64,000 bases of DNA, from assembly GCF_000702825.1 (NCBI RefSeq), contig NZ_JNKF01000012.1:372001-436000 (forward strand). Reading direction: 5' to 3'. Each line of letters begins with the position of its first letter. Within the stretch, counting starts at the first letter, position 1. A model generated the notes under the pieces. That model saw only the letters and a list, made by a program, of their open reading frames with translations. It was not told the origin of the DNA and did not search any database. A program made the translations under genes and the position numbers. Source of the DNA: Prevotella sp. P6B1. GTDB lineage: Bacteria; Bacteroidota; Bacteroidia; Bacteroidales; Bacteroidaceae. Shown one piece after another: positions 1 through 64,000 of the stretch.

Positions 1-1
1 G

Positions 2-1066
2 GCAGATGATATCCACACCGTGCGCAAACAGCATCTGTCGTTCGACAACTATCTCTACGCAGCCTATGAAGCATTTGCTGCCATCATCATGAACGACAGT
101 CAACTGAAACAGGTGGCCATTGAGGACTTTCGTTATGCAGATGAACAGTTCCAGCGTAAAGGCATTGACACCTTTAATATCATGATGGAACACAACTACA
201 ACACTTCGAAAGCCACATGGATGGCGGCAGCATCATGGTCGGCATCGATGCTATACAGACTAACAGGTGAGACAGTATACGCAGAAAAAGCAGCACGTTA
301 CATCCAATACACATTGGACTGCCAGGAACAGACAGGCCACTACACAGGTTACTTCTATCGCGACAAAACAAGAAAAGCTATCGTACACTATATCCATCAG
401 TCACGAGAGCAGTTACCCATACAGGCTCTTGTTGCTCTTTGCGAGGATCAGCCCACTCATACCGACTTTGGCCGATGGAAAAAAGCCATAACGCTTTACG
501 GACAATATCTAAAACACACAGCAACGGTGACACAGCCCTATGGAATGGCTCCCAGTGGTATCTACCAAAAAGAAGAATATTCAGACCATGACGGCTTTGA
601 CCGTCTGCACCTTTGGGCACCAAAGAATGCTCAACAACGTTTCAACTTCCAGTTGCAAGAAGGCATCAAAGTGGACGACAGTCATTTCATCCGCAGATTT
701 CCCATCTGGTTCAGTATCTTTAATGGCAACGAGGCCATTATACTCTCTACAGGCAAGGCAGCAGCTCTCTGCGGGAAATACCTAAACGACAAAGCCCTAT
801 TTGATATTGCCCGTGAGCAACTCTATTGGACAGTGGGCAAGAACCCTTTCTGTCAATCGCTCATCTATGGAGAAGGCCATCGTTATCCCCGACAGGACAG
901 TTTCTCATCAGGCGAATTAGTGGGTGAGATGCCTGTTGGAATACGCTCTATAGGAGATCACGACGTTCCCTATTTCCCAATGACAAATAATGCCTGCTAC
1001 AAGGAGGTATGGCTGACATCGGCAGGCAAGTGGTTATCTCTTATTGCAGACTTTTTGACCCCATGA
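2..1066 (+). CDS. GH9 family glycoside hydrolase, C-terminal part (5' truncated by window edge)
   Basis: The reading frame is already open at the first bases, so this is the 3' part of a longer gene; the GTG at 20 is probably internal. The visible ~354 residues look like the (alpha/alpha)6-barrel catalytic domain of glycoside hydrolase family 9. The C-terminal YWTVGKNPFCQSLIYGEGHR segment is the GH9 signature region, and NACYKEVWLTSAGKW carries the expected late catalytic Glu. GH9 enzymes are inverting cellulases or glucanases, but the family also contains exo-beta-D-glucosaminidases. The downstream amino-sugar kinase, deaminase and GH18 genes make a role on chito-oligosaccharides plausible, though this is inference. 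The stop codon overlaps the start of the next gene (ATGA), indicating translational coupling. Confidence 0.75.
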   Translation, partial: ADDIHTVRKQHLSFDNYLYAAYEAFAAIIMNDSQLKQVAIEDFRYADEQFQRKGIDTFNIMMEHNYNTSKATWMAAASWSASMLYRLTGETVYAEKAARYIQYTLDCQEQTGHYTGYFYRDKTRKAIVHYIHQSREQLPIQALVALCEDQPTHTDFGRWKKAITLYGQYLKHTATVTQPYGMAPSGIYQKEEYSDHDGFDRLHLWAPKNAQQRFNFQLQEGIKVDDSHFIRRFPIWFSIFNGNEAIILSTGKAAALCGKYLNDKALFDIAREQLYWTVGKNPFCQSLIYGEGHRYPRQDSFSSGELVGEMPVGIRSIGDHDVPYFPMTNNACYKEVWLTSAGKWLSLIADFLTP

Positions 1067-1926
1067 TACTTTGGTTTAGTATATTACTCAACGTCGTGCT
1101 TGTGATAGCCATTGCCAGATTCCATATTAAGAACCGGCAGTTGTTATCCATTGTACCTATGACGGCAGAGGCTGTTAAGGAGATACCTTCCAACACCAAA
1201 AAAAAGATTCTACTAATTGGAATGGATGAGGAAACGGAGACAGACCTGAAGGCCAACCTACAGATGGATTATGACCTGATCTTTATAAAAAATGGCCAGC
1301 AAGCCATCAGTATGATAGAAGACATTAAAATTGACCTGATCATCTCGGAATATCTGATGCAAGAGATGAGCGGCGACGAACTTTGCCATGCCATCAGGGC
1401 AAACACTGGTACATGCACGATACCAGTGGTATTCTTATCATCATTGTCCCACAGCGCCGATATTGTGTATGGACTGGAGGCTGGTGCCAGAGACTATATC
1501 ACCAAACCTTACGACATCACCATACTGAAGGCAAGAATAGACATAGTACTCAGCGAACATCATGATGGTAACATGCATGCTGATGAGCCGCAGTCTGTAA
1601 ACAATCTACAGGACCTGGAGTTCCTGCAAAGACTGGACAAAGTCATCAGAGTACATCTATCTAACAGCTATTTGCAGATAAATGACATCTGTAAGGAGAT
1701 GGGCATGAGCAGGACAGCTATGTTTAACAAGGTTAAGGCAGTGACAGGACATAGTCCAAACGACTATTTGAGAATATATCGACTCAACGAATCGAAGAGA
1801 CTATTAGAGGCAAAATTGTGGACAATAGCAGAAGTGGCTATCAAAGTGGGATATAATGATCCGAAATATTTTAGTACCTGTTTTAAAAAACAGTTTGGAT
1901 ATTCTCCTAGTAAAATCATCAAATAA
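1063..1926 (+). CDS. Membrane-anchored response-regulator-like protein (degenerate receiver + AraC-type HTH)
   Basis: The start at 1063 overlaps the GH9 stop as ATGA. It gives a 287-residue protein with an N-terminal hydrophobic segment (about residues 2-18), a receiver-like domain (about 45-165) and a C-terminal AraC/XylS helix-turn-helix domain (about 185-287, ending in a typical YNDPKYFSTCFKKQFGYSPS). It resembles the cytoplasmic end of a hybrid two-component system without the periplasmic sensor or histidine kinase. The receiver keeps the KP lysine (YITKPYD), but the usual phospho-acceptor Asp is Glu (DLIISEYLM) and the usual acidic pair after the first strand reads GM. It is therefore probably a pseudo-receiver working without phosphorylation. 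It is likely the local regulator of the surrounding amino-sugar locus; the ligand or partner is unknown. Confidence 0.8.
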   Translation: MILWFSILLNVVLVIAIARFHIKNRQLLSIVPMTAEAVKEIPSNTKKKILLIGMDEETETDLKANLQMDYDLIFIKNGQQAISMIEDIKIDLIISEYLMQEMSGDELCHAIRANTGTCTIPVVFLSSLSHSADIVYGLEAGARDYITKPYDITILKARIDIVLSEHHDGNMHADEPQSVNNLQDLEFLQRLDKVIRVHLSNSYLQINDICKEMGMSRTAMFNKVKAVTGHSPNDYLRIYRLNESKRLLEAKLWTIAEVAIKVGYNDPKYFSTCFKKQFGYSPSKIIK

Positions 1927-1948
1927 TCAATAAAATTATTAGCAAAAT

Positions 1949-2893
1949 ATGGAAACTTATTTGGGCTTAGACTTGGGTGGAACGAAACTCTTAATAGGAG
2001 AAGTTGATAAACAAGGCGTAATTTACAACCACAAGCGTTATGACTCGGGGTATTTCAATCAGCATGTGGCTTTCGACATTATCCGACGTTCTTTGGACGA
2101 CTACATTGAACAGGTAGGATGGTACAAGGAGAAGCCTGTGGCCATGGGTGTAGGACTAATAGGGCGTGTAGATTATGAGCAGGGCATCTGGCAGCAGATT
2201 GATCCAGACCGCACCTACCCGATGCCACTAGCACAGCAGTTGTCTGAGACGTATGGTATTCCCTGCTTCATCGACAACGACGTAAAGAGTGCCACACGGG
2301 CAGAGATGATATGGGGATATGGAAAGGTATCTGACAATTTCCTGTATATCAATGTAGGTACTGGTATCGCCGCTGGTATGGTCATCAATGGTCAGCAGAT
2401 ACGTGGTAGTCACTTTAATGCAGGCGAAGTGGGACATGTAAAAGTAGGGGTTCCCGTGGGCGTAAAATGTCCCTGTGGACGTATCGACTGTGTGGAGGCT
2501 ATTGCCTCTGGTATGGGATTCGACCGTTGTGCACGTCTGCTTCTGGGGCAATATGACACGTCGCTCCATATTCCATCAGTAAATGGTGAGCGGGTTGCCG
2601 TGAAAGATATCTTTGAGCTTTACGGACAGGATGATCCATTATGCAAGGTTCTGGTAGATAATGCGGCAGAAGCTTTGGCCAACTTGATTATGAACCTTGT
2701 CAGGATGACAGACCCAGACACAGTAGTCTTGGGTGGCGGAGTAGTAGCCGATGGCTTCATGCTGGAGCATATCGAGCATTATCTACATCCTGTTACCATG
2801 CGTTTTGTATCGAACGGCGTTGTACTAACCCAACTCGATCCGCAGTTCGTTGGATTGTTAGGTGCAGCGGCTATTTCCATGAATTCAAAATAA
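1949..2893 (+). CDS. ROK family sugar kinase (glucokinase / amino-sugar kinase type)
   Basis: A 314-residue ROK-family kinase that would phosphorylate a hexose with ATP in the cytoplasm. The N-terminal phosphate-binding motif LGLDLGGTKLLIGEV and the ROK zinc-binding signature KCPCGRIDCVE (residues about 170-180) are clear, as is the DNDVKSA segment carrying the catalytic Asp and the VLGGGV motif near the C-terminus. The length is normal. The gene lies 10 nt upstream of a glucosamine-6-phosphate deaminase, so glucosamine or N-acetylglucosamine is the likely substrate, although ROK kinases cannot be assigned between glucose, GlcNAc and GlcN from sequence alone. It appears co-transcribed with the regulator before it and the transporter after it. 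Confidence 0.85.
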   Translation: METYLGLDLGGTKLLIGEVDKQGVIYNHKRYDSGYFNQHVAFDIIRRSLDDYIEQVGWYKEKPVAMGVGLIGRVDYEQGIWQQIDPDRTYPMPLAQQLSETYGIPCFIDNDVKSATRAEMIWGYGKVSDNFLYINVGTGIAAGMVINGQQIRGSHFNAGEVGHVKVGVPVGVKCPCGRIDCVEAIASGMGFDRCARLLLGQYDTSLHIPSVNGERVAVKDIFELYGQDDPLCKVLVDNAAEALANLIMNLVRMTDPDTVVLGGGVVADGFMLEHIEHYLHPVTMRFVSNGVVLTQLDPQFVGLLGAAAISMNSK

Positions 2894-2903
2894 CTCCGAC
2901 TAT

Positions 2904-3644
2904 ATGTTTAAACTTAGCATTGTTGGTAATGAGGCTGCATTCGATTACACAGCCTCATTGCGTATTATTAATCAGATTATTGAAAAGCCTGAAAGTGTCA
3001 TCGGACTTTCAACAGGCAGGACAACTGGCAATATGCACCGCTTGGTCGTAGAAGCGTATCGCAGAAAACCGTTCGACGTCAGTCGAGTAACCTTCTTCGG
3101 TCTTGACGAAGTGATGAATGTGCCACACACCTATGCCGGTGCCTGTTATACCATGCTCAAAACTGAGATAGTGGATGGTTTGGGTATTGACGATGCTCAT
3201 TTCCTGATGCTACCCACAGAGAGTCATGACTGGGATGCTGATTGTCAGACTTTTGTCAGTCAACTGGAGCAACGTGGTGGCATCGACCTTTTGGTGCTTG
3301 GACTGGGAGAAAACGGCCATTTGGGCTTTAACCAGCCTGGTACGCCTTTCGATAGTGTTGCATGGACGACTCTGATGAATAAGGAACTTGAGGCACGCAT
3401 CAGACAAGAAACACAAACTCCTACTAACAAAACATTAGGTGGAGTGACATTAGGTATCAGGGATATTATGCACGCCCGTAGAATTGTACTTGTAGCTAAA
3501 GGCATCAACAAGGCAGAGATAGCACACCAGATGTTATATGGTCCTGTCACGACAGACGTTCCCGCCTCTATTTTGCAGCTTCATCCTAATTGTGAGTTCC
3601 TTTTGGATGATGCTGCCGCAAAATATGTAAAACCATTATACTGA
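2904..3644 (+). CDS. nagB: Glucosamine-6-phosphate deaminase
   Basis: A 246-residue member of the NagB/RpiA superfamily that converts glucosamine-6-phosphate to fructose-6-phosphate and ammonia. Recognisable parts are the phosphate-binding LSTGRTTGNM, the catalytic-region FFGLDEV and the strongly conserved LGLGENGHLGFNQPG. The length fits the stand-alone enzyme. Many Bacteroides relatives carry this domain fused to a C-terminal PIG-L (LmbE-like) domain; here that second half is encoded separately at 16197. The gene sits between a ROK kinase and an FHS transporter with gaps of 10 and 5 nt, so it is part of a sugar import, phosphorylation and deamination operon. Confidence 0.9.
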   Translation: MFKLSIVGNEAAFDYTASLRIINQIIEKPESVIGLSTGRTTGNMHRLVVEAYRRKPFDVSRVTFFGLDEVMNVPHTYAGACYTMLKTEIVDGLGIDDAHFLMLPTESHDWDADCQTFVSQLEQRGGIDLLVLGLGENGHLGFNQPGTPFDSVAWTTLMNKELEARIRQETQTPTNKTLGGVTLGIRDIMHARRIVLVAKGINKAEIAHQMLYGPVTTDVPASILQLHPNCEFLLDDAAAKYVKPLY

Positions 3645-3649
3645 ATAAT

Positions 3650-4870
3650 ATGACATCCAAGAATCAATCACAGGCCAACTATCTGGGGCCTTTTCTGACC
3701 ATGGTCTTTCTATTCTTGATTGTAGGATTCCTGACCACCGCCAATGGACAGTTCCAAGGGCCGCTCAAAGCTGCGCTCCTTTCTGAAACTGGGAATCTGA
3801 AGAATACTTTAGCCACACTCATCACGTTCTCGTGGTTCCTAGCCTATCCTGTATGTGGCAGTCTGGGCTCAAAATGGATTGTCAACTACGGCTATAAGGG
3901 TACGCTTATCCGCGGACTGTTGGTGATGATTACTGGTCTTCTGCTATTTTTCCTCTCTGCAAAGCTTTCCATGTTTTTCGTCTTCCTGTTAGGATCGTTT
4001 GTTGCAGGTGCGTCGGCAACTATACTCCAAGTGGTAATCAACCCCTACCTCACCGCCTGCAGTGTGAAAGGAACCCAGGCCGTACAACGCCTGGCAATCG
4101 GTGGAACAGCCAACTCCGTAGGAACAACGACAGCTCCTTATTTCGTGTCGGGCATCGTATTTGGCGGACTAGCATTGGAGGATATTCAAGCTTGCCAACT
4201 AATGATACCATTCCTGATGCTGGCAGCTATAGTCCTCCTTATCGTCATAGTGCTACTCCATCTATCACTACCCGACATTGAAGAAACCCATAACAAGGTC
4301 GGTGATAAACTAGAAAAGAGCGTATGGTCGTTCCCTCATCTGGTATACGGAGTCGTTTCAATTTTCTTCTATGTAGGTTGTGAGGTGTGTATTGGCACTA
4401 ACATCAATCTCTATGTTACTGAGGATTTTGGAATGCAGATATCAACTGTGACACTGATGGCAACACTCTACTGGGGCGGTCTGTTGGTGGGGCGTCTGTT
4501 TGGCAGTACACTCTGTTCGATACATCCGCGTACACAATTAACTTTCGCTACTATGATGGCAAGCTTACTAGTAGTATTCGCGATGATTATCAACAACCCC
4601 TGGATATTGGTGACCGTAGGCCTGTTTCATAGCATCATGTGGGGCGCCATATTTACTTTGTCTGTAGCCCAGTTAGGAAAATACACGTCAGCAGCCTCTG
4701 GTGTATTCATGATCGGTGTAGTGGGTGGTGCCATTCTACCACTCATACAAGGTTTTTTAGCAGACTGGATGGGAAACTGGCGCTGGTCGTGGAGCATTGT
4801 CCTTTTTGGAGAGTTAGTCATGCTACTCTATGCACGAGTAGGTTCGCGCGTCCATCAGACTGCAGAATAA
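3650..4870 (+). CDS. FHS-type MFS sugar transporter
   Basis: A 406-residue polytopic membrane protein of the major facilitator superfamily with about 12 hydrophobic segments. It starts with the arrangement usual in fucose/glucose-galactose (FHS) permeases of Bacteroidetes: a short soluble head, then GFLTTANGQFQGPLKAALL. The second half holds GCEVCIGTNINLY and YWGGLLVGRLFG, both typical of the FHS group. It would carry a monosaccharide across the inner membrane by proton symport. The kinase and nagB immediately upstream suggest glucosamine or N-acetylglucosamine (NagP-like role), but the substrate is inferred only. It is the last gene before a terminator-like inverted repeat. Confidence 0.85.
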   Translation: MTSKNQSQANYLGPFLTMVFLFLIVGFLTTANGQFQGPLKAALLSETGNLKNTLATLITFSWFLAYPVCGSLGSKWIVNYGYKGTLIRGLLVMITGLLLFFLSAKLSMFFVFLLGSFVAGASATILQVVINPYLTACSVKGTQAVQRLAIGGTANSVGTTTAPYFVSGIVFGGLALEDIQACQLMIPFLMLAAIVLLIVIVLLHLSLPDIEETHNKVGDKLEKSVWSFPHLVYGVVSIFFYVGCEVCIGTNINLYVTEDFGMQISTVTLMATLYWGGLLVGRLFGSTLCSIHPRTQLTFATMMASLLVVFAMIINNPWILVTVGLFHSIMWGAIFTLSVAQLGKYTSAASGVFMIGVVGGAILPLIQGFLADWMGNWRWSWSIVLFGELVMLLYARVGSRVHQTAE

Positions 4871-4922
4871 ATATTTCAACCATTTACCAAAGGCAGAAAG
4901 ATTAATCTTCGAGGTTTGTAAA

Positions 4923-4974
4923 ATGACATTTATCGTCTAAATGAACTTTTTTAGATGATAAATGTTATTTTTTA
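4923..4974 (+). terminator. Long inverted repeat with T-run after the transporter gene
   Basis: Left arm 4923-4941 and right arm 4950-4968 match at 17 of 19 positions around an 8-nt loop and are followed by six T residues. This would end the operon that starts upstream of the window. The remaining leader up to the SusC gene at 5076 is AT-rich and contains a weak -7-like CAATTTTG at 4999-5006. Confidence 0.6.
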
Positions 4975-5075
4975 AACCTTTTTTTTGTGGATAATCGTCA
5001 ATTTTGCAACCGCAACAATTATAAATACCGAAAACTTATTAACGCTAATGTTATTATTAATTCTTTAAATTACTG

Positions 5076-8000
5076 ATGGGAAAGTTATGCAAACTAAGTC
5101 TCCTCTTGTTGGCTTTGACGCTACGAGGAGTGTGCCTCGCACAAAACATTATCAACGTGCGAGGTTGTGTTACTGACGAGCAGAACGAACCGATTATCGG
5201 AGCCACTGTGCAAATCAAAGACAAATCGAAAGGTACAGTAACCGATGTCGGCGGCAATTACCTCTTGCCAGGAGTTACTAAAGGTACGACCCTGGTATTC
5301 TCGTATGTAGGCTGCAAGTCTGTGGAAATGGAGGCAACATCGAGTCCAATGAATGTTGTCTTAGTAGCAAACAATGAGATGCTGAACGAGCTGGTTGTCA
5401 TCGGCTATGGTCAGCAGCGCAAGGTCACTCTAACAGGTTCTGTATCTAATGTAAGCGGAAAGGAACTTCTGAAGTCGCCAGCAGCCTCTCTTGGAAATGC
5501 TCTCACAGGTAAACTTCCTGGTCTGCAGTCGGTGCAGTACACTGGTGTGCCTGGCGGTGACGACCCAGTCATTCGCATCCGTGGCATTGGTTCTTTCAAT
5601 AGTGCAGAGCCTCTTGTGCTGGTCGATGGCGTAGAGCGCGAATTCAGCCAGATAGATCCCAACGAGGTACAAGACATTTCTATTCTCAAAGATGCTTCTG
5701 CCACAGCCGTTTTCGGTGTGCGCGGGGCCAATGGTGTTATTCTCGTCACGACCCGTCGTGGTGAAATTGGCAAACCCACCATCACTTTGACGGCCTCAGC
5801 TGGACTGCAACAGATTTCCAGATTCCTTGAACCTGCAAACTCCTATGAGTACGCGACAGCATACAATCATGCACAGGAAGTGGAAGGAGTGGCCGAAGAT
5901 GGTTGGAAATTCTCGAAAGAGGCCATCCTGCACTGGAAAGCTATGGATATGTCTACAGTCTATCCAAGCACCAACTGGTTTAAATACCTAATGAACAATC
6001 ATGCCTGGCAAGAGCAATACAATATTAACGTATCAGGCGGTACAGAGCGTGCCCGTTATTTCGTTTCTGCTGGTATGCTCAATCAAAACGGGCTATTCAA
6101 GACTTTCAACCAAGGAGAAGACGCAAACTTCAAATACCGCCGTTATAACTTTCGTGCCAATCTGGATGTCGACCTATCCAAACTGAGCACTATCTCGATT
6201 GGTATCGGCGGACGTGTTGGCCGTCGTAACTCCATCGGTAATGGTGAGTATAATGGTCAGTCGGGCGTCTTTGGCGTTGAAGGTCTTCTCAACAATGGTA
6301 CACCTATGTCAGGCTACGGTCTTGATAACAACGGACGTCGTATTGTCAGCGATCCCGATTTGGTTAGCTCTGTAGGATCTGACGGACTCGGTCTTATCTA
6401 CGAGCATGGTTTTACAACTCAACGACAGAGTGTAGTGAATCTCGACTTGCAATACAAACTCAAGCTCGACTTTATTACCCAAGGTCTTGATTTCCGCATC
6501 AAGGGTTCCTACAACTCTGACTATACGCAACAAAAGGCACGTACCACAGGAGGCGGTATTAACTACAAGGCGACCATTGCTAAGGGCGAATTCAACGAAG
6601 ATGGTTCTCCAAAGATTGTTTATGTCCGTCAGGGCGACTCGTGGCCTCTCGGCTATAGTGAGTCAAAATGGGGTGGAAGAAACTGGTATGCAGAGGCAAG
6701 CCTCAACTATGCCCGCAAGTTTGGAGAGCATAATTTTGGTGGACTCATCCTCTATAATGAATCAAAAAACTACTATCCTGGGGGTGTGTATAATTCTATC
6801 CCTCGTGGCTATGTTGGAATGGTTGGACGTATCACTTACGACTACCAAACCAAGTATATGATAGATCTTAACATGGGTTACAATGGATCAGAGAACTTTG
6901 CCAGAGGAAAGCGCTTTGGTCTATTCCCATCCGCCTCTCTTGGCTGGATAGCCTCTTCCGAGAAATTCTGGGAACCCTTCCGCAGTATTGTATCTTATTT
7001 CAAGATTCGTGGCTCTATCGGAAAAGTAGGTAATGACCAAGGCATTGGCCGTTTTCTTTACCTACCTGGCACATGGCAGTTCTATACAAATAATGGCGGC
7101 GCGTGGTGGACCAACGACCGAACAGGAAACTTTGGTATCAACAACCCTTCATTCATGTCAGGTGCACGTGAGTCTACCAATGGTAATCCCGATGTTACTT
7201 GGGAAACAGCCACTAAACAGAACTATGGCTTCGATATACATTTCTTTGGAGACCGTTTGAGTTTTGGATTAGACTTCTTCTGGGAAGACCGTAAGAACAT
7301 TCTCGTCTCCAACGAGACAACTATTGCCGGAATTTCCGCACTCAAGCCAAGTTCTATTAATTTCGGTCGCGTCAAGAACCATGGTTACGAGATGACCATT
7401 CGCTGGGCCGACAAGATAGGTGAAGTAAGTTATTCTATCGCTCCAACCTTTGCCTTCGCCCGCAACAAGATTGTGGAAATGGCAGAAGTAAAGAAGGAAT
7501 TCCCACATATGTACCAGACAGGCCAGCCTGTAGGCCAGCCTTTCGGCTATGAATTCTTCGAGTTTTATGTACCTGGCCAAACCGAACAACACTACAAGGA
7601 CAAATATGGTGCCGACATGCCAGACCAACAAATCACACTTCGTCCAGGCGACAGTGTATTCGTAGATCTTACGGGCGATGGCAAAGTGGATGCCAACGAT
7701 GTACATGCCATCGGCTATAGCGATATTCCTGAGTACACAGGTAGCGTGAATGCTACAATCAACTGGAAAGGTCTTGACTTTTCTATGACCTGGGTAGGTG
7801 CCACTCACGTCAACCGCCAACTCAGTTCATTCTATACACCCGCCTTTGGTACCGGCAACCAGTCGATGCTTAACAAATGGGTCTACGACAATTCCTGGAC
7901 CGAGAACAATCCAGATGCTATTCTTCCACGTATATCTCTTGAGAAATCGGCACGTGAGCATAATGGCGCCCTTTCGTCGCCATGGATGGTCGATGCATCG

Positions 8001-8207
8001 TATATTCGTTTGAAAAACATGGAGATTGGATATTCGTTCCACATACCCGGTGTTCCCATCAACAGCATCCGCATCTATGCTAACGGCTACAACCTTCTTA
8101 CGTTTACCAGTTTCAAAGCCAATGACCCAGAGGCACAGGCTGGTTATGGCAGCACACGTTATCCCATGACCCGTGTCTATAACTTCGGTATCAACTTTAA
8201 TTTCTAA
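5076..8207 (+). CDS. SusC/RagA-family TonB-dependent outer-membrane transporter
   Basis: A 1043-residue SusC-like porin that imports oligosaccharides across the outer membrane, powered by TonB. It has a signal peptide (residues 1-22), a carboxypeptidase-regulatory-like domain (about 26-100, INVRGCVTDEQNEPIIGAT), a TonB-box-like segment (NELVVIGYGQQRK), a plug domain with LVLVDGVEREF and DASATAVFGVRGANGVILV, and a long beta-barrel ending in an aromatic residue (NFGINFNF). It is followed 11 nt later by its SusD partner. A second SusC/SusD pair follows directly, so the locus may take up two ligand sizes. The ligand is probably a chitin-derived oligosaccharide, judged from the GH18 and nagB neighbours. 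Confidence 0.93.
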   Translation: MGKLCKLSLLLLALTLRGVCLAQNIINVRGCVTDEQNEPIIGATVQIKDKSKGTVTDVGGNYLLPGVTKGTTLVFSYVGCKSVEMEATSSPMNVVLVANNEMLNELVVIGYGQQRKVTLTGSVSNVSGKELLKSPAASLGNALTGKLPGLQSVQYTGVPGGDDPVIRIRGIGSFNSAEPLVLVDGVEREFSQIDPNEVQDISILKDASATAVFGVRGANGVILVTTRRGEIGKPTITLTASAGLQQISRFLEPANSYEYATAYNHAQEVEGVAEDGWKFSKEAILHWKAMDMSTVYPSTNWFKYLMNNHAWQEQYNINVSGGTERARYFVSAGMLNQNGLFKTFNQGEDANFKYRRYNFRANLDVDLSKLSTISIGIGGRVGRRNSIGNGEYNGQSGVFGVEGLLNNGTPMSGYGLDNNGRRIVSDPDLVSSVGSDGLGLIYEHGFTTQRQSVVNLDLQYKLKLDFITQGLDFRIKGSYNSDYTQQKARTTGGGINYKATIAKGEFNEDGSPKIVYVRQGDSWPLGYSESKWGGRNWYAEASLNYARKFGEHNFGGLILYNESKNYYPGGVYNSIPRGYVGMVGRITYDYQTKYMIDLNMGYNGSENFARGKRFGLFPSASLGWIASSEKFWEPFRSIVSYFKIRGSIGKVGNDQGIGRFLYLPGTWQFYTNNGGAWWTNDRTGNFGINNPSFMSGARESTNGNPDVTWETATKQNYGFDIHFFGDRLSFGLDFFWEDRKNILVSNETTIAGISALKPSSINFGRVKNHGYEMTIRWADKIGEVSYSIAPTFAFARNKIVEMAEVKKEFPHMYQTGQPVGQPFGYEFFEFYVPGQTEQHYKDKYGADMPDQQITLRPGDSVFVDLTGDGKVDANDVHAIGYSDIPEYTGSVNATINWKGLDFSMTWVGATHVNRQLSSFYTPAFGTGNQSMLNKWVYDNSWTENNPDAILPRISLEKSAREHNGALSSPWMVDASYIRLKNMEIGYSFHIPGVPINSIRIYANGYNLLTFTSFKANDPEAQAGYGSTRYPMTRVYNFGINFNF

Positions 8208-8218
8208 CATTCAAGACA

Positions 8219-10186
8219 ATGAATCATATCAAAAAACTCGGAATAAAAACTGTTGCCATGTTTTGTGCAGCAGCCACATTAACCATGGGGGCGCTAAGTT
8301 CCTGTGTCGATGATATAAACGTCGGCAATGGATTCCTTGATAAACAGCCAGGTGTCGATGTGACTTTAGACTCCATCTTTGTCAAGGGAGAGAGTGCCAA
8401 ACGATTCCTTTGGCACATGTACGGTGCCATGCACAACCCCTTTACCTATACAGGTGCAGTCTGGTATTCCCACCCCGATGCCCTTACGGACATCTGTCAG
8501 TCATACTGCGGATGGCACAATTTGGGCAAGTACTATGGTGGTGACCTCACAGAAACCGACCAAGACAACGGCGGTTTTGTCAAGTTTCCTTTCATCGCCA
8601 ATGGAGACGGCAACAGCCGTGCAGGTATCTGGCGTACAATCCGTGAAGGTTGGACATTCATTGAGAACATCGATCGTGTTCCCGATTTGAATGAATCAGA
8701 GAAAAGCCAACTCCGTGGTGAAGTATATATCATCATGGCATCACGCTACTATGATGCTTTTCGTAACTTCGGCGGTCTGCCTAAAGTTGACCACTCACTC
8801 CAGGCTGCTGATATTGTAGATGGCAAACGAATGAGCGTCATGGAAACCGCAGAATTCATCGACGAACTTCTTCAGGCCGCTATTAATGAGCCTGGACTTC
8901 CTTTCTATGTACAAGACCAGGCTTCCAACTCCGGACGACTTAGCAAAGGCTCAGCCTATGGCCTGCGAGTGAAACTATGGAATTTCGTGGCATCACCTTT
9001 ATTCAATAGTGATCAGCCATATTTACAATTCACGCGCAACGAGGAGAATCAAGACCTGAACCAGATATGGACAGGCGGTTACCAAGTAGAATTATGGCAG
9101 AAGGCCCTAAAGACCTGTGAGGACTTCTTTCAGGCAAACAACGCCAACGGCAACTACTTCGCCCTTGTACAGCCCGAAGGTAATAGCGAACAAGACTACT
9201 GCAATGCTTACCGTGCCGCCTACTGGTTCCGCGGCAACAGCGAAAAGGTAATTGAAGTTCATGCCGGCTCAGGCACAAACGCATGGAATGGCGACTGGAA
9301 CGTTGAAGGCATGGATGAGTTCGGTATGGCACTCTTCACTCTTGAATATATGGAGATGTTTGGTATGGCAGACGGGCGCAACTTCCCCTACGACAACATA
9401 TTCAATACCAACAATCCCAATAACGTTGACATCTTTGCCAACCGAGATCCACGACTCTACGAGACAATGGTTGTAAATCGCAACAATCTTGTTGAGCAAT
9501 ATAACGGCCTCTCAAGTACCGAGATATGGCAAGGAGGTAATGTAGATCAGAATTTCAACCCGCAGGTCACCGATAACCCATGGTCAACCCGCATGAAACT
9601 ATTCAAATATCTACGTGATAACGGCTATGCTGCATACTATCCTACCAACTATGCCTATTTGCGTATGGCAGACATACACCTTTGCTATGCAGAAGCACTT
9701 GCACAGACAGGTAACCTGCAGAAAGCTTGCGATGAAATGAATAAGGTTCGCGCTCGTGTGGGACTTGGAAAAGTAGAGGTGATGAACCCTGAGTTGAACC
9801 TCACCACCAACAAAGACAACTTCATAGAACAACTACTCAAGGAGCGCGCCTGTGAATTCGGTTATGAAGACTCTCGTTGGTATGACCTCATACGCTATAA
9901 AAGGTCGGATATCTTCAAGAAACAAGTACATCAATTGCGCGTATGGCGCAAAGATGCCAATGGCAACAAGATGGATCCCGCCGACTACAATGGAGATACA
10001 AGCCTCCAGCCCGGTGAACCTTGGCCTAACTGCATCTACGAGAAGATACCTTGTACCAATAATATCCGCATATGGTGGAATACAGATAATCAAACCAGCA
10101 AGTGGAACGATAAATGGTATCTTTCGCCTATATCACGCGATGAGATCAACAAAGGCTATGGCCTGAACCAAAACCCAGGTTGGTAA
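8219..10186 (+). CDS. SusD/RagB-family surface lipoprotein (first pair)
   Basis: A 655-residue SusD homologue, the extracellular lid that binds glycan over the SusC channel. The N-terminus has a lipoprotein signal with lipobox ALSSC. Typical SusD features are the N-terminal FLDKQPGVDV region, the TPR-like helices, the late ERACEFGYEDSRWYDLIRY motif and the C-terminal LSPISRDEINKGYGLNQNPG. It is somewhat longer than the usual 500-600 residues. It is encoded 11 nt after the first SusC and 34 nt before the second SusC start. Confidence 0.93.
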   Translation: MNHIKKLGIKTVAMFCAAATLTMGALSSCVDDINVGNGFLDKQPGVDVTLDSIFVKGESAKRFLWHMYGAMHNPFTYTGAVWYSHPDALTDICQSYCGWHNLGKYYGGDLTETDQDNGGFVKFPFIANGDGNSRAGIWRTIREGWTFIENIDRVPDLNESEKSQLRGEVYIIMASRYYDAFRNFGGLPKVDHSLQAADIVDGKRMSVMETAEFIDELLQAAINEPGLPFYVQDQASNSGRLSKGSAYGLRVKLWNFVASPLFNSDQPYLQFTRNEENQDLNQIWTGGYQVELWQKALKTCEDFFQANNANGNYFALVQPEGNSEQDYCNAYRAAYWFRGNSEKVIEVHAGSGTNAWNGDWNVEGMDEFGMALFTLEYMEMFGMADGRNFPYDNIFNTNNPNNVDIFANRDPRLYETMVVNRNNLVEQYNGLSSTEIWQGGNVDQNFNPQVTDNPWSTRMKLFKYLRDNGYAAYYPTNYAYLRMADIHLCYAEALAQTGNLQKACDEMNKVRARVGLGKVEVMNPELNLTTNKDNFIEQLLKERACEFGYEDSRWYDLIRYKRSDIFKKQVHQLRVWRKDANGNKMDPADYNGDTSLQPGEPWPNCIYEKIPCTNNIRIWWNTDNQTSKWNDKWYLSPISRDEINKGYGLNQNPGW

Positions 10187-10220
10187 TTCAAATTAAACAT
10201 TTAAATAAGACTTGCAGAAT

Positions 10221-12998
10221 ATGAAAACAAATAGAATGTTGATTATTACAGCGGCGGTCTTTGCTCTCACGGCAAATGCGCAGGTAAAACTCAACGATAA
10301 AAACACAAATGCCTATGATCTGGGGTATGGTGTGGAGATTAGTCACTTTCTCAGCACAGCCTCATCAACAACTATCAGTGGCGAGGAATTGCAGCAGACT
10401 TCGGCAACAACTCTTGCCCAAGCCCTCTATGGACGGCTTCCTGGACTAACAGCTCTTTCAACAGGCGGTTTCTCGGGCGATGAGAACAAGGGAGCCTCAT
10501 TTAATATCAGAGGCTATCACACTCTCAACGACAAAAGTATACTCATACTCGTTGATGGTTACGAGCGCCCCATCGACCGTCTCAGCATAGAGGAGGTAGA
10601 GAGCGTCACCGTGCTCAAAGATGCCGCTGCTACAGCTCTTCTTGGCCACGAAGGCATCAATGGAGCCATACTGGTGAAGACAAAGCGTGGTACTAAAAGC
10701 AAGACACACATCAAGGCCAACTATAGTCATAAGTTCCTATTCAACCCGGAATTTGCAAATATGGCAGATGGCTATCAATATGCAAATGCTCTCAACCAAG
10801 CCCGACTCAACGATGGACTCACTGCTGCATATACCGAGCAGGAACTTAGTCTCTTCAAAAACGGCACTGATCCCTGTTTCTATCCAAACGTCAATTGGCG
10901 CGACCTTGCTTTCAGAAATAAGGCCGAGGAAGATCATGCATATCTGTCAATATATGGAGGAACAGACAAAGTAAAATACTATACCAACATCGATTACAGT
11001 GATGCCCGTGGCGCCCTCAAGGACACCAAACAGACCGACTACAATGCGCAGTTACGTCAATCGAAGGCTAACATTCGTACCAATCTCGACTTCAACCTCA
11101 CCAGCACGACACTCATGTCGGTAAACCTCTTTGGACTATTCCAAGAGACCAAGCGACCTTCTGACATCGGCGCCGATGATGCGACATATGCCATATACAG
11201 TCTGCCAGCAAGTGCCATCCCCTTCAAAACTACAACCGGCATTTGGGGAGGTAATGAGACTTATGGCGATTCGAACCCTATAGCAAAAATTCAGGAATCG
11301 GGTTTCTACAAGACCCATCAGCGTCAGCTGTGGGTTGATGCCAAGCTAACTCAAAAACTCGACTTCTTACTCAAGGGTCTGAGTTTATTTGTCAGTGCCG
11401 GCTATGCCAACTCTTCGATATACGCAGAAAACATGCATAAAGCTCACGAATATGGATACGAACGGTACACAGGTACCATTGGTGACATCAATAACGTAGC
11501 CCTGACCAAATTCGGCAATAAGGAGACCAACCTCACCTTCAGTAATTGGAATGACAGTCAATGGTGGAAAGCCAAATCAAATATAGGCATCAACTACCAG
11601 CATTCGTTCTTCAGTGATGACCACTTCAGCGCTTCTGCCATTTTCACAAATAGTGGTTCTAACATAGATGGTCGAGGTAACACCATCTATCGCCAGAATA
11701 TTATGGGAGCATTCCACTACGATTATCAGAATCGTTACATTGCCGACCTTATCCTTGCTGGCAATGGCTCCAACCGCACTTACCCGTCCAAGTGGGCATT
11801 CTCACCCACCTTGTCGCTCGGCTGGATCTACGCCAATACTAATGAAGCCCTGATTAACTACGGAAAACTACGTGCATCAGCAGGTATTCAGCATACTGAC
11901 TATATGCCAACCTATGGTATGTGGCTGCCCACATGGGATGCTACGCATGGTTATGTCATTATTGGCAATAACTATAATGCCACATGGGGTGCATCGCTTG
12001 GCTCATTCCCAACGACAGATTTCTCACAGGAGACATCAACAAGTTTTAATCTTGGAACCGATCTTCGACTGGCAAATGTCCTTGACCTCACGATTGATGC
12101 ATTTTACCAACTTCGCAGTCACATCATGCTCTCTGCAAGCAATGAAAATTCATCGGTGGTCGGTATTCAATCGTCGTACAATGATGTGGGCGAAGTGAGA
12201 AGTTACGGATTTGAGACCAGTATGAAATATGCAAAACAGATCATTTCCGACCTCCATCTCAACATTGGCGCCACATTCGCGTGGGCACGCAATGAGGTAA
12301 CCAGATATATCGGAACGCCCACTTATCCGCTACTCGACCCTGTAAGGCATCGTGTAAACGAAGCATGGGGACTCAAGTCGGCAGGTTTTTTTAAGAACCA
12401 AGCTGACGTTGATGCCAGCTATCGTCAGGAATTTTCTATCGTAACTCCAGGTGACATCAAGTATCAAGACCTCAATGACGACAAGGTCATCAATGCATTC
12501 GACATGACAAGTCTTGATGGCGCTACCGATATACCAGAAATTAACTATGCATTCAATCTTGGCATAGAATATAAAGGAATTGGTCTGAACGCATGGTTCC
12601 AGGGAACAGGCAACTGCATGAAAGCTCTTCCGTCGGCAATCTGGGGCGGCATGGCTAACAACGGCAATCTATCAGTAGACTATTACAACAACTGCTGGGA
12701 CATGGCTGGCGACAATGCCCTTTATCCTAGATTGACAACTCAGAACAGCAGTAACAACAACCAGTCAAGCGATATTTGGATCAAACCCGTACATTTTCTG
12801 AAGATGCGTAACATTGAACTTTACTACAAAATTCCTACAAGGCTACTCTCACACCTATCACTTTCTGAAGCAAAGTTCTATGTTCAAGGCGAAAACCTTC
12901 TCTCCTTCGACAACATCAGCACTATGGATGCAGAGATACTCTCTACAGCATACCCCATGTTCAAAGGTGTCAACATAGGTATCACATTAACTTTCTAA
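10221..12998 (+). CDS. SusC-like TonB-dependent transporter lacking the N-terminal regulatory-like domain (second pair)
   Basis: About 925 residues from the ATG at 10221, which gives a clean signal peptide (MKTNRMLIITAAVFALTANA); an upstream TTG at 10212 is not needed. The protein goes almost directly from the signal peptide into the plug domain (ATTLAQALYGRLPG, ILILVDGYERP, VTVLKDAAATALLGHEG). It therefore lacks the carboxypeptidase-regulatory-like domain present in the other three SusC proteins of this window. The beta-barrel follows and ends GVNIGITLTF. It is paired with the SusD gene 11 nt downstream and is probably co-transcribed with the preceding SusCD pair. Confidence 0.9.
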   Translation: MKTNRMLIITAAVFALTANAQVKLNDKNTNAYDLGYGVEISHFLSTASSTTISGEELQQTSATTLAQALYGRLPGLTALSTGGFSGDENKGASFNIRGYHTLNDKSILILVDGYERPIDRLSIEEVESVTVLKDAAATALLGHEGINGAILVKTKRGTKSKTHIKANYSHKFLFNPEFANMADGYQYANALNQARLNDGLTAAYTEQELSLFKNGTDPCFYPNVNWRDLAFRNKAEEDHAYLSIYGGTDKVKYYTNIDYSDARGALKDTKQTDYNAQLRQSKANIRTNLDFNLTSTTLMSVNLFGLFQETKRPSDIGADDATYAIYSLPASAIPFKTTTGIWGGNETYGDSNPIAKIQESGFYKTHQRQLWVDAKLTQKLDFLLKGLSLFVSAGYANSSIYAENMHKAHEYGYERYTGTIGDINNVALTKFGNKETNLTFSNWNDSQWWKAKSNIGINYQHSFFSDDHFSASAIFTNSGSNIDGRGNTIYRQNIMGAFHYDYQNRYIADLILAGNGSNRTYPSKWAFSPTLSLGWIYANTNEALINYGKLRASAGIQHTDYMPTYGMWLPTWDATHGYVIIGNNYNATWGASLGSFPTTDFSQETSTSFNLGTDLRLANVLDLTIDAFYQLRSHIMLSASNENSSVVGIQSSYNDVGEVRSYGFETSMKYAKQIISDLHLNIGATFAWARNEVTRYIGTPTYPLLDPVRHRVNEAWGLKSAGFFKNQADVDASYRQEFSIVTPGDIKYQDLNDDKVINAFDMTSLDGATDIPEINYAFNLGIEYKGIGLNAWFQGTGNCMKALPSAIWGGMANNGNLSVDYYNNCWDMAGDNALYPRLTTQNSSNNNQSSDIWIKPVHFLKMRNIELYYKIPTRLLSHLSLSEAKFYVQGENLLSFDNISTMDAEILSTAYPMFKGVNIGITLTF

Positions 12999-13009
12999 TA
13001 TAAGAATCT

Positions 13010-14704
13010 ATGAACAATATAAAAAATGCTTTTATAGGTATAGCGGCAGTAGTCCTTGCCAGCTGTGCCGACTTAGATTATAACGAAGCATCGAGTCGCG
13101 ATGAAAAATGGACCTTCAACAGCCCTATCAATGGCGTCAAGGCCCTTGTCTACGATGTCTATGCACAAATCCCAAGTGAATTCAAAGATGACCTCTACGG
13201 TAATGGCGCCATGATAGCCAGTGCAACAGATGAGGCAGAGTTCTCACTCTCCATCTCGCCCATCCACAATTATTACAATGGTGGATGGAATCCTTCGAAT
13301 CCTTTCAGCGACACATGGAACAGGTCATATCGTGCCATTACCCAGATACATATGTACCTGGAACGCATCCATAAGATTGACTTGTCGGATTATGAATATG
13401 CTCCCGATTATCAGAACATGGTGCAACAGTTTGAGATATTCCCTTATGAGCTTCGTTTCCTCCGTGCCTATTTCTATTTTGAACTGGTACGTGCCTACGG
13501 CGATGTACCTCTGGTTACCACTACCCTTACCAACGAGCAGGCGAACAATGTGGAACGTACCCCAGCCAACGATATTTTCAAGTTTATCATTGACGAATTG
13601 GATGCCGTAGCCGAATATCTACCTGTATCGTATAACGACATTCCCGGTCAGGAAATCGGTCGTGCCACCCGTGGTGCCGCACTCGCTTTGAAAGCACGCG
13701 CACTTCTTTACCAAGCGTCACCATTGTTTAATACAAATGGTGACAAGCAACTATGGAAAAAGGCGGCGGCTGCCAGCAAAGTCATCATTGACAACGCACA
13801 GCGATGGGGCTATAAACTCAGCAACTATGCCAACCTATGGGGCCATGACACATTCACCAACCCAGAATTCATCTTCGTCCTCGGCACTCAGGCAAGCAAC
13901 ACCTTCGAACGCAACAACTACCCTGTAGGCGTAGAGAACGGCAACTCGGGTAACTGTCCTACACAGGCACTGGTAGACGCATACGAATATCAGTCTGATG
14001 GCATGACATTCAAAGAGAGATATCCTAATGATATAGATGTAACCACCGAGAACCCCTACGATGGTCTTGACCCTCGTTTTGAACTTACAGTTGTCAAGAA
14101 CGGCGATCTCTGGCCTGCCAATACTGCTCAGCAGATTTTCATCGAGACTTATCAGAATGGTTTCAATGGTGCACCCAAATATGGTGCAACGCCAACGGGC
14201 TATTACCTGAAGAAGTTTGTTGATGGCAACTGTATCACCACAACCAACAACCCAACCTCCACACGTCACAATTGGATTGTGATGCGTCTGGCCGAGGTTT
14301 ATCTCAACTATGCAGAGGCCATGTACAACTATTACGGTAATGCCGATGAACAAGGTGAATTTGGTATGTCAGCAAACGAGGCCATCAACGTGCTCCGTAA
14401 CCGTCCAGACATCATGATGCCAGAGTTCCAAGGCAGTAAAGGGTTTGAAGAGCGTTATATGCGTGAACGTATGGTTGAACTTGCCTTTGAAGGCCAGCGT
14501 TTTTGGGATGTACGTCGCTGGAAGAAAGGTAATGATTTCTTCAAAAATGTAGCTGTAGCAGATTTCTGGATCAATGAAAACGGGCACCTAATTCTCAACA
14601 GAGTAACCAAAGCCCGCCAGTGGGACGAAAAATACTATTTCTACCCCATTCCACAATCTGAAATTCAGAAAAACAGTCATCTGAAACAGAACCCCAATTG
14701 GTAA
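13010..14704 (+). CDS. SusD/RagB-family surface lipoprotein (second pair)
   Basis: A 564-residue SusD homologue with lipobox VLASC (Cys at about residue 19). It has the conserved RFLRAYFYFELVRAYGDVPLV motif of the TPR-like region, the late ERMVELAFEGQRFWDVRRW motif and a C-terminal PIPQSEIQKNSHLKQNPNW, which is diagnostic for the family. It would cap the second SusC channel. It is followed by a 30-nt gap and a putative additional surface-binding lipoprotein. Confidence 0.94.
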   Translation: MNNIKNAFIGIAAVVLASCADLDYNEASSRDEKWTFNSPINGVKALVYDVYAQIPSEFKDDLYGNGAMIASATDEAEFSLSISPIHNYYNGGWNPSNPFSDTWNRSYRAITQIHMYLERIHKIDLSDYEYAPDYQNMVQQFEIFPYELRFLRAYFYFELVRAYGDVPLVTTTLTNEQANNVERTPANDIFKFIIDELDAVAEYLPVSYNDIPGQEIGRATRGAALALKARALLYQASPLFNTNGDKQLWKKAAAASKVIIDNAQRWGYKLSNYANLWGHDTFTNPEFIFVLGTQASNTFERNNYPVGVENGNSGNCPTQALVDAYEYQSDGMTFKERYPNDIDVTTENPYDGLDPRFELTVVKNGDLWPANTAQQIFIETYQNGFNGAPKYGATPTGYYLKKFVDGNCITTTNNPTSTRHNWIVMRLAEVYLNYAEAMYNYYGNADEQGEFGMSANEAINVLRNRPDIMMPEFQGSKGFEERYMRERMVELAFEGQRFWDVRRWKKGNDFFKNVAVADFWINENGHLILNRVTKARQWDEKYYFYPIPQSEIQKNSHLKQNPNW

Positions 14705-14734
14705 AAACATTCAATCAAATATCAAACAAGAAAG

Positions 14735-16093
14735 ATGATGAAAAAACATATTATAGACCATCTGGCCACAAGTCTTGCATTGCTATCCATCATAACGACA
14801 ACCTCATGCAGCGATAACAATACGGCAGACACAAACCAGCTTTTTGAGGTAAAGTCTGTCCTCCCAACCAAAGTTATGGAAGGTCAAGTTATCACCATCA
14901 CTGGTACAGGCCTTAGCGAAGCCACTTCAGTGGTGTTCCCTAGAAATATCGTAGTAAACAACATTGCCAAAGTTGGCAACGGATATATTACAGTTACCAC
15001 ACCCGCAGGCATCGCAGCAGCAGGCGGAATCGTCACTATTGAAGCTCATGGAGAAACGACAGAGGCTCCCATGCCCATAACTGTCGGCAAGCCCACCCCC
15101 ACACGCGTAGCACCACTTGACCAGGAGATCAAGATTAACGAGTGTATTGAGGTGTATGGCGATGACCTTGAATTCATCACAAAGGCATATTTCCCTGGTA
15201 AAGACGGCAATGACGTGGTAGTAGAAGCAAGCGATTTCAAGCGTAAGGCAACAGGTTCACTTCACGTCTATTCCCCAATGGGTATTAAAGCCGGACCAAG
15301 TCAGATAATCCTCGAAGATTGCAGCGGCCAGAAGTACACGTTGCCAGAGGTAACACTATCTGACGAGATTGCTGGTGGAGATGAAGCAGCGAGCGGTGAA
15401 AGATACGTTCCCATTTGGGAGGATGAAGTGTATATTTATGATTGGGCCAACTGGCAATATCTGACATCAGACCAACTGAATCTTGATGGTATTCAGATTC
15501 GCGAAGGCCTTATGATGCGACTTACCTTCGACAATCCCGATGGCGCCAGTGTATGTGTATGTGATGCCAATTGGGGTACGCCTGATGTCGACGGCAATGG
15601 CAATAACACAGTATGGGTTGGAGCAGGTACCACCGAACTCGAGTTCCCAATCTCTCAAGGTATGGTAGAGACTCTGAAAGCAGGTGGGGGCATCATTATC
15701 GGTGGAGGCAACTACACCCTAAAGAAGATAGAGTTATTCCGCGAATATCCAACACTCTGGTTGGGTGAATATACCACAGGCTGGTGGTGGTATCTCCCAG
15801 CATCCGAGCTCAATCTCTCAGCCATCACGCCAGAGGCTGGTCAGATCATCAGGTTCACGTTTACCCACCACGATGCCCCTCAGACATTCTGTTTGTGCGA
15901 TGGTTGGTGGGGAGCGCCTTACATCCGCGACGGCGGTGAAAGCGACAACAACATTACACTTGCTGCAGGTGAAGACTTCTTGGAATTCGAAATTTCAGAG
16001 GGGATGGCGACAACAATGAACAGCGGAACGGAAACCGCTCTCATTATCGGCGGCGACATCACCATCACAAAGATTCAGATAAAAACAGACTAG
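14735..16093 (+). CDS. IPT/TIG-domain surface glycan-binding lipoprotein
   Basis: A 452-residue lipoprotein (lipobox TTTSC near residue 26). Two IPT/TIG immunoglobulin-like modules occupy roughly residues 35-210 (VLPTKVMEGQVITITGTGLS is typical). The C-terminal part contains two related Trp-rich modules: one about 225-335 with YDWANWQYLTSDQLNLDG and VCVCDANWGTPDVDG, the other about 345-452 with TTGWWWYLPASELNLSAI and FCLCDGWWGAPYIRDGG. These look like a tandemly duplicated carbohydrate-binding module. It occupies the SusE/SusF-like position of the locus and ends just before a strong terminator. Binding to chitin or chito-oligosaccharide is inferred from context. Confidence 0.75.
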   Translation: MMKKHIIDHLATSLALLSIITTTSCSDNNTADTNQLFEVKSVLPTKVMEGQVITITGTGLSEATSVVFPRNIVVNNIAKVGNGYITVTTPAGIAAAGGIVTIEAHGETTEAPMPITVGKPTPTRVAPLDQEIKINECIEVYGDDLEFITKAYFPGKDGNDVVVEASDFKRKATGSLHVYSPMGIKAGPSQIILEDCSGQKYTLPEVTLSDEIAGGDEAASGERYVPIWEDEVYIYDWANWQYLTSDQLNLDGIQIREGLMMRLTFDNPDGASVCVCDANWGTPDVDGNGNNTVWVGAGTTELEFPISQGMVETLKAGGGIIIGGGNYTLKKIELFREYPTLWLGEYTTGWWWYLPASELNLSAITPEAGQIIRFTFTHHDAPQTFCLCDGWWGAPYIRDGGESDNNITLAAGEDFLEFEISEGMATTMNSGTETALIIGGDITITKIQIKTD

Positions 16094-16137
16094 ACTCTGA
16101 AAAGACGTCATAGACTGACATTTGTAAACATGAAAAG

Positions 16138-16174
16138 TCCGTTAGAGAACAAAAGTTTCTCAACGGATTTTTTT
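16138..16174 (+). terminator. Rho-independent terminator after the SusCD operon
   Basis: A stem formed by TCCGTTAGAGAAC and GTTTCTCAACGGA around an AAAA loop is followed by seven T residues. It lies 44 nt after the IPT/TIG gene and 22 nt before the PIG-L gene, so that gene would depend on read-through or on a promoter not evident here. Confidence 0.85.
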
Positions 16175-16196
16175 AAACAAAGCAATATTATAAACT

Positions 16197-17333
16197 ATGG
16201 ATTTAAATCTCACAAACAGAATTCAAAAGCCCAACCATTCGCTACGCCGTGCAGTAGTCGAATTATGCCAGAAGGTTGGCAAGCCACTACTGAAACTTTC
16301 CACAAAAGATTATGTGGACAACGGACTTGAGCATCTTGTCAGAGAGTACAACGGACAAGTAGGATTGGCAAATATTGAGGTATTTAATGAATTACAACAC
16401 ACCATTACAGGTTGGCCTGGTGGTAAGCCTTACGTTGATGACACAACCCGACCAGAACGTGCCATGCCCTACCCCAAACGAGTTATAGTTTTCTCTCCTC
16501 ACCCCGATGACGACGTCATCTCCATGGGCGGCACTATCCGACGTCTGATACAACAATGTCACGACGTACATATCGCCTACGAAACCAGTGGGAATATAGC
16601 CGTAGGCGATGAGGAAGTGATACGTTTTATGCATTTTGTCAATGGTTTCAACAAAATCTTTACCAATGACAGTAATGATGTTATCAAGCATAATTACCTA
16701 AGTATAAAGGCATTTCTGAAGAACAAGACAGAAGATGAGCCTGACAACGAAACCATATTGAAACTAAAAGGACTGATCAGGCGCGGTGAAGCACGTCTGG
16801 CCTGTGCCTACGATGGTATTAACAGCGACCATATCCACTTTCTTGACCTGCCATTCTATGAAAGCGGGAAGATAGAGAAACTGCCAATGACCGAACAAGA
16901 CGTCCTCCCCATCCAAGCATTACTCTCTAAAATAAAGCCTCATCAAATCTATATAGCTGCTGACTTAGCCGATCCTCATGGTACCCATAAAAAATGCACA
17001 GATGCCGTACTGGCAGCTATTGATGAGGAACGGAAGAAGGAAGCTACATGGCTAAAGGGCTGTCGGGTATGGATGTATCGCGGAGCCTGGGCAGAGTGGG
17101 ACGTAGCAGATATCGACATGTGTGTACCGATGAGTCCTGAGGAGCTCCGCGAGAAACGGAATGCCATCTTACGCCACCAGAGTCAAATGGACAGTGCACC
17201 GTTCCTTGGCAACGACGAGCGCCTGTTTTGGCAACGTGCCGAAGATCGCAATCGGGCTACCGCCAACATTTACGATGCACTTGGGCTGGCCTGCTACGAG
17301 GCTATGGAAGCATTTGTAGAATATAAATTATAA
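16197..17333 (+). CDS. PIG-L (LmbE-like) family deacetylase-like protein
   Basis: A 378-residue cytoplasmic protein (no signal peptide) with the PIG-L zinc-binding motif FSPHPDDDVISMGG at about residue 100 and a later DPHGTHKKC, which matches the HxxH/HxxT-type second metal motif of the family. PIG-L enzymes remove N-acetyl groups from GlcNAc-containing substrates. The protein resembles the C-terminal half of the long Bacteroides proteins annotated as glucosamine-6-phosphate deaminase, including the linker QHTITGWPGGKP. Here it is separated by about 12.5 kb from the stand-alone nagB. No nagA is visible in the window, so this protein could supply the deacetylation step; that is a hypothesis. 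Confidence 0.8.
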   Translation: MDLNLTNRIQKPNHSLRRAVVELCQKVGKPLLKLSTKDYVDNGLEHLVREYNGQVGLANIEVFNELQHTITGWPGGKPYVDDTTRPERAMPYPKRVIVFSPHPDDDVISMGGTIRRLIQQCHDVHIAYETSGNIAVGDEEVIRFMHFVNGFNKIFTNDSNDVIKHNYLSIKAFLKNKTEDEPDNETILKLKGLIRRGEARLACAYDGINSDHIHFLDLPFYESGKIEKLPMTEQDVLPIQALLSKIKPHQIYIAADLADPHGTHKKCTDAVLAAIDEERKKEATWLKGCRVWMYRGAWAEWDVADIDMCVPMSPEELREKRNAILRHQSQMDSAPFLGNDERLFWQRAEDRNRATANIYDALGLACYEAMEAFVEYKL

Positions 17334-17361
17334 AAATATTTATAATACGAATAATAAATTG

Positions 17362-17369
17362 TATCTTTG
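17362..17369 (+). promoter_or_regulatory. Bacteroidetes -7 box (TATCTTTG) upstream of the GH18-ThuA gene
   Basis: A perfect TAnnTTTG element lies 22 nt before the ATG at 17391. It overlaps the TTG that would otherwise extend the reading frame, which argues for the downstream start. No clear TTTG at -33 is seen. Confidence 0.6.
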
Positions 17370-17390
17370 CAAACAATAATGATAAACAAT

Positions 17391-19112
17391 ATGAAAAGAG
17401 AACAGATTAGAAAAGGTATCTGGTTAGTATTGATGCTACTTTACAGCATCGGACAAGTAAAGGCTGCTGAGAAGGTCGTGGTTGCCTATGTGACATCGTG
17501 GACGGAAACCATCCCCGACCCAACGGTGATGACACATATCAACTATGCTTTCGGACATGTTAACGAGATGTCCGATGGCGTACGCATAGATAACCCTGAC
17601 CGTCTGCGCAAGATAGTGACACTTAAAAAGAAGAATCCAAAGCTGAAGGTTCTTCTCTCCATCGGAGGCTGGGGTAGCGGACGTTTCAGCGAGATGGCGA
17701 AAACAGACGTGACACGACTTTCGTTTGCCAAAAGTTGTAGAAGGGTTATAGAAGAGTTTAGCATTGATGGTATCGATATCGACTGGGAATATCCCACTCA
17801 GTCGTCGGCAGGTATCTCCTCATCTCCTCATGATACAAGCAACTTCACCCTGCTAATGCGTGACCTGAGACAACAGTTAGGCGACAAGCTGCTGACCTGT
17901 GCCACAATTGCCAGCGGCGAGTATATCGACTTTCGCAATTGCATCCAGTATTTAGATATGGTAAACGTAATGTCGTACGACATGGGGAATCCACCCTATC
18001 ATCATTCCGCTCTTTATCCTTCGGAAATCACAAATTGGATGACTACTTCAGCTGCCATCGAAGCGCATCTGAAATCAGGTGTGCCACAAGACAAGCTGGT
18101 GATGGGCATCCCGCTCTATGGTCGCGGTAAGCGAGGATACACTACAGAGCCCGACAGCACCCAAAAAGTAACAGAACACTGGCACGAGCAGTCGATGGTT
18201 CCATATTTTGTGGATGACAAAGGCGAGCTGGTAATAGGGTTTGAGAATGAGCGTTCTATCGGCATCAAGTGCCAATACATCACCGACCATCGTCTACGTG
18301 GTGCCATGTACTGGGAATACGGCGATGATCATCAAGAAAAGTTGCGAAATACAATCTGCAGGATTCTTATGCATGGAGAGAACGGACCATATACAGCCAA
18401 CTATGCAGGCAATAGAATCCGCTTCCGCACTTTGCTCATCTGGGATCCTTCTGCCGAACCTGCCCATGTAGAATTCGACAAGCAAGCCATCCGCTTTTTC
18501 CATAAGTTATCGTATGGAGAGGGCTTCACATACGATGTCAGGACCTCATGCCCTACCAGTCTTGATACACTCAAGCAGTATGATGTAGTGGTTATGCTGA
18601 ATAGTCTGCCCCATGAAAAAAAGGGGCGTAAAGCCTTCGAGCAGTATATGGAGCAAGGAGGTGGGTGGATTGGTTTCCATGCCACAGGCTATAATGATGC
18701 CAACACCCATTGGCCGTGGCTGAACAAATTCTTAGGCTGTGGTTCATTTCTCAGCAATAACTGGCCACCACAATCAGCCTTGTTGGATGTCGAGACGCGG
18801 CACCATCCTGTCACCCGTACGCTCCCCAATGAGTTTGTTGCCCCAGCAAGCGAGTTCTACCAATTCTCACCTTCTCCCCGTGTCAATAAGGACGTAGAGG
18901 TTCTCATCAGCATCTCGCCAAAGAACTATCCCTTCGGCATAAAGGATATCGTCACCCACGGTGATTTTCCCATCGTATGGACTAACAAAAAATACCGTAT
19001 GGTCTATCTGAACATGGGACATGGCGATGAGGGGTTCATTGATGCTACCCAGAACCTGCTCTTCACAAATGCTTTTCGATGGGTGGCAAGTAATAAGTTG
19101 AGAACATATTAA
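17391..19112 (+). CDS. GH18 glycosidase fused to a C-terminal ThuA-like domain
   Basis: The ATG at 17391 is chosen because it gives a normal signal peptide (to about residue 26, VKAAEK) and lies downstream of the -7 box. Residues about 28-325 form a GH18 barrel: THINYAFGHV, LLSIGGWG, the catalytic DGIDIDWEYP (acid Glu about residue 133) and MSYDMGNPPYHHSA. Family 18 comprises chitinases and endo-beta-N-acetylglucosaminidases. Residues about 345-570 form a ThuA-like domain with a class I glutamine-amidotransferase-like fold (DVVVMLNSLPHEKKGR, GGGWIGFHATGYND, YRMVYLNMGHGDEG). ThuA domains occur in sugar-utilisation enzymes of unclear chemistry. The catalytic domain has no added carbohydrate-binding module. 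Confidence 0.85.
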   Translation: MKREQIRKGIWLVLMLLYSIGQVKAAEKVVVAYVTSWTETIPDPTVMTHINYAFGHVNEMSDGVRIDNPDRLRKIVTLKKKNPKLKVLLSIGGWGSGRFSEMAKTDVTRLSFAKSCRRVIEEFSIDGIDIDWEYPTQSSAGISSSPHDTSNFTLLMRDLRQQLGDKLLTCATIASGEYIDFRNCIQYLDMVNVMSYDMGNPPYHHSALYPSEITNWMTTSAAIEAHLKSGVPQDKLVMGIPLYGRGKRGYTTEPDSTQKVTEHWHEQSMVPYFVDDKGELVIGFENERSIGIKCQYITDHRLRGAMYWEYGDDHQEKLRNTICRILMHGENGPYTANYAGNRIRFRTLLIWDPSAEPAHVEFDKQAIRFFHKLSYGEGFTYDVRTSCPTSLDTLKQYDVVVMLNSLPHEKKGRKAFEQYMEQGGGWIGFHATGYNDANTHWPWLNKFLGCGSFLSNNWPPQSALLDVETRHHPVTRTLPNEFVAPASEFYQFSPSPRVNKDVEVLISISPKNYPFGIKDIVTHGDFPIVWTNKKYRMVYLNMGHGDEGFIDATQNLLFTNAFRWVASNKLRTY

Positions 19113-19118
19113 ACAGCA

Positions 19119-19155
19119 AGCCGCTGAGAATCGAAGTGGTTCTCAGCGGCTTCTT
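19119..19155. terminator. Terminator between the two convergent GH18 genes
   Basis: A perfect 12-bp stem AGCCGCTGAGAA / TTCTCAGCGGCT around a 9-nt loop sits between the stop codons of the convergent GH18 genes. It probably acts in both directions. Confidence 0.8.
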
Positions 19156-19173
19156 TCTAATATATACTATACA

Positions 19174-20367
19174 TTACTTAACCAAGATTTTTCTACCGTC
19201 ACGAATATAAAAACCAGGCTTTAACCTTTCGTCCATCACACGCAGTCCTTGAAGATTGTATGTTTTTGATGAAAGATAGTTAGGATTGACAACTTTCGTA
19301 TCACTGATGGCCGTAGTACTATTTCCTATCAAACAATTGTAGACGGTTGTACGTTCTGTTCCGACATTGTCATCGTTAGCATATTCCCAGTACATTCCCC
19401 CTGCCAAATCGTTGTCATGAATGTACTGGCATTTGATTGTAAGCGAACGCTCATCATCATAGCCAAATACAAATCGCCCTTTGGTGTTGGTGATATATGG
19501 CACCTTAGCTACATCATCCCAATGGTCTATCCACTTACCCTTGGCAATGCCATTCTTAATCTCCTGAAGAGTAATTTGGTTGGCAGAACCACTACCATCT
19601 GCATTGCCATTACCATAGAAAGCTAAGCCCATAACCAATTTTTCTTTAGGTATACCTGCTTCCAAGTGGTTCTGAATTGACTCATGGCCTACACACCAGC
19701 CATTACCAACAGTACCTCCACGATACAGAGCCGAGTGATGATAAGGTGGTGATGCCATGTCATAGGTCATCACATTCACAAAATCGAGATATTGAATACA
19801 TTCCACAAAATTATAATAATCAGGACTTGCCGATGAGGCCATCGTTAGCAACAGGTCATCACCGAGTGTCTCTCTCAGATCACGCAACAAATAGGTATAG
19901 TTCTGCCTCTCGTTGACAGGTGAGGACTCACCCGAAGAGTTACTACCAGGGAACTCCCAATCAATGTCGACTCCATCAATACCCCACTTTTCGCAGAATG
20001 CACGGCACGACAGGGAAAATATCTTTCGCTTATACGCATCCTTTGCTACAGGCGTAAAATTACCACGTCCCCAACCGCCAATACTAAGCAGTATCTTCAA
20101 CTCGGGATTTTTCTTTTTCAGGGCTACAATCTTCGAAAACCTACTGGAATTATCTACATACACTTTGTAGTCGTTGCCTATACCACCAAAGGCATAGTTG
20201 ATATGAGTCATCACGTGAGGATCAACCGATATTGATGACCATGAAGTGACATAGGCAACCACCTTTTTCGAAGTTGTATTGGTTGCTTGGGCATAATTTG
20301 ACAAGGGCATCATGCTATAAAAGAGCAGGCTGCCTAACAATGCTAAAATTTGATTTTTAATTCTCAT
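19174..20367 (-). CDS. GH18 family glycosidase (chitinase or endo-N-acetylglucosaminidase type), secreted
   Basis: A 397-residue secreted protein with a signal peptide (to about residue 27, NYAQA). The GH18 domain covers about 32-345 and has THINYAFGGI, LLSIGGWGRG, the catalytic motif DGVDIDWEFPG and MTYDMASPPYHHSAL. It is clearly paralogous to the GH18 half of the gene at 17391. The C-terminal 30 residues (TYNLQGLRVMDERLKPGFYI, ending in KILVK) are a short tail seen on many secreted Prevotella proteins and related in style to type IX secretion sorting tails; whether it functions in sorting is uncertain. The gene is convergent to the GH18-ThuA gene. Confidence 0.85.
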   Translation of the reverse strand: MRIKNQILALLGSLLFYSMMPLSNYAQATNTTSKKVVAYVTSWSSISVDPHVMTHINYAFGGIGNDYKVYVDNSSRFSKIVALKKKNPELKILLSIGGWGRGNFTPVAKDAYKRKIFSLSCRAFCEKWGIDGVDIDWEFPGSNSSGESSPVNERQNYTYLLRDLRETLGDDLLLTMASSASPDYYNFVECIQYLDFVNVMTYDMASPPYHHSALYRGGTVGNGWCVGHESIQNHLEAGIPKEKLVMGLAFYGNGNADGSGSANQITLQEIKNGIAKGKWIDHWDDVAKVPYITNTKGRFVFGYDDERSLTIKCQYIHDNDLAGGMYWEYANDDNVGTERTTVYNCLIGNSTTAISDTKVVNPNYLSSKTYNLQGLRVMDERLKPGFYIRDGRKILVK

Positions 20368-20408
20368 AATTTTATATTATATGGTAAATGATTAATTGAA
20401 ATATGCTA

Positions 20409-20416
20409 CAAAATTA
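20409..20416 (-). promoter_or_regulatory. Candidate -7 box for the minus-strand GH18 gene
   Basis: On the minus strand this reads TAATTTTG, matching TAnnTTTG, 42 nt before the ATG at 20367. No -33 TTTG is present at the expected spacing. The rest of the 294-nt gap to the next gene (20368-20661) is very AT-rich, and I see no gene or strong structure in it. Confidence 0.4.
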
Positions 20417-20661
20417 TGATAATTAATTGAAATAAAAAAACATAAATTCACACCATATAGAAAATATGCCAGCAAACAAATTACAACAACCTGAAATACA
20501 ACTACTTACATTATTTTAAATACAAAATATACGAACACAGTCTATCTGCGTTGATACCCCAAAACGATCTATATTAAAACAGGAAAACCGATTGATACAA
20601 CTTACTACAAATCAATCATTTAACCATTTTTCAACCCTTAAAAACCCATATTAGTATAGGA

Positions 20662-22338
20662 TTATCCTTCAATTCCGATCTCTTTAACGAGCCGCTCGAA
20701 GTCATCGCGATTTCCGGCGGCTTTATTCTTGATACGAGTACGATAGGAATAAATAGAATTGGGCGAATAGCGTAAAAACTCAGCAATACGCGAACTCTCA
20801 TCAATACCTAAGCGGATTAACGCAAAGATACGCAAATCGGTATTCAAGCGATTATTACCTGTAGGATAGATTTCCTCTCCTGGGCGTAGCAGAGCATTGA
20901 AATCACGTATGAACGTTGGGAAGAGGCGCAGAAACACGTCATCGAAATTATCGAAGAGTTCCTTCAACTCGTCTTCTTTCAGCTGATTGCTATTAGTCAT
21001 ACGCAACAAATCGTTCTGTTGACCGGCTTTCAACTTACGATTAATCTTGATACGGTAGTTGTCGAGTTTATCAATATACTCCGAACAGATGCTGAGGAAT
21101 TTGCCGATATACACATCCTTCACGCGATTTGAATCATTGAGTTGGCGGTTGGCCTCAGAGAGGTCTGTATTGCGTTCTGATAGCTGGGCATTCAGCAAGG
21201 CAAGCTCATCGTTAGCAGTTTTCAGTTCGTTACGAGCAATTGCTAACTGTTTACGTTTTTTCTGAACATAGAGTAAAAGTATCAACAAGCCAATCAATAA
21301 CAGACTGATGGCAACGACTGTAAAACGAAGGTTAGTATTGGCCTGATGCAAACTGTTTTTATACTGGTCGTTGATGCGGGTAAGGATGGGTGACACTTGC
21401 CATGAACGCATATGGGTACTAAACTGAGAGATACAGTTCCACGAAAAATCCATATACCTATATGCACGATCCAAATCACCATCGTACTCAATCAACGAGT
21501 TGGCCAGACTCCAAAGAGCCCCCTGGTCCATGATGGCCAAACGGATATCAGTGAGTGCCGAGCGGATAAGCCAGTACTGCTGCAATTCCACATCGCTTTG
21601 AAGACCTGAGTTCACCGCCTTCTTCTTATATATTTCCGAGCGATAAAACGCCATAATAGCGTACTGACGGGTGTTGGGTTTTACCAATTGTAGCCACTTG
21701 TCGCTATAAGCCAGAGCCTCATCGAGCTGATTCTGATTATTGAGTACCTGTGAGCGTAACCCCACATACTCAGCTGACTCTGGAGGGAGAAGATTGAACA
21801 GTGAATCGCGAATCACATCTGCCCGTTTAAAGAACTGACTACTTAAACGTTTCTCGTGAGAGTAATAGCCCATCTCGCCATACAAGTCCTTACGCCCACT
21901 CAGATAAGTAATCATCATTTCCTGTGTGAGTTGGCTCATATCTATAGCCTTGAAATGATACTCAGCTTCTGGATAGAAACCTGTATCCGCCAATTGGCAG
22001 GCCATAGCCAATTGACTCTGAGTCTTTAAATCCTGTCGTCCTAAACGATCAGCACAATCCATACAGACCTGCAGGTAGTGGATAGCAGAATCATTGACAA
22101 AGGTGGCATACTCACGATATAGACTGAAAGCAAACTGATACTGTTCCTGATCATTTCGAGCCGAATCATACTGACGGTTCAAAGTGCGGATGACGTCAGA
22201 TTTCTGTTTTTGGTAATAAGCTGAAGAATCGATTGCAGCATCAAGTTGACGATAAAGCATCGCAAGATTGATCTCAGCAGACCAACATACAGAAACGTTT
22301 ACAATTATCATTAAACACAAAAAAAACAGTCTTCTCAT
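20662..22338 (-). CDS. SusR-like membrane-bound transcriptional regulator (DUF6377 type)
   Basis: The ATG at 22338 gives MRRLFFLCLMIIVNVSVCWS, a clean signal peptide, so the 12-residue upstream extension is dropped. The ~558-residue protein has a periplasmic TPR-like helical sensor (about 25-315), a transmembrane helix (about 325-347), a cytoplasmic coiled coil (about 350-410) and a C-terminal DNA-binding region with a LuxR-like helix-turn-helix (RIAEFLRYSPNSIYSYRTRI). SusR and its DUF6377 relatives activate adjacent susCD operons on sensing a glycan fragment. It is divergent from the SusC at 22618 and is presumably its activator. A close paralogue lies at 33399. Confidence 0.85.
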   Translation of the reverse strand: MRRLFFLCLMIIVNVSVCWSAEINLAMLYRQLDAAIDSSAYYQKQKSDVIRTLNRQYDSARNDQEQYQFAFSLYREYATFVNDSAIHYLQVCMDCADRLGRQDLKTQSQLAMACQLADTGFYPEAEYHFKAIDMSQLTQEMMITYLSGRKDLYGEMGYYSHEKRLSSQFFKRADVIRDSLFNLLPPESAEYVGLRSQVLNNQNQLDEALAYSDKWLQLVKPNTRQYAIMAFYRSEIYKKKAVNSGLQSDVELQQYWLIRSALTDIRLAIMDQGALWSLANSLIEYDGDLDRAYRYMDFSWNCISQFSTHMRSWQVSPILTRINDQYKNSLHQANTNLRFTVVAISLLLIGLLILLLYVQKKRKQLAIARNELKTANDELALLNAQLSERNTDLSEANRQLNDSNRVKDVYIGKFLSICSEYIDKLDNYRIKINRKLKAGQQNDLLRMTNSNQLKEDELKELFDNFDDVFLRLFPTFIRDFNALLRPGEEIYPTGNNRLNTDLRIFALIRLGIDESSRIAEFLRYSPNSIYSYRTRIKNKAAGNRDDFERLVKEIGIEG

Positions 22339-22363
22339 TATTGTTTTAGAATTATTGATGATG

Positions 22364-22395
22364 CAAAAATACAAATTTTCTGTGAAACGACCAAA
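22364..22395 (-). promoter_or_regulatory. Promoter of the minus-strand regulator (TTTG-N20-TATTTTTG)
   Basis: On the minus strand TTTG at 22395-22392 is followed after 20 nt by TATTTTTG at 22371-22364. This is an exact fit to the Bacteroidetes primary-sigma consensus, 26 nt before the chosen start at 22338. Confidence 0.75.
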
Positions 22396-22558
22396 TTTAT
22401 ATCCTGATATTTCATATAAAAACCTCTAAAATTATCTATATTTCCAGAATATCCACAGCAACACTTATCATCTGATTATCAAACACTTATATTTTATACC
22501 ACAACAAACATATCTATATTATCGCCTTGATTACCCACATGCATATTATTTTTATGCT

Positions 22559-22566
22559 TAATTTTG
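22559..22566 (+). promoter_or_regulatory. -7 box (TAATTTTG) upstream of the SusC gene at 22618
   Basis: TAATTTTG lies 51 nt before the SusC start. No proper -33 TTTG is present, as is usual for promoters that need an activator; the divergent SusR-like protein is the candidate. Confidence 0.55.
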
Positions 22567-22617
22567 CACCCAGAGACGAATAACTCCAAAAAATCTTAAG
22601 TAACTAACAAATTAATT

Positions 22618-25605
22618 ATGGTACAAAAAGAAGAAAGAAGAATTCTTAAGTCTGGCAAATTCAGCTGGCTCATGATTCTGATGCTACTGGTTACCCTCCC
22701 TGCCTTCTCACAAGTGCAGAAGATTGAGGGTACGGTATTTGACTCACAGGGAGAACCTGTGATTGGTGCTTCGGTTATTGAGATTGGCACATCGAATGGT
22801 GTGGCTACCGATCTCGATGGAAAGTTCTCGCTCAACGTGAAAGCAGGTTCACGCTTGCGCGTATCATTTATTGGTTATCAGACCAAAGAGGTTAAAGCCG
22901 CCAACGGAATGAAGGTGACACTTGCCGACGACAGCAATCTACTGGAAGAGGTGGTTGCCATCGGTTATGGTTCAGTAAAGCGAAAGGATGTCACTACAGC
23001 CGTAAGCAGTGTATCAACCAAAGACCTCGAGAACCGTCCGATTGTATCAGCCGCTCAGGGTATGCAGGGAAAGGCCGCCGGACTGCAGATTTCACAGGCT
23101 AATGGTCAACCTGGTAGTGCCCCTACCGTACGTGTGCGCGGTACTACTTCACTGAATGGAAGCAACAACCCTCTGTATGTAGTTGACGGTGTGCCTTTCG
23201 AGGATATCGACTTCTTGGCAGCAGATGATATCGACGACATCCAGATTCTGAAGGATGCATCAAGTGCAGCCATCTATGGTAGCCGCGCTGCCAATGGTGT
23301 GATTATTATCAGCACCAAACAGGGAAAACAGGGTGTAGCAAAGGTGAGCTTGAACGCACACTATTCTTTTTCACAGGTAAACCATACGCCCAAAGTACTT
23401 AACGCCTGGGAGTATAAGGAACTGATGGACGAAATCGGTCTGGTAAAACTGCCTGAAGGTCTGGAAGACCAGACCGATTGGAAAAAGGAGACCTTCCGTA
23501 CAGGTGCTGTCCAGAATTACCAGTTGCAGATTACCAATGGTACCGACAAACTACGTTACTACTTGTCGGGCGGTTACACACGTGAGAACGGTGTCATCAA
23601 GGAAACCGACTTTGAGCGTTATAACTTCCGTGCTGCTGTAGAAAATGATCTGCGCAAGTGGTTGCGTTTGAACGCCAGCGTAACTTATTCCGACTATACG
23701 TATCGTGGTAGTATTATCTCTGGTAATGGTGCTAACCGTGGTGGTGTGCTGATGTCGGTTATCAACACGCCCACCTATGCTCCCATCTGGGATCCTGAGA
23801 ATCCAGGTCAGTACAACGATAATTTCTATGGCGTAAACATCACCAGTCCACTGAATAACATTGCCCGTACCAAGGACAACCGTTCAAACTACAACAAGCT
23901 GATTGCCACAGGTAAGGCAACAGTTTACTTCATGCCTGAGCTCACATTTTCATCAAGTTTGTCGATGGAACGCACGCAGGGGACAACCATGAACTTCCTC
24001 GATCCATTCGAGACACTCTATGGACGCAATACAAACGGTACAGGTTACGATGCACGTAGCATCCGTACCACACTTACTTTTGATAATATCCTGAACTTCA
24101 AGAAGAATATCGGTGCTCACGGTTTCGATGTAATGCTGGGTTCATCAGGCACAAGCGACAAGAGCTCTAACAACTGGATTAACGGTTCGAACTACGCCAA
24201 TGCAGATATCAAGACACTGAACGGCGCCAACAAGATTTCGTGGACAGGCACTGGTTCGTGGGCAGGCCATTGGGCTATGCAGTCATACTTTGCACGTCTG
24301 TCGTATAATCTCAACGACACCTATCTCTTCACCGCCAATATGCGTGCCGATGGTTCATCGAAACTGGCTCCTGGTCATCGTTGGGGTTACTTCCCTTCAT
24401 TCTCAGCAGCATGGCGCGTTACTCAAGAGAAGTTTATGAAGAACATCTCTTGGATTGACGACCTGAAAATTCGTGGCGGTTGGGGACAGACCGGTAACCA
24501 GAGCGGACTGGGCAACAACAGCTATCTGGCCTCATACAACATCAACCGCATTCAGTGGTTTGGCGAAGGCAACGATGAGAATGCCACACCAACCCGCAGC
24601 CAGAGTTCACTCTCTAATCCCGAGCTTACTTGGGAGACAACCACACAGACCGACCTTGGTATTGACATTACTGTGTTGAAAAACCGCTTGACACTGTATG
24701 CCGACTACTATTACAAAAAGACCAGCGATATGCTGATGTGGATTACACTGCCTACAGGTTCGGCAGCTGCTAACTCACTGCCTTACAACGGCGGCGAGAT
24801 TGTGAACAAGGGTTTCGAGTTTACCCTGAGTTCAAAGAACATTGTTGGCAAGAACTTCAATTGGAATACCGACTTTAACATATCGTTCAACCGCAACGAG
24901 CTGAAGAGTCTAAAGCTGACACAGATTTACTACGCCGCCACCACCACCGACTTTATCAAAGAGGCTGTGGTACGCAACACGCCAGGTCGCCCATTGGGTA
25001 GTTTCTGGGGGTATATTAGCGATGGTGTAGATCCTGAGACTGGCGAACTGATGTACCGCGACGTGAATGGCGACGGCATGATTTCTGCATCTGACCGCAC
25101 TTATATTGGCGATCCTAACCCCGACTTCACTTTTGGTCTCACAAACACCTTCTCTTATAAAGGTCTGAACCTGAGCGTACTCATCCAGGGCAGCTATGGT
25201 AACGATGTGTATAACGTAGGTCGCATGGAGACAGAGGGAATGTACGATGGCAAGAACCAGACCACCCGTGTGCTGGAGCGCTGGCGCGTGCCCGGACAGA
25301 TCACCGACGTGCCCAAGGCTGGCTTCGAGATGCATAACTCCACCTACTTCCTCGAGGATGGCTCATACGTGCGCCTGAAGGACGTATCGCTCTCATACGA
25401 TGTACCCCGCCATATCATTAAGCGTATTGGACTGACCAAGCTGCAGCCATATATGTCGGCCACCAACCTGCTCACCCTGACCAAGTACAAAGGTATGGAC
25501 CCAGAGGTGAACCAGAATGGTAACAGCGGTGCCGTACAAGGTCTCGACTGGGGTACCTACCCACTCTGCAAGTCGTTCTCAATTGGTTTGAAAGTTGAAT
25601 TTTAA
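22618..25605 (+). CDS. SusC-family TonB-dependent transporter (beta-1,6-glucan-type PUL)
   Basis: A 995-residue SusC homologue with a signal peptide (to about residue 31, LPAFSQ), a carboxypeptidase-regulatory-like domain (IEGTVFDSQGEPVIGASV), a TonB-box-like stretch (LLEEVVAIGYGSVKRKD), a plug domain (NPLYVVDGVPFEDIDF, DASSAAIYGSRAANGVIII) and a barrel ending SFSIGLKVEF. It is followed 16 nt later by SusD and then GH30, a surface lipoprotein and GH3. That order is the same as the B. thetaiotaomicron locus for fungal beta-1,6-glucan (BT3309-BT3314 as recalled), so beta-1,6-gluco-oligosaccharides are the likely cargo. Confidence 0.92.
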   Translation: MVQKEERRILKSGKFSWLMILMLLVTLPAFSQVQKIEGTVFDSQGEPVIGASVIEIGTSNGVATDLDGKFSLNVKAGSRLRVSFIGYQTKEVKAANGMKVTLADDSNLLEEVVAIGYGSVKRKDVTTAVSSVSTKDLENRPIVSAAQGMQGKAAGLQISQANGQPGSAPTVRVRGTTSLNGSNNPLYVVDGVPFEDIDFLAADDIDDIQILKDASSAAIYGSRAANGVIIISTKQGKQGVAKVSLNAHYSFSQVNHTPKVLNAWEYKELMDEIGLVKLPEGLEDQTDWKKETFRTGAVQNYQLQITNGTDKLRYYLSGGYTRENGVIKETDFERYNFRAAVENDLRKWLRLNASVTYSDYTYRGSIISGNGANRGGVLMSVINTPTYAPIWDPENPGQYNDNFYGVNITSPLNNIARTKDNRSNYNKLIATGKATVYFMPELTFSSSLSMERTQGTTMNFLDPFETLYGRNTNGTGYDARSIRTTLTFDNILNFKKNIGAHGFDVMLGSSGTSDKSSNNWINGSNYANADIKTLNGANKISWTGTGSWAGHWAMQSYFARLSYNLNDTYLFTANMRADGSSKLAPGHRWGYFPSFSAAWRVTQEKFMKNISWIDDLKIRGGWGQTGNQSGLGNNSYLASYNINRIQWFGEGNDENATPTRSQSSLSNPELTWETTTQTDLGIDITVLKNRLTLYADYYYKKTSDMLMWITLPTGSAAANSLPYNGGEIVNKGFEFTLSSKNIVGKNFNWNTDFNISFNRNELKSLKLTQIYYAATTTDFIKEAVVRNTPGRPLGSFWGYISDGVDPETGELMYRDVNGDGMISASDRTYIGDPNPDFTFGLTNTFSYKGLNLSVLIQGSYGNDVYNVGRMETEGMYDGKNQTTRVLERWRVPGQITDVPKAGFEMHNSTYFLEDGSYVRLKDVSLSYDVPRHIIKRIGLTKLQPYMSATNLLTLTKYKGMDPEVNQNGNSGAVQGLDWGTYPLCKSFSIGLKVEF

Positions 25606-25621
25606 TTAAGCATACAGAATT

Positions 25622-27139
25622 ATGAACAACAATATCTATCAATATATCCGTGCAGGTATCCTGGGCTGTGCTGTCAGCGGCGTGATGATCTCATGCTCAC
25701 TCGACCAGGACCCCATCTCTGATCCTACAGAATTGACTGAGGGTGTGCTCACCGATACCGTGGCAGCCGTACTGAAAGACAAACAGGCAGCCATCGACCA
25801 GCGCAAGAACCTCTATGAGCTGTTGCGCAACCGTCAGGAGCACTGGTCGCTCGACATGCTGCTCATTGCCGAGGCACACTCTGACAATGCCTATGCAGGA
25901 ACGACAGGTGCCGAGGTGGTGCCTTACGAGACCAACTCTATCGATGCGTCAAACTCTGTATTGAGCCGCGACTGGACCCGCTACCTGGCAGATATCGCAC
26001 AGGCTAATGTACTGATTAACGGACTCGACGAGTTGCGTGCCAAGAATCAGGTAAGCGATGCAGAATGTCGCCAATGGCAAGCCGAAGGTAAAATCTTCCG
26101 TGCCCTTGTGATGTTTGATATGGCACGTCTGTGGGGTTCGTTCCCTGTAATCACAAGCATTGCCAAGACTATCACCAACGAGAACGTAGAGGATGTCTAT
26201 CCCACCTACTACCCGCCCAAGAAGAGCACGGAGGAGTGCTACCAGCAGGTGATCAAAGACCTGGAGGAGGCACTGCCTGATGCACCCGACTTCTCGAATA
26301 CAGACCGTACGCTGCTCACCAAGACCGTGGCTCAGGCTCTGCTGGCCAAGGTGTATGCTGAGCGCCCTGTGCAGGACTATAACAAGGTGATTGAATATGC
26401 AGAGAAGGTGAAGGCGACAGCCGGCCTGACACTCGAGGCTGACTATGCCACCCTCTTTGGCTACGATGCGGACAAGAAGGACTGTGTGAAGCGTAACACC
26501 AGCGAGGGTATCCTCGAGGTGCACTACTCTACAGGTAATGGCAACTGGGAGACCTGGATGTACGGTCGCCAGCTCGACGACTATGAGTACTATTTCACAT
26601 GGGCCAAGTGGATCACGCCCTCACGCGACCTGATCCGCGACTTCACCGAGGAAGGCGACGAGGTGCGTTTCAACGAGAGTGTAGTGTACTATGAGTGCAC
26701 CTGGAACAACTACTACCCTGCTTCGCACTACCCCTTCATGTACAAGTGTCGCTCGTCATACCAGAACCGCTACAAGCTGCGCCTGGCTGATATCCTGCTG
26801 ATGGAGGCAGAGGCCTATGCTCATCAGGGCAAGACACAGGAAGCAGCCGCACTGGTGAATCAGATTCGCAGCCGTGTTGGTCTGAAGGCTATCGACACAT
26901 CAGGTGATATGGTTGAGAAAGTACTCCACGAGCGTCGTCTGGAGCTCGCTTTCGAAGGACAGCGCTGGTTCGACCTCTGTCGTAACGGCAAGGTGGAGAA
27001 ATACATGAATGCCGTCTATGCCAAGGACGCTGGCCGTCTGGCTCAGAAGCGCACCTTCGACGAGAACTCCTATCTGCTGCCTCTGCCACAGACTGCTCTC
27101 GACGAGAACATTAATCTTGAACAAAATCCTGGATATTAA
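25622..27139 (+). CDS. SusD/RagB-family surface lipoprotein (beta-1,6-glucan-type PUL)
   Basis: A 505-residue SusD homologue with lipobox MISC (Cys about residue 23). It shows the conserved IFRALVMFDMARLWGSFPVI motif, a late VLHERRLELAFEGQRWFDLC motif and the C-terminal LLPLPQTALDENINLEQNPG. It works as the glycan-binding lid of the SusC encoded 16 nt upstream. A GH30 gene follows after 45 nt. Confidence 0.93.
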   Translation: MNNNIYQYIRAGILGCAVSGVMISCSLDQDPISDPTELTEGVLTDTVAAVLKDKQAAIDQRKNLYELLRNRQEHWSLDMLLIAEAHSDNAYAGTTGAEVVPYETNSIDASNSVLSRDWTRYLADIAQANVLINGLDELRAKNQVSDAECRQWQAEGKIFRALVMFDMARLWGSFPVITSIAKTITNENVEDVYPTYYPPKKSTEECYQQVIKDLEEALPDAPDFSNTDRTLLTKTVAQALLAKVYAERPVQDYNKVIEYAEKVKATAGLTLEADYATLFGYDADKKDCVKRNTSEGILEVHYSTGNGNWETWMYGRQLDDYEYYFTWAKWITPSRDLIRDFTEEGDEVRFNESVVYYECTWNNYYPASHYPFMYKCRSSYQNRYKLRLADILLMEAEAYAHQGKTQEAAALVNQIRSRVGLKAIDTSGDMVEKVLHERRLELAFEGQRWFDLCRNGKVEKYMNAVYAKDAGRLAQKRTFDENSYLLPLPQTALDENINLEQNPGY

Positions 27140-27184
27140 AAGGAATTATGAAGTTTAGTAGTAAAGAAGTTAAGAATTAAAGCA

Positions 27185-28699
27185 ATGAAAACAAATATGT
27201 CAATATTAAGCATAGCCACCGCACTGTTGCTCTCAACAACAGCTTGCACAAACAGTGCATCTATCGATGATAGTCCTCGCCCTGCAGGTCAGGGTAGTGA
27301 ACCAACGCCTGCTGGTAAGGTTGCCACGATTTACACCACTACTGGCAGTGGCGCTCAGCTTCTCAATATGACTAAGGCTGAGATCTTCAATGGTAACAAC
27401 ATGGCACCATCAACCATCATCGTTGATCCTACACAGCAGTTCCAGACGATGGATGGATTCGGATTCGCCATCACCTACTCTACTTGTTACAACCTGCTCA
27501 AGATGAGTGCTGACGATCGTGCCGCTTTCCTGAAGCAGACATACTCTGAAACTGAGGGTTATGGCGTTAGCTATGCCCGTATCAGTATTGGTTGCAACGA
27601 CTTCTCGTCGACCGAGTACTCACTCTGTGATGAGCCCGGTTTGGAGAACTTCCGACTCTATACCGACGAGACACAGTATGTGATTCCCATTCTGAAGGAG
27701 ATTCTAGACATCAACCCCAATGTGAAAATCATTGCTGCGCCTTGGACTTGTCCAAAGTGGATGAAGGTTGCTGATATCGACACCAAGAAGCCTTTCGACT
27801 CTTGGACAGACGGACATCTGAACCCTGACTATCGTAAGGACTATGCCCAGTACTTTGTAAAGTTCATTGCTGCTATGAAGCAGCAGGGCATCAATATTTA
27901 TGCTGTCAGCCCACAAAACGAGCCTCTGAATAAGGCCAACTGCGCTTCGCTTTATATGCCTTGGCAGGAAGAGGCTCCATTCGTAGCCGAACTCGCCTCT
28001 GCATTCAAGAAGAATGGTATCGCAACCAAGATTTATCTCTTCGATCATAACTACAACTATGATAATATCGAGGATCAGCAGGACTATCCTGTTAAAGTTT
28101 ACAATGCACTTGGCAACGAGTTCGAGGGCTCTGAGCTGGTGGTAGGTTCAGCATATCACGACTACGGTGGCAAAAACACAGAGCTCACCGATATCCACAC
28201 TCAGGCACCCGACAAGGAACTCATCTTCTCTGAGTCGAGTATCGGAACATGGAACGATGGCCGTAATCTGTCAAAGCGTCTGATGGAGGACATGAAGAAT
28301 GTCACACTGGGAACCGTAAACCAGTGGTGTAAGGCCGTATTGGTATGGAACCTGATGCTCGATATGAACATGGGACCCAACCTGGATGGTGGTTGTCAGA
28401 CATGTTTTGGCGCTGTTGATATATCAATGGACTATAAGACAATCACCCGCAATTCACACTACTATGTTATCTCTCACATGGCCAGCGTCGTTCGCCCTGA
28501 TGCCCAGCGCATCGGTGTAACCCAGCGCTCACTCACTAAGAACGGGTTGGTTTACTCAGCTTTCCGCAACCCTGACGGCAGCTATGCAACTGTTGTTCTT
28601 AACAATTCCGATGAGAACATCACAGCCGTTATCAGCGATGGTCAGAACCACTTCCGTACCGTTGTTCCTGCCCAGTCGGTTGTTTCATGCAAATGGTAA
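27185..28699 (+). CDS. GH30 family glycosidase, probable endo-beta-1,6-glucanase (surface lipoprotein)
   Basis: A 504-residue lipoprotein (lipobox STTAC, Cys about residue 21) with a GH30 (beta/alpha)8 barrel and side beta-domain. Recognisable landmarks are the N-terminal FQTMDGFGFAITYSTCYNLL, the acid/base Glu in SPQNEP (about residue 246), and the nucleophile Glu in IFSESSIGTW (about residue 350). The C-terminal beta-sandwich runs from about 430 to the end. GH30 includes glucosylceramidases, xylanases and, in subfamily 3, endo-beta-1,6-glucanases. Neighbouring susCD, a surface glycan-binding gene and GH3 favour subfamily 3 activity on pustulan-type fungal glucan. Lipidation fits a cell-surface endo-enzyme that creates oligosaccharides for import. 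Confidence 0.85.
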   Translation: MKTNMSILSIATALLLSTTACTNSASIDDSPRPAGQGSEPTPAGKVATIYTTTGSGAQLLNMTKAEIFNGNNMAPSTIIVDPTQQFQTMDGFGFAITYSTCYNLLKMSADDRAAFLKQTYSETEGYGVSYARISIGCNDFSSTEYSLCDEPGLENFRLYTDETQYVIPILKEILDINPNVKIIAAPWTCPKWMKVADIDTKKPFDSWTDGHLNPDYRKDYAQYFVKFIAAMKQQGINIYAVSPQNEPLNKANCASLYMPWQEEAPFVAELASAFKKNGIATKIYLFDHNYNYDNIEDQQDYPVKVYNALGNEFEGSELVVGSAYHDYGGKNTELTDIHTQAPDKELIFSESSIGTWNDGRNLSKRLMEDMKNVTLGTVNQWCKAVLVWNLMLDMNMGPNLDGGCQTCFGAVDISMDYKTITRNSHYYVISHMASVVRPDAQRIGVTQRSLTKNGLVYSAFRNPDGSYATVVLNNSDENITAVISDGQNHFRTVVPAQSVVSCKW

Positions 28700-28721
28700 G
28701 AATCATTGATAATAGATAATT

Positions 28722-30737
28722 ATGAAGACTAAGATATCTCAAATAGGTAGCATGCTCTTGGGCGCAGCACTATGCATGCTCTCTTCGTGTATCAACGAAG
28801 ATTATAAGAATATTGTACAGCAGGGCGATCCCCTGATTGGCATCAGCGCCTTGGGTAGTGTAGAAATGGGACAGACGGTTTCTTTCGATGTCAACTGTAC
28901 AGACAAGACTGGTGAACGTCTTTCTACGCTCAAAGCCGAACTGCTGTTCACCAACGAGTCTGTTGACGAAGTGGTTATTCGTACCAAGGAAGCTGGCGAC
29001 TACACTGTCAATCTCAACGTACCCTTCCTACAGTACATTCCCAACGGCGATGCAACCGTACGTCTCACGCTACAGAATGTGACTACCTCAAAGACGATTG
29101 TCGAGGTGCCTCTTACAGTAGAGCGTCCACACCTCGCAGAACTACAGTTTATAGCCGATGATGGTACTGCATTCGATATGACTGAGGGCGACGACTACCT
29201 TTATACTGCTACCATAAACACCAAACAGAACGCCTTCAAAGGTTACTTCATGACCAAGGATGAGAAGTGGAGCTTTGGTAGTAATGGTTCTGAGATTGAG
29301 CTGGGACAGAAAGGCAACATAGACTTCGTCACTAACGAAACAGGTAACGTAACCGTAAGTTTCAACATCTGTGATTATAGCTATGGTCCTAATGAAGAAA
29401 TAAGTATTCAGCCTCTGAACTTCACAGAGTCAGATAACGTGATGACCCGTCAGTTGAAACAAGGACGCGAGTACACTATCGGTGGTATCGTTAATGAAGA
29501 CTGGTTCATCGACCCCGACTTCTTTGAACTGAACGACGACGGCAACTATGTGTTCCGTGCTATCGACGGCACCTATACACTGACTGCATATAATGGATAT
29601 AAGTTCCTGCAAGTATATAGCGGTACAGCCGACGAGCCTGCCACTCTACAGGCTGACGGATCTGGTGCTATCTGGGTGATTGGCGGCAACGGCATCAATA
29701 AGCCCTACCTCAACTCATCCAACAACAATGGTTGGTGGACAGGTACTGAATGGGATCAGGCAACGGCTCAGATTAAGGATAAGGTTTACCAGCTCACCCT
29801 CACTGTTGGCAAACAACTCTCTGCTACTGATATAAACTTCAAGTTCTTCGGACAACCTGCATGGGGTGTCGAGTTCAAGGGCGACGGCAGCGAGAAGTCA
29901 CTAGTCTGCAACAGCGATGTATTCGGCGTAGGTGATGGTAATGGTCACGACAATGGTAACATCTATCTGAAAGAGGGTGTCACGCTGAACGAGGGCGATA
30001 CCTATATCTTCACTATCGATCTGACAGGTGGCACGCAAAATGCGCCACTCACCATCAAAAAAGGAGCTGGTGAGGGTACACAACTGGTGACACTGGCTGA
30101 CAAAGACCCACAAATCATGTCACTCAAGAAAGGAATGACCTTGCAGTTCGATGGTATCGTAAATAATGACTGGTACATCGATCCCGACTTCCTGAAAGCA
30201 AATGGTGATGGCACCTATACATTCCTTTGCATCAACGGTCAGTATGCTATTAAAGCTTATGCCGACTATCAATACGTACAGGTTTATCCTGTTAACGACG
30301 AGGGTAAACCAGCCACACTACAGGCAGATGGAACCGGTTCTGTTTGGATTATCGGTAGCGATTGCGTAAACAAGCCTTTCCTCAACTCAGGCAACAACAA
30401 AAGCTGGTGGACCGACCCCGACTGGGATCAGTGCATGGCTCCTATCGCCAAGGGGAAATATCGCATCACCCTTACCGTGGGTCAGCAACTCAAAGCCAGC
30501 GACATCAACTTCAAGTTCTTCGGTCAACCCACCTGGGGTATAGAATTCAATGGTAAGGGTGGAGAGTACCACCTCGACTCTGACAACGATTGGTTCCGTG
30601 TAAATGCAGCAGATAGCGACAATGGTAACATCTTCCTGAAGGACGGTGTGACACTCACAGAAGGCGACATCTTCGAGTTTACCATTGATTTGAGCGCCGG
30701 TATTGCCAATGGAATCCTCAACGTAGAGAAGAAATAA
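28722..30737 (+). CDS. SusE/F-like surface glycan-binding lipoprotein with two tandem repeats
   Basis: A 671-residue lipoprotein (lipobox LSSC, Cys about residue 23). The N-terminal ~235 residues hold Ig/BACON-like beta-domains. Two similar modules follow, about 240-450 and 460-671, each with an EDWFIDPDFF/NDWYIDPDFL start, an ATLQADG segment, a Trp-rich patch (NNGWWTGTEWDQ / NKSWWTDPDWDQ) and DINFKFFGQPAWG/TWG. The paired Trp patches are probable glycan-binding sites. The position between GH30 and GH3 matches the surface glycan-binding protein of the known beta-1,6-glucan locus. No catalytic motif is visible. Confidence 0.8.
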   Translation: MKTKISQIGSMLLGAALCMLSSCINEDYKNIVQQGDPLIGISALGSVEMGQTVSFDVNCTDKTGERLSTLKAELLFTNESVDEVVIRTKEAGDYTVNLNVPFLQYIPNGDATVRLTLQNVTTSKTIVEVPLTVERPHLAELQFIADDGTAFDMTEGDDYLYTATINTKQNAFKGYFMTKDEKWSFGSNGSEIELGQKGNIDFVTNETGNVTVSFNICDYSYGPNEEISIQPLNFTESDNVMTRQLKQGREYTIGGIVNEDWFIDPDFFELNDDGNYVFRAIDGTYTLTAYNGYKFLQVYSGTADEPATLQADGSGAIWVIGGNGINKPYLNSSNNNGWWTGTEWDQATAQIKDKVYQLTLTVGKQLSATDINFKFFGQPAWGVEFKGDGSEKSLVCNSDVFGVGDGNGHDNGNIYLKEGVTLNEGDTYIFTIDLTGGTQNAPLTIKKGAGEGTQLVTLADKDPQIMSLKKGMTLQFDGIVNNDWYIDPDFLKANGDGTYTFLCINGQYAIKAYADYQYVQVYPVNDEGKPATLQADGTGSVWIIGSDCVNKPFLNSGNNKSWWTDPDWDQCMAPIAKGKYRITLTVGQQLKASDINFKFFGQPTWGIEFNGKGGEYHLDSDNDWFRVNAADSDNGNIFLKDGVTLTEGDIFEFTIDLSAGIANGILNVEKK

Positions 30738-30806
30738 GGTACCTTACGACTATATTTCATCCACTTTTTCCCGTGTATAAATATATCGTAATTATCTAAA
30801 ATGCAA

Positions 30807-30840
30807 GAAGTTACGCTTTATACAAGGCGTAACTTCTCCA
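30807..30840 (+). terminator. Inverted repeat after the surface glycan-binding gene
   Basis: A perfect 10-bp stem GAAGTTACGC / GCGTAACTTC around a 10-nt loop, followed by a pyrimidine-rich stretch containing TTTT. It would end the susCD-GH30-SGBP transcript and leave GH3 with its own promoter. Confidence 0.65.
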
Positions 30841-30858
30841 CTTGTTTTGTTACATAAC

Positions 30859-30889
30859 CTTGTGCGTATCTGATAATATTGTAATTTTG
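30859..30889 (+). promoter_or_regulatory. Promoter of the GH3 gene (CTTG-N19-TAATTTTG)
   Basis: CTTG at 30859-30862, 19 nt spacer, TAATTTTG at 30882-30889. It is 28 nt upstream of the GH3 start and downstream of the terminator-like hairpin, so GH3 is probably transcribed at least partly independently of the susCD operon. Confidence 0.65.
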
Positions 30890-30917
30890 CAGTCGGAAAC
30901 TTAAAACCCAAGTAGAA

Positions 30918-33167
30918 ATGATGAAACTATTGTTTTCAACTTTGTTGCTTATGACGACTTCAGCCACTTCGCAGGCTCAGAGTCTGCCAGCTTATCTCGA
31001 CGAGACTAAGCCCATTGAGCAGCGCATCGATGATGCTCTCAGCCGTATGACGCTCGACGAGAAGATTGCCGTGATTCATGCGCAATCTAAGTTTTCCAGC
31101 CCTGGTGTTAAACGTCTTGGATTTCCTGATTTATGGACTGACGATGGCCCTCATGGTGTTCGTCCTGATGTACTTTGGGATGAATGGGAGCAGGCTGGCC
31201 AGACCAACGATTCATGTGTTGCATTCCCTGCACTCACCTGCTTGGCTGCCACATGGAATCCCCAGTTGGCGCGTCTGTATGGAGAAAGTCTTGCAGAAGA
31301 GGCACTTTACAGAAATAAACATGTTATGTTAGGCCCAGGTGTAAACATCTACCGCACACCACTGGGCGGTCGCAACTTCGAGTATATGGGCGAAGACCCT
31401 TGGTTGGCCTCACGTATGGTTGTTCCCTATGTACAGGGACTCCAGTCAAAAGGTGTTGCAGCCTGTGTCAAGCACTATGCGTTGAATAACGACGAAGAAT
31501 ATCGCCATCAGGTTAATGTAGTCATTTCTGATCGTGCGCTCCACGAAATTTATCTCCCCGCTTTCAAGGCGGCGGTTCAGGAGGGTGGTGCCTGGAGCAT
31601 CATGGGTGCCTACAATCTATATAAAGGTAAGCACAACTGCCATAACAGCATCATGCTCAACAAAATCCTGAAAAAGGACTGGGGCTTTGATGGAGTAGTC
31701 ATCAGCGACTGGGGCGGTTGTCACAACACCGAGGAGGCCATCAATAATGGTCTTGACCTGGAGTTTGGATCATGGACCGATGGTCTTACCATGGGTGCCA
31801 CCAATGCTTACGACAACTACTATCTCGCTTTGCCCTACAAAAAACTGATTCAAGAGGGCAAATATAGCACAAAGGAGCTCGATGAAAAAGTTCGTCGCGT
31901 GCTTCGTTTGTTCTATCGTACAACAATGAACCGACAGAAACCTTACGGATTTCTTTGCTCTGAGAGTCACTATCAGGCAGCACTTAGAATCGCCCAGGAG
32001 GGCATCGTTCTTATGAAGAATGATAAGATGAAAGAATTGAAAAACGAAACGTTGCTGCCACTTGATTTGACAAAGACCAAGAAGGTTCTGGTTGTTGGCG
32101 AAAACGCCATCAAAATGATGACCGTTGGTGGAGGATCCTCATCGCTCAAAGCACAGCGTGAGATTCTCCCCCTCGACGGTATCAAAGCTCGCTTCGCAGG
32201 TATCGATGTTGACTATGTCCGAGGTTACGTAGGCGACACCGTTCAGAGTTACAATGGTGTGACTGTAGGTCGTTCACTCTACGAAACCCGCTCGCAGGCA
32301 GAGCTCACCGCCGAGGCAGTAGAAAAGGCTCGTCAAGCAGATGTCGTTATCTTCGTGGGAGGCCTTAACAAGAGTAACCATCAGGATTGCGAAGGTCACG
32401 ACCGCAAGAACTACGAGTTGCCATACGCTCAGAACGAGGTCATTGAGGCTATTCTCAAAGTGAATCCCCGCTTGGTCTACGTCAACATCTCTGGTAATGG
32501 TGCTACCCTACCGTGGATCCAGAAGGTTCCCGCAGTGGTTCAGGCTTGGTTCATCGGTTCTGAAGCAGGCGAAGCTATCGCATCCGTTCTCGCAGGCGAT
32601 GTCAATCCATCAGGCAAACTGCCATTCACCTGGTATGCATCACTCGACCAATGCGGCGCCCACGCCACAGGCAGCTATCCCGGAACATGGCGCGATGATT
32701 ATAAGATTATTGACGAGGAATATAAAGAAGGTATCTATGTAGGCTATCGCTGGACCGACAGCAGAAAGATTAAGCCGCTCTTCGCATTCGGACATGGACT
32801 CAGCTATACTACATTCAAGTTAGGTAAAGCCACAGCCAATAAAGCAGAGCTCACTGAAGGTGGTCAGATCAGTTTCACAGTACCCGTCACTAATACCGGC
32901 AAACGGGCTGGTAGCGAGACCATACAACTCTATATTTCCTCTAAGCGGAGTACAATAGACCGTCCCGTCAAGGAGCTCAAGGCTTTTGAGAAAGTCAGCC
33001 TCCAGCCTGGTGAGACACGCAACGTAACCCTCACCATTGGTACCGACGCACTCAGTTATTACGACGAGACAACAAGCAACTGGCGCACCGAGCCAGGACA
33101 ATTCGAAGCCCTGATCGGTACAGCCTCAAACCAGCTCCCAACCAAATGCACATTCCAGCTAAGATAG
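30918..33167 (+). CDS. GH3 family beta-glucosidase (periplasmic), beta-1,6-glucan-type PUL
   Basis: A 749-residue GH3 enzyme with a signal peptide (to about residue 21, ATSQAQ) and no lipobox, so periplasmic. The N-terminal (beta/alpha)8 domain includes LWTDDGPHGVR, ACVKHYALNNDE and the nucleophile motif GVVISDWGG (Asp about residue 264). The (alpha/beta)6 domain includes GIVLMKND and VGGGSSSLKA. A C-terminal fibronectin-III-like domain (RPVKELKAFEKVSLQPGETR) closes it. It would remove glucose from the non-reducing end of imported gluco-oligosaccharides, presumably beta-1,6-linked given the GH30 neighbour. Confidence 0.9.
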   Translation: MMKLLFSTLLLMTTSATSQAQSLPAYLDETKPIEQRIDDALSRMTLDEKIAVIHAQSKFSSPGVKRLGFPDLWTDDGPHGVRPDVLWDEWEQAGQTNDSCVAFPALTCLAATWNPQLARLYGESLAEEALYRNKHVMLGPGVNIYRTPLGGRNFEYMGEDPWLASRMVVPYVQGLQSKGVAACVKHYALNNDEEYRHQVNVVISDRALHEIYLPAFKAAVQEGGAWSIMGAYNLYKGKHNCHNSIMLNKILKKDWGFDGVVISDWGGCHNTEEAINNGLDLEFGSWTDGLTMGATNAYDNYYLALPYKKLIQEGKYSTKELDEKVRRVLRLFYRTTMNRQKPYGFLCSESHYQAALRIAQEGIVLMKNDKMKELKNETLLPLDLTKTKKVLVVGENAIKMMTVGGGSSSLKAQREILPLDGIKARFAGIDVDYVRGYVGDTVQSYNGVTVGRSLYETRSQAELTAEAVEKARQADVVIFVGGLNKSNHQDCEGHDRKNYELPYAQNEVIEAILKVNPRLVYVNISGNGATLPWIQKVPAVVQAWFIGSEAGEAIASVLAGDVNPSGKLPFTWYASLDQCGAHATGSYPGTWRDDYKIIDEEYKEGIYVGYRWTDSRKIKPLFAFGHGLSYTTFKLGKATANKAELTEGGQISFTVPVTNTGKRAGSETIQLYISSKRSTIDRPVKELKAFEKVSLQPGETRNVTLTIGTDALSYYDETTSNWRTEPGQFEALIGTASNQLPTKCTFQLR

Positions 33168-33277
33168 ATTTCATACTCATACATAAGTATTAATTTTAGG
33201 TACATACATAGTTGATATTAGTTAGTAATTAGTAGTTCCAAAAAAAAGAAAGATTGTTACAGGATTACACAAAAAAG

Positions 33278-33310
33278 GTCTGGGAATAAAAATATTTCCA
33301 GGCTTTTTTT
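33278..33310 (+). terminator. Terminator after GH3
   Basis: A stem CTGGGAATA / TATTTCCAG with a short A-rich loop, closed by a run of eight T residues. It separates GH3 from the second SusR-like gene. Confidence 0.8.
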
Positions 33311-33331
33311 TATTATTTCCTAAAAAATATG

Positions 33332-33339
33332 TATATTTG
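33332..33339 (+). promoter_or_regulatory. -7 box (TATATTTG) of the second SusR-like regulator
   Basis: A perfect TAnnTTTG element 59 nt before the ATG at 33399. No clear -33 TTTG. Confidence 0.55.
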
Positions 33340-33398
33340 CACCCAAAACAATACAACTAATGATGACAGTGCATAAAGGAAAAATACTAAAATAGGAA

Positions 33399-35072
33399 AT
33401 GAAAAAAGGACTACTAATTAGCATATTACTGATGATGTCCGGCATCATGTTGGCAGACAAGCAATTAGATCTGGAGGAATACTGCCGCCAGATAGACGAA
33501 GCAATAGAGCATTCGGCCGACTATGTAGCTGCGCATGAGAAGAAAATCAATGAAGTAAGGCACGCACTGGCATTAGGAGCAAATGCTAAAGAAAAATACG
33601 AGCGGAATTTCCAGTTATATGAACTTTACAAACCATTTGTAAGCGATTCCGCCATGTATTTTCTGGGAGAGTGCATCAAGTTGGCTGATGGTATGGATGA
33701 TGCTTCAAGTTCGGTCAAATGCCGTGCGCTGATGGCTATCAGATGTGCAAACATCGGCATGTATGATGAAGCACTCGACATCCTGGATTCTATCCGTCCG
33801 ACAGGTATAGACACGTTATCGCTCGGCATCTACTACGAAGCTTATAATAATGTATATAGCGAGCTGGCCTACTATACACGACTTGACCACATGAAACAGA
33901 GGTACCAAGCCCAAGCCAACCGCTATAAACAGCTCATGTTCCAATTCCTCCCACCAACCTACGAGACCTGTTTCCTGCGACGCGAACAGCAAGCACAAGG
34001 CGAGGGGAAATTAGATGAAGGTATGCGCATTAACGATGAGTGGCTGAAAACCGTAGAACCAGGTAGCCATCCTTACGCAATGGTAGCCCTATACCGTTAC
34101 ATAGAATTCAAGTTGAGAGGCGACAAAGAACAGATGATACACTGGCTGGTAGAATCAGTACTGGCCGACATCCGCAATGCAGCCATGGACCAAGGTTCTA
34201 TGTGGGAATTAGCTAATGAACTCATGCTTAGCGGTTATATCGACAAGGCCTCCAGCTACATCAGTTTTACCAGTGATTGCGCCAATCGCTATGGTTCGCG
34301 CCAACGTAACTGGCAGATAGCACCTCTACTCACACATATTGCCAAGAACTACAAGTCGCAAAGCGAACACACTACCAACCAGTTGCGTATAACGCTGGGA
34401 GCAATCAGTGTGCTGCTGTTGTTACTGTTAGGTGTCTTATTCTTCCTGCATCGCCGCAACCGTCAGCTCGATACGGCACGAATGGCTTTAAAAGGAAAGA
34501 ACGACGAGTTGGCCACCGCTAACAGTCAACTGGCCGAACAGACAAAAGAACTCTCAACCCTGAATGCCCAACTTTCAACCCTCAACTCTCAACTCTCTGA
34601 GAGTAACCGGGTAAAGGAGGAGTATATCGGACGGTTCATGAGTCTCTGCTCACAGTATATCGATAAACTTGACAACTATCGCAAAATGGTGAACAAGAAG
34701 ATGAAGAACAAGGAGTTGGAAGATCTGTTCCTGATGTCGAAGTCGACAGAGCTAAAAGAGAAGGAGCTGGAGGAACTATACCAGAACTTCGACTCGGTGT
34801 TCTTGCATCTGTTCCCGAACTTCGTCAATGACTTTAACGCCCTTCTACAGCCAGATATGCAGATAAAGCCCAAGGAGGATAATCGACTGACAACCGAAAT
34901 CCGAATCTTTGCATTGATACGACTCGGTATCGAAGACTCATCAAAAATAGCTGAGTTCCTGCACTATTCGGTCAACACGATATACAACTATCGCGCCCGT
35001 ATCAAGAACGGTGCCCTTGACAATCGTGAGAACTTCGAACGGCGTATCAAGGATCTGGGTATGATTCAATAA
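33399..35072 (+). CDS. SusR-like membrane-bound transcriptional regulator (DUF6377 type), second copy
   Basis: A 557-residue paralogue of the regulator at 20662-22338. It has a signal peptide (to about residue 20), a periplasmic TPR-like sensor (about 22-320), a transmembrane helix (about 328-350), a coiled coil (about 360-405) and a C-terminal LuxR-like helix-turn-helix (KIAEFLHYSVNTIYNYRARI). The coiled coil contains an almost exact seven-residue repeat (LSTLNAQ LSTLNSQ LSESN), reflected in a repetitive DNA stretch near 34545-34605. It has its own promoter and terminator. Together with the other copy it flanks the SusCD-GH30-SGBP-GH3 genes, so it may share or split control of that locus, or regulate another one. 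Confidence 0.85.
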   Translation: MKKGLLISILLMMSGIMLADKQLDLEEYCRQIDEAIEHSADYVAAHEKKINEVRHALALGANAKEKYERNFQLYELYKPFVSDSAMYFLGECIKLADGMDDASSSVKCRALMAIRCANIGMYDEALDILDSIRPTGIDTLSLGIYYEAYNNVYSELAYYTRLDHMKQRYQAQANRYKQLMFQFLPPTYETCFLRREQQAQGEGKLDEGMRINDEWLKTVEPGSHPYAMVALYRYIEFKLRGDKEQMIHWLVESVLADIRNAAMDQGSMWELANELMLSGYIDKASSYISFTSDCANRYGSRQRNWQIAPLLTHIAKNYKSQSEHTTNQLRITLGAISVLLLLLLGVLFFLHRRNRQLDTARMALKGKNDELATANSQLAEQTKELSTLNAQLSTLNSQLSESNRVKEEYIGRFMSLCSQYIDKLDNYRKMVNKKMKNKELEDLFLMSKSTELKEKELEELYQNFDSVFLHLFPNFVNDFNALLQPDMQIKPKEDNRLTTEIRIFALIRLGIEDSSKIAEFLHYSVNTIYNYRARIKNGALDNRENFERRIKDLGMIQ

Positions 35073-35108
35073 TTAACAAAAAATTAAGAAAATATCATTT
35101 TATCGACT

Positions 35109-35140
35109 AATTGGCGGTTATAATCTACTAACCGTCAATT
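35109..35140. terminator. Inverted repeat after the second SusR-like gene
   Basis: AATTGGCGGTT and AACCGTCAATT pair at 10 of 11 positions around a 10-nt loop. The following T-run is weak, so it could be a weak terminator or an operator. It lies just upstream of the efflux-operon promoter. Confidence 0.45.
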
Positions 35141-35154
35141 ATTTGTATAAAAAA

Positions 35155-35186
35155 TTTGGAACTTATCGATAAACTTCGTACCTTTG
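35155..35186 (+). promoter_or_regulatory. Promoter of the efflux operon (TTTG-N20-TACCTTTG)
   Basis: TTTG at 35155-35158, 20-nt spacer and TACCTTTG at 35179-35186 fit the Bacteroidetes consensus exactly. The TTG inside the -7 box is therefore not a start codon for the next gene. Confidence 0.75.
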
Positions 35187-35210
35187 CCGACGAAATCAAA
35201 TATGATTAAG

Positions 35211-36545
35211 ATGAAGAAAAGAGCTATAGTATTAGGTCTGGCCCTGCTGGCAATCACAGCATCGGCTCAGAAAAAATGGACTATGCAGGAATGTATTGAC
35301 TACGCAATGGAGAATAACATCACCTTGCAGAAATCAAAACTGCAGAAACAGAGCGCTACCGAAGACCTGAAAGGTTCGAAAGGTGCGCTACTGCCTACTG
35401 TGAACGCCTCGACCAACCAGAGCATTGGTTATCAGCCATGGAAGGATTCGGGTGTATCTACCGTAACCAACGGTATGGTGAACACCAAGGTCGACAAGAC
35501 CTACTATAATGGTTCGTATGCCATCAACGCCCAATGGACAGTGTGGAATGGCGGGCGCAATACCAACACCGTTAAGCTGAATCAGATAGCCGAAGAGCAG
35601 GCAGAGCTACAGACCCAAGAGACAGCCAACTCTATTCAGGAGCGCATCGCACAGATATATACCCAGATACTATATCTCGACGAGAATGTCAAGGTAAACG
35701 AGCAAATGCTGGAAACCGCCAAGAAAAACGAGGAGCGCGGTCGCGAAATGGTTAACGTGGGTAAGATGTCGAAGGCCGATCTGGCCCAGCTAACCGCCCA
35801 GCGTGCTACCGACGAGTACAACATCGTAGAGACACGCAGCCAACTGCTCAACTACAAGCTCCAACTGAAACAACTGTTGGAAATAACCGACGAGACAGAG
35901 TTTGATGTGGCCATCCCCGAGATTACCGATGCCATGGTGATGAAAGAGGTGCCCTCACTACAAAGAGTCTATGAACAGGCTTTAACCAATCGTCCGGAGA
36001 TAGAACGTTCAAAGTTAGCCATCAAGAGCAGCGACGTCAACCTGAGTATCGCCAAAGCCGGATGGTTACCCACACTGAGTGTATCAGGAAGTTTCGGCAC
36101 CAGCACCAATTCGTTGAGTTCCAATGGCTGGGGAAAACAGATAAAGACCAACTTCGATGCCATGGCAGGTGTATCGGTCAGTGTCCCCATCTTCGATGGT
36201 CGCTCAACCAAGACTTCTGTCAACAAAGCCAAAATCCAGCAGCAGTCAGCACAATTAGACTTATTGGATCAACAGAAGACCCTCTACTCCACCATACAGG
36301 AATATTGGCTGAACGCCCAGACCAACCAACAGAAGTATCGTGCAGCCAGCGCTACGGTCGAAAGCGAGCAGCAAAGCTATGATCTATTGTCGGAACAGTT
36401 CCGACTGGGATTAAAGAATATTGTAGAACTGATGACTGGGAAGGACAATCTCCTGTCGGCTCAGCAGAACCAGCTGCAGTCTAAGTACCAGACCATCTAC
36501 AACCAGCAGATGTTGAAGTTCTACGAAACAGGAGAAGTAAAATAG
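35211..36545 (+). CDS. TolC-family outer-membrane efflux protein
   Basis: The start at 35211 gives a signal peptide MKKRAIVLGLALLAITASAQ; the ATG at 35202 is an alternative and anything further upstream falls in the promoter. The ~444-residue mature-length protein has the two-fold repeated helical architecture of the outer membrane efflux protein family. The first motif WTMQECIDYAMENNITLQ and the paired pattern around ITLQKSKLQKQ and PEIERSKLAIKSS are typical. It forms the outer-membrane channel of a tripartite pump with the membrane-fusion and MacB-type genes downstream. It begins a six-gene operon that ends with a two-component system. Confidence 0.9.
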   Translation: MKKRAIVLGLALLAITASAQKKWTMQECIDYAMENNITLQKSKLQKQSATEDLKGSKGALLPTVNASTNQSIGYQPWKDSGVSTVTNGMVNTKVDKTYYNGSYAINAQWTVWNGGRNTNTVKLNQIAEEQAELQTQETANSIQERIAQIYTQILYLDENVKVNEQMLETAKKNEERGREMVNVGKMSKADLAQLTAQRATDEYNIVETRSQLLNYKLQLKQLLEITDETEFDVAIPEITDAMVMKEVPSLQRVYEQALTNRPEIERSKLAIKSSDVNLSIAKAGWLPTLSVSGSFGTSTNSLSSNGWGKQIKTNFDAMAGVSVSVPIFDGRSTKTSVNKAKIQQQSAQLDLLDQQKTLYSTIQEYWLNAQTNQQKYRAASATVESEQQSYDLLSEQFRLGLKNIVELMTGKDNLLSAQQNQLQSKYQTIYNQQMLKFYETGEVK

Positions 36546-36590
36546 TGAATAGTGATTAGTGAATAGTGAAAAGTGAATAGTGATAAGACA
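36541..36590 (+). repeat. Short tandem AGTGAATAGTGA-type repeat in the efflux operon
   Basis: About six near-copies of a 7-8 nt unit (AGTGAAT/AGTGATT) fill the gap between the tolC-like and membrane-fusion genes. The same unit recurs in the gap at 38564-38594 of the same operon. Confidence 0.75.
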
Positions 36591-36591
36591 T

Positions 36592-37806
36592 ATGAAAAAA
36601 ATCGGTAAAAAAGGATGGATAGGCATTGGCGTTGTGGCCGCCATCATCATTGTAGCATTGGTAAAATGCACAGGAGGTAAAAAGGATGAGAAAATTACCT
36701 TCGACACCGCCAAGGTAGAAAAGACCAACATCCAGACCAGTATTACCGCTACTGGCACCATCGAGCCAGTGACAAGTGTAACGGTAGGTACTCAGGTTAG
36801 TGGTATCGTCAGTCATCTGTATGTCGACTACAACTCGGTTGTCAAGAAGGGTCAGGTGATTGCCGAACTCGACCGTACCAATCTGATCAGCGAATTGAAT
36901 ACCGCCAAGGCCAACCTGAGTAGCGCACAGAGTTCGCTCAATTACCAGTTAGCTAATTATAATAGGTATAAGGAACTGCACGAAAAGGGATTGGTAAGCG
37001 CCGACGAATACGAGAGTGCCAAACTGCAGTATCTGCAGGCCAAGGAGCAGGTAAACTCATCGAAAGAGAATGTACAGAAAGCACAGACCAACTTAGGTTA
37101 TGCCACCATTACATCACCTATCGATGGTGTCATCCTCTCAAAATCTGTTGAAGAGGGCCAGACCGTGGCAGCATCTTTCAATACACCAGAGCTGTTTGTC
37201 ATCGCTCAGGATCTGACTGACATGCGTGTGATTGCCGATATCGACGAGGCCGACATAGGTGGTGTAAAGGAAGGTCAGCGTGTTAGCTTCACTGTCGATG
37301 CTTTCCCCGATGATCAGTTCGAGGGACGTGTCACTCAGGTGCGCCAGCAGGCTACCACAGAGAGTAATGTAGTGACCTACGAGGTTGTTATCTCTGCGCC
37401 TAATGCAGATTTAAAACTGAAACCTGGTCTGACTGCCAATGTGACCATCTTCACACTCGAGAAGAACGATGTGCTGGCAGTCCCCGCCAAGGCGCTACGC
37501 TTCCAGCCCAACGAGGCCTTCCTCCAGAAGGGAGAGACCATCGAGGACTGCGAGGGCGACCACAAGCTATGGACCAAGGAGGGAACAGTATTTAAAGCCC
37601 ACAAAGTAGAGATCGGCACTACCAATGGTATGATGACCGAGATAATCAGTAGCATCAAGGAGGGTACAGAGGTTTTATCAGACTTCAACATCAGTGGTGG
37701 TGCTGCCGAAACCGAACAACAGCAGGCTGGTAACCCATTCATGCCACGCCCAAGAAACAATAACAACAAGAGTGGTCAAAATGGTGGCGGAGCCCCAAAG
37801 AGATAA
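36592..37806 (+). CDS. Membrane fusion protein (MacA/HlyD-type periplasmic adaptor)
   Basis: The ATG at 36592 is preferred over a GTG four codons upstream. The ~404-residue protein has an N-terminal transmembrane anchor (IGIGVVAAIIIVALV), a lipoyl/barrel-sandwich half-motif (VGTQVSGIVSHLYVDYNSVV), an alpha-helical hairpin (about 95-165), the second lipoyl half (ATITSPIDGVILS) and a beta-barrel/membrane-proximal region (LKPGLTANVTIFT). A low-complexity Asn/Gly-rich tail ends the protein. It bridges the MacB-type ABC transporter and the TolC-like channel encoded on either side. Confidence 0.9.
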   Translation: MKKIGKKGWIGIGVVAAIIIVALVKCTGGKKDEKITFDTAKVEKTNIQTSITATGTIEPVTSVTVGTQVSGIVSHLYVDYNSVVKKGQVIAELDRTNLISELNTAKANLSSAQSSLNYQLANYNRYKELHEKGLVSADEYESAKLQYLQAKEQVNSSKENVQKAQTNLGYATITSPIDGVILSKSVEEGQTVAASFNTPELFVIAQDLTDMRVIADIDEADIGGVKEGQRVSFTVDAFPDDQFEGRVTQVRQQATTESNVVTYEVVISAPNADLKLKPGLTANVTIFTLEKNDVLAVPAKALRFQPNEAFLQKGETIEDCEGDHKLWTKEGTVFKAHKVEIGTTNGMMTEIISSIKEGTEVLSDFNISGGAAETEQQQAGNPFMPRPRNNNNKSGQNGGGAPKR

Positions 37807-37807
37807 T

Positions 37808-38563
37808 ATGGAAGAAGATAAGAAAGTAGTCATCGAACTGCAGAATGTGAAGCGTTACTTCCAGGTAGGCAGTGAGACGGTGAAAGCCTTGCGCGGTGTC
37901 TCGTTCAAGATCTACGAGGGCGAGTTCGTGACCATTCAGGGCACATCGGGCTCAGGAAAGTCAACCCTCTTGAATCAGTTGGGTTGTCTCGACACGCCCA
38001 CCAGCGGCGAATATCTGCTGGATGGTGTCGCTGTTCGCACCATGTCGAAGATACAGCGCGCCAAACTGCGTAATCGCAAGATTGGATTCGTGTTCCAGAA
38101 CTACAACCTGCTGCCCAAGACCACAGCTCTTGAGAACGTAGAGTTGCCGCTGATGTATAACTCAGAGATTTCTGCAGCAGAACGCCGCCAGAAGGCGATG
38201 GAAGCCCTGAAGGCTGTTGGATTGGAGGACCGTATGTACCACAAGTCGAACCAGATGTCGGGTGGTCAGATGCAGCGTGTAGCTATTGCCCGCGCCCTGG
38301 TTAACGACCCTGCTGTACTATTAGCCGACGAGGCTACTGGTAACCTCGACACACGTACCTCATTTGAGATGCTGGTGCTTTTTCAGGAGCTCTACCGTCA
38401 GGGGCACACCATTATCTTTGTGACCCACAACCCTGAAATCGCCGAGTATTCGAGCCGTAACATCAATCTGCGCGACGGCAAGATTCGCGAGGACACCATC
38501 AATACCAATATCAAGTCGGCAGCCGAAGCGCTGGCGCAGTTGCCAGCTCCACAGGATGATTGA
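37808..38563 (+). CDS. ABC transporter ATP-binding protein (MacB/LolD type)
   Basis: The ATG at 37808 is one base after the preceding stop; longer versions read into the upstream gene. The ~251-residue protein has Walker A GTSGSGKSTLL, Q-loop FVFQNYNLLP, signature MSGGQMQRVAIARAL, Walker B VLLADEATGNLD and the switch-His region FVTHNPE. It is the nucleotide-binding subunit for the separate permease encoded 31 nt downstream; in E. coli MacB both parts are one polypeptide. Expected to drive export of a macrolide-like compound, peptide or lipid. Confidence 0.92.
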   Translation: MEEDKKVVIELQNVKRYFQVGSETVKALRGVSFKIYEGEFVTIQGTSGSGKSTLLNQLGCLDTPTSGEYLLDGVAVRTMSKIQRAKLRNRKIGFVFQNYNLLPKTTALENVELPLMYNSEISAAERRQKAMEALKAVGLEDRMYHKSNQMSGGQMQRVAIARALVNDPAVLLADEATGNLDTRTSFEMLVLFQELYRQGHTIIFVTHNPEIAEYSSRNINLRDGKIREDTINTNIKSAAEALAQLPAPQDD

Positions 38564-38594
38564 TTAGTAAATAGTGATTAGTGAATAGTGAATA
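38564..38594 (+). repeat. Second copy of the AGTGAATAGTGA-type repeat
   Basis: About four near-copies of the same 7-8 nt unit seen at 36541-36590 fill the 31-nt space between the ATPase and permease genes. Confidence 0.7.
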
Positions 38595-39812
38595 ATGAAT
38601 ATACTGAATCTGTTTAAAGTAAGTCTGAAGGCCGTAGCGAACAATAAGATGCGCTCGTTCCTATCCATGCTGGGTATCATCATCGGTGTGGCAGCAGTCA
38701 TCATCATGATGAGCATCGGCCAAGGCTCAAAGGAGAGCATCCGAGCCGAACTATCAACGATGGGCACCAACCTGCTCACTATCCGTCCGGGTGCTGATAT
38801 GCGAGGTGGTGTGCGCCAAGACCCGTCGAGCATGCAGACTCTGAAGATGGCTGATTATGAGCGTATCATTCGCGAGAAGCGCTTTGTCACCAAGGTATCG
38901 CCCGAGGTTACCGCCAGCGGTCAGGCCATCTATGGCAGCAAAAACACTAACGCCTCGATGTATGGTGAATCTATCGACTATCTCGACATCCGTCTGTGGA
39001 CCATCGAGGAAGGCGAATGTTTCACCGAAGAGGACATCAAGAAGGCCGCTAAGGTCTGTGTGGTAGGTGCCACCATCGTCAAGGAACTGTTTGGCGATAA
39101 TGTCGACCCTATTGGAAAGACAATCCGATTCAAGTCAATCCCCATGCGTATCATCGGTGTACTCAAGTCAAAAGGTTACAACTCGTGGGGCATGGACCAG
39201 GATAATGTGATTATTGCGCCTTACACTACAGTCATGAAGCGCATAGCCGCCCAGACCTATTTCTCAAGCATTGTCTGCTCGGCCGTTACCGAAGAGCTCT
39301 CTGATGCAGCTATTGAGGAACTTACTCAGATTCTGCGCGGCAATCACAAACTGAAAGATGATGCCGACGATGATTTCACCATCCGTTCACAAGCCGAGAT
39401 GATGGAAACCATGTCGAGTACCATGGACACCGTAACCATCATTCTGGTGGTAGCAGCAGCCTTCTCACTGCTTGTAGCAGGTATCGGCATCATGAATATC
39501 ATGCTGGTATCGGTTACCGAGCGCACCAAGGAGATTGGCTTGCGCATGGCAGTAGGTGCCACAGGTCCTGTCATCTCATTGCAGTTCCTCATCGAGTCGG
39601 TTCTGATATCCGTCACAGGAGGACTGATAGGTGTGATAGTGGGGGTTGGAGCCAGCACGTTTGTAGCCTCTTTCGGCATGCCATCGAGCGTACCAGCCTG
39701 GAGTATCTACGTATCATTCCTGGTTTGTGTGTTTATCGGCGTTCTGTTTGGCTATATCCCAGCCCAGAAGGCAGCAAATATGGATCCTATAGAAGCCATC
39801 CGTCATGAATAA
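38595..39812 (+). CDS. MacB-type ABC transporter permease (FtsX family)
   Basis: A 405-residue permease with one N-terminal transmembrane helix (LSMLGIIIGVAAVIIMMSIG), a large periplasmic MacB core domain (about 45-265) and three C-terminal helices in the FtsX pattern (SLLVAGIGIMNIMLVSVTER, TKEIGLRMAVGATG, then two further helices) ending in the conserved NMDPIEAIRHE. It couples with the ATPase upstream and the adaptor/TolC proteins to form a tripartite pump. The gene before it is separated by a repeat-filled gap and the following kinase gene by 10 nt. Confidence 0.92.
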   Translation: MNILNLFKVSLKAVANNKMRSFLSMLGIIIGVAAVIIMMSIGQGSKESIRAELSTMGTNLLTIRPGADMRGGVRQDPSSMQTLKMADYERIIREKRFVTKVSPEVTASGQAIYGSKNTNASMYGESIDYLDIRLWTIEEGECFTEEDIKKAAKVCVVGATIVKELFGDNVDPIGKTIRFKSIPMRIIGVLKSKGYNSWGMDQDNVIIAPYTTVMKRIAAQTYFSSIVCSAVTEELSDAAIEELTQILRGNHKLKDDADDDFTIRSQAEMMETMSSTMDTVTIILVVAAAFSLLVAGIGIMNIMLVSVTERTKEIGLRMAVGATGPVISLQFLIESVLISVTGGLIGVIVGVGASTFVASFGMPSSVPAWSIYVSFLVCVFIGVLFGYIPAQKAANMDPIEAIRHE

Positions 39813-39822
39813 CTAAAAAATT

Positions 39823-40845
39823 ATGAATAAACATTTAGCAGGCTTATGCCATGTAGCCCTTTGGGCATTTATGTTCCTGTCGCCTCTTACATACTGGAGA
39901 GGCACAGGAATCAAGTTTTTGCAGTACCTGATGTATTGCATGCAGCCAGCAATGCTGATGATAGTATTCTATCTGAACTATTTATATCTGGCGCCTAAGC
40001 TCTTCGTGGCAGGCAAACATCGCTACGACCTTCTCATCAACGTGGCAATGATTACAGTATTTAGTATCACACTTCACTATTGGACCGGCTTTACCAATGA
40101 CATCTTCGGTGTACACCTGCGTTTCGACGACGCGATTAACGATGTGACCAACATCCTGCGCGAGGGTCTGAACTTCTGCATCTTTGCTGGTGGTTCCACC
40201 GCACTGGCCTTGGCACGCAAATGGGTTACAGCCGAACAGAAGCTGAGGGAATCAGAGACAGCACGTGTCCAAAGCGAGCTGAAGAATCTGCGCTCACAGA
40301 TCAACCCCCACTTCCTGCTAAATACACTGAATAACATCTACGCCCTGACTGCCATTGACCAATCGCGCGCTCAGGATGCTATCCAACAGCTCTCGAAAAT
40401 GCTGCGCCACCTGCTCTATGATAATCAGGAGCGCGAAGTAACGCTGACCGACGAGATGACATTTATCGAGAATTACATCAACTTGATGAAGATTCGCTTA
40501 GCACAGAATGTTGAGGTAACGTTCCACCGTCAGGTAGCACTGCCCAGCATCAAGGTTGCCCCACTTATCTTCATCTCACTGATCGAGAATGCATTTAAGC
40601 ATGGTGTCAGTCCCACCGAGCCCAGCTTCGTACATATCAGCATCACAGCTACTGAGCATGAGATTATGTGTCAGATAGAGAACTCTTACCATCCCAAGAC
40701 GCATGAGGACCGCAGCGGTCACGGTATCGGACTCAGTCAGGTACAACGCCGACTCGAGCTGTCCTATCCCGGATGTTATACCTGGGAGAAAGGCGTATCC
40801 AAGGATCAGAAAATTTACACTTCAACTATACATATTTATTTATGA
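39823..40845 (+). CDS. Sensor histidine kinase of the LytS/YehU type
   Basis: A 340-residue membrane kinase with four hydrophobic segments (about 10-135), then a His-kinase domain with the phospho-acceptor motif LRSQINPHFLLNTLNN, and an ATPase part with APLIFISLIENAFKHG and GHGIGLSQVQRRL. No extracytoplasmic sensor domain is visible, so it probably senses in the membrane. Its stop overlaps the start of the LytTR regulator gene (ATGA). Its position at the end of the efflux operon suggests that it controls that operon in response to the transported compound or envelope stress. Confidence 0.92.
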   Translation: MNKHLAGLCHVALWAFMFLSPLTYWRGTGIKFLQYLMYCMQPAMLMIVFYLNYLYLAPKLFVAGKHRYDLLINVAMITVFSITLHYWTGFTNDIFGVHLRFDDAINDVTNILREGLNFCIFAGGSTALALARKWVTAEQKLRESETARVQSELKNLRSQINPHFLLNTLNNIYALTAIDQSRAQDAIQQLSKMLRHLLYDNQEREVTLTDEMTFIENYINLMKIRLAQNVEVTFHRQVALPSIKVAPLIFISLIENAFKHGVSPTEPSFVHISITATEHEIMCQIENSYHPKTHEDRSGHGIGLSQVQRRLELSYPGCYTWEKGVSKDQKIYTSTIHIYL

Positions 40846-41552
40846 TGATTACATGTGCCATTATCGACGATGAGCCTCTGGCAGCAGGTCTGCTGGAGAG
40901 TTACGCCAAAAAGACTCCCTACCTGAGTCTTGAAGGTACTTACAACAGCGCCATTGAGGCGATGAAAAACCTACGTGAAAACCCAGTCCAGTTACTGTTT
41001 CTCGACATTCAGATGCCCGAACTGAGCGGCATTGAGTTTGCCAAGATCCTACCAAGAGAAACCAAGGTAATCTTTACCACGGCATTCCCTCAGTACGCCA
41101 TCGAGGGATTTAAGGTTAAGGCACTCGACTATCTGCTCAAACCTATCTCGTTCGACGATTTTCTGAAATCAACCGACAAGGCGCTCGAGTGGTTTAGTAT
41201 CTCTAACAAGCAGGACGTGTATCGCCGCGACCGCTTCATGTTTGTCAAGAGCGACTATAAGCTGCAGCGCGTATGTCTCGACGACATTCTGTATATCGAA
41301 GGTCTGAAGGACTATGTCCGCTTCTACATGAAAAACGATGAGAAAGTCATGTCGCTCATGTCGATGAAAAAGCTTGAGGAGTATCTGCCCAAGCCCGAGT
41401 TCCTGCGTACCCACCGCTCGTTCATCGTTCACATGACCGAAACGCCTACTGTAGAGCGTTTCCACATTGTGTTCAACGGTGTCCAGATACCTATTTCTGA
41501 CAACTATAAGGATGACGTTCAGAAGTATTTCGACGAGCATACGCTGGTATAA
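40842..41552 (+). CDS. LytR/AlgR-type response regulator
   Basis: The ATG at 40842 overlaps the kinase stop; the upstream extension lies inside the kinase gene. The ~236-residue protein has a receiver domain with the acidic pair (IIDDEP), phospho-acceptor Asp in LFLDIQMPELSG and the Lys in YLLKPI, followed by a LytTR DNA-binding domain (about 130-236; FVKSDYKLQRV, YIEGLKDYVRFY, FLRTHRSFIVH). It pairs with the kinase encoded directly upstream and is likely to regulate the pump operon. Confidence 0.93.
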   Translation: MMITCAIIDDEPLAAGLLESYAKKTPYLSLEGTYNSAIEAMKNLRENPVQLLFLDIQMPELSGIEFAKILPRETKVIFTTAFPQYAIEGFKVKALDYLLKPISFDDFLKSTDKALEWFSISNKQDVYRRDRFMFVKSDYKLQRVCLDDILYIEGLKDYVRFYMKNDEKVMSLMSMKKLEEYLPKPEFLRTHRSFIVHMTETPTVERFHIVFNGVQIPISDNYKDDVQKYFDEHTLV

Positions 41553-41572
41553 GATTGCTAACTGCGTTTTAC

Positions 41573-41663
41573 AAAAGGTAAAAAAGTAGAAGGGAAGAAA
41601 AGTAAAAAAGTGATAAAATAAGAACTCATTAGTAACTTTTACCCTTTTACTTCTTTACCTTTT
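41573..41663. repeat. Long purine/pyrimidine imperfect inverted repeat
   Basis: The arm at 41573-41594 (purine-rich, AAAAGGTAAAAAAGTAGAAG...) pairs with 41642-41663 at 20 of 22 positions; weaker pairing continues inward. A T-run follows. It may terminate the efflux operon and overlaps the leader of the aldolase promoter. Confidence 0.6.
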
Positions 41664-41675
41664 TACTTTTTTTTG

Positions 41676-41683
41676 TACCTTTG
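41676..41683 (+). promoter_or_regulatory. -7 box (TACCTTTG) of the aldolase gene
   Basis: Perfect TAnnTTTG element 43 nt before the aldolase ATG, directly after the T-run of the long inverted repeat. Confidence 0.6.
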
Positions 41684-41726
41684 CAGGCGTTAAAGTGGCA
41701 ATTATTCATTTAAACTTTTAGATATT

Positions 41727-42728
41727 ATGGTTAATTACAAGGAATTAGGACTCGTGAATACTCGCGAGATGTTCAAGAAGGCAGTAGCTGGTGGCTACGC
41801 TATCCCCGCTTTCAACTTCAACACCATGGAGCAGATGCAGGCTATCGTACAGGCTGCTGTTGAGACCAAGTCACCTGTTATCATGCAGGTTTCTAAGGGT
41901 GCTCGTAACTATGCTAACGCTACTATTCTGCGTTACATGGCTGAGGGTGCTGTAGAGTATGCTAAGGAGCTGGGATGCGAGCATCCTGAGATTGTTCTTC
42001 ACCTCGACCACGGTGATAGCTTCGAGCTCTGCAAGGATTGTATCGACATGGGCTTCTCTAGCGTTATGATCGATGGTTCTTCACTGCCCTACGAGGAGAA
42101 CATCGCCCTGACCAAGAAGGTTGTTGACTACGCTCACCAGTACGATGTAACTGTTGAGGCTGAGCTCGGCGTTCTGGCTGGTGTTGAGGACGAGGTTGTA
42201 GCTGAGGAGTCTCACTACACCAAGCCTGAGGAGGTTATCGACTTCGCTACACGCACAGGTTGCGACTCTCTGGCTATCTCTATCGGTACTTCACACGGTG
42301 CTTACAAGTTCAAGCCCGAGCAGTGCACACGTGACCCCAAGACTGGTAAGCTCGTTCCTCCCCCACTCGCATTCGACGTTCTGCACGAGATCGAGGCTAA
42401 GCTTCCTGGATTCCCCATCGTTCTCCACGGATCATCTTCAGTTCCTCAGGACGAGGTTGACACCATCAACAAGTTCGGTGGTAACCTGCCCGACGCTGTA
42501 GGTATCCCCGAGGAGCAGCTCCGCGAGGCTTCTAAGAGCGCTGTTTGCAAGATCAACATCGACTCTGACTCTCGTCTGGCTATGACTGCTGCTATCCGTC
42601 AGTACCTGGCTGAGCACCCCGATCACTTCGATCCTCGCCAGTACCTGAAGCCCGCTCGCGAGAACATGAAGAAGATGTACATCCACAAGATTGTGAACGT
42701 ACTCGGTTCAGACGGCAAGCTCGGATAA
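41727..42728 (+). CDS. fba: Class II fructose-1,6-bisphosphate aldolase
   Basis: A 333-residue zinc-dependent aldolase of glycolysis and gluconeogenesis, cleaving fructose-1,6-bisphosphate to dihydroxyacetone phosphate and glyceraldehyde-3-phosphate. Diagnostic segments are VLHLDHGDSFE (zinc His and catalytic Asp), VEAELGVLAG, ISIGTSHGAYKF, IVLHGSSSVP and CKINIDSDSRLA. The length and lack of a signal fit a cytosolic enzyme. Codon choice is strongly biased (for example GCT and CGT with few rare codons) compared with the neighbours, consistent with high expression. It is a monocistronic unit between a promoter and a bidirectional terminator. Confidence 0.95.
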   Translation: MVNYKELGLVNTREMFKKAVAGGYAIPAFNFNTMEQMQAIVQAAVETKSPVIMQVSKGARNYANATILRYMAEGAVEYAKELGCEHPEIVLHLDHGDSFELCKDCIDMGFSSVMIDGSSLPYEENIALTKKVVDYAHQYDVTVEAELGVLAGVEDEVVAEESHYTKPEEVIDFATRTGCDSLAISIGTSHGAYKFKPEQCTRDPKTGKLVPPPLAFDVLHEIEAKLPGFPIVLHGSSSVPQDEVDTINKFGGNLPDAVGIPEEQLREASKSAVCKINIDSDSRLAMTAAIRQYLAEHPDHFDPRQYLKPARENMKKMYIHKIVNVLGSDGKLG

Positions 42729-42754
42729 TCGATTATTCGACACTTCTAAATAAG

Positions 42755-42783
42755 AACCTCCGCCAGTTGGCGGAGGTTTTATT
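42755..42783. terminator. Bidirectional terminator between aldolase and alanine dehydrogenase
   Basis: A perfect 11-bp stem AACCTCCGCCA / TGGCGGAGGTT with a 2-nt loop and T/A runs on both sides, between two convergent genes. Confidence 0.88.
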
Positions 42784-42785
42784 TT

Positions 42786-43889
42786 TTATGCTATGGGTTC
42801 GTACGGCAAACCGAACACATCGGCTACAGCCTTGAATGTCACCTTGCCTTCAACGATGTTCAGACCCTTGGCCAGTGCAGGATCGTCCTTACAAGCCTGC
42901 TGCCAGCCCTTGTCGGCCAAAGCTATAGCATAGCGCAGCGTGGCGTTGGTAAGAGCGAGTGTCGAAGTGTTAGGCACAGCGCCCGGGATATTGGCCACGC
43001 AATAGTGTACAATACCTTCTTCGGTATATACCGGCTCACTATGCGTGGTGGGGTGCGATGTCTCAAAGCAGCCACCTTGGTCGATAGCCACATCCACCAA
43101 AACGGTACCCGGTTCCATCAAGCGTAGCATGTCGCGTGTAATCAGGTGTGGCGTCTTGTCGCCTGGCACCAGTACACTACCCACTACGATATCCACCGTA
43201 GGCAACATCTGTCGGATGTTATGTTCCGACGAATACAAGGTATGCACGTTGGCGGGCGTCTCGATGTCGAGCTGGCGCAGTCGGGGTAACGAGATGTCAG
43301 CAATGGTCACGTCGGCACCCAGTCCGGCAGCCATCAGTGCAGCAGCCTCACCTACCACACCACCGCCAAGCACCAACACCTTGGCAGGACTTACACCAGG
43401 CACGCCACTAATCAGCTTGCCCTTGCCGCCCTTGGTCTTCTGCAGATAGTAGGCACCATTCAGCGTAGCCATACGTCCTGCCACCTCACTCATAGGTTGC
43501 AGCAACGGCAGCGAACCGTTAGGCAACTGCACCGTTTCATAAGCCAGACATACCGCCTTGCTCTTCAGCATCGCCTCTGTCAATTCCTTTTCACAGGCAA
43601 AGTGGAAATAGGTAAACAGCAACTGACCGGGCCTTACCAACTCATACTCGGGCTCAATCGGCTCCTTCACCTTCACTATCATGTCGCACTCGCGATACAC
43701 CGCCTCGATAGTTGGCAGGATGCGTGCGCCGGCCTTCACATAGTCGTCGTCGCTGAAGCCGCTCCCATCGCCTGCCGTGTGTTGTACACTCACCTCATGG
43801 CCACGACGTGTCAGTTCGGCTACTCCCGCTGGGGTCATACCCACACGGTTCTCATTGTTCTTGATTTCCTTTGGAATTCCTACTTTCAT
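42786..43889 (-). CDS. ald: Alanine dehydrogenase
   Basis: A 367-residue NAD-dependent L-alanine dehydrogenase (alanine to pyruvate and ammonia, reversible). The sequence begins MKVGIPKEIKNNENRVGMTP, typical of the family, and contains the Lys/His active-site stretch LLFTYFHFACEKELT, the Rossmann motif VLGGGVVGEAAALM and the late segments DVAIDQGGCFETSHPTTHSE and ANIPGAVPNTSTLALTNATL. Length is standard. It is a single gene with its own upstream region; a -7-like TATATTCG lies on the minus strand at 43932-43925. Confidence 0.94.
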   Translation of the reverse strand: MKVGIPKEIKNNENRVGMTPAGVAELTRRGHEVSVQHTAGDGSGFSDDDYVKAGARILPTIEAVYRECDMIVKVKEPIEPEYELVRPGQLLFTYFHFACEKELTEAMLKSKAVCLAYETVQLPNGSLPLLQPMSEVAGRMATLNGAYYLQKTKGGKGKLISGVPGVSPAKVLVLGGGVVGEAAALMAAGLGADVTIADISLPRLRQLDIETPANVHTLYSSEHNIRQMLPTVDIVVGSVLVPGDKTPHLITRDMLRLMEPGTVLVDVAIDQGGCFETSHPTTHSEPVYTEEGIVHYCVANIPGAVPNTSTLALTNATLRYAIALADKGWQQACKDDPALAKGLNIVEGKVTFKAVADVFGLPYEPIA

Positions 43890-43975
43890 AAGCGTTTATG
43901 TTTTAAATTAGCGTAACTATGGTGCGAATATACGAAAAAATCTGTTATGTGATACACACTTTCAAACTTTTTTTG

Positions 43976-43983
43976 TATTTTTG
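43976..43983 (+). promoter_or_regulatory. -7 box (TATTTTTG) of the GH43-like gene
   Basis: TAnnTTTG element 34 nt before the ATG at 44017. No clear -33 element. Confidence 0.5.
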
Positions 43984-44016
43984 CACGCAAGTTATCAACC
44001 TAAGATTATTAAACAG

Positions 44017-45696
44017 ATGAAGACAAATGTACTGAAACTGACCCTTGGCGCAGTATGCTGCACGCTGTTCGCCACATCGTGCAACCAGAAAGCTGCTGTT
44101 GCGCCTGTTCAAGAAGTTACTACGCTCAGCACCGTAGGCAACCCCTATCTGCCCCTGTGGGAGCACATCCCCGATGGCGAGCCTTACGTGTTCGACGATC
44201 CCGACAATCCTGGCAAGAAACGTGTGTACATCTATGGTTCGCACGACAATCTGAAGGATATGTATTGCGGCCGCGACCAGGTGGTATGGTCGGCATCGGT
44301 CGATGATCTCAATCATTGGCGCTACGACGGTATCATTCTCATGGTCAACAAGAACGCCCGTGGCGAAGCCTTCGATTCTGCCGGCACTGCCGACGTACTG
44401 TTTGCCCCAGATGTTGCCTGTGCCACCGACACCACAGGTCAGAACACCTATTACCTCTTCCCCAACGACCAGACAGGCGGTCGCAATGCGCTGATAGCCA
44501 AGAGCAAGCGCCCCGACGGTCCTTTCGAGGTATGCAACTGGAAGGAGAACAATCCCAACCAGGTTGAGGGCGTCTATGGTTTCGACCCCGCAGTGTTTGT
44601 CGACGACGATGGTCGTGTGTACGGCTATTGGGGCTTCGAGCATTCTTATGCTGCCGAGATCGATCCTTCGACCATGTGCACCGTCAAACCCGGCACCCAA
44701 ATCATCGACGGCATGATTTCAAGCAGCAAGGAAGAGGGGGTATTCAGATTCTTTGAGGCATCGAGCCTCCGCAAGATCCAGGATAAGTACGTGTTCATCT
44801 ATAGTCGTATCAGCGAGGAGGGCGAGTTTGGCTTGCCTGCCACCAATTACACCCTGGCCTATGCCTATAGCGACCAGCCGCTGGGTCCCTGGACCTATGG
44901 CGGCACTATCATCGACGGTCGTGGCCGCGAGGTGAATGAAAAGGGCGACACCATTGCCTCTGCTGTTCCCCACGGCAACACCCATGGCTCCATCTGCGAG
45001 ATCAATGGTCAGTGGTACGTGTTCTACCACCGTCAGACCGGCACCAACGAATATGCCCGTCAGGCTATGGTGGCCCCAATCCAGGTGTTAGTAGAACCCG
45101 GCAAGGGCGGTAAGGTAGAGATCAGCGAGGGTGAGTATAACAGCAATGGTTTCTCACTGAACGGCCTCGATCCCTTCGAGCGCCATTCCGCAGGTATCGC
45201 CTGCTGGCTCACTGGCCCCAAGCCCGTCGTTCACGAGTATCCCAACAACATCTTCTCGGGTTCGTATGTCGAGGCAGGCTATGGCACCGACTCAAACTTC
45301 GACGAGCCCTATAGCATCAAGAACAACACCAACCGCGTGGTTAACAATACCGATGGTTCTATTGTTGGCTATAAGTACTTCAACTTCGACGCCAAACGTC
45401 TGGCCAACAAAGCCAATCTATTCCTCTGTATCAACCTCGTTCCAGAGGGTATCGACGGTACGATCGACATTATGCTCGACCGTCCTTGGGCCTCACAAGG
45501 CGGTAAGAAGATCGGGCAGCTGGAACTGAAGGCCGACATGATGAACGAAACCTATGCGGCGGCAGCAGGCATCACTAACGAAGCCAAAGAGAAATACCTC
45601 GCCGGCAAGCATGCCCTCTACTTCGTCTTCAAGTCAAAGACCAAGAACAAGTCGATCTGTACACTCGAAGACTTTGTATTCCAATTCCAGGATTAA
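44017..45696 (+). CDS. GH43-like five-bladed propeller glycosidase lipoprotein
   Basis: The ATG at 44017 gives a lipoprotein signal with lipobox FATSC; the 12-residue upstream extension overlaps the promoter. Residues about 40-370 form a GH43-type beta-propeller. The likely catalytic acids are Asp in GEPYVFDDPD, Asp in FAPDVACATD and Glu in RFFEASSLRK. The C-terminal ~160 residues form a beta-sandwich resembling a carbohydrate-binding module. GH43 enzymes act mainly on arabinose-, xylose- or galactose-containing side chains; the substrate cannot be told from sequence. The gene is isolated from any susCD pair and is followed 3 nt later by trmO. Confidence 0.8.
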   Translation: MKTNVLKLTLGAVCCTLFATSCNQKAAVAPVQEVTTLSTVGNPYLPLWEHIPDGEPYVFDDPDNPGKKRVYIYGSHDNLKDMYCGRDQVVWSASVDDLNHWRYDGIILMVNKNARGEAFDSAGTADVLFAPDVACATDTTGQNTYYLFPNDQTGGRNALIAKSKRPDGPFEVCNWKENNPNQVEGVYGFDPAVFVDDDGRVYGYWGFEHSYAAEIDPSTMCTVKPGTQIIDGMISSSKEEGVFRFFEASSLRKIQDKYVFIYSRISEEGEFGLPATNYTLAYAYSDQPLGPWTYGGTIIDGRGREVNEKGDTIASAVPHGNTHGSICEINGQWYVFYHRQTGTNEYARQAMVAPIQVLVEPGKGGKVEISEGEYNSNGFSLNGLDPFERHSAGIACWLTGPKPVVHEYPNNIFSGSYVEAGYGTDSNFDEPYSIKNNTNRVVNNTDGSIVGYKYFNFDAKRLANKANLFLCINLVPEGIDGTIDIMLDRPWASQGGKKIGQLELKADMMNETYAAAAGITNEAKEKYLAGKHALYFVFKSKTKNKSICTLEDFVFQFQD

Positions 45697-45699
45697 AGC

Positions 45700-46371
45700 A
45701 TGGAGATACAACCCATAGCCCATTTCGAATCGCCATTTCCCACAAAGTTTGGTATTCCTCGTCAGAGCGGATTAGTACCCGATCTGACGGGGCGTATCAT
45801 CCTGGCCCCGGCATACCGTCAGATCGATGCTGTACGCGGCATCGAAGCCTTCGACTACCTGTGGATAGTATGGGAGTTCTCGGCCAACCGCGATGCTGAG
45901 AAGAGCCTCACCGTTCGTCCGCCCCGTTTAGGCGGCAACCAGCGCATGGGTGTCTTTGCCACCCGCTCACCATTCCGTCCCAACAACCTCGGTTTGTCGT
46001 GCGTGCGCCTCGACCGTGTGGAGAACGACCCCAAACTTGGTCCCGTCATCTACGTGCGTGGTGCCGACCTGATGGATGGCACACCTATCTACGACATCAA
46101 ACCCTATGTGGCCTATGCCGATGCCCATCCCGAAGCCCGCAGTGGCTTTGTCGATCAGACCGAGTGGCAGCCCCTTCAGGTAGAGCTTCCCGATACGCTG
46201 GCAGCCCGCATCCCTGCCGACCAGATAGCCTCGCTCATCGCCACCCTCGAGCAAGATCCTCGTCCCCGTTACCACGATGATCCCGACCGCATCTACGGCA
46301 TGCCTTTCCTCAGATTCGACATCCGCTTCAAGGTTGCAGGCCATGTCTTAACCGTGGTGGATGTGGTATAA
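45700..46371 (+). CDS. trmO: tRNA (N6-threonylcarbamoyladenosine37-N6)-methyltransferase TrmO
   Basis: A 223-residue protein of the TsaA/TrmO family, which methylates t6A at position 37 of some tRNAs with S-adenosylmethionine. It shows the beginning PIAHFESPFPTKFGIPRQSG, the middle RMGVFATRSPFRPNNLGLS, GTPIYDIKPYVAYAD, and the C-terminal domain with DDPDRIYGMPF. The length is normal. It starts 3 nt after the GH43-like gene, probably an incidental co-transcription. A 65-nt AT-rich gap follows. Confidence 0.92.
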   Translation: MEIQPIAHFESPFPTKFGIPRQSGLVPDLTGRIILAPAYRQIDAVRGIEAFDYLWIVWEFSANRDAEKSLTVRPPRLGGNQRMGVFATRSPFRPNNLGLSCVRLDRVENDPKLGPVIYVRGADLMDGTPIYDIKPYVAYADAHPEARSGFVDQTEWQPLQVELPDTLAARIPADQIASLIATLEQDPRPRYHDDPDRIYGMPFLRFDIRFKVAGHVLTVVDVV

Positions 46372-46436
46372 CTCAACAAATACCAATCATTCACATTATT
46401 ATATACAAATACTTCAGAAACTTTATTATTACAACG

Positions 46437-47591
46437 ATGTACAGACTATTGTTAACACTCATTACAATGGCGTTTTATCTTGCCGCAGGGGCTCAGAATG
46501 ACGAAATAACCAGGCAACAGGCAGATAAGTTAGACTCACTCACCATTAAACTGATGAACCAACAAAGATACGCAGACGCCATCAAGGCCAAAGAGCGCGA
46601 GTTGTTTATTCTTAAATCTCTATACAGCGAGAAAGACTCTTCTTATATCAAAGAGTTGGCATTCTCTGCAAAACTGTATTTTAGGGACAAACAACCACAA
46701 AAAGCAGCAGACACCATAGAGAAAGCAATACAACTATATGGGGATAATATCAGTAACAGCAACTCAATGTATGCCTTCTATCTTGATAACCTCTCCCTCT
46801 ATCAGATTTCATTTGAGGAGTATGCCAAGGCAAAAGAAAACTGCAGGAAGGCACTGACCATTTATGAGCAGTTGAACCGAAACGATTATGACCTCGCCAT
46901 TATTCTGATGCGCATGGCAGAATCATGCCATTATAACGGAGATCATCAGGAAGCCTTGAAACATGAGTTACGAGCACTGAATGTCATTAGGAATGTACTG
47001 GGAAAGCATTCTGACGAATACATCGACGAGCTGCCATTCCTTCAAAAATACTATTTGGCTATTGATGACCAGAAAAGAGCTCAAGAAACAGAAAAAACAA
47101 TCGAGAAACTAAAAAAAGAGAAGGCCGACGGTATCGTTGATCTTCCAGAACCTATCAAATTTACAAGCGATGCCATTTGTAGGGATCACAACTCTGATGC
47201 CATGAAGTGTATCCAGTACTATCTTACTCATAAGATAAGTGCCCCTCAGATTAATCAGGCTGCACAGTATATCATTAACTGGACAGAAGCCAGTGCCGAT
47301 GTGAACATCCCTGTAGGAGAAGAGACAGCTTCGTTAGCCACCTCAGAAAAGACCTTGGCTTACTTTGTGGCTTATCTTGCCTCGTATAGCTATTATTGTC
47401 TGGAAGATAACATGAAGGAACTTGACGAGAAGCATTTCAACTATGCTATCGACATTCTGCTTCAGTTCTATGTGCCAAATAGTGAGTTGACTGGCAAGGT
47501 TGATTTACTGGAGAACTATCTGAAATTACAGAAGAAAGGTAAATTGGAGAAAGAGTTAAATAAAGTATTTGCAGCTCAAAAGCCACAATAA
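46437..47591 (+). CDS. Secreted TPR-like hypothetical protein
   Basis: A 384-residue protein with a signal peptide (to about residue 20, YLAAGAQ). Residues about 35-225 form TPR-like helical repeats (MNQQRYADAIKAKERE, EEYAKAKENCRKALTIYEQL, GDHQEALKHELRALNVI). The remainder is helical and I do not recognise a family. It may be a periplasmic scaffold or part of the accessory region that follows. It lies at the left border of the Rhs cassette region, whose base composition becomes more AT-rich from here. Confidence 0.65.
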   Translation: MYRLLLTLITMAFYLAAGAQNDEITRQQADKLDSLTIKLMNQQRYADAIKAKERELFILKSLYSEKDSSYIKELAFSAKLYFRDKQPQKAADTIEKAIQLYGDNISNSNSMYAFYLDNLSLYQISFEEYAKAKENCRKALTIYEQLNRNDYDLAIILMRMAESCHYNGDHQEALKHELRALNVIRNVLGKHSDEYIDELPFLQKYYLAIDDQKRAQETEKTIEKLKKEKADGIVDLPEPIKFTSDAICRDHNSDAMKCIQYYLTHKISAPQINQAAQYIINWTEASADVNIPVGEETASLATSEKTLAYFVAYLASYSYYCLEDNMKELDEKHFNYAIDILLQFYVPNSELTGKVDLLENYLKLQKKGKLEKELNKVFAAQKPQ

Positions 47592-47683
47592 TTTAAAAGC
47601 ATTAAAACGATATTGAGGCTTGTTTAGATTGTTTTTGTGAGCCCTTCTATCATGAATTTATGGTATCAACAAGGAGATAACTG

Positions 47684-48235
47684 ATGATTAAGCCTATTAT
47701 TAAAACGGCAATTAAACTTCTAAACAGAAGAGACGTAAAAAGAACAATTATTATTGCAATAGCAGTAATACTTGTTTTCACAATTTATATTGTGAGTAAT
47801 AGTATTCAATTCAAATCATCTATAGAATTTAAAATCATAGGTTGGTCGACAGTTGATAATAGTTTTTCGATAGCTGAGCGAAATAGCATATCTTATGCTT
47901 TGTTGGGGAACTTCAAATTCCAAAATAGAAAAGTTAAACTTCCATATTCGGTATACGATTTTAAAAAGAGCAAGATTCAAAGTCTTAATCGGGAAGTGAA
48001 AGAATATGGTAATTGGAAAATCATTAGCAGAAGACCTGATTCCATTCAGATAGAAGATTGCAAAGCTTTCTTTAGCGGGAGATATGGCGTTGAATTTGGT
48101 ATAGCAAAAGCTTTCCCAGGAAGTCATCATCCAGACACGTTATGGGTATTACTTTCCAATGATTCTACTCATATTGTCTTAAACAAGCTGTCCTCTTCCG
48201 TCCCCTATGAATTATATAGAAAATGGCTGGAATAG
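47684..48235 (+). CDS. Small membrane protein, candidate immunity protein
   Basis: A 183-residue unrecognised protein with a single transmembrane helix (about residues 20-38) and a periplasmic or outside-facing domain of about 140 residues. An AAGGAG motif 8 nt before the start is an unusually good Shine-Dalgarno for this organism. The coding sequence is AT-rich relative to the polysaccharide genes. The stop codon runs into the recurring boundary sequence (TCAAGGGGCGGAG) that also follows the other small genes here. Its cognate toxin would have been lost; the immunity role is inferred from position only. Confidence 0.55.
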   Translation: MIKPIIKTAIKLLNRRDVKRTIIIAIAVILVFTIYIVSNSIQFKSSIEFKIIGWSTVDNSFSIAERNSISYALLGNFKFQNRKVKLPYSVYDFKKSKIQSLNREVKEYGNWKIISRRPDSIQIEDCKAFFSGRYGVEFGIAKAFPGSHHPDTLWVLLSNDSTHIVLNKLSSSVPYELYRKWLE

Positions 48236-48245
48236 GGAGGAGAAA

Positions 48246-48269
48246 TCAAGGGGCGGAGAAAGTGATTAT
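48246..48269 (+). repeat. Cassette-boundary repeat, copy 1
   Basis: TCAAGGGGCGGAGAAAGTGA-type sequence immediately after the small membrane gene. Related copies occur at 48971, 49811 and 51260, always at the 3' end of a small gene. Confidence 0.65.
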
Positions 48270-48288
48270 TACAAACAATATATTACAA

Positions 48289-48417
48289 ATGAAACTGAAA
48301 TTATTCCTACCATTATTGCTATCTGGAGCGATGCCGGTCTATGGTCAGGTGAATCTGTCTGGCATGGTGCCAGAATCGACTGACATCTCTGGCACGGGAC
48401 TGTCCCCTGACATGTGA
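48289..48417 (+). pseudogene. Truncated Rhs-like leader, copy A
   Basis: A 42-codon reading frame MKLKLFLPLLLSGAMPVYGQ... with a signal peptide, ending at SGTGLSPDM. The same leader occurs at 51310, 54292 and (decayed) 55037. It looks like the start of an exported Rhs/YD-repeat protein cut off after about 40 codons. The DNA carries a hairpin TCTGGCATGGTGCCAGA (48358-48374) and the palindrome GGGACTGTCCC (48396-48406). Confidence 0.6.
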
Positions 48418-48444
48418 CATGTAAATGATAATTCGATAATTCAA

Positions 48445-48990
48445 ATGAAACAAATATCGAGTAATAACAAAGAAAATGGCCTCCTGAATATGATCAGGAG
48501 AACCCCTGCGATTCTCTGTATATTTACGACTTTTCTTATAATCGTTGTTTATTCGGTATCAATGACATTTATAAAAAATGAGGATTTTATTGGCTCATAT
48601 TATCGTGTAAATATAAGACCAGATATTGCTTTGGAAATATGTGGTACAGCAAAAGGAATTTTAGACTTGAAAGAAGATGAAGTAATTATATGCGATATCG
48701 ATTCTATGATTGTTGACGATGATGTGATATATGGAATTTGTGGAAAAGGCTATTTTCTGATGACTCTCTCAAATAGAGAAGTTACTTACAGTGCAGGTCC
48801 AATGTCGCAATATTCAGCATATAGTCTTTTAAGCCCGATGGAATACTATAAAAAAGAGACAATGTATATTGATGTACTTGGCCTTATCGTATTATTCCTT
48901 TGTTTAATCTTCGTAATAAAAGGTTGGTACCATAAGAGGAATTTACAGAGATGGTTCTTACCTTGGGGATTCAAGGGGTGGAGAAATTGA
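48445..48990 (+). CDS. Small two-TM protein, candidate immunity protein
   Basis: A 181-residue unrecognised protein with a transmembrane helix near residues 20-42 and another near 145-165, leaving about 100 residues outside the cytoplasm. The last residues are encoded by the boundary repeat (WGFKGWRN from GGATTCAAGGGGTGGAG), suggesting that the stop was set by a recombination join. The gene is AT-rich and lies 27 nt after a truncated Rhs-like leader, the position expected for an orphan immunity gene. No toxin partner is adjacent. Confidence 0.55.
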   Translation: MKQISSNNKENGLLNMIRRTPAILCIFTTFLIIVVYSVSMTFIKNEDFIGSYYRVNIRPDIALEICGTAKGILDLKEDEVIICDIDSMIVDDDVIYGICGKGYFLMTLSNREVTYSAGPMSQYSAYSLLSPMEYYKKETMYIDVLGLIVLFLCLIFVIKGWYHKRNLQRWFLPWGFKGWRN

Positions 48991-48993
48991 TTA
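48971..48993 (+). repeat. Cassette-boundary repeat, copy 2
   Basis: TCAAGGGGTGGAGAAATTGA-type sequence overlapping the end of the two-TM gene; compare copies at 48246, 49811 and 51260. Confidence 0.6.
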
Positions 48994-49035
48994 CAAAAAA
49001 ATGAATATAATTAGCAAATTGGAGGAGGAGAGAAA

Positions 49036-49809
49036 ATGAAACGGATTAAATATATTATTGGATTAGTATTGTTGTCAACCTTTAGTTGTTCTGAAAAGAA
49101 TAACTACCTTGGGGATGATATCAGACTATGGAAAGGAATAGAAGCTTGGGAATTTGCACAGAATATATCCAAGAACAACTTTAAAGAGGCAGAAGCGATC
49201 ATGAAGAAGAACAAAATAGATATAGATTTTAGAGAGCAAAAATTCGGAGAGACACTCTTATCTTGGGCGGTATTGAATGCAAACCTCGATGCTGTCAAAT
49301 TTCTGGTAAGCCACGGCGCTGACCCAAACGCTCACGATACTTATGATGGAACTTCGCCTATTGCAATAGCATCTGACTATTTTATACGCTCAGATATCCT
49401 CATTTATTTGTTGGAACATGGAGGAAATCCTAACGACTATGTCAAAAAAGATGAGACGCTTTCATATGCGCCTACAAATGAAACTCCTTTAATACGGGCA
49501 GCATTCACCAGTTTGGAGAAAACTAAAATTTTGGTAAAAGCCGGGGCTGATGTAAATTTCTCTGCAAATAATGATTTTTATGATACTCCATTGTTATCTG
49601 CTGAGCGGAGAACAAATCTTGATGTCGTTGAATATCTTATTTTTGAATGTAAGGCAGATTACAGGAATTCTTATGTGGTTACTATAGATACGAGAGATAC
49701 TTTGACTTTTATGGATCTTATTCAGAAAAGAAGACTAAAAACGCCAAAGGACAGTATTGCTGTAATGAAAATTTTAGAATATATTGATGAAGAATCTCGA
49801 AAAGAATGA
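49036..49809 (+). CDS. Ankyrin-repeat lipoprotein, candidate immunity protein
   Basis: A 257-residue lipoprotein (lipobox STFSC, Cys about residue 18) with about four to five ankyrin repeats between residues 50 and 215 (GETLLSWAVLNANLDAVKFL, VSHGADPNAHDTYDGTSPI, NETPLIRAAFTSLEKTKILV, KAGADVNFSANNDFYDTPLL). Ankyrin-repeat proteins are a recognised class of immunity proteins in polymorphic toxin systems. A purine-rich GGAGGAGGAGAG motif a few bases before the ATG is an exceptionally strong ribosome binding site for Bacteroidetes. The next gene is an Rhs toxin tip; the toxin it neutralises is unknown. Confidence 0.75.
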   Translation: MKRIKYIIGLVLLSTFSCSEKNNYLGDDIRLWKGIEAWEFAQNISKNNFKEAEAIMKKNKIDIDFREQKFGETLLSWAVLNANLDAVKFLVSHGADPNAHDTYDGTSPIAIASDYFIRSDILIYLLEHGGNPNDYVKKDETLSYAPTNETPLIRAAFTSLEKTKILVKAGADVNFSANNDFYDTPLLSAERRTNLDVVEYLIFECKADYRNSYVVTIDTRDTLTFMDLIQKRRLKTPKDSIAVMKILEYIDEESRKE

Positions 49810-49810
49810 A

Positions 49811-49828
49811 TCAAGGGACGGAGAATCC
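49811..49828 (+). repeat. Cassette-boundary repeat, copy 3
   Basis: TCAAGGGACGGAGAATC, directly after the ankyrin gene stop; a diverged copy of the boundary sequence. Confidence 0.5.
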
Positions 49829-49876
49829 TATCACTTTTTCTGCCCCTATTTCTTCAATAAAGGAATTGTTTATAAA

Positions 49877-50782
49877 ATGAATACATTACCAATGCCTGTC
49901 ACGAGACTGTCCCCTAGCATGTGCAAGAAAGCCAACGGCTCGGGTTATATCTACAACGCTAACGGCTCGCTGGTGGCAGATAAGAGCCGCGGTATCGCCT
50001 ATATCACCTACGACTACGGCGCAAGACAATATGATCCCATACTTGCCAGATGGGATAGGATGGATCCACTAGCAGAAAGGAATCCTGATATAACACCTTA
50101 TCATTATTGTCACAATGGTCCAGTGAAGTTTATTGACCCTGACGGGAGAGAGACAGGGACGCCTGAAAAATTCTTATTTGGATTATGCCATCCTATTGCT
50201 GCTATTAGAATAGGGACTGTGATTACAGGTCATAATGTTACTAATATCAGCACAAATGCTACTCGTTTCGCAACAAGAGGTGATATCCTTTATGGTTCTA
50301 TACCTGGTGAACAAGAAGAGCGAGGTAGTGAAAACGGAGCTTTCAGACATACATTATGGCAAGCTCAAATATCATCCGAATTTGGCTCTGATATTGCAAA
50401 ACAGGTTGGGGATGCTCACGAAGATAATCCCAATATTGACTTGAACCAGACTTTTTTCCCAAACTTAGGTGATGCAGACAAGTCTGTAGACTTACACAAT
50501 AACATTATTGGTAGAGCTATTGGGGAAAACAACAAGGGTGCCAAAATGAACGAGAATGCTAAAGATGTTCTTAGTGTTTACATGAACGAAGGATTGTATC
50601 AAGCCCAAAAGGTAAAAGGAGGATATAAAGTTAAGCGTGTAAAGCTTAACCCTTCCAAGGGCAAACAATTAATGAATATATTAAATCAATTGGATAATAA
50701 TGGAATGTATCCATCAGAACGTCCTGTACCAGAGAATGATAAAATACGCAGATATGAAGCATTACAAAATTCCTTGCATTAG
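49877..50782 (+). pseudogene. Orphan Rhs toxin tip (RHS-associated core remnant + DUF6973-like toxin domain)
   Basis: The reading frame can begin at 49877 (or 49784) and gives about 301 residues without a convincing signal peptide. It opens with a remnant related to the end of the leader repeats (TRLSPSM), then the Rhs segment KKANGSGYIYNANGSLVADK, which jumps directly into YGARQYDPILARWDRMDPLAE. About 163 codons present in the gene at 52071 are missing at the join. After the conserved DPDGRE border comes a ~210-residue C-terminal domain with ENGAFRHTLWQAQ, GDAHEDNPN and SVDLHNNIIGRAIG, which resembles DUF6973-type domains found at Rhs and WXG tips. The tip looks stored or displaced rather than secreted. 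Confidence 0.7.
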
Positions 50783-51263
50783 AATCAGTTTGTTTCTAAG
50801 CGCTATGTTGATTGCAGCGACTCTCATCTTGTTCTCATCTTGTAGTAAGGACATAGATGAAAGGATAAAGGAGTGTTATTACGCTAACGATACGATAATA
50901 AATCTGTCGGATTTGTATCCAGAAGAATGGGATACGGTTTACTATTTCACCAATGCTTGTAATTTAGATGAGATGGAGAAACGGGTAGGACCCGTTATTA
51001 GAAAGCTGTACGGAGATGTTGGCAGCAGAATTCTAATATTAAATAGAAATCAAAAGGTAAAAGACAATTCGCATCTTAATGAAGTAGTCTGTTATAAAGA
51101 GTACTTTCCAAACTATGGGCAAAAAATAGAGGGGTCAGTATTCGTGTTTAGAAACAGACTACCAATTGTTGCTATACCTCGTGAGAAGGCAAATTTCCTT
51201 ATTCGGAAGATAGATGATAATACCTTTTGGGTGATTCATCAGGAAGAGGAAGCGCAGGATTGA
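50754..51263 (+). CDS. Small lipoprotein, candidate immunity protein of the DUF6973-like tip
   Basis: The ATG at 50754 gives a lipoprotein signal with lipobox LFSSC (Cys about residue 30) and a ~140-residue hydrophilic domain of no known family. The gene overlaps the end of the toxin tip by 29 nt, the tight coupling expected for a toxin-immunity pair. A lipid-anchored periplasmic immunity protein would imply that the toxin acts in the periplasm or on the membrane. The 3' end runs into a boundary repeat. Confidence 0.65.
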   Translation: MKHYKIPCIRISLFLSAMLIAATLILFSSCSKDIDERIKECYYANDTIINLSDLYPEEWDTVYYFTNACNLDEMEKRVGPVIRKLYGDVGSRILILNRNQKVKDNSHLNEVVCYKEYFPNYGQKIEGSVFVFRNRLPIVAIPREKANFLIRKIDDNTFWVIHQEEEAQD

Positions 51264-51286
51264 AGGGGCGAAGGAAGTGATTATTA
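51260..51286 (+). repeat. Cassette-boundary repeat, copy 4
   Basis: GAAGGGGCGAAGGAAGTGAT-type sequence overlapping the stop of the immunity lipoprotein and leading, as at copy 1, into a truncated leader about 25-50 nt further on. Confidence 0.6.
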
Positions 51287-51309
51287 TATTCATTAGTGAT
51301 ATATTACAT

Positions 51310-51456
51310 ATGAAACTGAAATTATTATTACCATTATTGCTATCTGGAGCGATGCCGGTCTATGGTCAGGTGAATCTGTCTGGCATTATGCCAGAATCGA
51401 CAGACATCTCTGGCACGGGACTGTCCTCTGACATGCAACGACCCTCAAAACAATAG
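51310..51456 (+). pseudogene. Truncated Rhs-like leader, copy B
   Basis: A 48-codon frame MKLKLLLPLLLSGAMPVYGQ..., nearly identical to copy A up to SGTGLS, then diverging and stopping. The hairpin becomes TCTGGCATTATGCCAGA (51379-51395): the centre differs from copy A but the palindrome is preserved. Confidence 0.6.
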
Positions 51457-51481
51457 CAGATTTTTATAAAAATAAGTAAAA

Positions 51482-52033
51482 ATGAAGAGTGGAAAGTTTA
51501 TACTATCAGTGATACTATTTTCTTGTATATTATCATGCAACAATTCAAGCAAGAGGTTGACTTGTTATTATGAGGAGAAAAAGAATATGGAAAGCGATTC
51601 AATAATATCGGATGATTCAGAATTGAAGAATTTTTTTATTTTATATGGAAAAGACTCTTTATTAATGATTCCGAATTGGGTGCTTGCAAATCTTTATGAA
51701 TCACCGCTAGAATCATATAATAAGTTATATGTGAACTATCAAGAATTCGAAAGCGATTTCTTGAACAGCTCTAATTATCTTTCAGAGCGATTATATTGGT
51801 CATACCATATAAAAATAGATAAAGATATCTTAAACGACTATAATTGTATGCTTTTTGATTATTTTAAAAAGAAATACTGGGTAATAGAAGGCAAAGATAC
51901 AATGTTATATAAAAATGATACTACTTTGGCTTATTGCTTTGACAAACATGGTTACTATTGTATATTCAATTATTTGAATGAAGGAAAAACAAAAGTAATA
52001 AAACCAAGGTTATTAGGCTCTAATAGGGAGTGA
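51482..52033 (+). CDS. Small lipoprotein, candidate immunity protein
   Basis: A 183-residue lipoprotein (lipobox ILSC, Cys about residue 19) rich in Tyr, Asn and acidic residues, with no recognised domain (YWSYHIKIDKDILNDYNCML, KYWVIEGKDTMLYKN). The coding sequence is very AT-rich compared with the flanking Rhs gene. It follows a truncated leader by 25 nt, like the gene at 48445, and precedes the short Rhs gene. Its ending (AATAGGGAGTGATT) resembles the end of the gene at 47684. An orphan immunity role is inferred from position. Confidence 0.55.
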   Translation: MKSGKFILSVILFSCILSCNNSSKRLTCYYEEKKNMESDSIISDDSELKNFFILYGKDSLLMIPNWVLANLYESPLESYNKLYVNYQEFESDFLNSSNYLSERLYWSYHIKIDKDILNDYNCMLFDYFKKKYWVIEGKDTMLYKNDTTLAYCFDKHGYYCIFNYLNEGKTKVIKPRLLGSNRE

Positions 52034-52070
52034 TTCTTATATAATGATGTAACTTTCTAACAAGCAGTCA

Positions 52071-53690
52071 ATGAGACAAAAGGTAAGACATATTATGTTT
52101 CTGTTTGTGCCAGCGATATGCATGGCCCAAAATTACACAGCGAACTACGTTAAGACCGAGACGATGCTTGATGCTGCCAACAGACTGACAAGCGGTACCT
52201 ATAGCGAGGGCAATGCCCTGACATCAAATTTCGGCAGGTACAGCGAGCAGGTAAATTATGACGATAACGGGAACATCACCTCGATAATCCGTAATGGCAA
52301 GACCGTTTCCGGCTATGGTGCGATGGATAATCTCACCATCACGTACGACGGCAACCAGCTGGCGAGCGTCTCCGAGAGCGTAGCTGATAACAACACCAAC
52401 GGTACGTTTGAGTACAAGAAAGCCAACGGCTCAGGCTACATCTACAACGCTAACGGCTCGCTGGTGGCTGATAAGAGCCGTGGTATTGCTTATATCACCT
52501 ACGACTGGAACAACAATCCGAAGCAGATATACTTCACCAACGGCAGCGTGACGAAGTATGTATATAGCGCATCAGGCAAGAAACTACGTGCTGTTCACTA
52601 TACCGCCAAGCCGAATATCACCAGAACCTGGGGTGTGAAGCCTGCCGAGCTGACATCTTCGCAGATATTGCAAGCAGACTCTACGGACTATCTGCTTGGC
52701 GGCAGCCTTACCCTCAAGAACGGGAAGGTCGATAAGTACTTGTTCGAGGGTGGATACGCTCAGGAAACGCCCACAAGCTCAACGACAGATAGTTTTGCAT
52801 TCTACTATTACAACCAGGATCATTTAGGAAATATCCGCGAAGTAGTGAATGCCAGCGGCGCAGTGAAACAGGTAACGAACTACTACCCCTTCGGCGCCCC
52901 ATACGCAGACACCTCAGCCGCCATCAATCCCGACTTCCAACCCTACAAATACAATGGCAAGGAACTCGATAAGATGCACGGCCTGAATACTTACGACTAT
53001 GGCGCAAGACAATATGATCCCATCCTTGCGAGATGGGGTAGAATTGATCCATTGGCAGAGAATTTCTATAAAATTACGCCATATAATTATTGTATGGACA
53101 ATCCTTGCAATACAACAGATCCTGATGGAAAAGGTCCGATACTTGGCGCTATTATTGGTGCAACAGTTGAATTGGGGACTCAGTTCATAGAAAACTATGA
53201 TATGGACTTATCTATAATGGATAATTTATCACAGAATGTTAACTGGACAAATGTTGCTATTGCTGCAGGTGAAGGTGCACTTACAAGTGGAGCATCAGCG
53301 CTTAAAGGAATAGGTGCAAAAGTTGCAGTTTCAGCGGTTTCTTCTGCAGTAAAAGAAGTTTCTGATCAGGTTAAGGGTGGAGCAAAGTCTTATAAGGATA
53401 TTGACTATAAAGAAGTGGGCAAGAAAGCAATTACTAGTGCAGCTATTAGTGGTGGAGCTGGTTTAAAATCGAAGCAAATGACTGACTTTAAATTCAAAAA
53501 TACAAAAGCAACCCCACCAAACGCAATCAAACATAAAAGAGCTGGTCAGAAACGTTATTCTAGGTCTGCACAGCAGAGAGCGAACAAGAAATTGCAGAAG
53601 CAGAAAGATAACTATAATGAAAAGGTGGATAATTATTGGAAGAATAGTGCAAACATAATAAATAGTTTTATTGAACGTTTTTCTAAATAA
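52071..53690 (+). CDS. Short Rhs/YD-repeat protein with a novel C-terminal tip (polymorphic toxin)
   Basis: A 539-residue protein: signal peptide (to about residue 19, PAICMAQ), only the last few YD-type repeats (DAANRLTSGTYSEG, VNYDDNGNITSIIRNGKTV), the RHS-associated core (about 240-350: FYYYNQDHLGNIREVVNASG, NYYPFGAPY, YKYNGKELDKMHGLNTYDYG) and the conserved border DPDGKG at about 350. The last ~187 residues are unrelated to the DUF6973-like tip. They hold a hydrophobic Gly/Ala-rich part (GPILGAIIGATVELGTQFI) followed by a strongly basic tail (KRAGQKRYSRSAQQRANKKL). Full-length Bacteroidetes Rhs proteins are much longer, so this is a mini-Rhs toxin. The gene 10 nt downstream is the candidate immunity gene. 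Confidence 0.8.
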   Translation: MRQKVRHIMFLFVPAICMAQNYTANYVKTETMLDAANRLTSGTYSEGNALTSNFGRYSEQVNYDDNGNITSIIRNGKTVSGYGAMDNLTITYDGNQLASVSESVADNNTNGTFEYKKANGSGYIYNANGSLVADKSRGIAYITYDWNNNPKQIYFTNGSVTKYVYSASGKKLRAVHYTAKPNITRTWGVKPAELTSSQILQADSTDYLLGGSLTLKNGKVDKYLFEGGYAQETPTSSTTDSFAFYYYNQDHLGNIREVVNASGAVKQVTNYYPFGAPYADTSAAINPDFQPYKYNGKELDKMHGLNTYDYGARQYDPILARWGRIDPLAENFYKITPYNYCMDNPCNTTDPDGKGPILGAIIGATVELGTQFIENYDMDLSIMDNLSQNVNWTNVAIAAGEGALTSGASALKGIGAKVAVSAVSSAVKEVSDQVKGGAKSYKDIDYKEVGKKAITSAAISGGAGLKSKQMTDFKFKNTKATPPNAIKHKRAGQKRYSRSAQQRANKKLQKQKDNYNEKVDNYWKNSANIINSFIERFSK

Positions 53691-53700
53691 AAATTTCGAA

Positions 53701-54276
53701 ATGAGAAAAGAGTACAAAAAAAACAATAAACAAAAAAAGGATGTTTCATTTTTGATGGACATTTTACCCAACATTCTGTTTCTTTTCGCCGTAGTTACTA
53801 TAACTAAATGGGTTGAGAAAACCTGTTTGAATACATTACTGCCGATTTGCATTCCTTGGATGTATTTACAGTTTTTATTAATTATAATATATGTGGTTTA
53901 TGAGCTAATTAGCGAAAGAAACCGTAGTTTTACAGATAAAGTCCATAAAAGAGAATTTAAATCATTTAGATTTTTATATAAGAGTATTTGGCTGTTAATT
54001 ATCGTACCTGCTTTAATATTCTTGCCCAATAGATATATATGCATTGGATCTGAGATCAAATATGAAGGGATTGTTGTTGATAAAACAACATGGGCGATGA
54101 CAAGGACGGCATCATGGAATAACTATGTCAAGATAAGATTAGAAAACTTAAATACATCTTTTTGGTGCAACCAGAAAAAGGCGTTACAACCAAACGGAAG
54201 TAAATGTATTGTTACTGTAAGGAGAGGTGTATTTGGTATGAGATATGTGGAAGATGTTAGTTTCTTGATTGAATGA
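53701..54276 (+). CDS. Membrane protein, candidate immunity protein of the mini-Rhs toxin
   Basis: The ATG at 53701 lies 10 nt after the toxin stop; a 10-residue upstream extension would overlap the toxin gene. The ~191-residue protein has about three hydrophobic segments (about 20-35, 45-70 and 95-120) with charged, Lys-rich linkers, then a C-terminal hydrophilic domain of about 70 residues (GIVVDKTTWAMTRTASWNNY). No family is recognised. Several transmembrane segments suit a toxin tip with hydrophobic character that may act at the inner membrane. The AT content is high. Confidence 0.65.
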   Translation: MRKEYKKNNKQKKDVSFLMDILPNILFLFAVVTITKWVEKTCLNTLLPICIPWMYLQFLLIIIYVVYELISERNRSFTDKVHKREFKSFRFLYKSIWLLIIVPALIFLPNRYICIGSEIKYEGIVVDKTTWAMTRTASWNNYVKIRLENLNTSFWCNQKKALQPNGSKCIVTVRRGVFGMRYVEDVSFLIE

Positions 54277-54291
54277 TTTTTTTGTATTACA

Positions 54292-54450
54292 ATGAAACTG
54301 AAATTATTGCTTCCATTATTGCTATCTGGAGCGATATCGGTCTATGGTCAGATTAATCTGTCTGGCATGGTGCCAGAATCGACCGACAGTTTGCAGAAAT
54401 GCAAAATCCGCTACTTCTCTCCCAGCAGAGGCGGGATGAATAGAGTATAG
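54292..54450 (+). pseudogene. Truncated Rhs-like leader, copy C
   Basis: A 52-codon frame MKLKLLLPLLLSGAISVYGQ... that follows copies A and B until VPESTD and then diverges (SLQKCKIRYFSPSRGG) and stops. It retains the hairpin TCTGGCATGGTGCCAGA at 54361-54377. It sits 15 nt after the immunity gene. Confidence 0.55.
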
Positions 54451-54833
54451 GCTTTCTCAAAGAATGATCAGGAGACCGGCCCCTGATCTGGGTTTCTTTC
54501 TGGGGCTTGCTCGCTGATAGGGGCAACTATGGGTCGTGCATGACGCAACTATGGCTCGAAGGCAAGTCAACTTGCGGTCGTAGTCCAGTCACTTTCCCCC
54601 TCCAAGCTGACTGAGGAACGATGCGAAGATGACTGCGGAACGAGTGGAAGATGACGCTTGGACAACCCTAAACTGACCTATCTGCGGCTCGCTTGCCTTA
54701 ACAAGTACAAATCAACTCACTCTTATAATATAATCTGATTTCAAATTCCTCCATTTTTTTCTTTTTTAGAAAAATGACGTTTTTAAATAATGTCATTTAA
54801 CTTATTGATTCATAGAGATTTACACTGTTTTAC

Positions 54834-54939
54834 AGGTGACGATGGTGACGTATAAACACAACCTACATACGCGCGAGAAAAAAGTGGTAGATTTTTATTA
54901 TAAAAAAAAATTTTGTAAATCACGTCACCTTCGTCACCT
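54834..54939. repeat. 18-bp inverted repeat AGGTGACGATGGTGACGT with 70-nt spacer
   Basis: 54834-54851 and 54922-54939 are inverted copies matching at 17 of 18 positions. Each arm itself contains a tandem GGTGACG(A) half-site, so the structure could be a protein-binding site, the ends of a small mobile element or a recombination site. The spacer is AT-rich and has no gene. Confidence 0.65.
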
Positions 54940-55036
54940 CAACGAGTTTCAAAAAGGAAGCTTTTGTTCCTGAATATCAGGCAGTTGTGAAGATTTTGAT
55001 CCAACATTTTCACCATGACTGTTTTATATAAAACAG

Positions 55037-55110
55037 AAATTATTACTACCATTATTGCTATCTGGAGCGATGTCGGTCTATGGTCAGGTGAATCTGTCTG
55101 GCATGTTTTC
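55037..55110 (+). repeat. Decayed Rhs-like leader, copy D
   Basis: About 74 nt matching the leader repeats (AAATTATTACTACCATTATT through CTGTCTGGCATG) without the ATG and without the hairpin's second arm. It marks the right end of the cassette region. Confidence 0.65.
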
Positions 55111-55147
55111 AGGCACCTCCACGATAGGTTTACACTAACCACACGAT

Positions 55148-55202
55148 ACCCTAACACTAACCCTGCGATAGTATCATACTAAAGCAGGGTTAGTGTTAGG
55201 GT
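55148..55202. terminator. Perfect 19-bp inverted repeat downstream of the GH3 operon
   Basis: ACCCTAACACTAACCCTGC (55148-55166) and GCAGGGTTAGTGTTAGGGT (55184-55202) are exact inverted copies around a 17-nt loop. It lies 24 nt past the GH3 stop on the minus strand and may end that operon, although no long T-run follows. A further ACACTAACC copy at 55132-55140 shows that the unit is repeated. Confidence 0.55.
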
Positions 55203-55226
55203 AAAATTGAAACAAGCCTCTTGTTG

Positions 55227-57524
55227 TTATTCAAGGACGAACGATAAGGTCTGTACGTCACGACTGTTGGGGCCGACCATCAATTGGAACTCACCAGGCT
55301 CACTGACATATTGCAAATCAGAATTATAGAACTTGAGTTTCTCTTCGTCGATGGTAAAGTGTACTGTCTTGGTTTCACCTTTCTGCAGGTGAATACGCTC
55401 GAAGCCCTTCAGCTCCTTCACCGGACGTGATACACTGCCCACCATATCGCGAATATAGAGCTGCACTATCTCATCAGCATCGTATTCGCCTGTGTTCGTA
55501 ACATCTACACTGGCTACAAGCTTACCACGGCGATCCATCTTGTTGGCACTCAAGCGCAGATGGTCATAGCTGAAGGTGGTATAGCTCAAACCATAGCCAA
55601 AGGGATAAAGTGGCTCATTATCGATATCGAGATAGTTGCTACGGAACTTCTGGAACCATTTTCCCTGCTCCAGCGGGCGACCTGTGTTAAGATGATTGTA
55701 GAACAGAGGAATCTGACCTACACTCTTAGGCATTGAGAACGACAGTTTACCACTGGGCACAGCATCGCCGAACAGCACATCACAGATGGCATCGGCAGCC
55801 TCGGAACCACCAAACCATACATTCAGAATGGTGCTGAAATGCGCCGTCTCCCAATTCATGACAGTGGCACGACCAGAGAAGTTGACCAGCACCACGGGCT
55901 TGCCTAAGGATTTTAGCGCAGTGAGCAGACGCTTCTGAGCTTCAGGGATAGTGAGATCTGAGCGACTGCTGCACTCACCGCTCATCTCGCTGGTTTCACC
56001 AACAGCTGCGATGATGACATCAGCATGGCGCGCTACATTCATAGCCTCGTCCAGCATCTCCTCGGCACTACGGTTGTCACGGATCTCACGACCAAACATA
56101 GAGCCATTAGCCTCCAACTGTGTATCATCAAACACATTGCTGCCCTTGGCATAAGTCACGGTAGCCACACCGGAAAGTTTCTGCTGCATGGCCTCATAGA
56201 GACTCTTATACTTATCGAAGGCTGCAGCCACGCTCCAGGTGCCGGGCATATTGGCACGTGTATGACCAAGCGGACCAATGACAGCCACCCGCCCCTGCTT
56301 CTTGAGCGGCAACAAGCGTGCATCGTTCTTAAGCAGCACAAACGACTCTGTGGCCAAGCGACGTGCATCAGCACGATTGGCTGCGGTATAAATCTCCTTC
56401 TTGGCACGCTTGGCATTGAGATAACGATAAGGATCGTCGAAGAGACCGAGCTTGTATTTAGCCTCAAGGATGCGACGACAGGCCTGATTGATGGTCTGCT
56501 CGCTCACCTTACCCTCGCGCAACGACTTCTCCAAGGTACCGATGAAACCATCGGCCACCATGTCCATATCCGTACCGGCATTGAGTGCCAATGCTGAAAC
56601 GGTCTGCAAGTCGCCCATGCCATGAGCAGTCATCTCGGCGATGGCCGTATAATCGGTCACTACGAATCCATCCCATCCCCACAGCTTGCGTAGCACATCG
56701 GTGAGCAACCACTTATTACCGGTAGCTGGAATACCATCCACCACATTGAATGAGGTCATGAACGAACCCGCCCCCGCCTTGGCAGCAGCCTCGTAGGGAG
56801 GGAAATAGTAATTGAACATGCGCCAGCGGCTCATATCCACCGTGTTGTAATCGCGACCAGCCTCGGCTGCACCATAAAGGGCGAAATGCTTCACACAGGC
56901 CATCACCGTATTGTTGAGTGCCAGGTCGTCGCCCTGGTAGCCATGCACCATCGCACGAGCGATGGCAGAACCCAGATAGGGATCCTCGCCATTACCCTCC
57001 GACATACGTCCCCAACGAGGATCGCGGGCGATATCGACCATCGGTGAGAAAGTCCAGCAGATGCCATCGGCACTGGCCTCCTGAGCAGCCACACGAGCCG
57101 AACGCTCAACAGCCGCCATATCCCAACTGCACGAGATGGCAAGAGGAATGGGAAACACGGTCTCATAACCATGGATAACATCCATACCAAATATCAAGGG
57201 GATGTGCAGGCGACTCTGCTCGACGGCCAGCTTCTGTACCTCACGGATCTTGTCGACACCTTTGAGGTTGAACAGGCCTCCCACTTCGCCCTTACGGATC
57301 TTGCCTGCCAGATCGCTGCTCTTAGCCTCGCCAGTAACAATGTCGCCCGTCACTGGAAGATTGAGCTGACCGATTTTCTCCTTAAGCGTCATCTGGCTCA
57401 TCAGGCGGTCGATATACTGATTCATCTTTGTGTTGTCGACGGTTTGAGCAGCCACAGGCCATGCCATCAGTGCAAGCGCCAGAGGAGCCATCATTCTTTT
57501 AAATTTCATCATTGTCATTTTCAT
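55227..57524 (-). CDS. GH3 family beta-glucosidase (BglX-like), beta-1,2-glucan-type PUL
   Basis: A 765-residue periplasmic GH3 enzyme with a signal peptide (cleavage near AWPVAAQ). Several Met codons near the start are possible; the first and the sixth are equally credible. The N-terminal domain includes IPLIFGMDVIHGYETVFPIP, SPMVDIARDPRWGR, ACVKHFALYGAAE and the nucleophile motif GFVVTDYTA. The second domain has AVIGPLGHTRAN and TSEMSGECSSRS, followed by a fibronectin-III-like domain (RPVKELKGFERIHLQKGETK). BglX-type enzymes hydrolyse beta-glucosides; next to a GH144 gene a sophoro-oligosaccharide substrate is likely. It is the last gene of the minus-strand operon. Confidence 0.9.
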   Translation of the reverse strand: MKMTMMKFKRMMAPLALALMAWPVAAQTVDNTKMNQYIDRLMSQMTLKEKIGQLNLPVTGDIVTGEAKSSDLAGKIRKGEVGGLFNLKGVDKIREVQKLAVEQSRLHIPLIFGMDVIHGYETVFPIPLAISCSWDMAAVERSARVAAQEASADGICWTFSPMVDIARDPRWGRMSEGNGEDPYLGSAIARAMVHGYQGDDLALNNTVMACVKHFALYGAAEAGRDYNTVDMSRWRMFNYYFPPYEAAAKAGAGSFMTSFNVVDGIPATGNKWLLTDVLRKLWGWDGFVVTDYTAIAEMTAHGMGDLQTVSALALNAGTDMDMVADGFIGTLEKSLREGKVSEQTINQACRRILEAKYKLGLFDDPYRYLNAKRAKKEIYTAANRADARRLATESFVLLKNDARLLPLKKQGRVAVIGPLGHTRANMPGTWSVAAAFDKYKSLYEAMQQKLSGVATVTYAKGSNVFDDTQLEANGSMFGREIRDNRSAEEMLDEAMNVARHADVIIAAVGETSEMSGECSSRSDLTIPEAQKRLLTALKSLGKPVVLVNFSGRATVMNWETAHFSTILNVWFGGSEAADAICDVLFGDAVPSGKLSFSMPKSVGQIPLFYNHLNTGRPLEQGKWFQKFRSNYLDIDNEPLYPFGYGLSYTTFSYDHLRLSANKMDRRGKLVASVDVTNTGEYDADEIVQLYIRDMVGSVSRPVKELKGFERIHLQKGETKTVHFTIDEEKLKFYNSDLQYVSEPGEFQLMVGPNSRDVQTLSFVLE

Positions 57525-57540
57525 ATAGTTATTATTACGC

Positions 57541-58896
57541 TCAATATGTAAAGCCCAGTTTATCCAAGCCCTGTTTCACCTCCGGACAGCTCATAAAGAG
57601 TTTCCAAAGAAGTCCGCTGCGATAATTCTCTATCATCGGGGCAATCGTACACTGGTCGATGGCCAGATAGTGAGGCTTCGTCCAGCTTTTCTGTTCGCTG
57701 AAGGCATCGTAGAAACCGTATTTCCCACGAATCCAACCACCCTTTTTCCAGAAGCCTTTCAACGCAGCCATCGACTGCTCTGGGGTATAGGGGAACGAAG
57801 AGAGCGCTGCCGTAGGCGTGATAACCCCCAGGTCGTTGCCTGGTGAATGGGCGCTATAGCCATCAACAGAATAGCTGGCAGTGAGTCCCCAACAGTCCTT
57901 GCCATAGCCTTTGAATTGTTTGGGATTAGCCACACAGTAAGCATAGTTGCTTAAAGCATGGTTCCTGACCACGTTCCAGTAGTTGGCATACTGGTCCTTA
58001 AGATTCCGTGGATCGAGGCCGATATAGGAATAATGCGCCCAGAACAGCGGACCGCCTGTAGCCTCAGCACCGTTATGTTTCAGCTCCAAAGGATAGTTAT
58101 AAGGAGCTGCAGTGGATTTAATCCCGCCACTACGTGCCCATCCTTTATGGTAGGCATCGGCCGACACGCTGTGGGTAGGCGATGCTGCTGCCAGAATATA
58201 GACTATCAACGTTTCGTTATAACCCTCAAGCGGGAAGTTCATGTCCCATCCGTAGTTGGGCGACCAATGCCAGTAGATGACATCCTGCCCACCACGGGTG
58301 TACCAGTCGAACTCCACTTCATGCCACAGCTGATTGATCTTCTCAACCAGCGATTTCTCATCATCGCTGTCACCACTGAAATACTGGCGGGCACAGAGCA
58401 GACCTGTCATCAGGAAGCTACTCTCCACCAGATCGCCACCATCGTCCTTCTGACCGAAAGGCTTCACACGGCCGGTCTTGCCGTAGAGCCAATGTGGCCA
58501 TACACCATGGAACCGGTCGGCCTGAGACAGCCAATCCACGATCTGGTGGAATCGCTTCAGTCCTTCGGCACGAGGGATAAAGCCCCGCTCAATACCCACA
58601 ATGAGTCCGGCAATACCAAAGCCACTACCGCCTGTGGTGACCACATCCTGATCGTTCTCAGGATAGTCGCCATCGGTATGGATACGCTCGCAAGCCAGGC
58701 CAGAGGTGGGTTCTGCCCCATCCCACATATAGTTGAGATGAATCTTCTGGATGTGGTCGAGTAGCTGATTGTCATTGGCGAACTCCTCTTGAGAGGGAGG
58801 AGTATCGCCATTTTTCTCGGTTGAAGCTGCACTACAACTGGTGGACAACAACAAGGCAACCACCCAGAACATCATGATTCTACGTTTTCTTCTCAT
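57541..58896 (-). CDS. GH144-type endo-beta-1,2-glucanase (glucoamylase-like fold), lipoprotein
   Basis: From the ATG at 58896 the protein is about 451 residues with a lipobox STSC; upstream ATGs at 58908 and 58920 overlap the SusD stop and are less likely. The body is an (alpha/alpha)6-barrel of the kind described by the glucoamylase-like Pfam family PF10091: TTGGSGFGIAGLIVGIERGF, HGVWPHWL, DGGDLVESSFLMTGLL, GWDMNFPLEGYNETLIVYIL and CWGLTASYSVDGYSAHSPGN are characteristic. Members from Chitinophaga and Bacteroides form GH144, endo-acting on linear beta-1,2-glucan to release sophorose-series oligosaccharides. The neighbouring GH3 and SusCD match that function. Confidence 0.82.
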   Translation of the reverse strand: MRRKRRIMMFWVVALLLSTSCSAASTEKNGDTPPSQEEFANDNQLLDHIQKIHLNYMWDGAEPTSGLACERIHTDGDYPENDQDVVTTGGSGFGIAGLIVGIERGFIPRAEGLKRFHQIVDWLSQADRFHGVWPHWLYGKTGRVKPFGQKDDGGDLVESSFLMTGLLCARQYFSGDSDDEKSLVEKINQLWHEVEFDWYTRGGQDVIYWHWSPNYGWDMNFPLEGYNETLIVYILAAASPTHSVSADAYHKGWARSGGIKSTAAPYNYPLELKHNGAEATGGPLFWAHYSYIGLDPRNLKDQYANYWNVVRNHALSNYAYCVANPKQFKGYGKDCWGLTASYSVDGYSAHSPGNDLGVITPTAALSSFPYTPEQSMAALKGFWKKGGWIRGKYGFYDAFSEQKSWTKPHYLAIDQCTIAPMIENYRSGLLWKLFMSCPEVKQGLDKLGFTY

Positions 58897-58900
58897 GCAG

Positions 58901-60340
58901 TTATTCATTATAGGGTTCATTCTTCAGTGCAGGCACATTGTTCAACTGATCGAGCGGAAGAGGATAATAAGTCTTCTCTGTACTCCACTTGGCACCAAGC
59001 ACCTGAGCAGCCTTACCTGTACGAACCAGATCGTTATAACGCTCGCCCCACTCGCCAGCCAACTCCATACGACGCTCGTCGAGAATCTGATCGACAGTAA
59101 CACCTGTCAATGTAGGCATCTGCGCACGGCTACGCACCAGATTGAAAGGCGTATCGCCATTCTTTCCCTGACGTACTTTGGCCTCAGCATTCATCAGCAG
59201 CACATCGGCATAGCGGAATATGCGGATATTATTGTTTTCTCCATATTTTGAACGACCTGGTGTCAGTTGACTTGTGGGGGTATAGGTTTTACCATTATAG
59301 AATTCCGTCTTTGTTCCACCTACGTAGTCACCACTTGGCGTAGTGGTATCGCCCTGCATGAAGGTGGTGGTGCTACGCACAGTTTCGCCACGATCGGCTG
59401 CCCACTGCTGGAATTCGGGATAGAAGCGCACAAAGTTCCAACCGCCCAGGCTTCCAGGGCCCTGGAATACAAACCACTGATCGGCATCCACCACGTCGCC
59501 CGAGCTCTGACCGAAATCGGTACACTGTACCTCGAAAAGCGACTCGTTGCACAGTTTTCCGGGAATCTTGAACAGCTGATAGAAATCATCATAGAGCTGG
59601 AAACGCTGGCTGTTGATAATATCATCGGTGAGTTGTTCCACCTTATCGTATTCACCACGGTTCAATCGGATCTTGGCAGCCAGCAACTCTGCCGTATAGG
59701 CAGTAACTGCTCCCACATGCTCCATCTCGTTGGGACGCAGTTTGGGGCAATTGTCGATAGCATACTGGAGGTCATTGAGCACATAAGCCTCTACAGCCTG
59801 TTTGGTAGAGCGTGTCAAGTCGCCCTGAGTAGTAGTACGCAGGATGGTAATATCACCAAAAGCCTGCATCAGTCGGTAATAAGCATAACTACGCAGAATG
59901 CGTACTTCGCCACAATAGGCACGATAATTGTTCATATCGGCATCGCTCTTGGCATTAGCAGCATACTGGTCAAGACTCTCGAGCGCGGAATTGGCCACCT
60001 TGATGATGCCATAATACTGGTTCCACATCTCGTTCAAGCCCCAGAAAGCATTATCGTAATTGAAATTACCAAAGTCGACCAACAGCTGCTGGTCGTCGGT
60101 ACGACCCGACCACATATCATCATCGCGCACGATAGAGAGAGGCCAGATGACCCAGTGCATTCCACCCGTACGCACCTTGGCATAGACACCTGATACGGGT
60201 GCATACATATCGGCCACGTTAGTATAGTCAACCTGAGTCTCAGGCACTTTATTCTCGGGATCGATATCGAGATAATCACTGCAGCTGCAGAGCGTGAGCG
60301 CAGTCAATGTAAAAGCTGAAATATATGATAAAAGTTTCAT
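58901..60340 (-). CDS. SusD/RagB-family surface lipoprotein (beta-1,2-glucan-type PUL)
   Basis: A 479-residue SusD homologue with lipobox LCSC (Cys about residue 20), the N-terminal YLDIDPENKVPET, the TPR-region motif VRILRSYAYYRLMQAFGDIT and the late DERRMELAGEWGERYNDLVR. It ends in a shortened PLDQLNNVPALKNEPYNE. It pairs with the SusC encoded 22 nt upstream on the same strand and would bind beta-1,2-glucan at the cell surface. Confidence 0.93.
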   Translation of the reverse strand: MKLLSYISAFTLTALTLCSCSDYLDIDPENKVPETQVDYTNVADMYAPVSGVYAKVRTGGMHWVIWPLSIVRDDDMWSGRTDDQQLLVDFGNFNYDNAFWGLNEMWNQYYGIIKVANSALESLDQYAANAKSDADMNNYRAYCGEVRILRSYAYYRLMQAFGDITILRTTTQGDLTRSTKQAVEAYVLNDLQYAIDNCPKLRPNEMEHVGAVTAYTAELLAAKIRLNRGEYDKVEQLTDDIINSQRFQLYDDFYQLFKIPGKLCNESLFEVQCTDFGQSSGDVVDADQWFVFQGPGSLGGWNFVRFYPEFQQWAADRGETVRSTTTFMQGDTTTPSGDYVGGTKTEFYNGKTYTPTSQLTPGRSKYGENNNIRIFRYADVLLMNAEAKVRQGKNGDTPFNLVRSRAQMPTLTGVTVDQILDERRMELAGEWGERYNDLVRTGKAAQVLGAKWSTEKTYYPLPLDQLNNVPALKNEPYNE

Positions 60341-60362
60341 GTTATAATCGAATTATGATAGA

Positions 60363-63300
60363 TTAGAAATTGACTTGAACACCAAAAGTATAGGTAGATG
60401 TAAGCGGATATACGTTGGTATCCCAACCATCGGGATCGCTGATTTCCGGGGTGAAGGTGTTAGCAGAGAAGAGCGTCAAGGGACGGTCGGCAGTGACACT
60501 CAGGCGCAGGCTGGGCAGAGTATAGTTACCAATCTTCAACTTCTTGAGCGAATAGCCTAACGTGATATTCTGAATGCGGAAGAAGTCGGCATCCTCGATG
60601 AAGTAGGAATTCAGGCGCTGGTCGCTGACGTTCCAGCCCTTGGTGAGAGCCTTGGCCGAAGGATCGGTATTAGTAGAGCCCTCGCCAGTCCAACGGTTGG
60701 TGAACTGAGCCTCATCGAAGTTATAGTTACTCTGAGCATAGCGCAGTGCACGCTTACGATTGAAGATCTGTGCGCCCATCTGTCCGTAAGTAGAGAGCGA
60801 GAAATCAAGGTTCTTCCATTCGAAGCCCAGATTGATGCCATAAGTAAAGTTGGGCAGATAAGAGCCTAACACCTGACGGTCGTCACCAGTCAGCACACCA
60901 TCGTGATTGGTGTCCTCGTACTTGAAATCGCCCGGTTCGAGTCCATTAGCTACAGCGATAGGATCGTTGGCCACCTCCTGGGCATTCTGATAAACGCCCA
61001 CCACCTTGTAACCATAGAATGAGTTCATCTCCTCGCCAACGATGTTATACACCTTACCGTTGTTCACCATATTGGCACCATTCAGGCTCTTCACCTCGTT
61101 CCAGAGGAAGCTGAGATTCATACCTACATTGTACTTGAAGTCGTGACCGATGCGGTCGTTCCAGTTGGCACTCACGTCAATACCCTGATTCAGGATCTTA
61201 CCATTGTTGCCAGCAAGTGTATCATTCTGGAAAGGCAGGCGTGTGCTGAGCACAGCATCCTTGGTCATACGATGGAAATAGTCGATATCGAGATTCAGGC
61301 GACTACGGAAAGCGCCTAAGTTCAGACCTACATTAGTTTCCTCAACCATTTCCCAACTCAACCAACTGAAATAAGTGGTATTCTGGAAACCTGGATAGGT
61401 GGCATTACCAAACACGCCTGAATTCCAGTTGCCAGTAGCAATAGAGGCGAAGCCATCGCTGGCAGCTACATGGTCGTTACCCAACTTACCCCAGCTGGCA
61501 CGCAGCTTCATATAATCAATTGTCTTTATGTTGTTCTTGAAGAATGGTTCCTCACTGATTACCCACGAGGCACCTACTGATGGGAAATAGCCCCAGTGTT
61601 CCTGATACTTCGACGAGCCATCGGCACGGAATGTGAGCATGAGATAGTACTTCTCGGCATAGTTATAACTGAGACGACCGAAATAGCTCTGTCCACGATA
61701 GCGATAGCCACCCTCGCTCGACTTACGGCTCTCTTCGTCGCCCTGACCTACATACCAGTATTCTTCCTTACCTTCTGGCACATTCTTGGCTGTACCTGAA
61801 AGCAGATGATACTTTTCCTGGCGCATAGAGTAACCCAGCATGGCACCAAAGTTATGATTGCCCCAGCTATCATTATAGTTCAAAGTGTTATCCCAGATAT
61901 AATTATTGAAAGTAGTGATGCTCTTAGTGAGACTACTGTTGTCGGTATGCAGTTGCTCGCTGATATAATACTTAGGAATAAAGACATAGCCCTCGATAGT
62001 AGAGTGATCGTAATTGACAGATGTCTTGACATGCAGTTTGCTGGGAATCAAGGTGAAGTCAGCATAGAAATTGCTCAGCATCTGCTCTGTGTTGTTCTTA
62101 CTATGATAATAGGTAGCAGTAGCGATAGGATTATAGAAGTTGTTAGTAAAACCTACTGAAGATGGAGCTGCGAACGCTTCGGGAGTGGCGACTGTGTTCT
62201 GACTGTCGTACACCGGATAGATGCCAGGAGCATTGAAGGCCTGCTGCCAGGCATCATTATTGGGGTTAACCTGATTGGACTTTGAATAAACGCCATTGAA
62301 GCCAACCTTTAGCCAGTTAGCGGCATCAAAGTCGAGGGCGCCACGCAGGTTCATGCGTGAATAGCTGTTTTCCGTATCCATGATACCATTCTGATACAGG
62401 TAGTTAGCACCAACAGAATAGCTGACCTTCTCGCTACCACCACTCACTGATACTGCATGGTTGGTCATGATAGCATTGCGAAGCAGTTCGCTGTACCAGT
62501 CGGTATCGCTACCATAAGTCCAGTTATGGAAATCATCACTGGCATAGCTGCCACCATAACGATCGATGCTGGCCTTGAGATAAGGACTGTATGCATCGTA
62601 ATCAGCCTCCATCAGCATCTGTCCATACTGACTTGAATTGGCCATCTTCAGAACATTAGTGGCATGCTGAACACCCAGATAGCTCTCATATCTGATCTGC
62701 GCCTGCTGGTTGCGTGTTCCCTTTTTGGTGGTGACTATAACCACACCATTGGCAGCACGTACACCATAGATTGCAGCAGCCGAGGCATCCTTCAGCACAC
62801 TCAGGTCCTTGATATCACTGGGATTCAGGAAATTGATATTATCATAGAACATACCATCGACCACATAGAGAGGATCGCTGTTACTAAACGAACCATTACC
62901 ACGAATGCGCACCGTAGGACCGGCACCAGGAATACCACTGCTCACCACATTGACACCAGCCACCTTACCCTGCATAGCAGCCATGGGCGACGTAGCCGGA
63001 ATGTTAGCGATATCCTCTGCACGTACAACAACAATCGGAGATGTCAGGTCCTTAGCCTTGGCCGAACCGTAACCGATAGCCACCACCTCTTCAAGCATGG
63101 TTGAGTCGTCTTCCATATTAACCAACAGATTATCGCTGGCAGTCAGTGTCTTTGTCTTCATGCCAATAAATGAGATATCAAGCTTGGCACCTTTAGGTAC
63201 ATTGTTAAGAGAGAATTTGCCATCCAGGTCGGTCACTGTAGCAACTGTTGTGCCAGCTATCTTCACAGTGGCACCTATTACAGGTTCGCCAACAGCATCA

Positions 63301-63386
63301 AGCACCGTTCCTTTGATGGAGTTAGATTGAGCCCAGGCAAACTGAGCTACAATAGTTAGCAGAATTGAAAATAAGAATTTTTTCAT
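60363..63386 (-). CDS. SusC-family TonB-dependent transporter (beta-1,2-glucan-type PUL)
   Basis: A 1007-residue SusC homologue and first gene of the minus-strand operon. It has a signal peptide (to about residue 19, FAWAQ), a carboxypeptidase-regulatory-like domain (SIKGTVLDAVGEPVIGATVK), a TonB-box-like stretch (MLEEVVAIGYGSAKAKD), a plug domain (DPLYVVDGMFYDNINFLNP, DASAAAIYGVRAANGVVIV) and a beta-barrel ending TYTFGVQVNF. The divergent sensor gene at 63667 is probably its regulator. Confidence 0.93.
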   Translation of the reverse strand: MKKFLFSILLTIVAQFAWAQSNSIKGTVLDAVGEPVIGATVKIAGTTVATVTDLDGKFSLNNVPKGAKLDISFIGMKTKTLTASDNLLVNMEDDSTMLEEVVAIGYGSAKAKDLTSPIVVVRAEDIANIPATSPMAAMQGKVAGVNVVSSGIPGAGPTVRIRGNGSFSNSDPLYVVDGMFYDNINFLNPSDIKDLSVLKDASAAAIYGVRAANGVVIVTTKKGTRNQQAQIRYESYLGVQHATNVLKMANSSQYGQMLMEADYDAYSPYLKASIDRYGGSYASDDFHNWTYGSDTDWYSELLRNAIMTNHAVSVSGGSEKVSYSVGANYLYQNGIMDTENSYSRMNLRGALDFDAANWLKVGFNGVYSKSNQVNPNNDAWQQAFNAPGIYPVYDSQNTVATPEAFAAPSSVGFTNNFYNPIATATYYHSKNNTEQMLSNFYADFTLIPSKLHVKTSVNYDHSTIEGYVFIPKYYISEQLHTDNSSLTKSITTFNNYIWDNTLNYNDSWGNHNFGAMLGYSMRQEKYHLLSGTAKNVPEGKEEYWYVGQGDEESRKSSEGGYRYRGQSYFGRLSYNYAEKYYLMLTFRADGSSKYQEHWGYFPSVGASWVISEEPFFKNNIKTIDYMKLRASWGKLGNDHVAASDGFASIATGNWNSGVFGNATYPGFQNTTYFSWLSWEMVEETNVGLNLGAFRSRLNLDIDYFHRMTKDAVLSTRLPFQNDTLAGNNGKILNQGIDVSANWNDRIGHDFKYNVGMNLSFLWNEVKSLNGANMVNNGKVYNIVGEEMNSFYGYKVVGVYQNAQEVANDPIAVANGLEPGDFKYEDTNHDGVLTGDDRQVLGSYLPNFTYGINLGFEWKNLDFSLSTYGQMGAQIFNRKRALRYAQSNYNFDEAQFTNRWTGEGSTNTDPSAKALTKGWNVSDQRLNSYFIEDADFFRIQNITLGYSLKKLKIGNYTLPSLRLSVTADRPLTLFSANTFTPEISDPDGWDTNVYPLTSTYTFGVQVNF

Positions 63387-63426
63387 ATGAGTTAATAATT
63401 TGATTGGATAATGATTTTTTCGGCTG

Positions 63427-63434
63427 CAAAGATA
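63427..63434 (-). promoter_or_regulatory. -7 box (TATCTTTG, minus strand) of the SusC operon
   Basis: On the minus strand this reads TATCTTTG, 41 nt before the SusC ATG. A -33 TTTG at proper spacing is missing, which fits an activator-dependent promoter. Confidence 0.55.
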
Positions 63435-63607
63435 CTAACTTTTTCCAAACCTCGTTCTCTACATGGTACTACTCAATTACGATAGCGAGTAAGCCTACTA
63501 CGATTTTACTACGACAGGCTCATTTAACACACTTATAATAAAGCAGTTACAGACAGCAACAAAATTAAGGACTTTTTTAAGATGCTCACAAGATTTCTAC
63601 TTATTTG

Positions 63608-63639
63608 TTTGGAAGATTGGATGAAAAGCGTTAATTTTG
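63608..63639 (+). promoter_or_regulatory. Promoter of the divergent sensor-regulator (TTTG-N20-TAATTTTG)
   Basis: TTTG at 63608-63611, 20-nt spacer and TAATTTTG at 63632-63639 match the Bacteroidetes consensus, 27 nt before the ATG at 63667. Confidence 0.72.
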
Positions 63640-63666
63640 CAGTCCATAAAACCAAGTTTCTAACTC

Positions 63667-64000
63667 ATGAATTCAAATCATCGCATACGAGTGACGTACA
63701 TACTGCTACTGATTACCATTGTGGTCGCATCGTTCCAAACGGTACGTGCAGAAAGCTTCGTCCCCATCCTGTCCAACTACACCTCATTCGACTATAATGC
63801 CGGATTACAGAACTGGTCGATAACACAAGACGAAAACGGCATAATCCATGTGGGCAACAACTCGGGGATGCTATCCTTTGACGGGTATCACTGGACTTTA
63901 TCGCAGTTGCCAGGACAATTGGTGGCCCGATCGCTGATGGCCGATAGCAGTCGCATCTATGTAGGTTCTTATCAGCAGTTCGGTTACTTCGAACGTAAGC
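63667..64000 (+). CDS. Beta-propeller sensor-type regulator, N-terminal part (runs off window)
   Basis: The frame from the ATG at 63667 stays open to the last base, giving 111 residues of a longer protein. A signal peptide or first membrane helix (YILLLITIVVASFQTVRA) is followed by the start of a periplasmic two-component-regulator-type beta-propeller: YTSFDYNAGLQNWSITQDEN, then GNNSGMLSFDGYHWTLSQLP. Such N-termini belong either to hybrid two-component systems or to single-chain LuxR-type sensors with a Y_Y_Y domain; the missing C-terminus would decide. Position divergent to a SusC operon makes it the likely regulator of the beta-1,2-glucan genes. Confidence 0.75.
   Translation, partial: MNSNHRIRVTYILLLITIVVASFQTVRAESFVPILSNYTSFDYNAGLQNWSITQDENGIIHVGNNSGMLSFDGYHWTLSQLPGQLVARSLMADSSRIYVGSYQQFGYFERK

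Follow-up and report, generated by a model that had tools for sequence, protein, structure and literature searches.

Gene content of the window

The window, a 64,000-nucleotide stretch, lies in a near-complete genome of the Xylanibacter/Prevotella ruminicola type (assembly 99.86% complete) and holds what is probably a locus for the use of chitin, likely that of fungal walls. Features are on the forward strand unless stated. Two SusC/SusD pairs are present, the first at 5076–10186 (SusC 5076–8207, SusD 8219–10186; 92% identity to the sister strain KHT3) and the second at 10212–14704 (SusC 10212–12998, SusD 13010–14704; 85%–87% identity to KHT3). They are followed by a SusE-like surface protein with a TIG domain (14735–16093; 20.8 bits, slightly below the cut-off of 20.9) and by a free-standing PIG-L/LmbE deacetylase of 378 aa (16197–17333; PF02585, 62.2 bits, cut-off 28.2), which is proposed here as a replacement for NagA. 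The gap between these two genes has a terminator-like hairpin with a T tail (16130–16176; −17.6 kcal/mol, z −6.33) that was absent from the output of a simple terminator scan. KHT3 has no hairpin-sized gap, and its PIG-L gene starts 3 bp past the SusE-like gene. Further downstream are a GH18-ThuA fusion (17379–19112) and, on the reverse strand, a GH18 chitinase (19174–20367), both identified by profile matches and predicted from their N-termini, signal-like in the fusion, to be exported. A TAnnTTTG sequence, which we take to be a promoter-like motif, is found at 17362 ahead of the GH18-ThuA gene. Profile searches of the window thus recovered the GH18, PIG-L, and ROK genes as annotated in a previous sequence-only reading.

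The first genes of the window begin with the 3′ part of a ThuA-CelD_N-GH9 gene (2–1066; Pfam). The GH9 domain reported there is real (PF00759, 54.8 bits in the full protein, cut-off 27.7), but the open reading frame covers just 354 aa, the 3′ third, of a 990-aa protein with ThuA, CelD_N, and GH9 domains. The gene begins 1.9 kb before the window edge and directly follows a GH16/GH5 SusCD locus of the beta-glucan type. The full protein has a hydrophobic N-terminus and is predicted to be exported. Its catalytic Asp (GGWHDAGD, in the full protein) and Glu (CYKEVW) motifs are conserved where orthologs align, in an alignment whose window row is the C-terminal part only. Scores against PDB-derived profiles (J30, 62.1; 3h7l, 56.9; CelD, 56.8; 5dgq, 54.5; 6gdt, 48.7 bits) do not separate exo-glucosaminidases from endoglucanases, and the available text of PMC6096475 describes no readable GlcN determinant in published GH9 structures. 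Catalytic Asp/Glu residues and amino-sugar gene surroundings are shared with the exo-acting GH9 enzymes of Vibrionaceae (VC0615, PBPRA0520, and VP2484), whereas predicted export and fusion to ThuA set the window protein apart.

The ATG of a response regulator-AraC gene (1063–1926) overlaps the GH9 stop, as does its homolog in KHT3; the encoded protein has a hydrophobic stretch at its N-terminus and lacks a kinase domain. Next is a ROK-family sugar kinase (1949–2893; PF00480, 185.3 bits), a candidate GlcNAc/GlcN kinase that matched 13 NCBIfam models and reached the cut-off of none. The gene previously read as nagB (2904–3644) does belong to the NagB superfamily, but as a divergent phosphosugar isomerase/deaminase below the cut-off of all eight models that it matched, including galactosamine-6-P isomerase (the best, 167.8 of 271 bits) and curated NagB models (163.3 of 326 and 131.7 of 236.9 bits). 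It retains the equivalents of D72 and H143 and has Q at the position of E148 in Escherichia coli. The genome has a true nagB at another site, with a score of 419.9 bits against a cut-off of 236.9. The last member is a GluP/NagP-like MFS sugar transporter (3650–4870; gluP, 183.2 bits, cut-off 202.55; NagP, 130.6 bits, cut-off 625). The operon-like grouping of GH9 with the ROK, NagB-like, and MFS genes is real; KHT3 has it as well, and other genera share part of it. Neighborhoods were compared for nine of the 10 further genomes in which GH9 was matched, leaving out G253. GH18-ThuA adjoins GH9 in four of the 10 GH9 loci examined outside this group, and PIG-L is found in none.

Stand-alone PIG-L proteins nested among NagB fusions

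The window PIG-L protein matches the C-terminal half of NF002557/PRK02122, "glucosamine-6-phosphate deaminase-like protein", with 605.9 bits (604.5 in a second search; cut-off 384) over 367 positions (285–651 of the profile). The match begins at position 284–285, and the N-terminal NagB domain is absent. A second PIG-L copy in the genome matches the same half with 626.3 bits (625.1 in the second search; cut-off 384). The model is named for its deaminase half, which the window protein lacks and whose active-site pair is changed in 47 of the 62 fusions examined. To our knowledge, no activity is known for any member of this family. Judged from sequence, the PIG-L protein descends from a NagB+PIG-L fusion that is common in Bacteroidales and corresponds to the C-terminal half of that protein. 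In a tree of 104 of the 141 rows, with stand-alone rows thinned from 79 to 42, the stand-alone proteins form a single clade (SH-aLRT 100) within the fusions of Prevotellaceae; branch lengths are 0.2 for the window copy versus 0.016 for the copy paired with GH20. The HPDDD motif is present in all 78 stand-alone proteins checked. No signal peptide was detected on either PIG-L copy from N-terminal hydropathy.

A predicted PIG-L model of middling quality (mean pLDDT, 64.6) has LmbE-type structures in its 20 best rows (Z 12.3–13.5), with chitobiose deacetylase, BshB, and MshB tied as the nearest folds (Z 13.1–13.5). Because these are tied, the fold picks no substrate. Sequence matches are also low, at 25.3 and 28.6 bits for BshB models on the HPDD region and 25 bits across 49 residues for the archaeal deacetylase Dac. 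A VIA-align search (50 rows) had no NagA-type structure among the matches listed, which has no value as a test.

The 62 fusions compared are a non-random set of the best-scoring fusions with loci (from the order draw, 29 of 35; from the family draw, another 29 out of its 50; and four from genome contigs), with L038 left out. The active-site D/H pair of the NagB half is kept in 15 and changed in 47, at both residues in 46 and at one residue in one. Among the order-draw genomes (29 of the 35 with fusions), a separate nagB above 200 bits accompanies two of 15 D/H fusions versus 13 of 14 changed fusions (Fisher P value 2e-5, kinship ignored). The 29 further family-draw fusions are all changed, and 27 of their 29 genomes have a separate nagB. 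On the tree, the pairing of D/H state with nagB involves two independent transitions, both as expected and too few for significance. The intact NagB half therefore seems, from these patterns, to stand in for NagB, and the PIG-L half would then naturally yield GlcN-6-P. Membership in a NagB-fused family likewise speaks less for chitobiose as substrate than for the step adjoining NagB, from GlcNAc-6-P to GlcN-6-P.

Distribution of nagA, GH20, and murQ

The sequence-only reading had found no GH20 or nagA within the window, which is correct, and had proposed that chitin is used by way of a PIG-L deacetylase instead of NagA. The rest of the genome bears this out for nagA. The best match is a dihydroorotase (23.6 bits, cut-off 225.65, TIGR00221), and Amidohydro_1 occurs in two places only, the dihydroorotase and a short 35-bit match at C10:47902; these profile searches thus found no hidden nagA. 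KHT3 also lacks nagA, as do all 36 PIG-L-bearing genomes tested (34 stand-alone and two fusion, completeness not stated; 36 of 80 PIG-L loci). The PIG-L family exceeds its cut-off in 36 of 149 order-draw genomes and 53 of 121 family-draw genomes, of which 28 lack nagA. Since 25 of the 121 hold both, nagA and PIG-L are not mutually exclusive in the family draw, and the amidohydrolase of genomes with both could be a GalNAc-6-P deacetylase.

The sole GH20 match in the genome is on another contig, directly behind the second PIG-L copy, so the enzyme that was missing from the window is present after all. The SusC/D pairs, GH18, transporter, and regulator are all inside the window, and the syntenic block of KHT3, the same locus, holds these together with GH20. 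The missing GH20 is therefore a local trait and not a feature of the pathway. Among 80 PIG-L loci (76 stand-alone and four fusions; seven read by position rather than by ORF overlap), GH20 is directly downstream of PIG-L in 35 of the 76 stand-alone loci and is not the next downstream gene in 41, two of which are at contig ends.

The product of murQ is GlcNAc-6-P. Within the genus, this genome and G222 are the two members of the draw with a stand-alone PIG-L. Both have murQ; none of the other five does, and it is missing from the fusion-bearing G203 and G239. PIG-L or nagA occurs in 32 of 40 murQ genomes versus 37 of 81 without murQ (Fisher P value 0.0004, kinship ignored). Of the eight murQ genomes with neither, six are from one genus and one is 56% complete.

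A route to fructose-6-phosphate and its alternatives

The absence of a detectable nagA, the gene order, the domain architecture, the residue changes, and the tree are established at the level of sequence. We infer the localization (from N-termini), the substrate, the order of steps, and the acting kinase and carrier. The PIG-L protein probably takes the place of NagA as a GlcNAc-6-phosphate deacetylase in the cytoplasm. Exported GH18 enzymes would cut chitin, the two SusC/D pairs would import oligosaccharides, and a periplasmic GH20, encoded here on another contig, would release GlcNAc. The MFS carrier would bring GlcNAc into the cytoplasm for phosphorylation by the ROK kinase. The window PIG-L and its GH20-adjoining paralog would then carry out the deacetylation, with GlcNAc-6-phosphate as the most likely substrate, and the separate true NagB would yield fructose-6-phosphate. 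The deacetylase would have originated in a two-domain NagB+PIG-L enzyme; in this lineage the NagB half would first have lost its catalytic residues and later have dropped out of the protein. NagA (TIGR00221) would have the same reaction and place in the pathway but is from an unrelated family.

It is possible, but unlikely, that the cytoplasmic substrate of PIG-L is free GlcNAc and that phosphorylation comes second, with the ROK protein as a glucosamine kinase, a deacetylase-first order at the level of the monosaccharide. The lack of a signal peptide, the pairing with GH20, and the absence of nagA fit this equally well, and the models leave ROK specificity unfixed; GlcNAc-6-P derived from murQ would, however, be left without a deacetylase, and the intact NagB fusions (15 of 62) are a better match for a directly adjacent step. 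We consider it quite improbable that PIG-L acts on another amino-sugar derivative, such as a cofactor or wall precursor, with GlcNAc not catabolized as a carbon source. Many different substrates occur among PIG-L/LmbE enzymes, the top structures include BshB, MshB, and teicoplanin deacetylase, BshB models weakly match the HPDD region, and about half of the stand-alone loci have no adjoining GH20, but the recurrent pairing with GH20 and the chitin locus, the NagB fusion, and the nagA absence argue against it.

The scheme first proposed, in which PIG-L deacetylates chitobiose, GH9 cleaves the product as an exo-glucosaminidase, and the kinase and NagB follow, is very improbable and was rejected as the main reading: Dac is among the nearest structures, certain GH9 enzymes are described as exo-glucosaminidases in the available text of PMC6096475, and GH9 is grouped with the ROK, NagB-like, and MFS genes, adjoins GH18-ThuA in other loci, and shares one block with PIG-L in this genome and KHT3, but PIG-L, without a signal peptide, and GH9, with a signal-peptide-like N-terminus, appear from hydropathy to be in different compartments, a GH20 exists and is paired with the PIG-L family, the 10 GH9 loci examined outside the group lack PIG-L, and PIG-L relatives are fused to NagB and to no glycosidase. 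The archaeal scheme also has a different second enzyme. The Thermococcales Dac pathway has the PIG-L/LmbE fold, the HPDD motif, and amino-sugar catabolism by a PIG-L enzyme in common with this locus, but the partner there is the GH35 enzyme GlmA, according to the accessible part of PMC6566704, whereas here it is GH20, and GH9 is predicted to be exported.

The chitin locus of Flavobacterium johnsoniae, as described in the available sections of PMC5127042, also has two SusC/D pairs, GH18, an inner-membrane transporter, and a regulator; its GH20 adjoins a "NagB" gene, and its NagA is predicted to lie outside the locus. The window differs in having GH20 outside (inside in KHT3), a free PIG-L, and no multimodular ChiA seen. 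An assignment of the PIG-L family to GlcNAc-6-P was not found among the texts accessible in a PMC literature search, nor in the accessible portion of PMC2693436, and the words "6-phosphate", "NagB", and "Bacteroid" are all absent from the LmbE review PMC4101496.

On balance we lean toward a second, unrelated GlcNAc-6-phosphate deacetylase in Bacteroidales. It would have begun as a bifunctional NagB+PIG-L enzyme replacing NagA and NagB, whose NagB half decayed in many lineages, once a separate nagB was present, to a non-catalytic domain (perhaps sensing GlcN-6-P/GlcNAc-6-P) and was shed in rumen Prevotella/Xylanibacter, where the deacetylase is now free and paired with GH20. In textbook accounts, NagA catalyzes the committing step in the breakdown of amino sugars and in the recycling of cell-wall sugars, and a genome that lacks it can be taken as unable to use GlcNAc. 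If this reading is true, proteins of the order labeled "glucosamine-6-phosphate deaminase" would often be deacetylases, many Bacteroidales genomes would be re-read with pathway gaps closed, and a widespread "deaminase" label would be altered. The family would also offer successive stages for direct tests, with the bifunctional enzyme at one end, the free enzyme at the other, and the pseudoenzyme fusion in between.

Locus organization and its counterpart in strain KHT3

The closest named relatives of the window PIG-L protein (16197–17333, plus strand, 378 aa) come from Prevotella ruminicola KHT3 and P. aff. ruminicola Tc2-24, and therefore point to a host of the Xylanibacter/P. ruminicola type. 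The plus strand of 1063–19112 encodes, in order, RR-AraC, ROK, NagB-like, MFS, SusC, SusD, SusC, SusD, SusE-like, PIG-L, and GH18-ThuA proteins, followed by a second GH18 gene on the minus strand (19174–20367). The GH9 piece at the window edge is part of a gene for a 990-aa ThuA-CelD_N-GH9 protein, which has a SusC/D-GH16-GH5 locus upstream. Because the GH9 stop overlaps the RR start and the subsequent gaps are 22, 10, and 5 bp, GH9-RR-ROK-NagB-like-MFS looks like one operon. The RR-AraC protein (1063–1926) has an N-terminal hydrophobic segment and no kinase part, and in this it is like the C-terminal portion of hybrid two-component sensors. The minus-strand GH18 has 397 aa (623 aa in its KHT3 counterpart) and a C-terminal tail similar to type IX secretion sorting signals.

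The block is syntenic in KHT3, with identities of 55% (GH16), 88% (GH5), 77% (ThuA-GH9), 70% (RR), 93% (ROK), 77% (NagB-like), 84% (MFS), 85%–92% (SusC/D), and 82% (SusE-like); PIG-L likewise lies in the block, and KHT3 has an extra CotH-type gene between GH16 and GH5. In the window genome, 103 bp lie between the SusE-like gene and PIG-L and hold a terminator-like hairpin. In KHT3, PIG-L starts 3 bp past the SusE-like gene and overlaps a GH20 gene, and the block runs on into GH20, GH18, and GH18-ThuA.

More glycan loci occupy 20662–35072 and 43981–63386 (SusC/D with GH30 and DUF5121/5125/5016, two GH3, GH43, a glucoamylase-like protein with SusC/D, and two DUF6377 proteins). At 46437–53690, genes for TPR, ankyrin-repeat, DUF6973, and RHS-repeat proteins lie together in what is possibly a polymorphic-toxin type region.

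Genome-wide search for nagA and GH20, and the GH9 neighborhoods

The sequence-only reading had reported neither GH20 nor nagA in the window, as we also found, and proposed that PIG-L might deacetylate chitobiose before GH9 cleavage. The window covers 372001–436000 of contig C12 in an assembly of 3.61 Mb (99.86% complete). Across this whole assembly, the sole match to the nagA model was a dihydroorotase, so that nagA was not found, and the PF01979 profile matched this dihydroorotase gene and one short 35-bit stretch. The genome has one true nagB, two PIG-L genes, and one GH20 gene, 32 bp downstream of the second PIG-L (L009:11503–12642). The lack of GH20 is thus a local matter of the window.

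GH9 matches at E ≤ 1e-100 occur in 11 of 251 family genomes; within the genus, the window genome is alone among the 17 members listed, and KHT3 also carries one. We compared 10 GH9 loci from nine other genomes, leaving out G253. In four of them GH18-ThuA lies immediately beside GH9; nine have a separate ThuA-like gene beside or near it (one just 25% identical), three include a NagB-like gene in the stretch, and none of the 10 contains PIG-L. These neighborhoods link GH9 with amino-sugar genes without recourse to the deacetylase. The enzyme may cut GlcN, GlcNAc, or glucose links: its profile scores are mixed, and no GlcN determinant is evident in the exo-GH9 structures described in the literature (PMC6096475). 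All four NagB-like proteins from GH9 neighborhoods (window 2904–3644; L181:5442–6215; L182:6627–7586; L190:80–817) have Q at the NagB E148 position and perhaps represent a distinct subfamily.

The cassette of one genome (G157) reads DUF5009, RR-AraC, ROK, GH18-ThuA, GH9, ThuA, ROK, NagB-like, MFS. The DUF5009 membrane protein at its head (L181:14289–15488) belongs to a family related to NagX/HGSNAT acetyltransferases, which would fit acetylation of periplasmic glucosamine ahead of uptake. This reading draws on the NagX role described in the GapMind work (PMC9007349).

Origin of the stand-alone PIG-L proteins

The window PIG-L matches NF002557, a NagB+PIG-L fusion family, with 605.9 bits over profile positions 285–651 of 653. 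Of the 149 genomes in the order draw, 36 score above the NF002557 cut-off; 35 carry the fusion, and the window genome is the only one with the C-terminal half alone. The family draw has 53 of 121 above the cut-off, 50 with the fusion and three with the half (the window genome, Tc2-24, and G233). Among the best 80 loci in the species-level genome collection, 76 encode a stand-alone PIG-L and four a fused one. GH20 is directly downstream in 35 of the 76 and immediately upstream in three further loci (L086, L109, and L111). In Tc2-24 (L078), the stand-alone gene lies immediately behind GH20, a gene for a LacI/AraC-type regulator, and one for a GH2 protein whose Ig-fold domain is of the exo-glucosaminidase kind. 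The stand-alone proteins form a single group, with full SH-aLRT support, nested inside Prevotellaceae fusions; the window protein pairs with the one from the KHT3 locus, and the genome's other PIG-L is placed with that of X. ruminicola D31d.

Residues in the fusions were read at the positions of the catalytic residues D72 (motif MDEY) and H143 (motif DGH) of E. coli NagB, with the window genome's own NagB as reference. The 62 fusions have D/H (15), Y/N (41), S/N (3), M/H (1), Y/I (1), or Y/S (1). In the order draw, a separate nagB (>200 bits) accompanies the fusion in 2 of the 15 genomes where the pair is D/H versus 13 of the 14 where it is changed; in the family draw, all 29 fusions examined (of 50) are changed, and 27 of those genomes have a separate nagB. 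The tree holds only two independent changes, both concordant, and the link is therefore a consistent pattern and not statistical proof. The simplest reading of these sequences is a bifunctional ancestor that would have turned GlcNAc-6-P into fructose-6-P, its deaminase half later becoming redundant.

A candidate route through GlcNAc-6-P

Of the 80 genomes that carry this PIG-L, 36 were searched for nagA, and none gave a match at E ≤ 1e-10. It is above cut-off in 10 of 149 order-draw genomes and in 38 of 121 family-draw genomes (41 at E ≤ 1e-30). The family draw divides into PIG-L only (28), nagA only (16), both (25), and neither (52), and murQ is present in 11, 8, 13, and 8 of these, respectively (40 of 121). 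Among nagA-less genomes, murQ accompanies PIG-L in 11 of 28 versus 8 of 52 without it (P = 0.026, relatedness ignored). The MurQ reaction yields GlcNAc-6-P; the window genome has murQ and should thus make this compound, so a deacetylating activity is needed. Six genomes of genus g139 in the family draw (G155, G183, G205, G224, G241, and G256) have murQ, with neither nagA nor this PIG-L found, and possibly use a third kind of GlcNAc-6-P deacetylase.

In the most likely route, GH18 would cleave chitin outside the cell and GH20 would act in the periplasm, localizations predicted solely from N-terminal hydrophobicity. We infer that MFS would then import GlcNAc, ROK would phosphorylate it, and PIG-L would remove the acetyl group from GlcNAc-6-P ahead of NagB. 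The genes themselves, the lack of a detectable nagA, the protein architecture, and the tree are the established part of this case. The main rival is that PIG-L acts on free GlcNAc. In the fold comparison, chitobiose deacetylase, BshB, and MshB come out tied, which favors no substrate over another.

The nearest described system is the Flavobacterium johnsoniae chitin locus, where expression of the "NagB" adjoining GH20 failed in the authors' hands (PMC5127042). A comparison of gut-bacterial GlcNAc genes separates NagA and AgaA and, in its accessible part, names no PIG-L substitute for NagA (PMC5583593); nor is PIG-L mentioned in that of the GapMind work, which describes NagX (PMC9007349). What is new here is the proposed assignment of a known reaction to enzymes from an unrelated family, one whose evolution forms a clear series.
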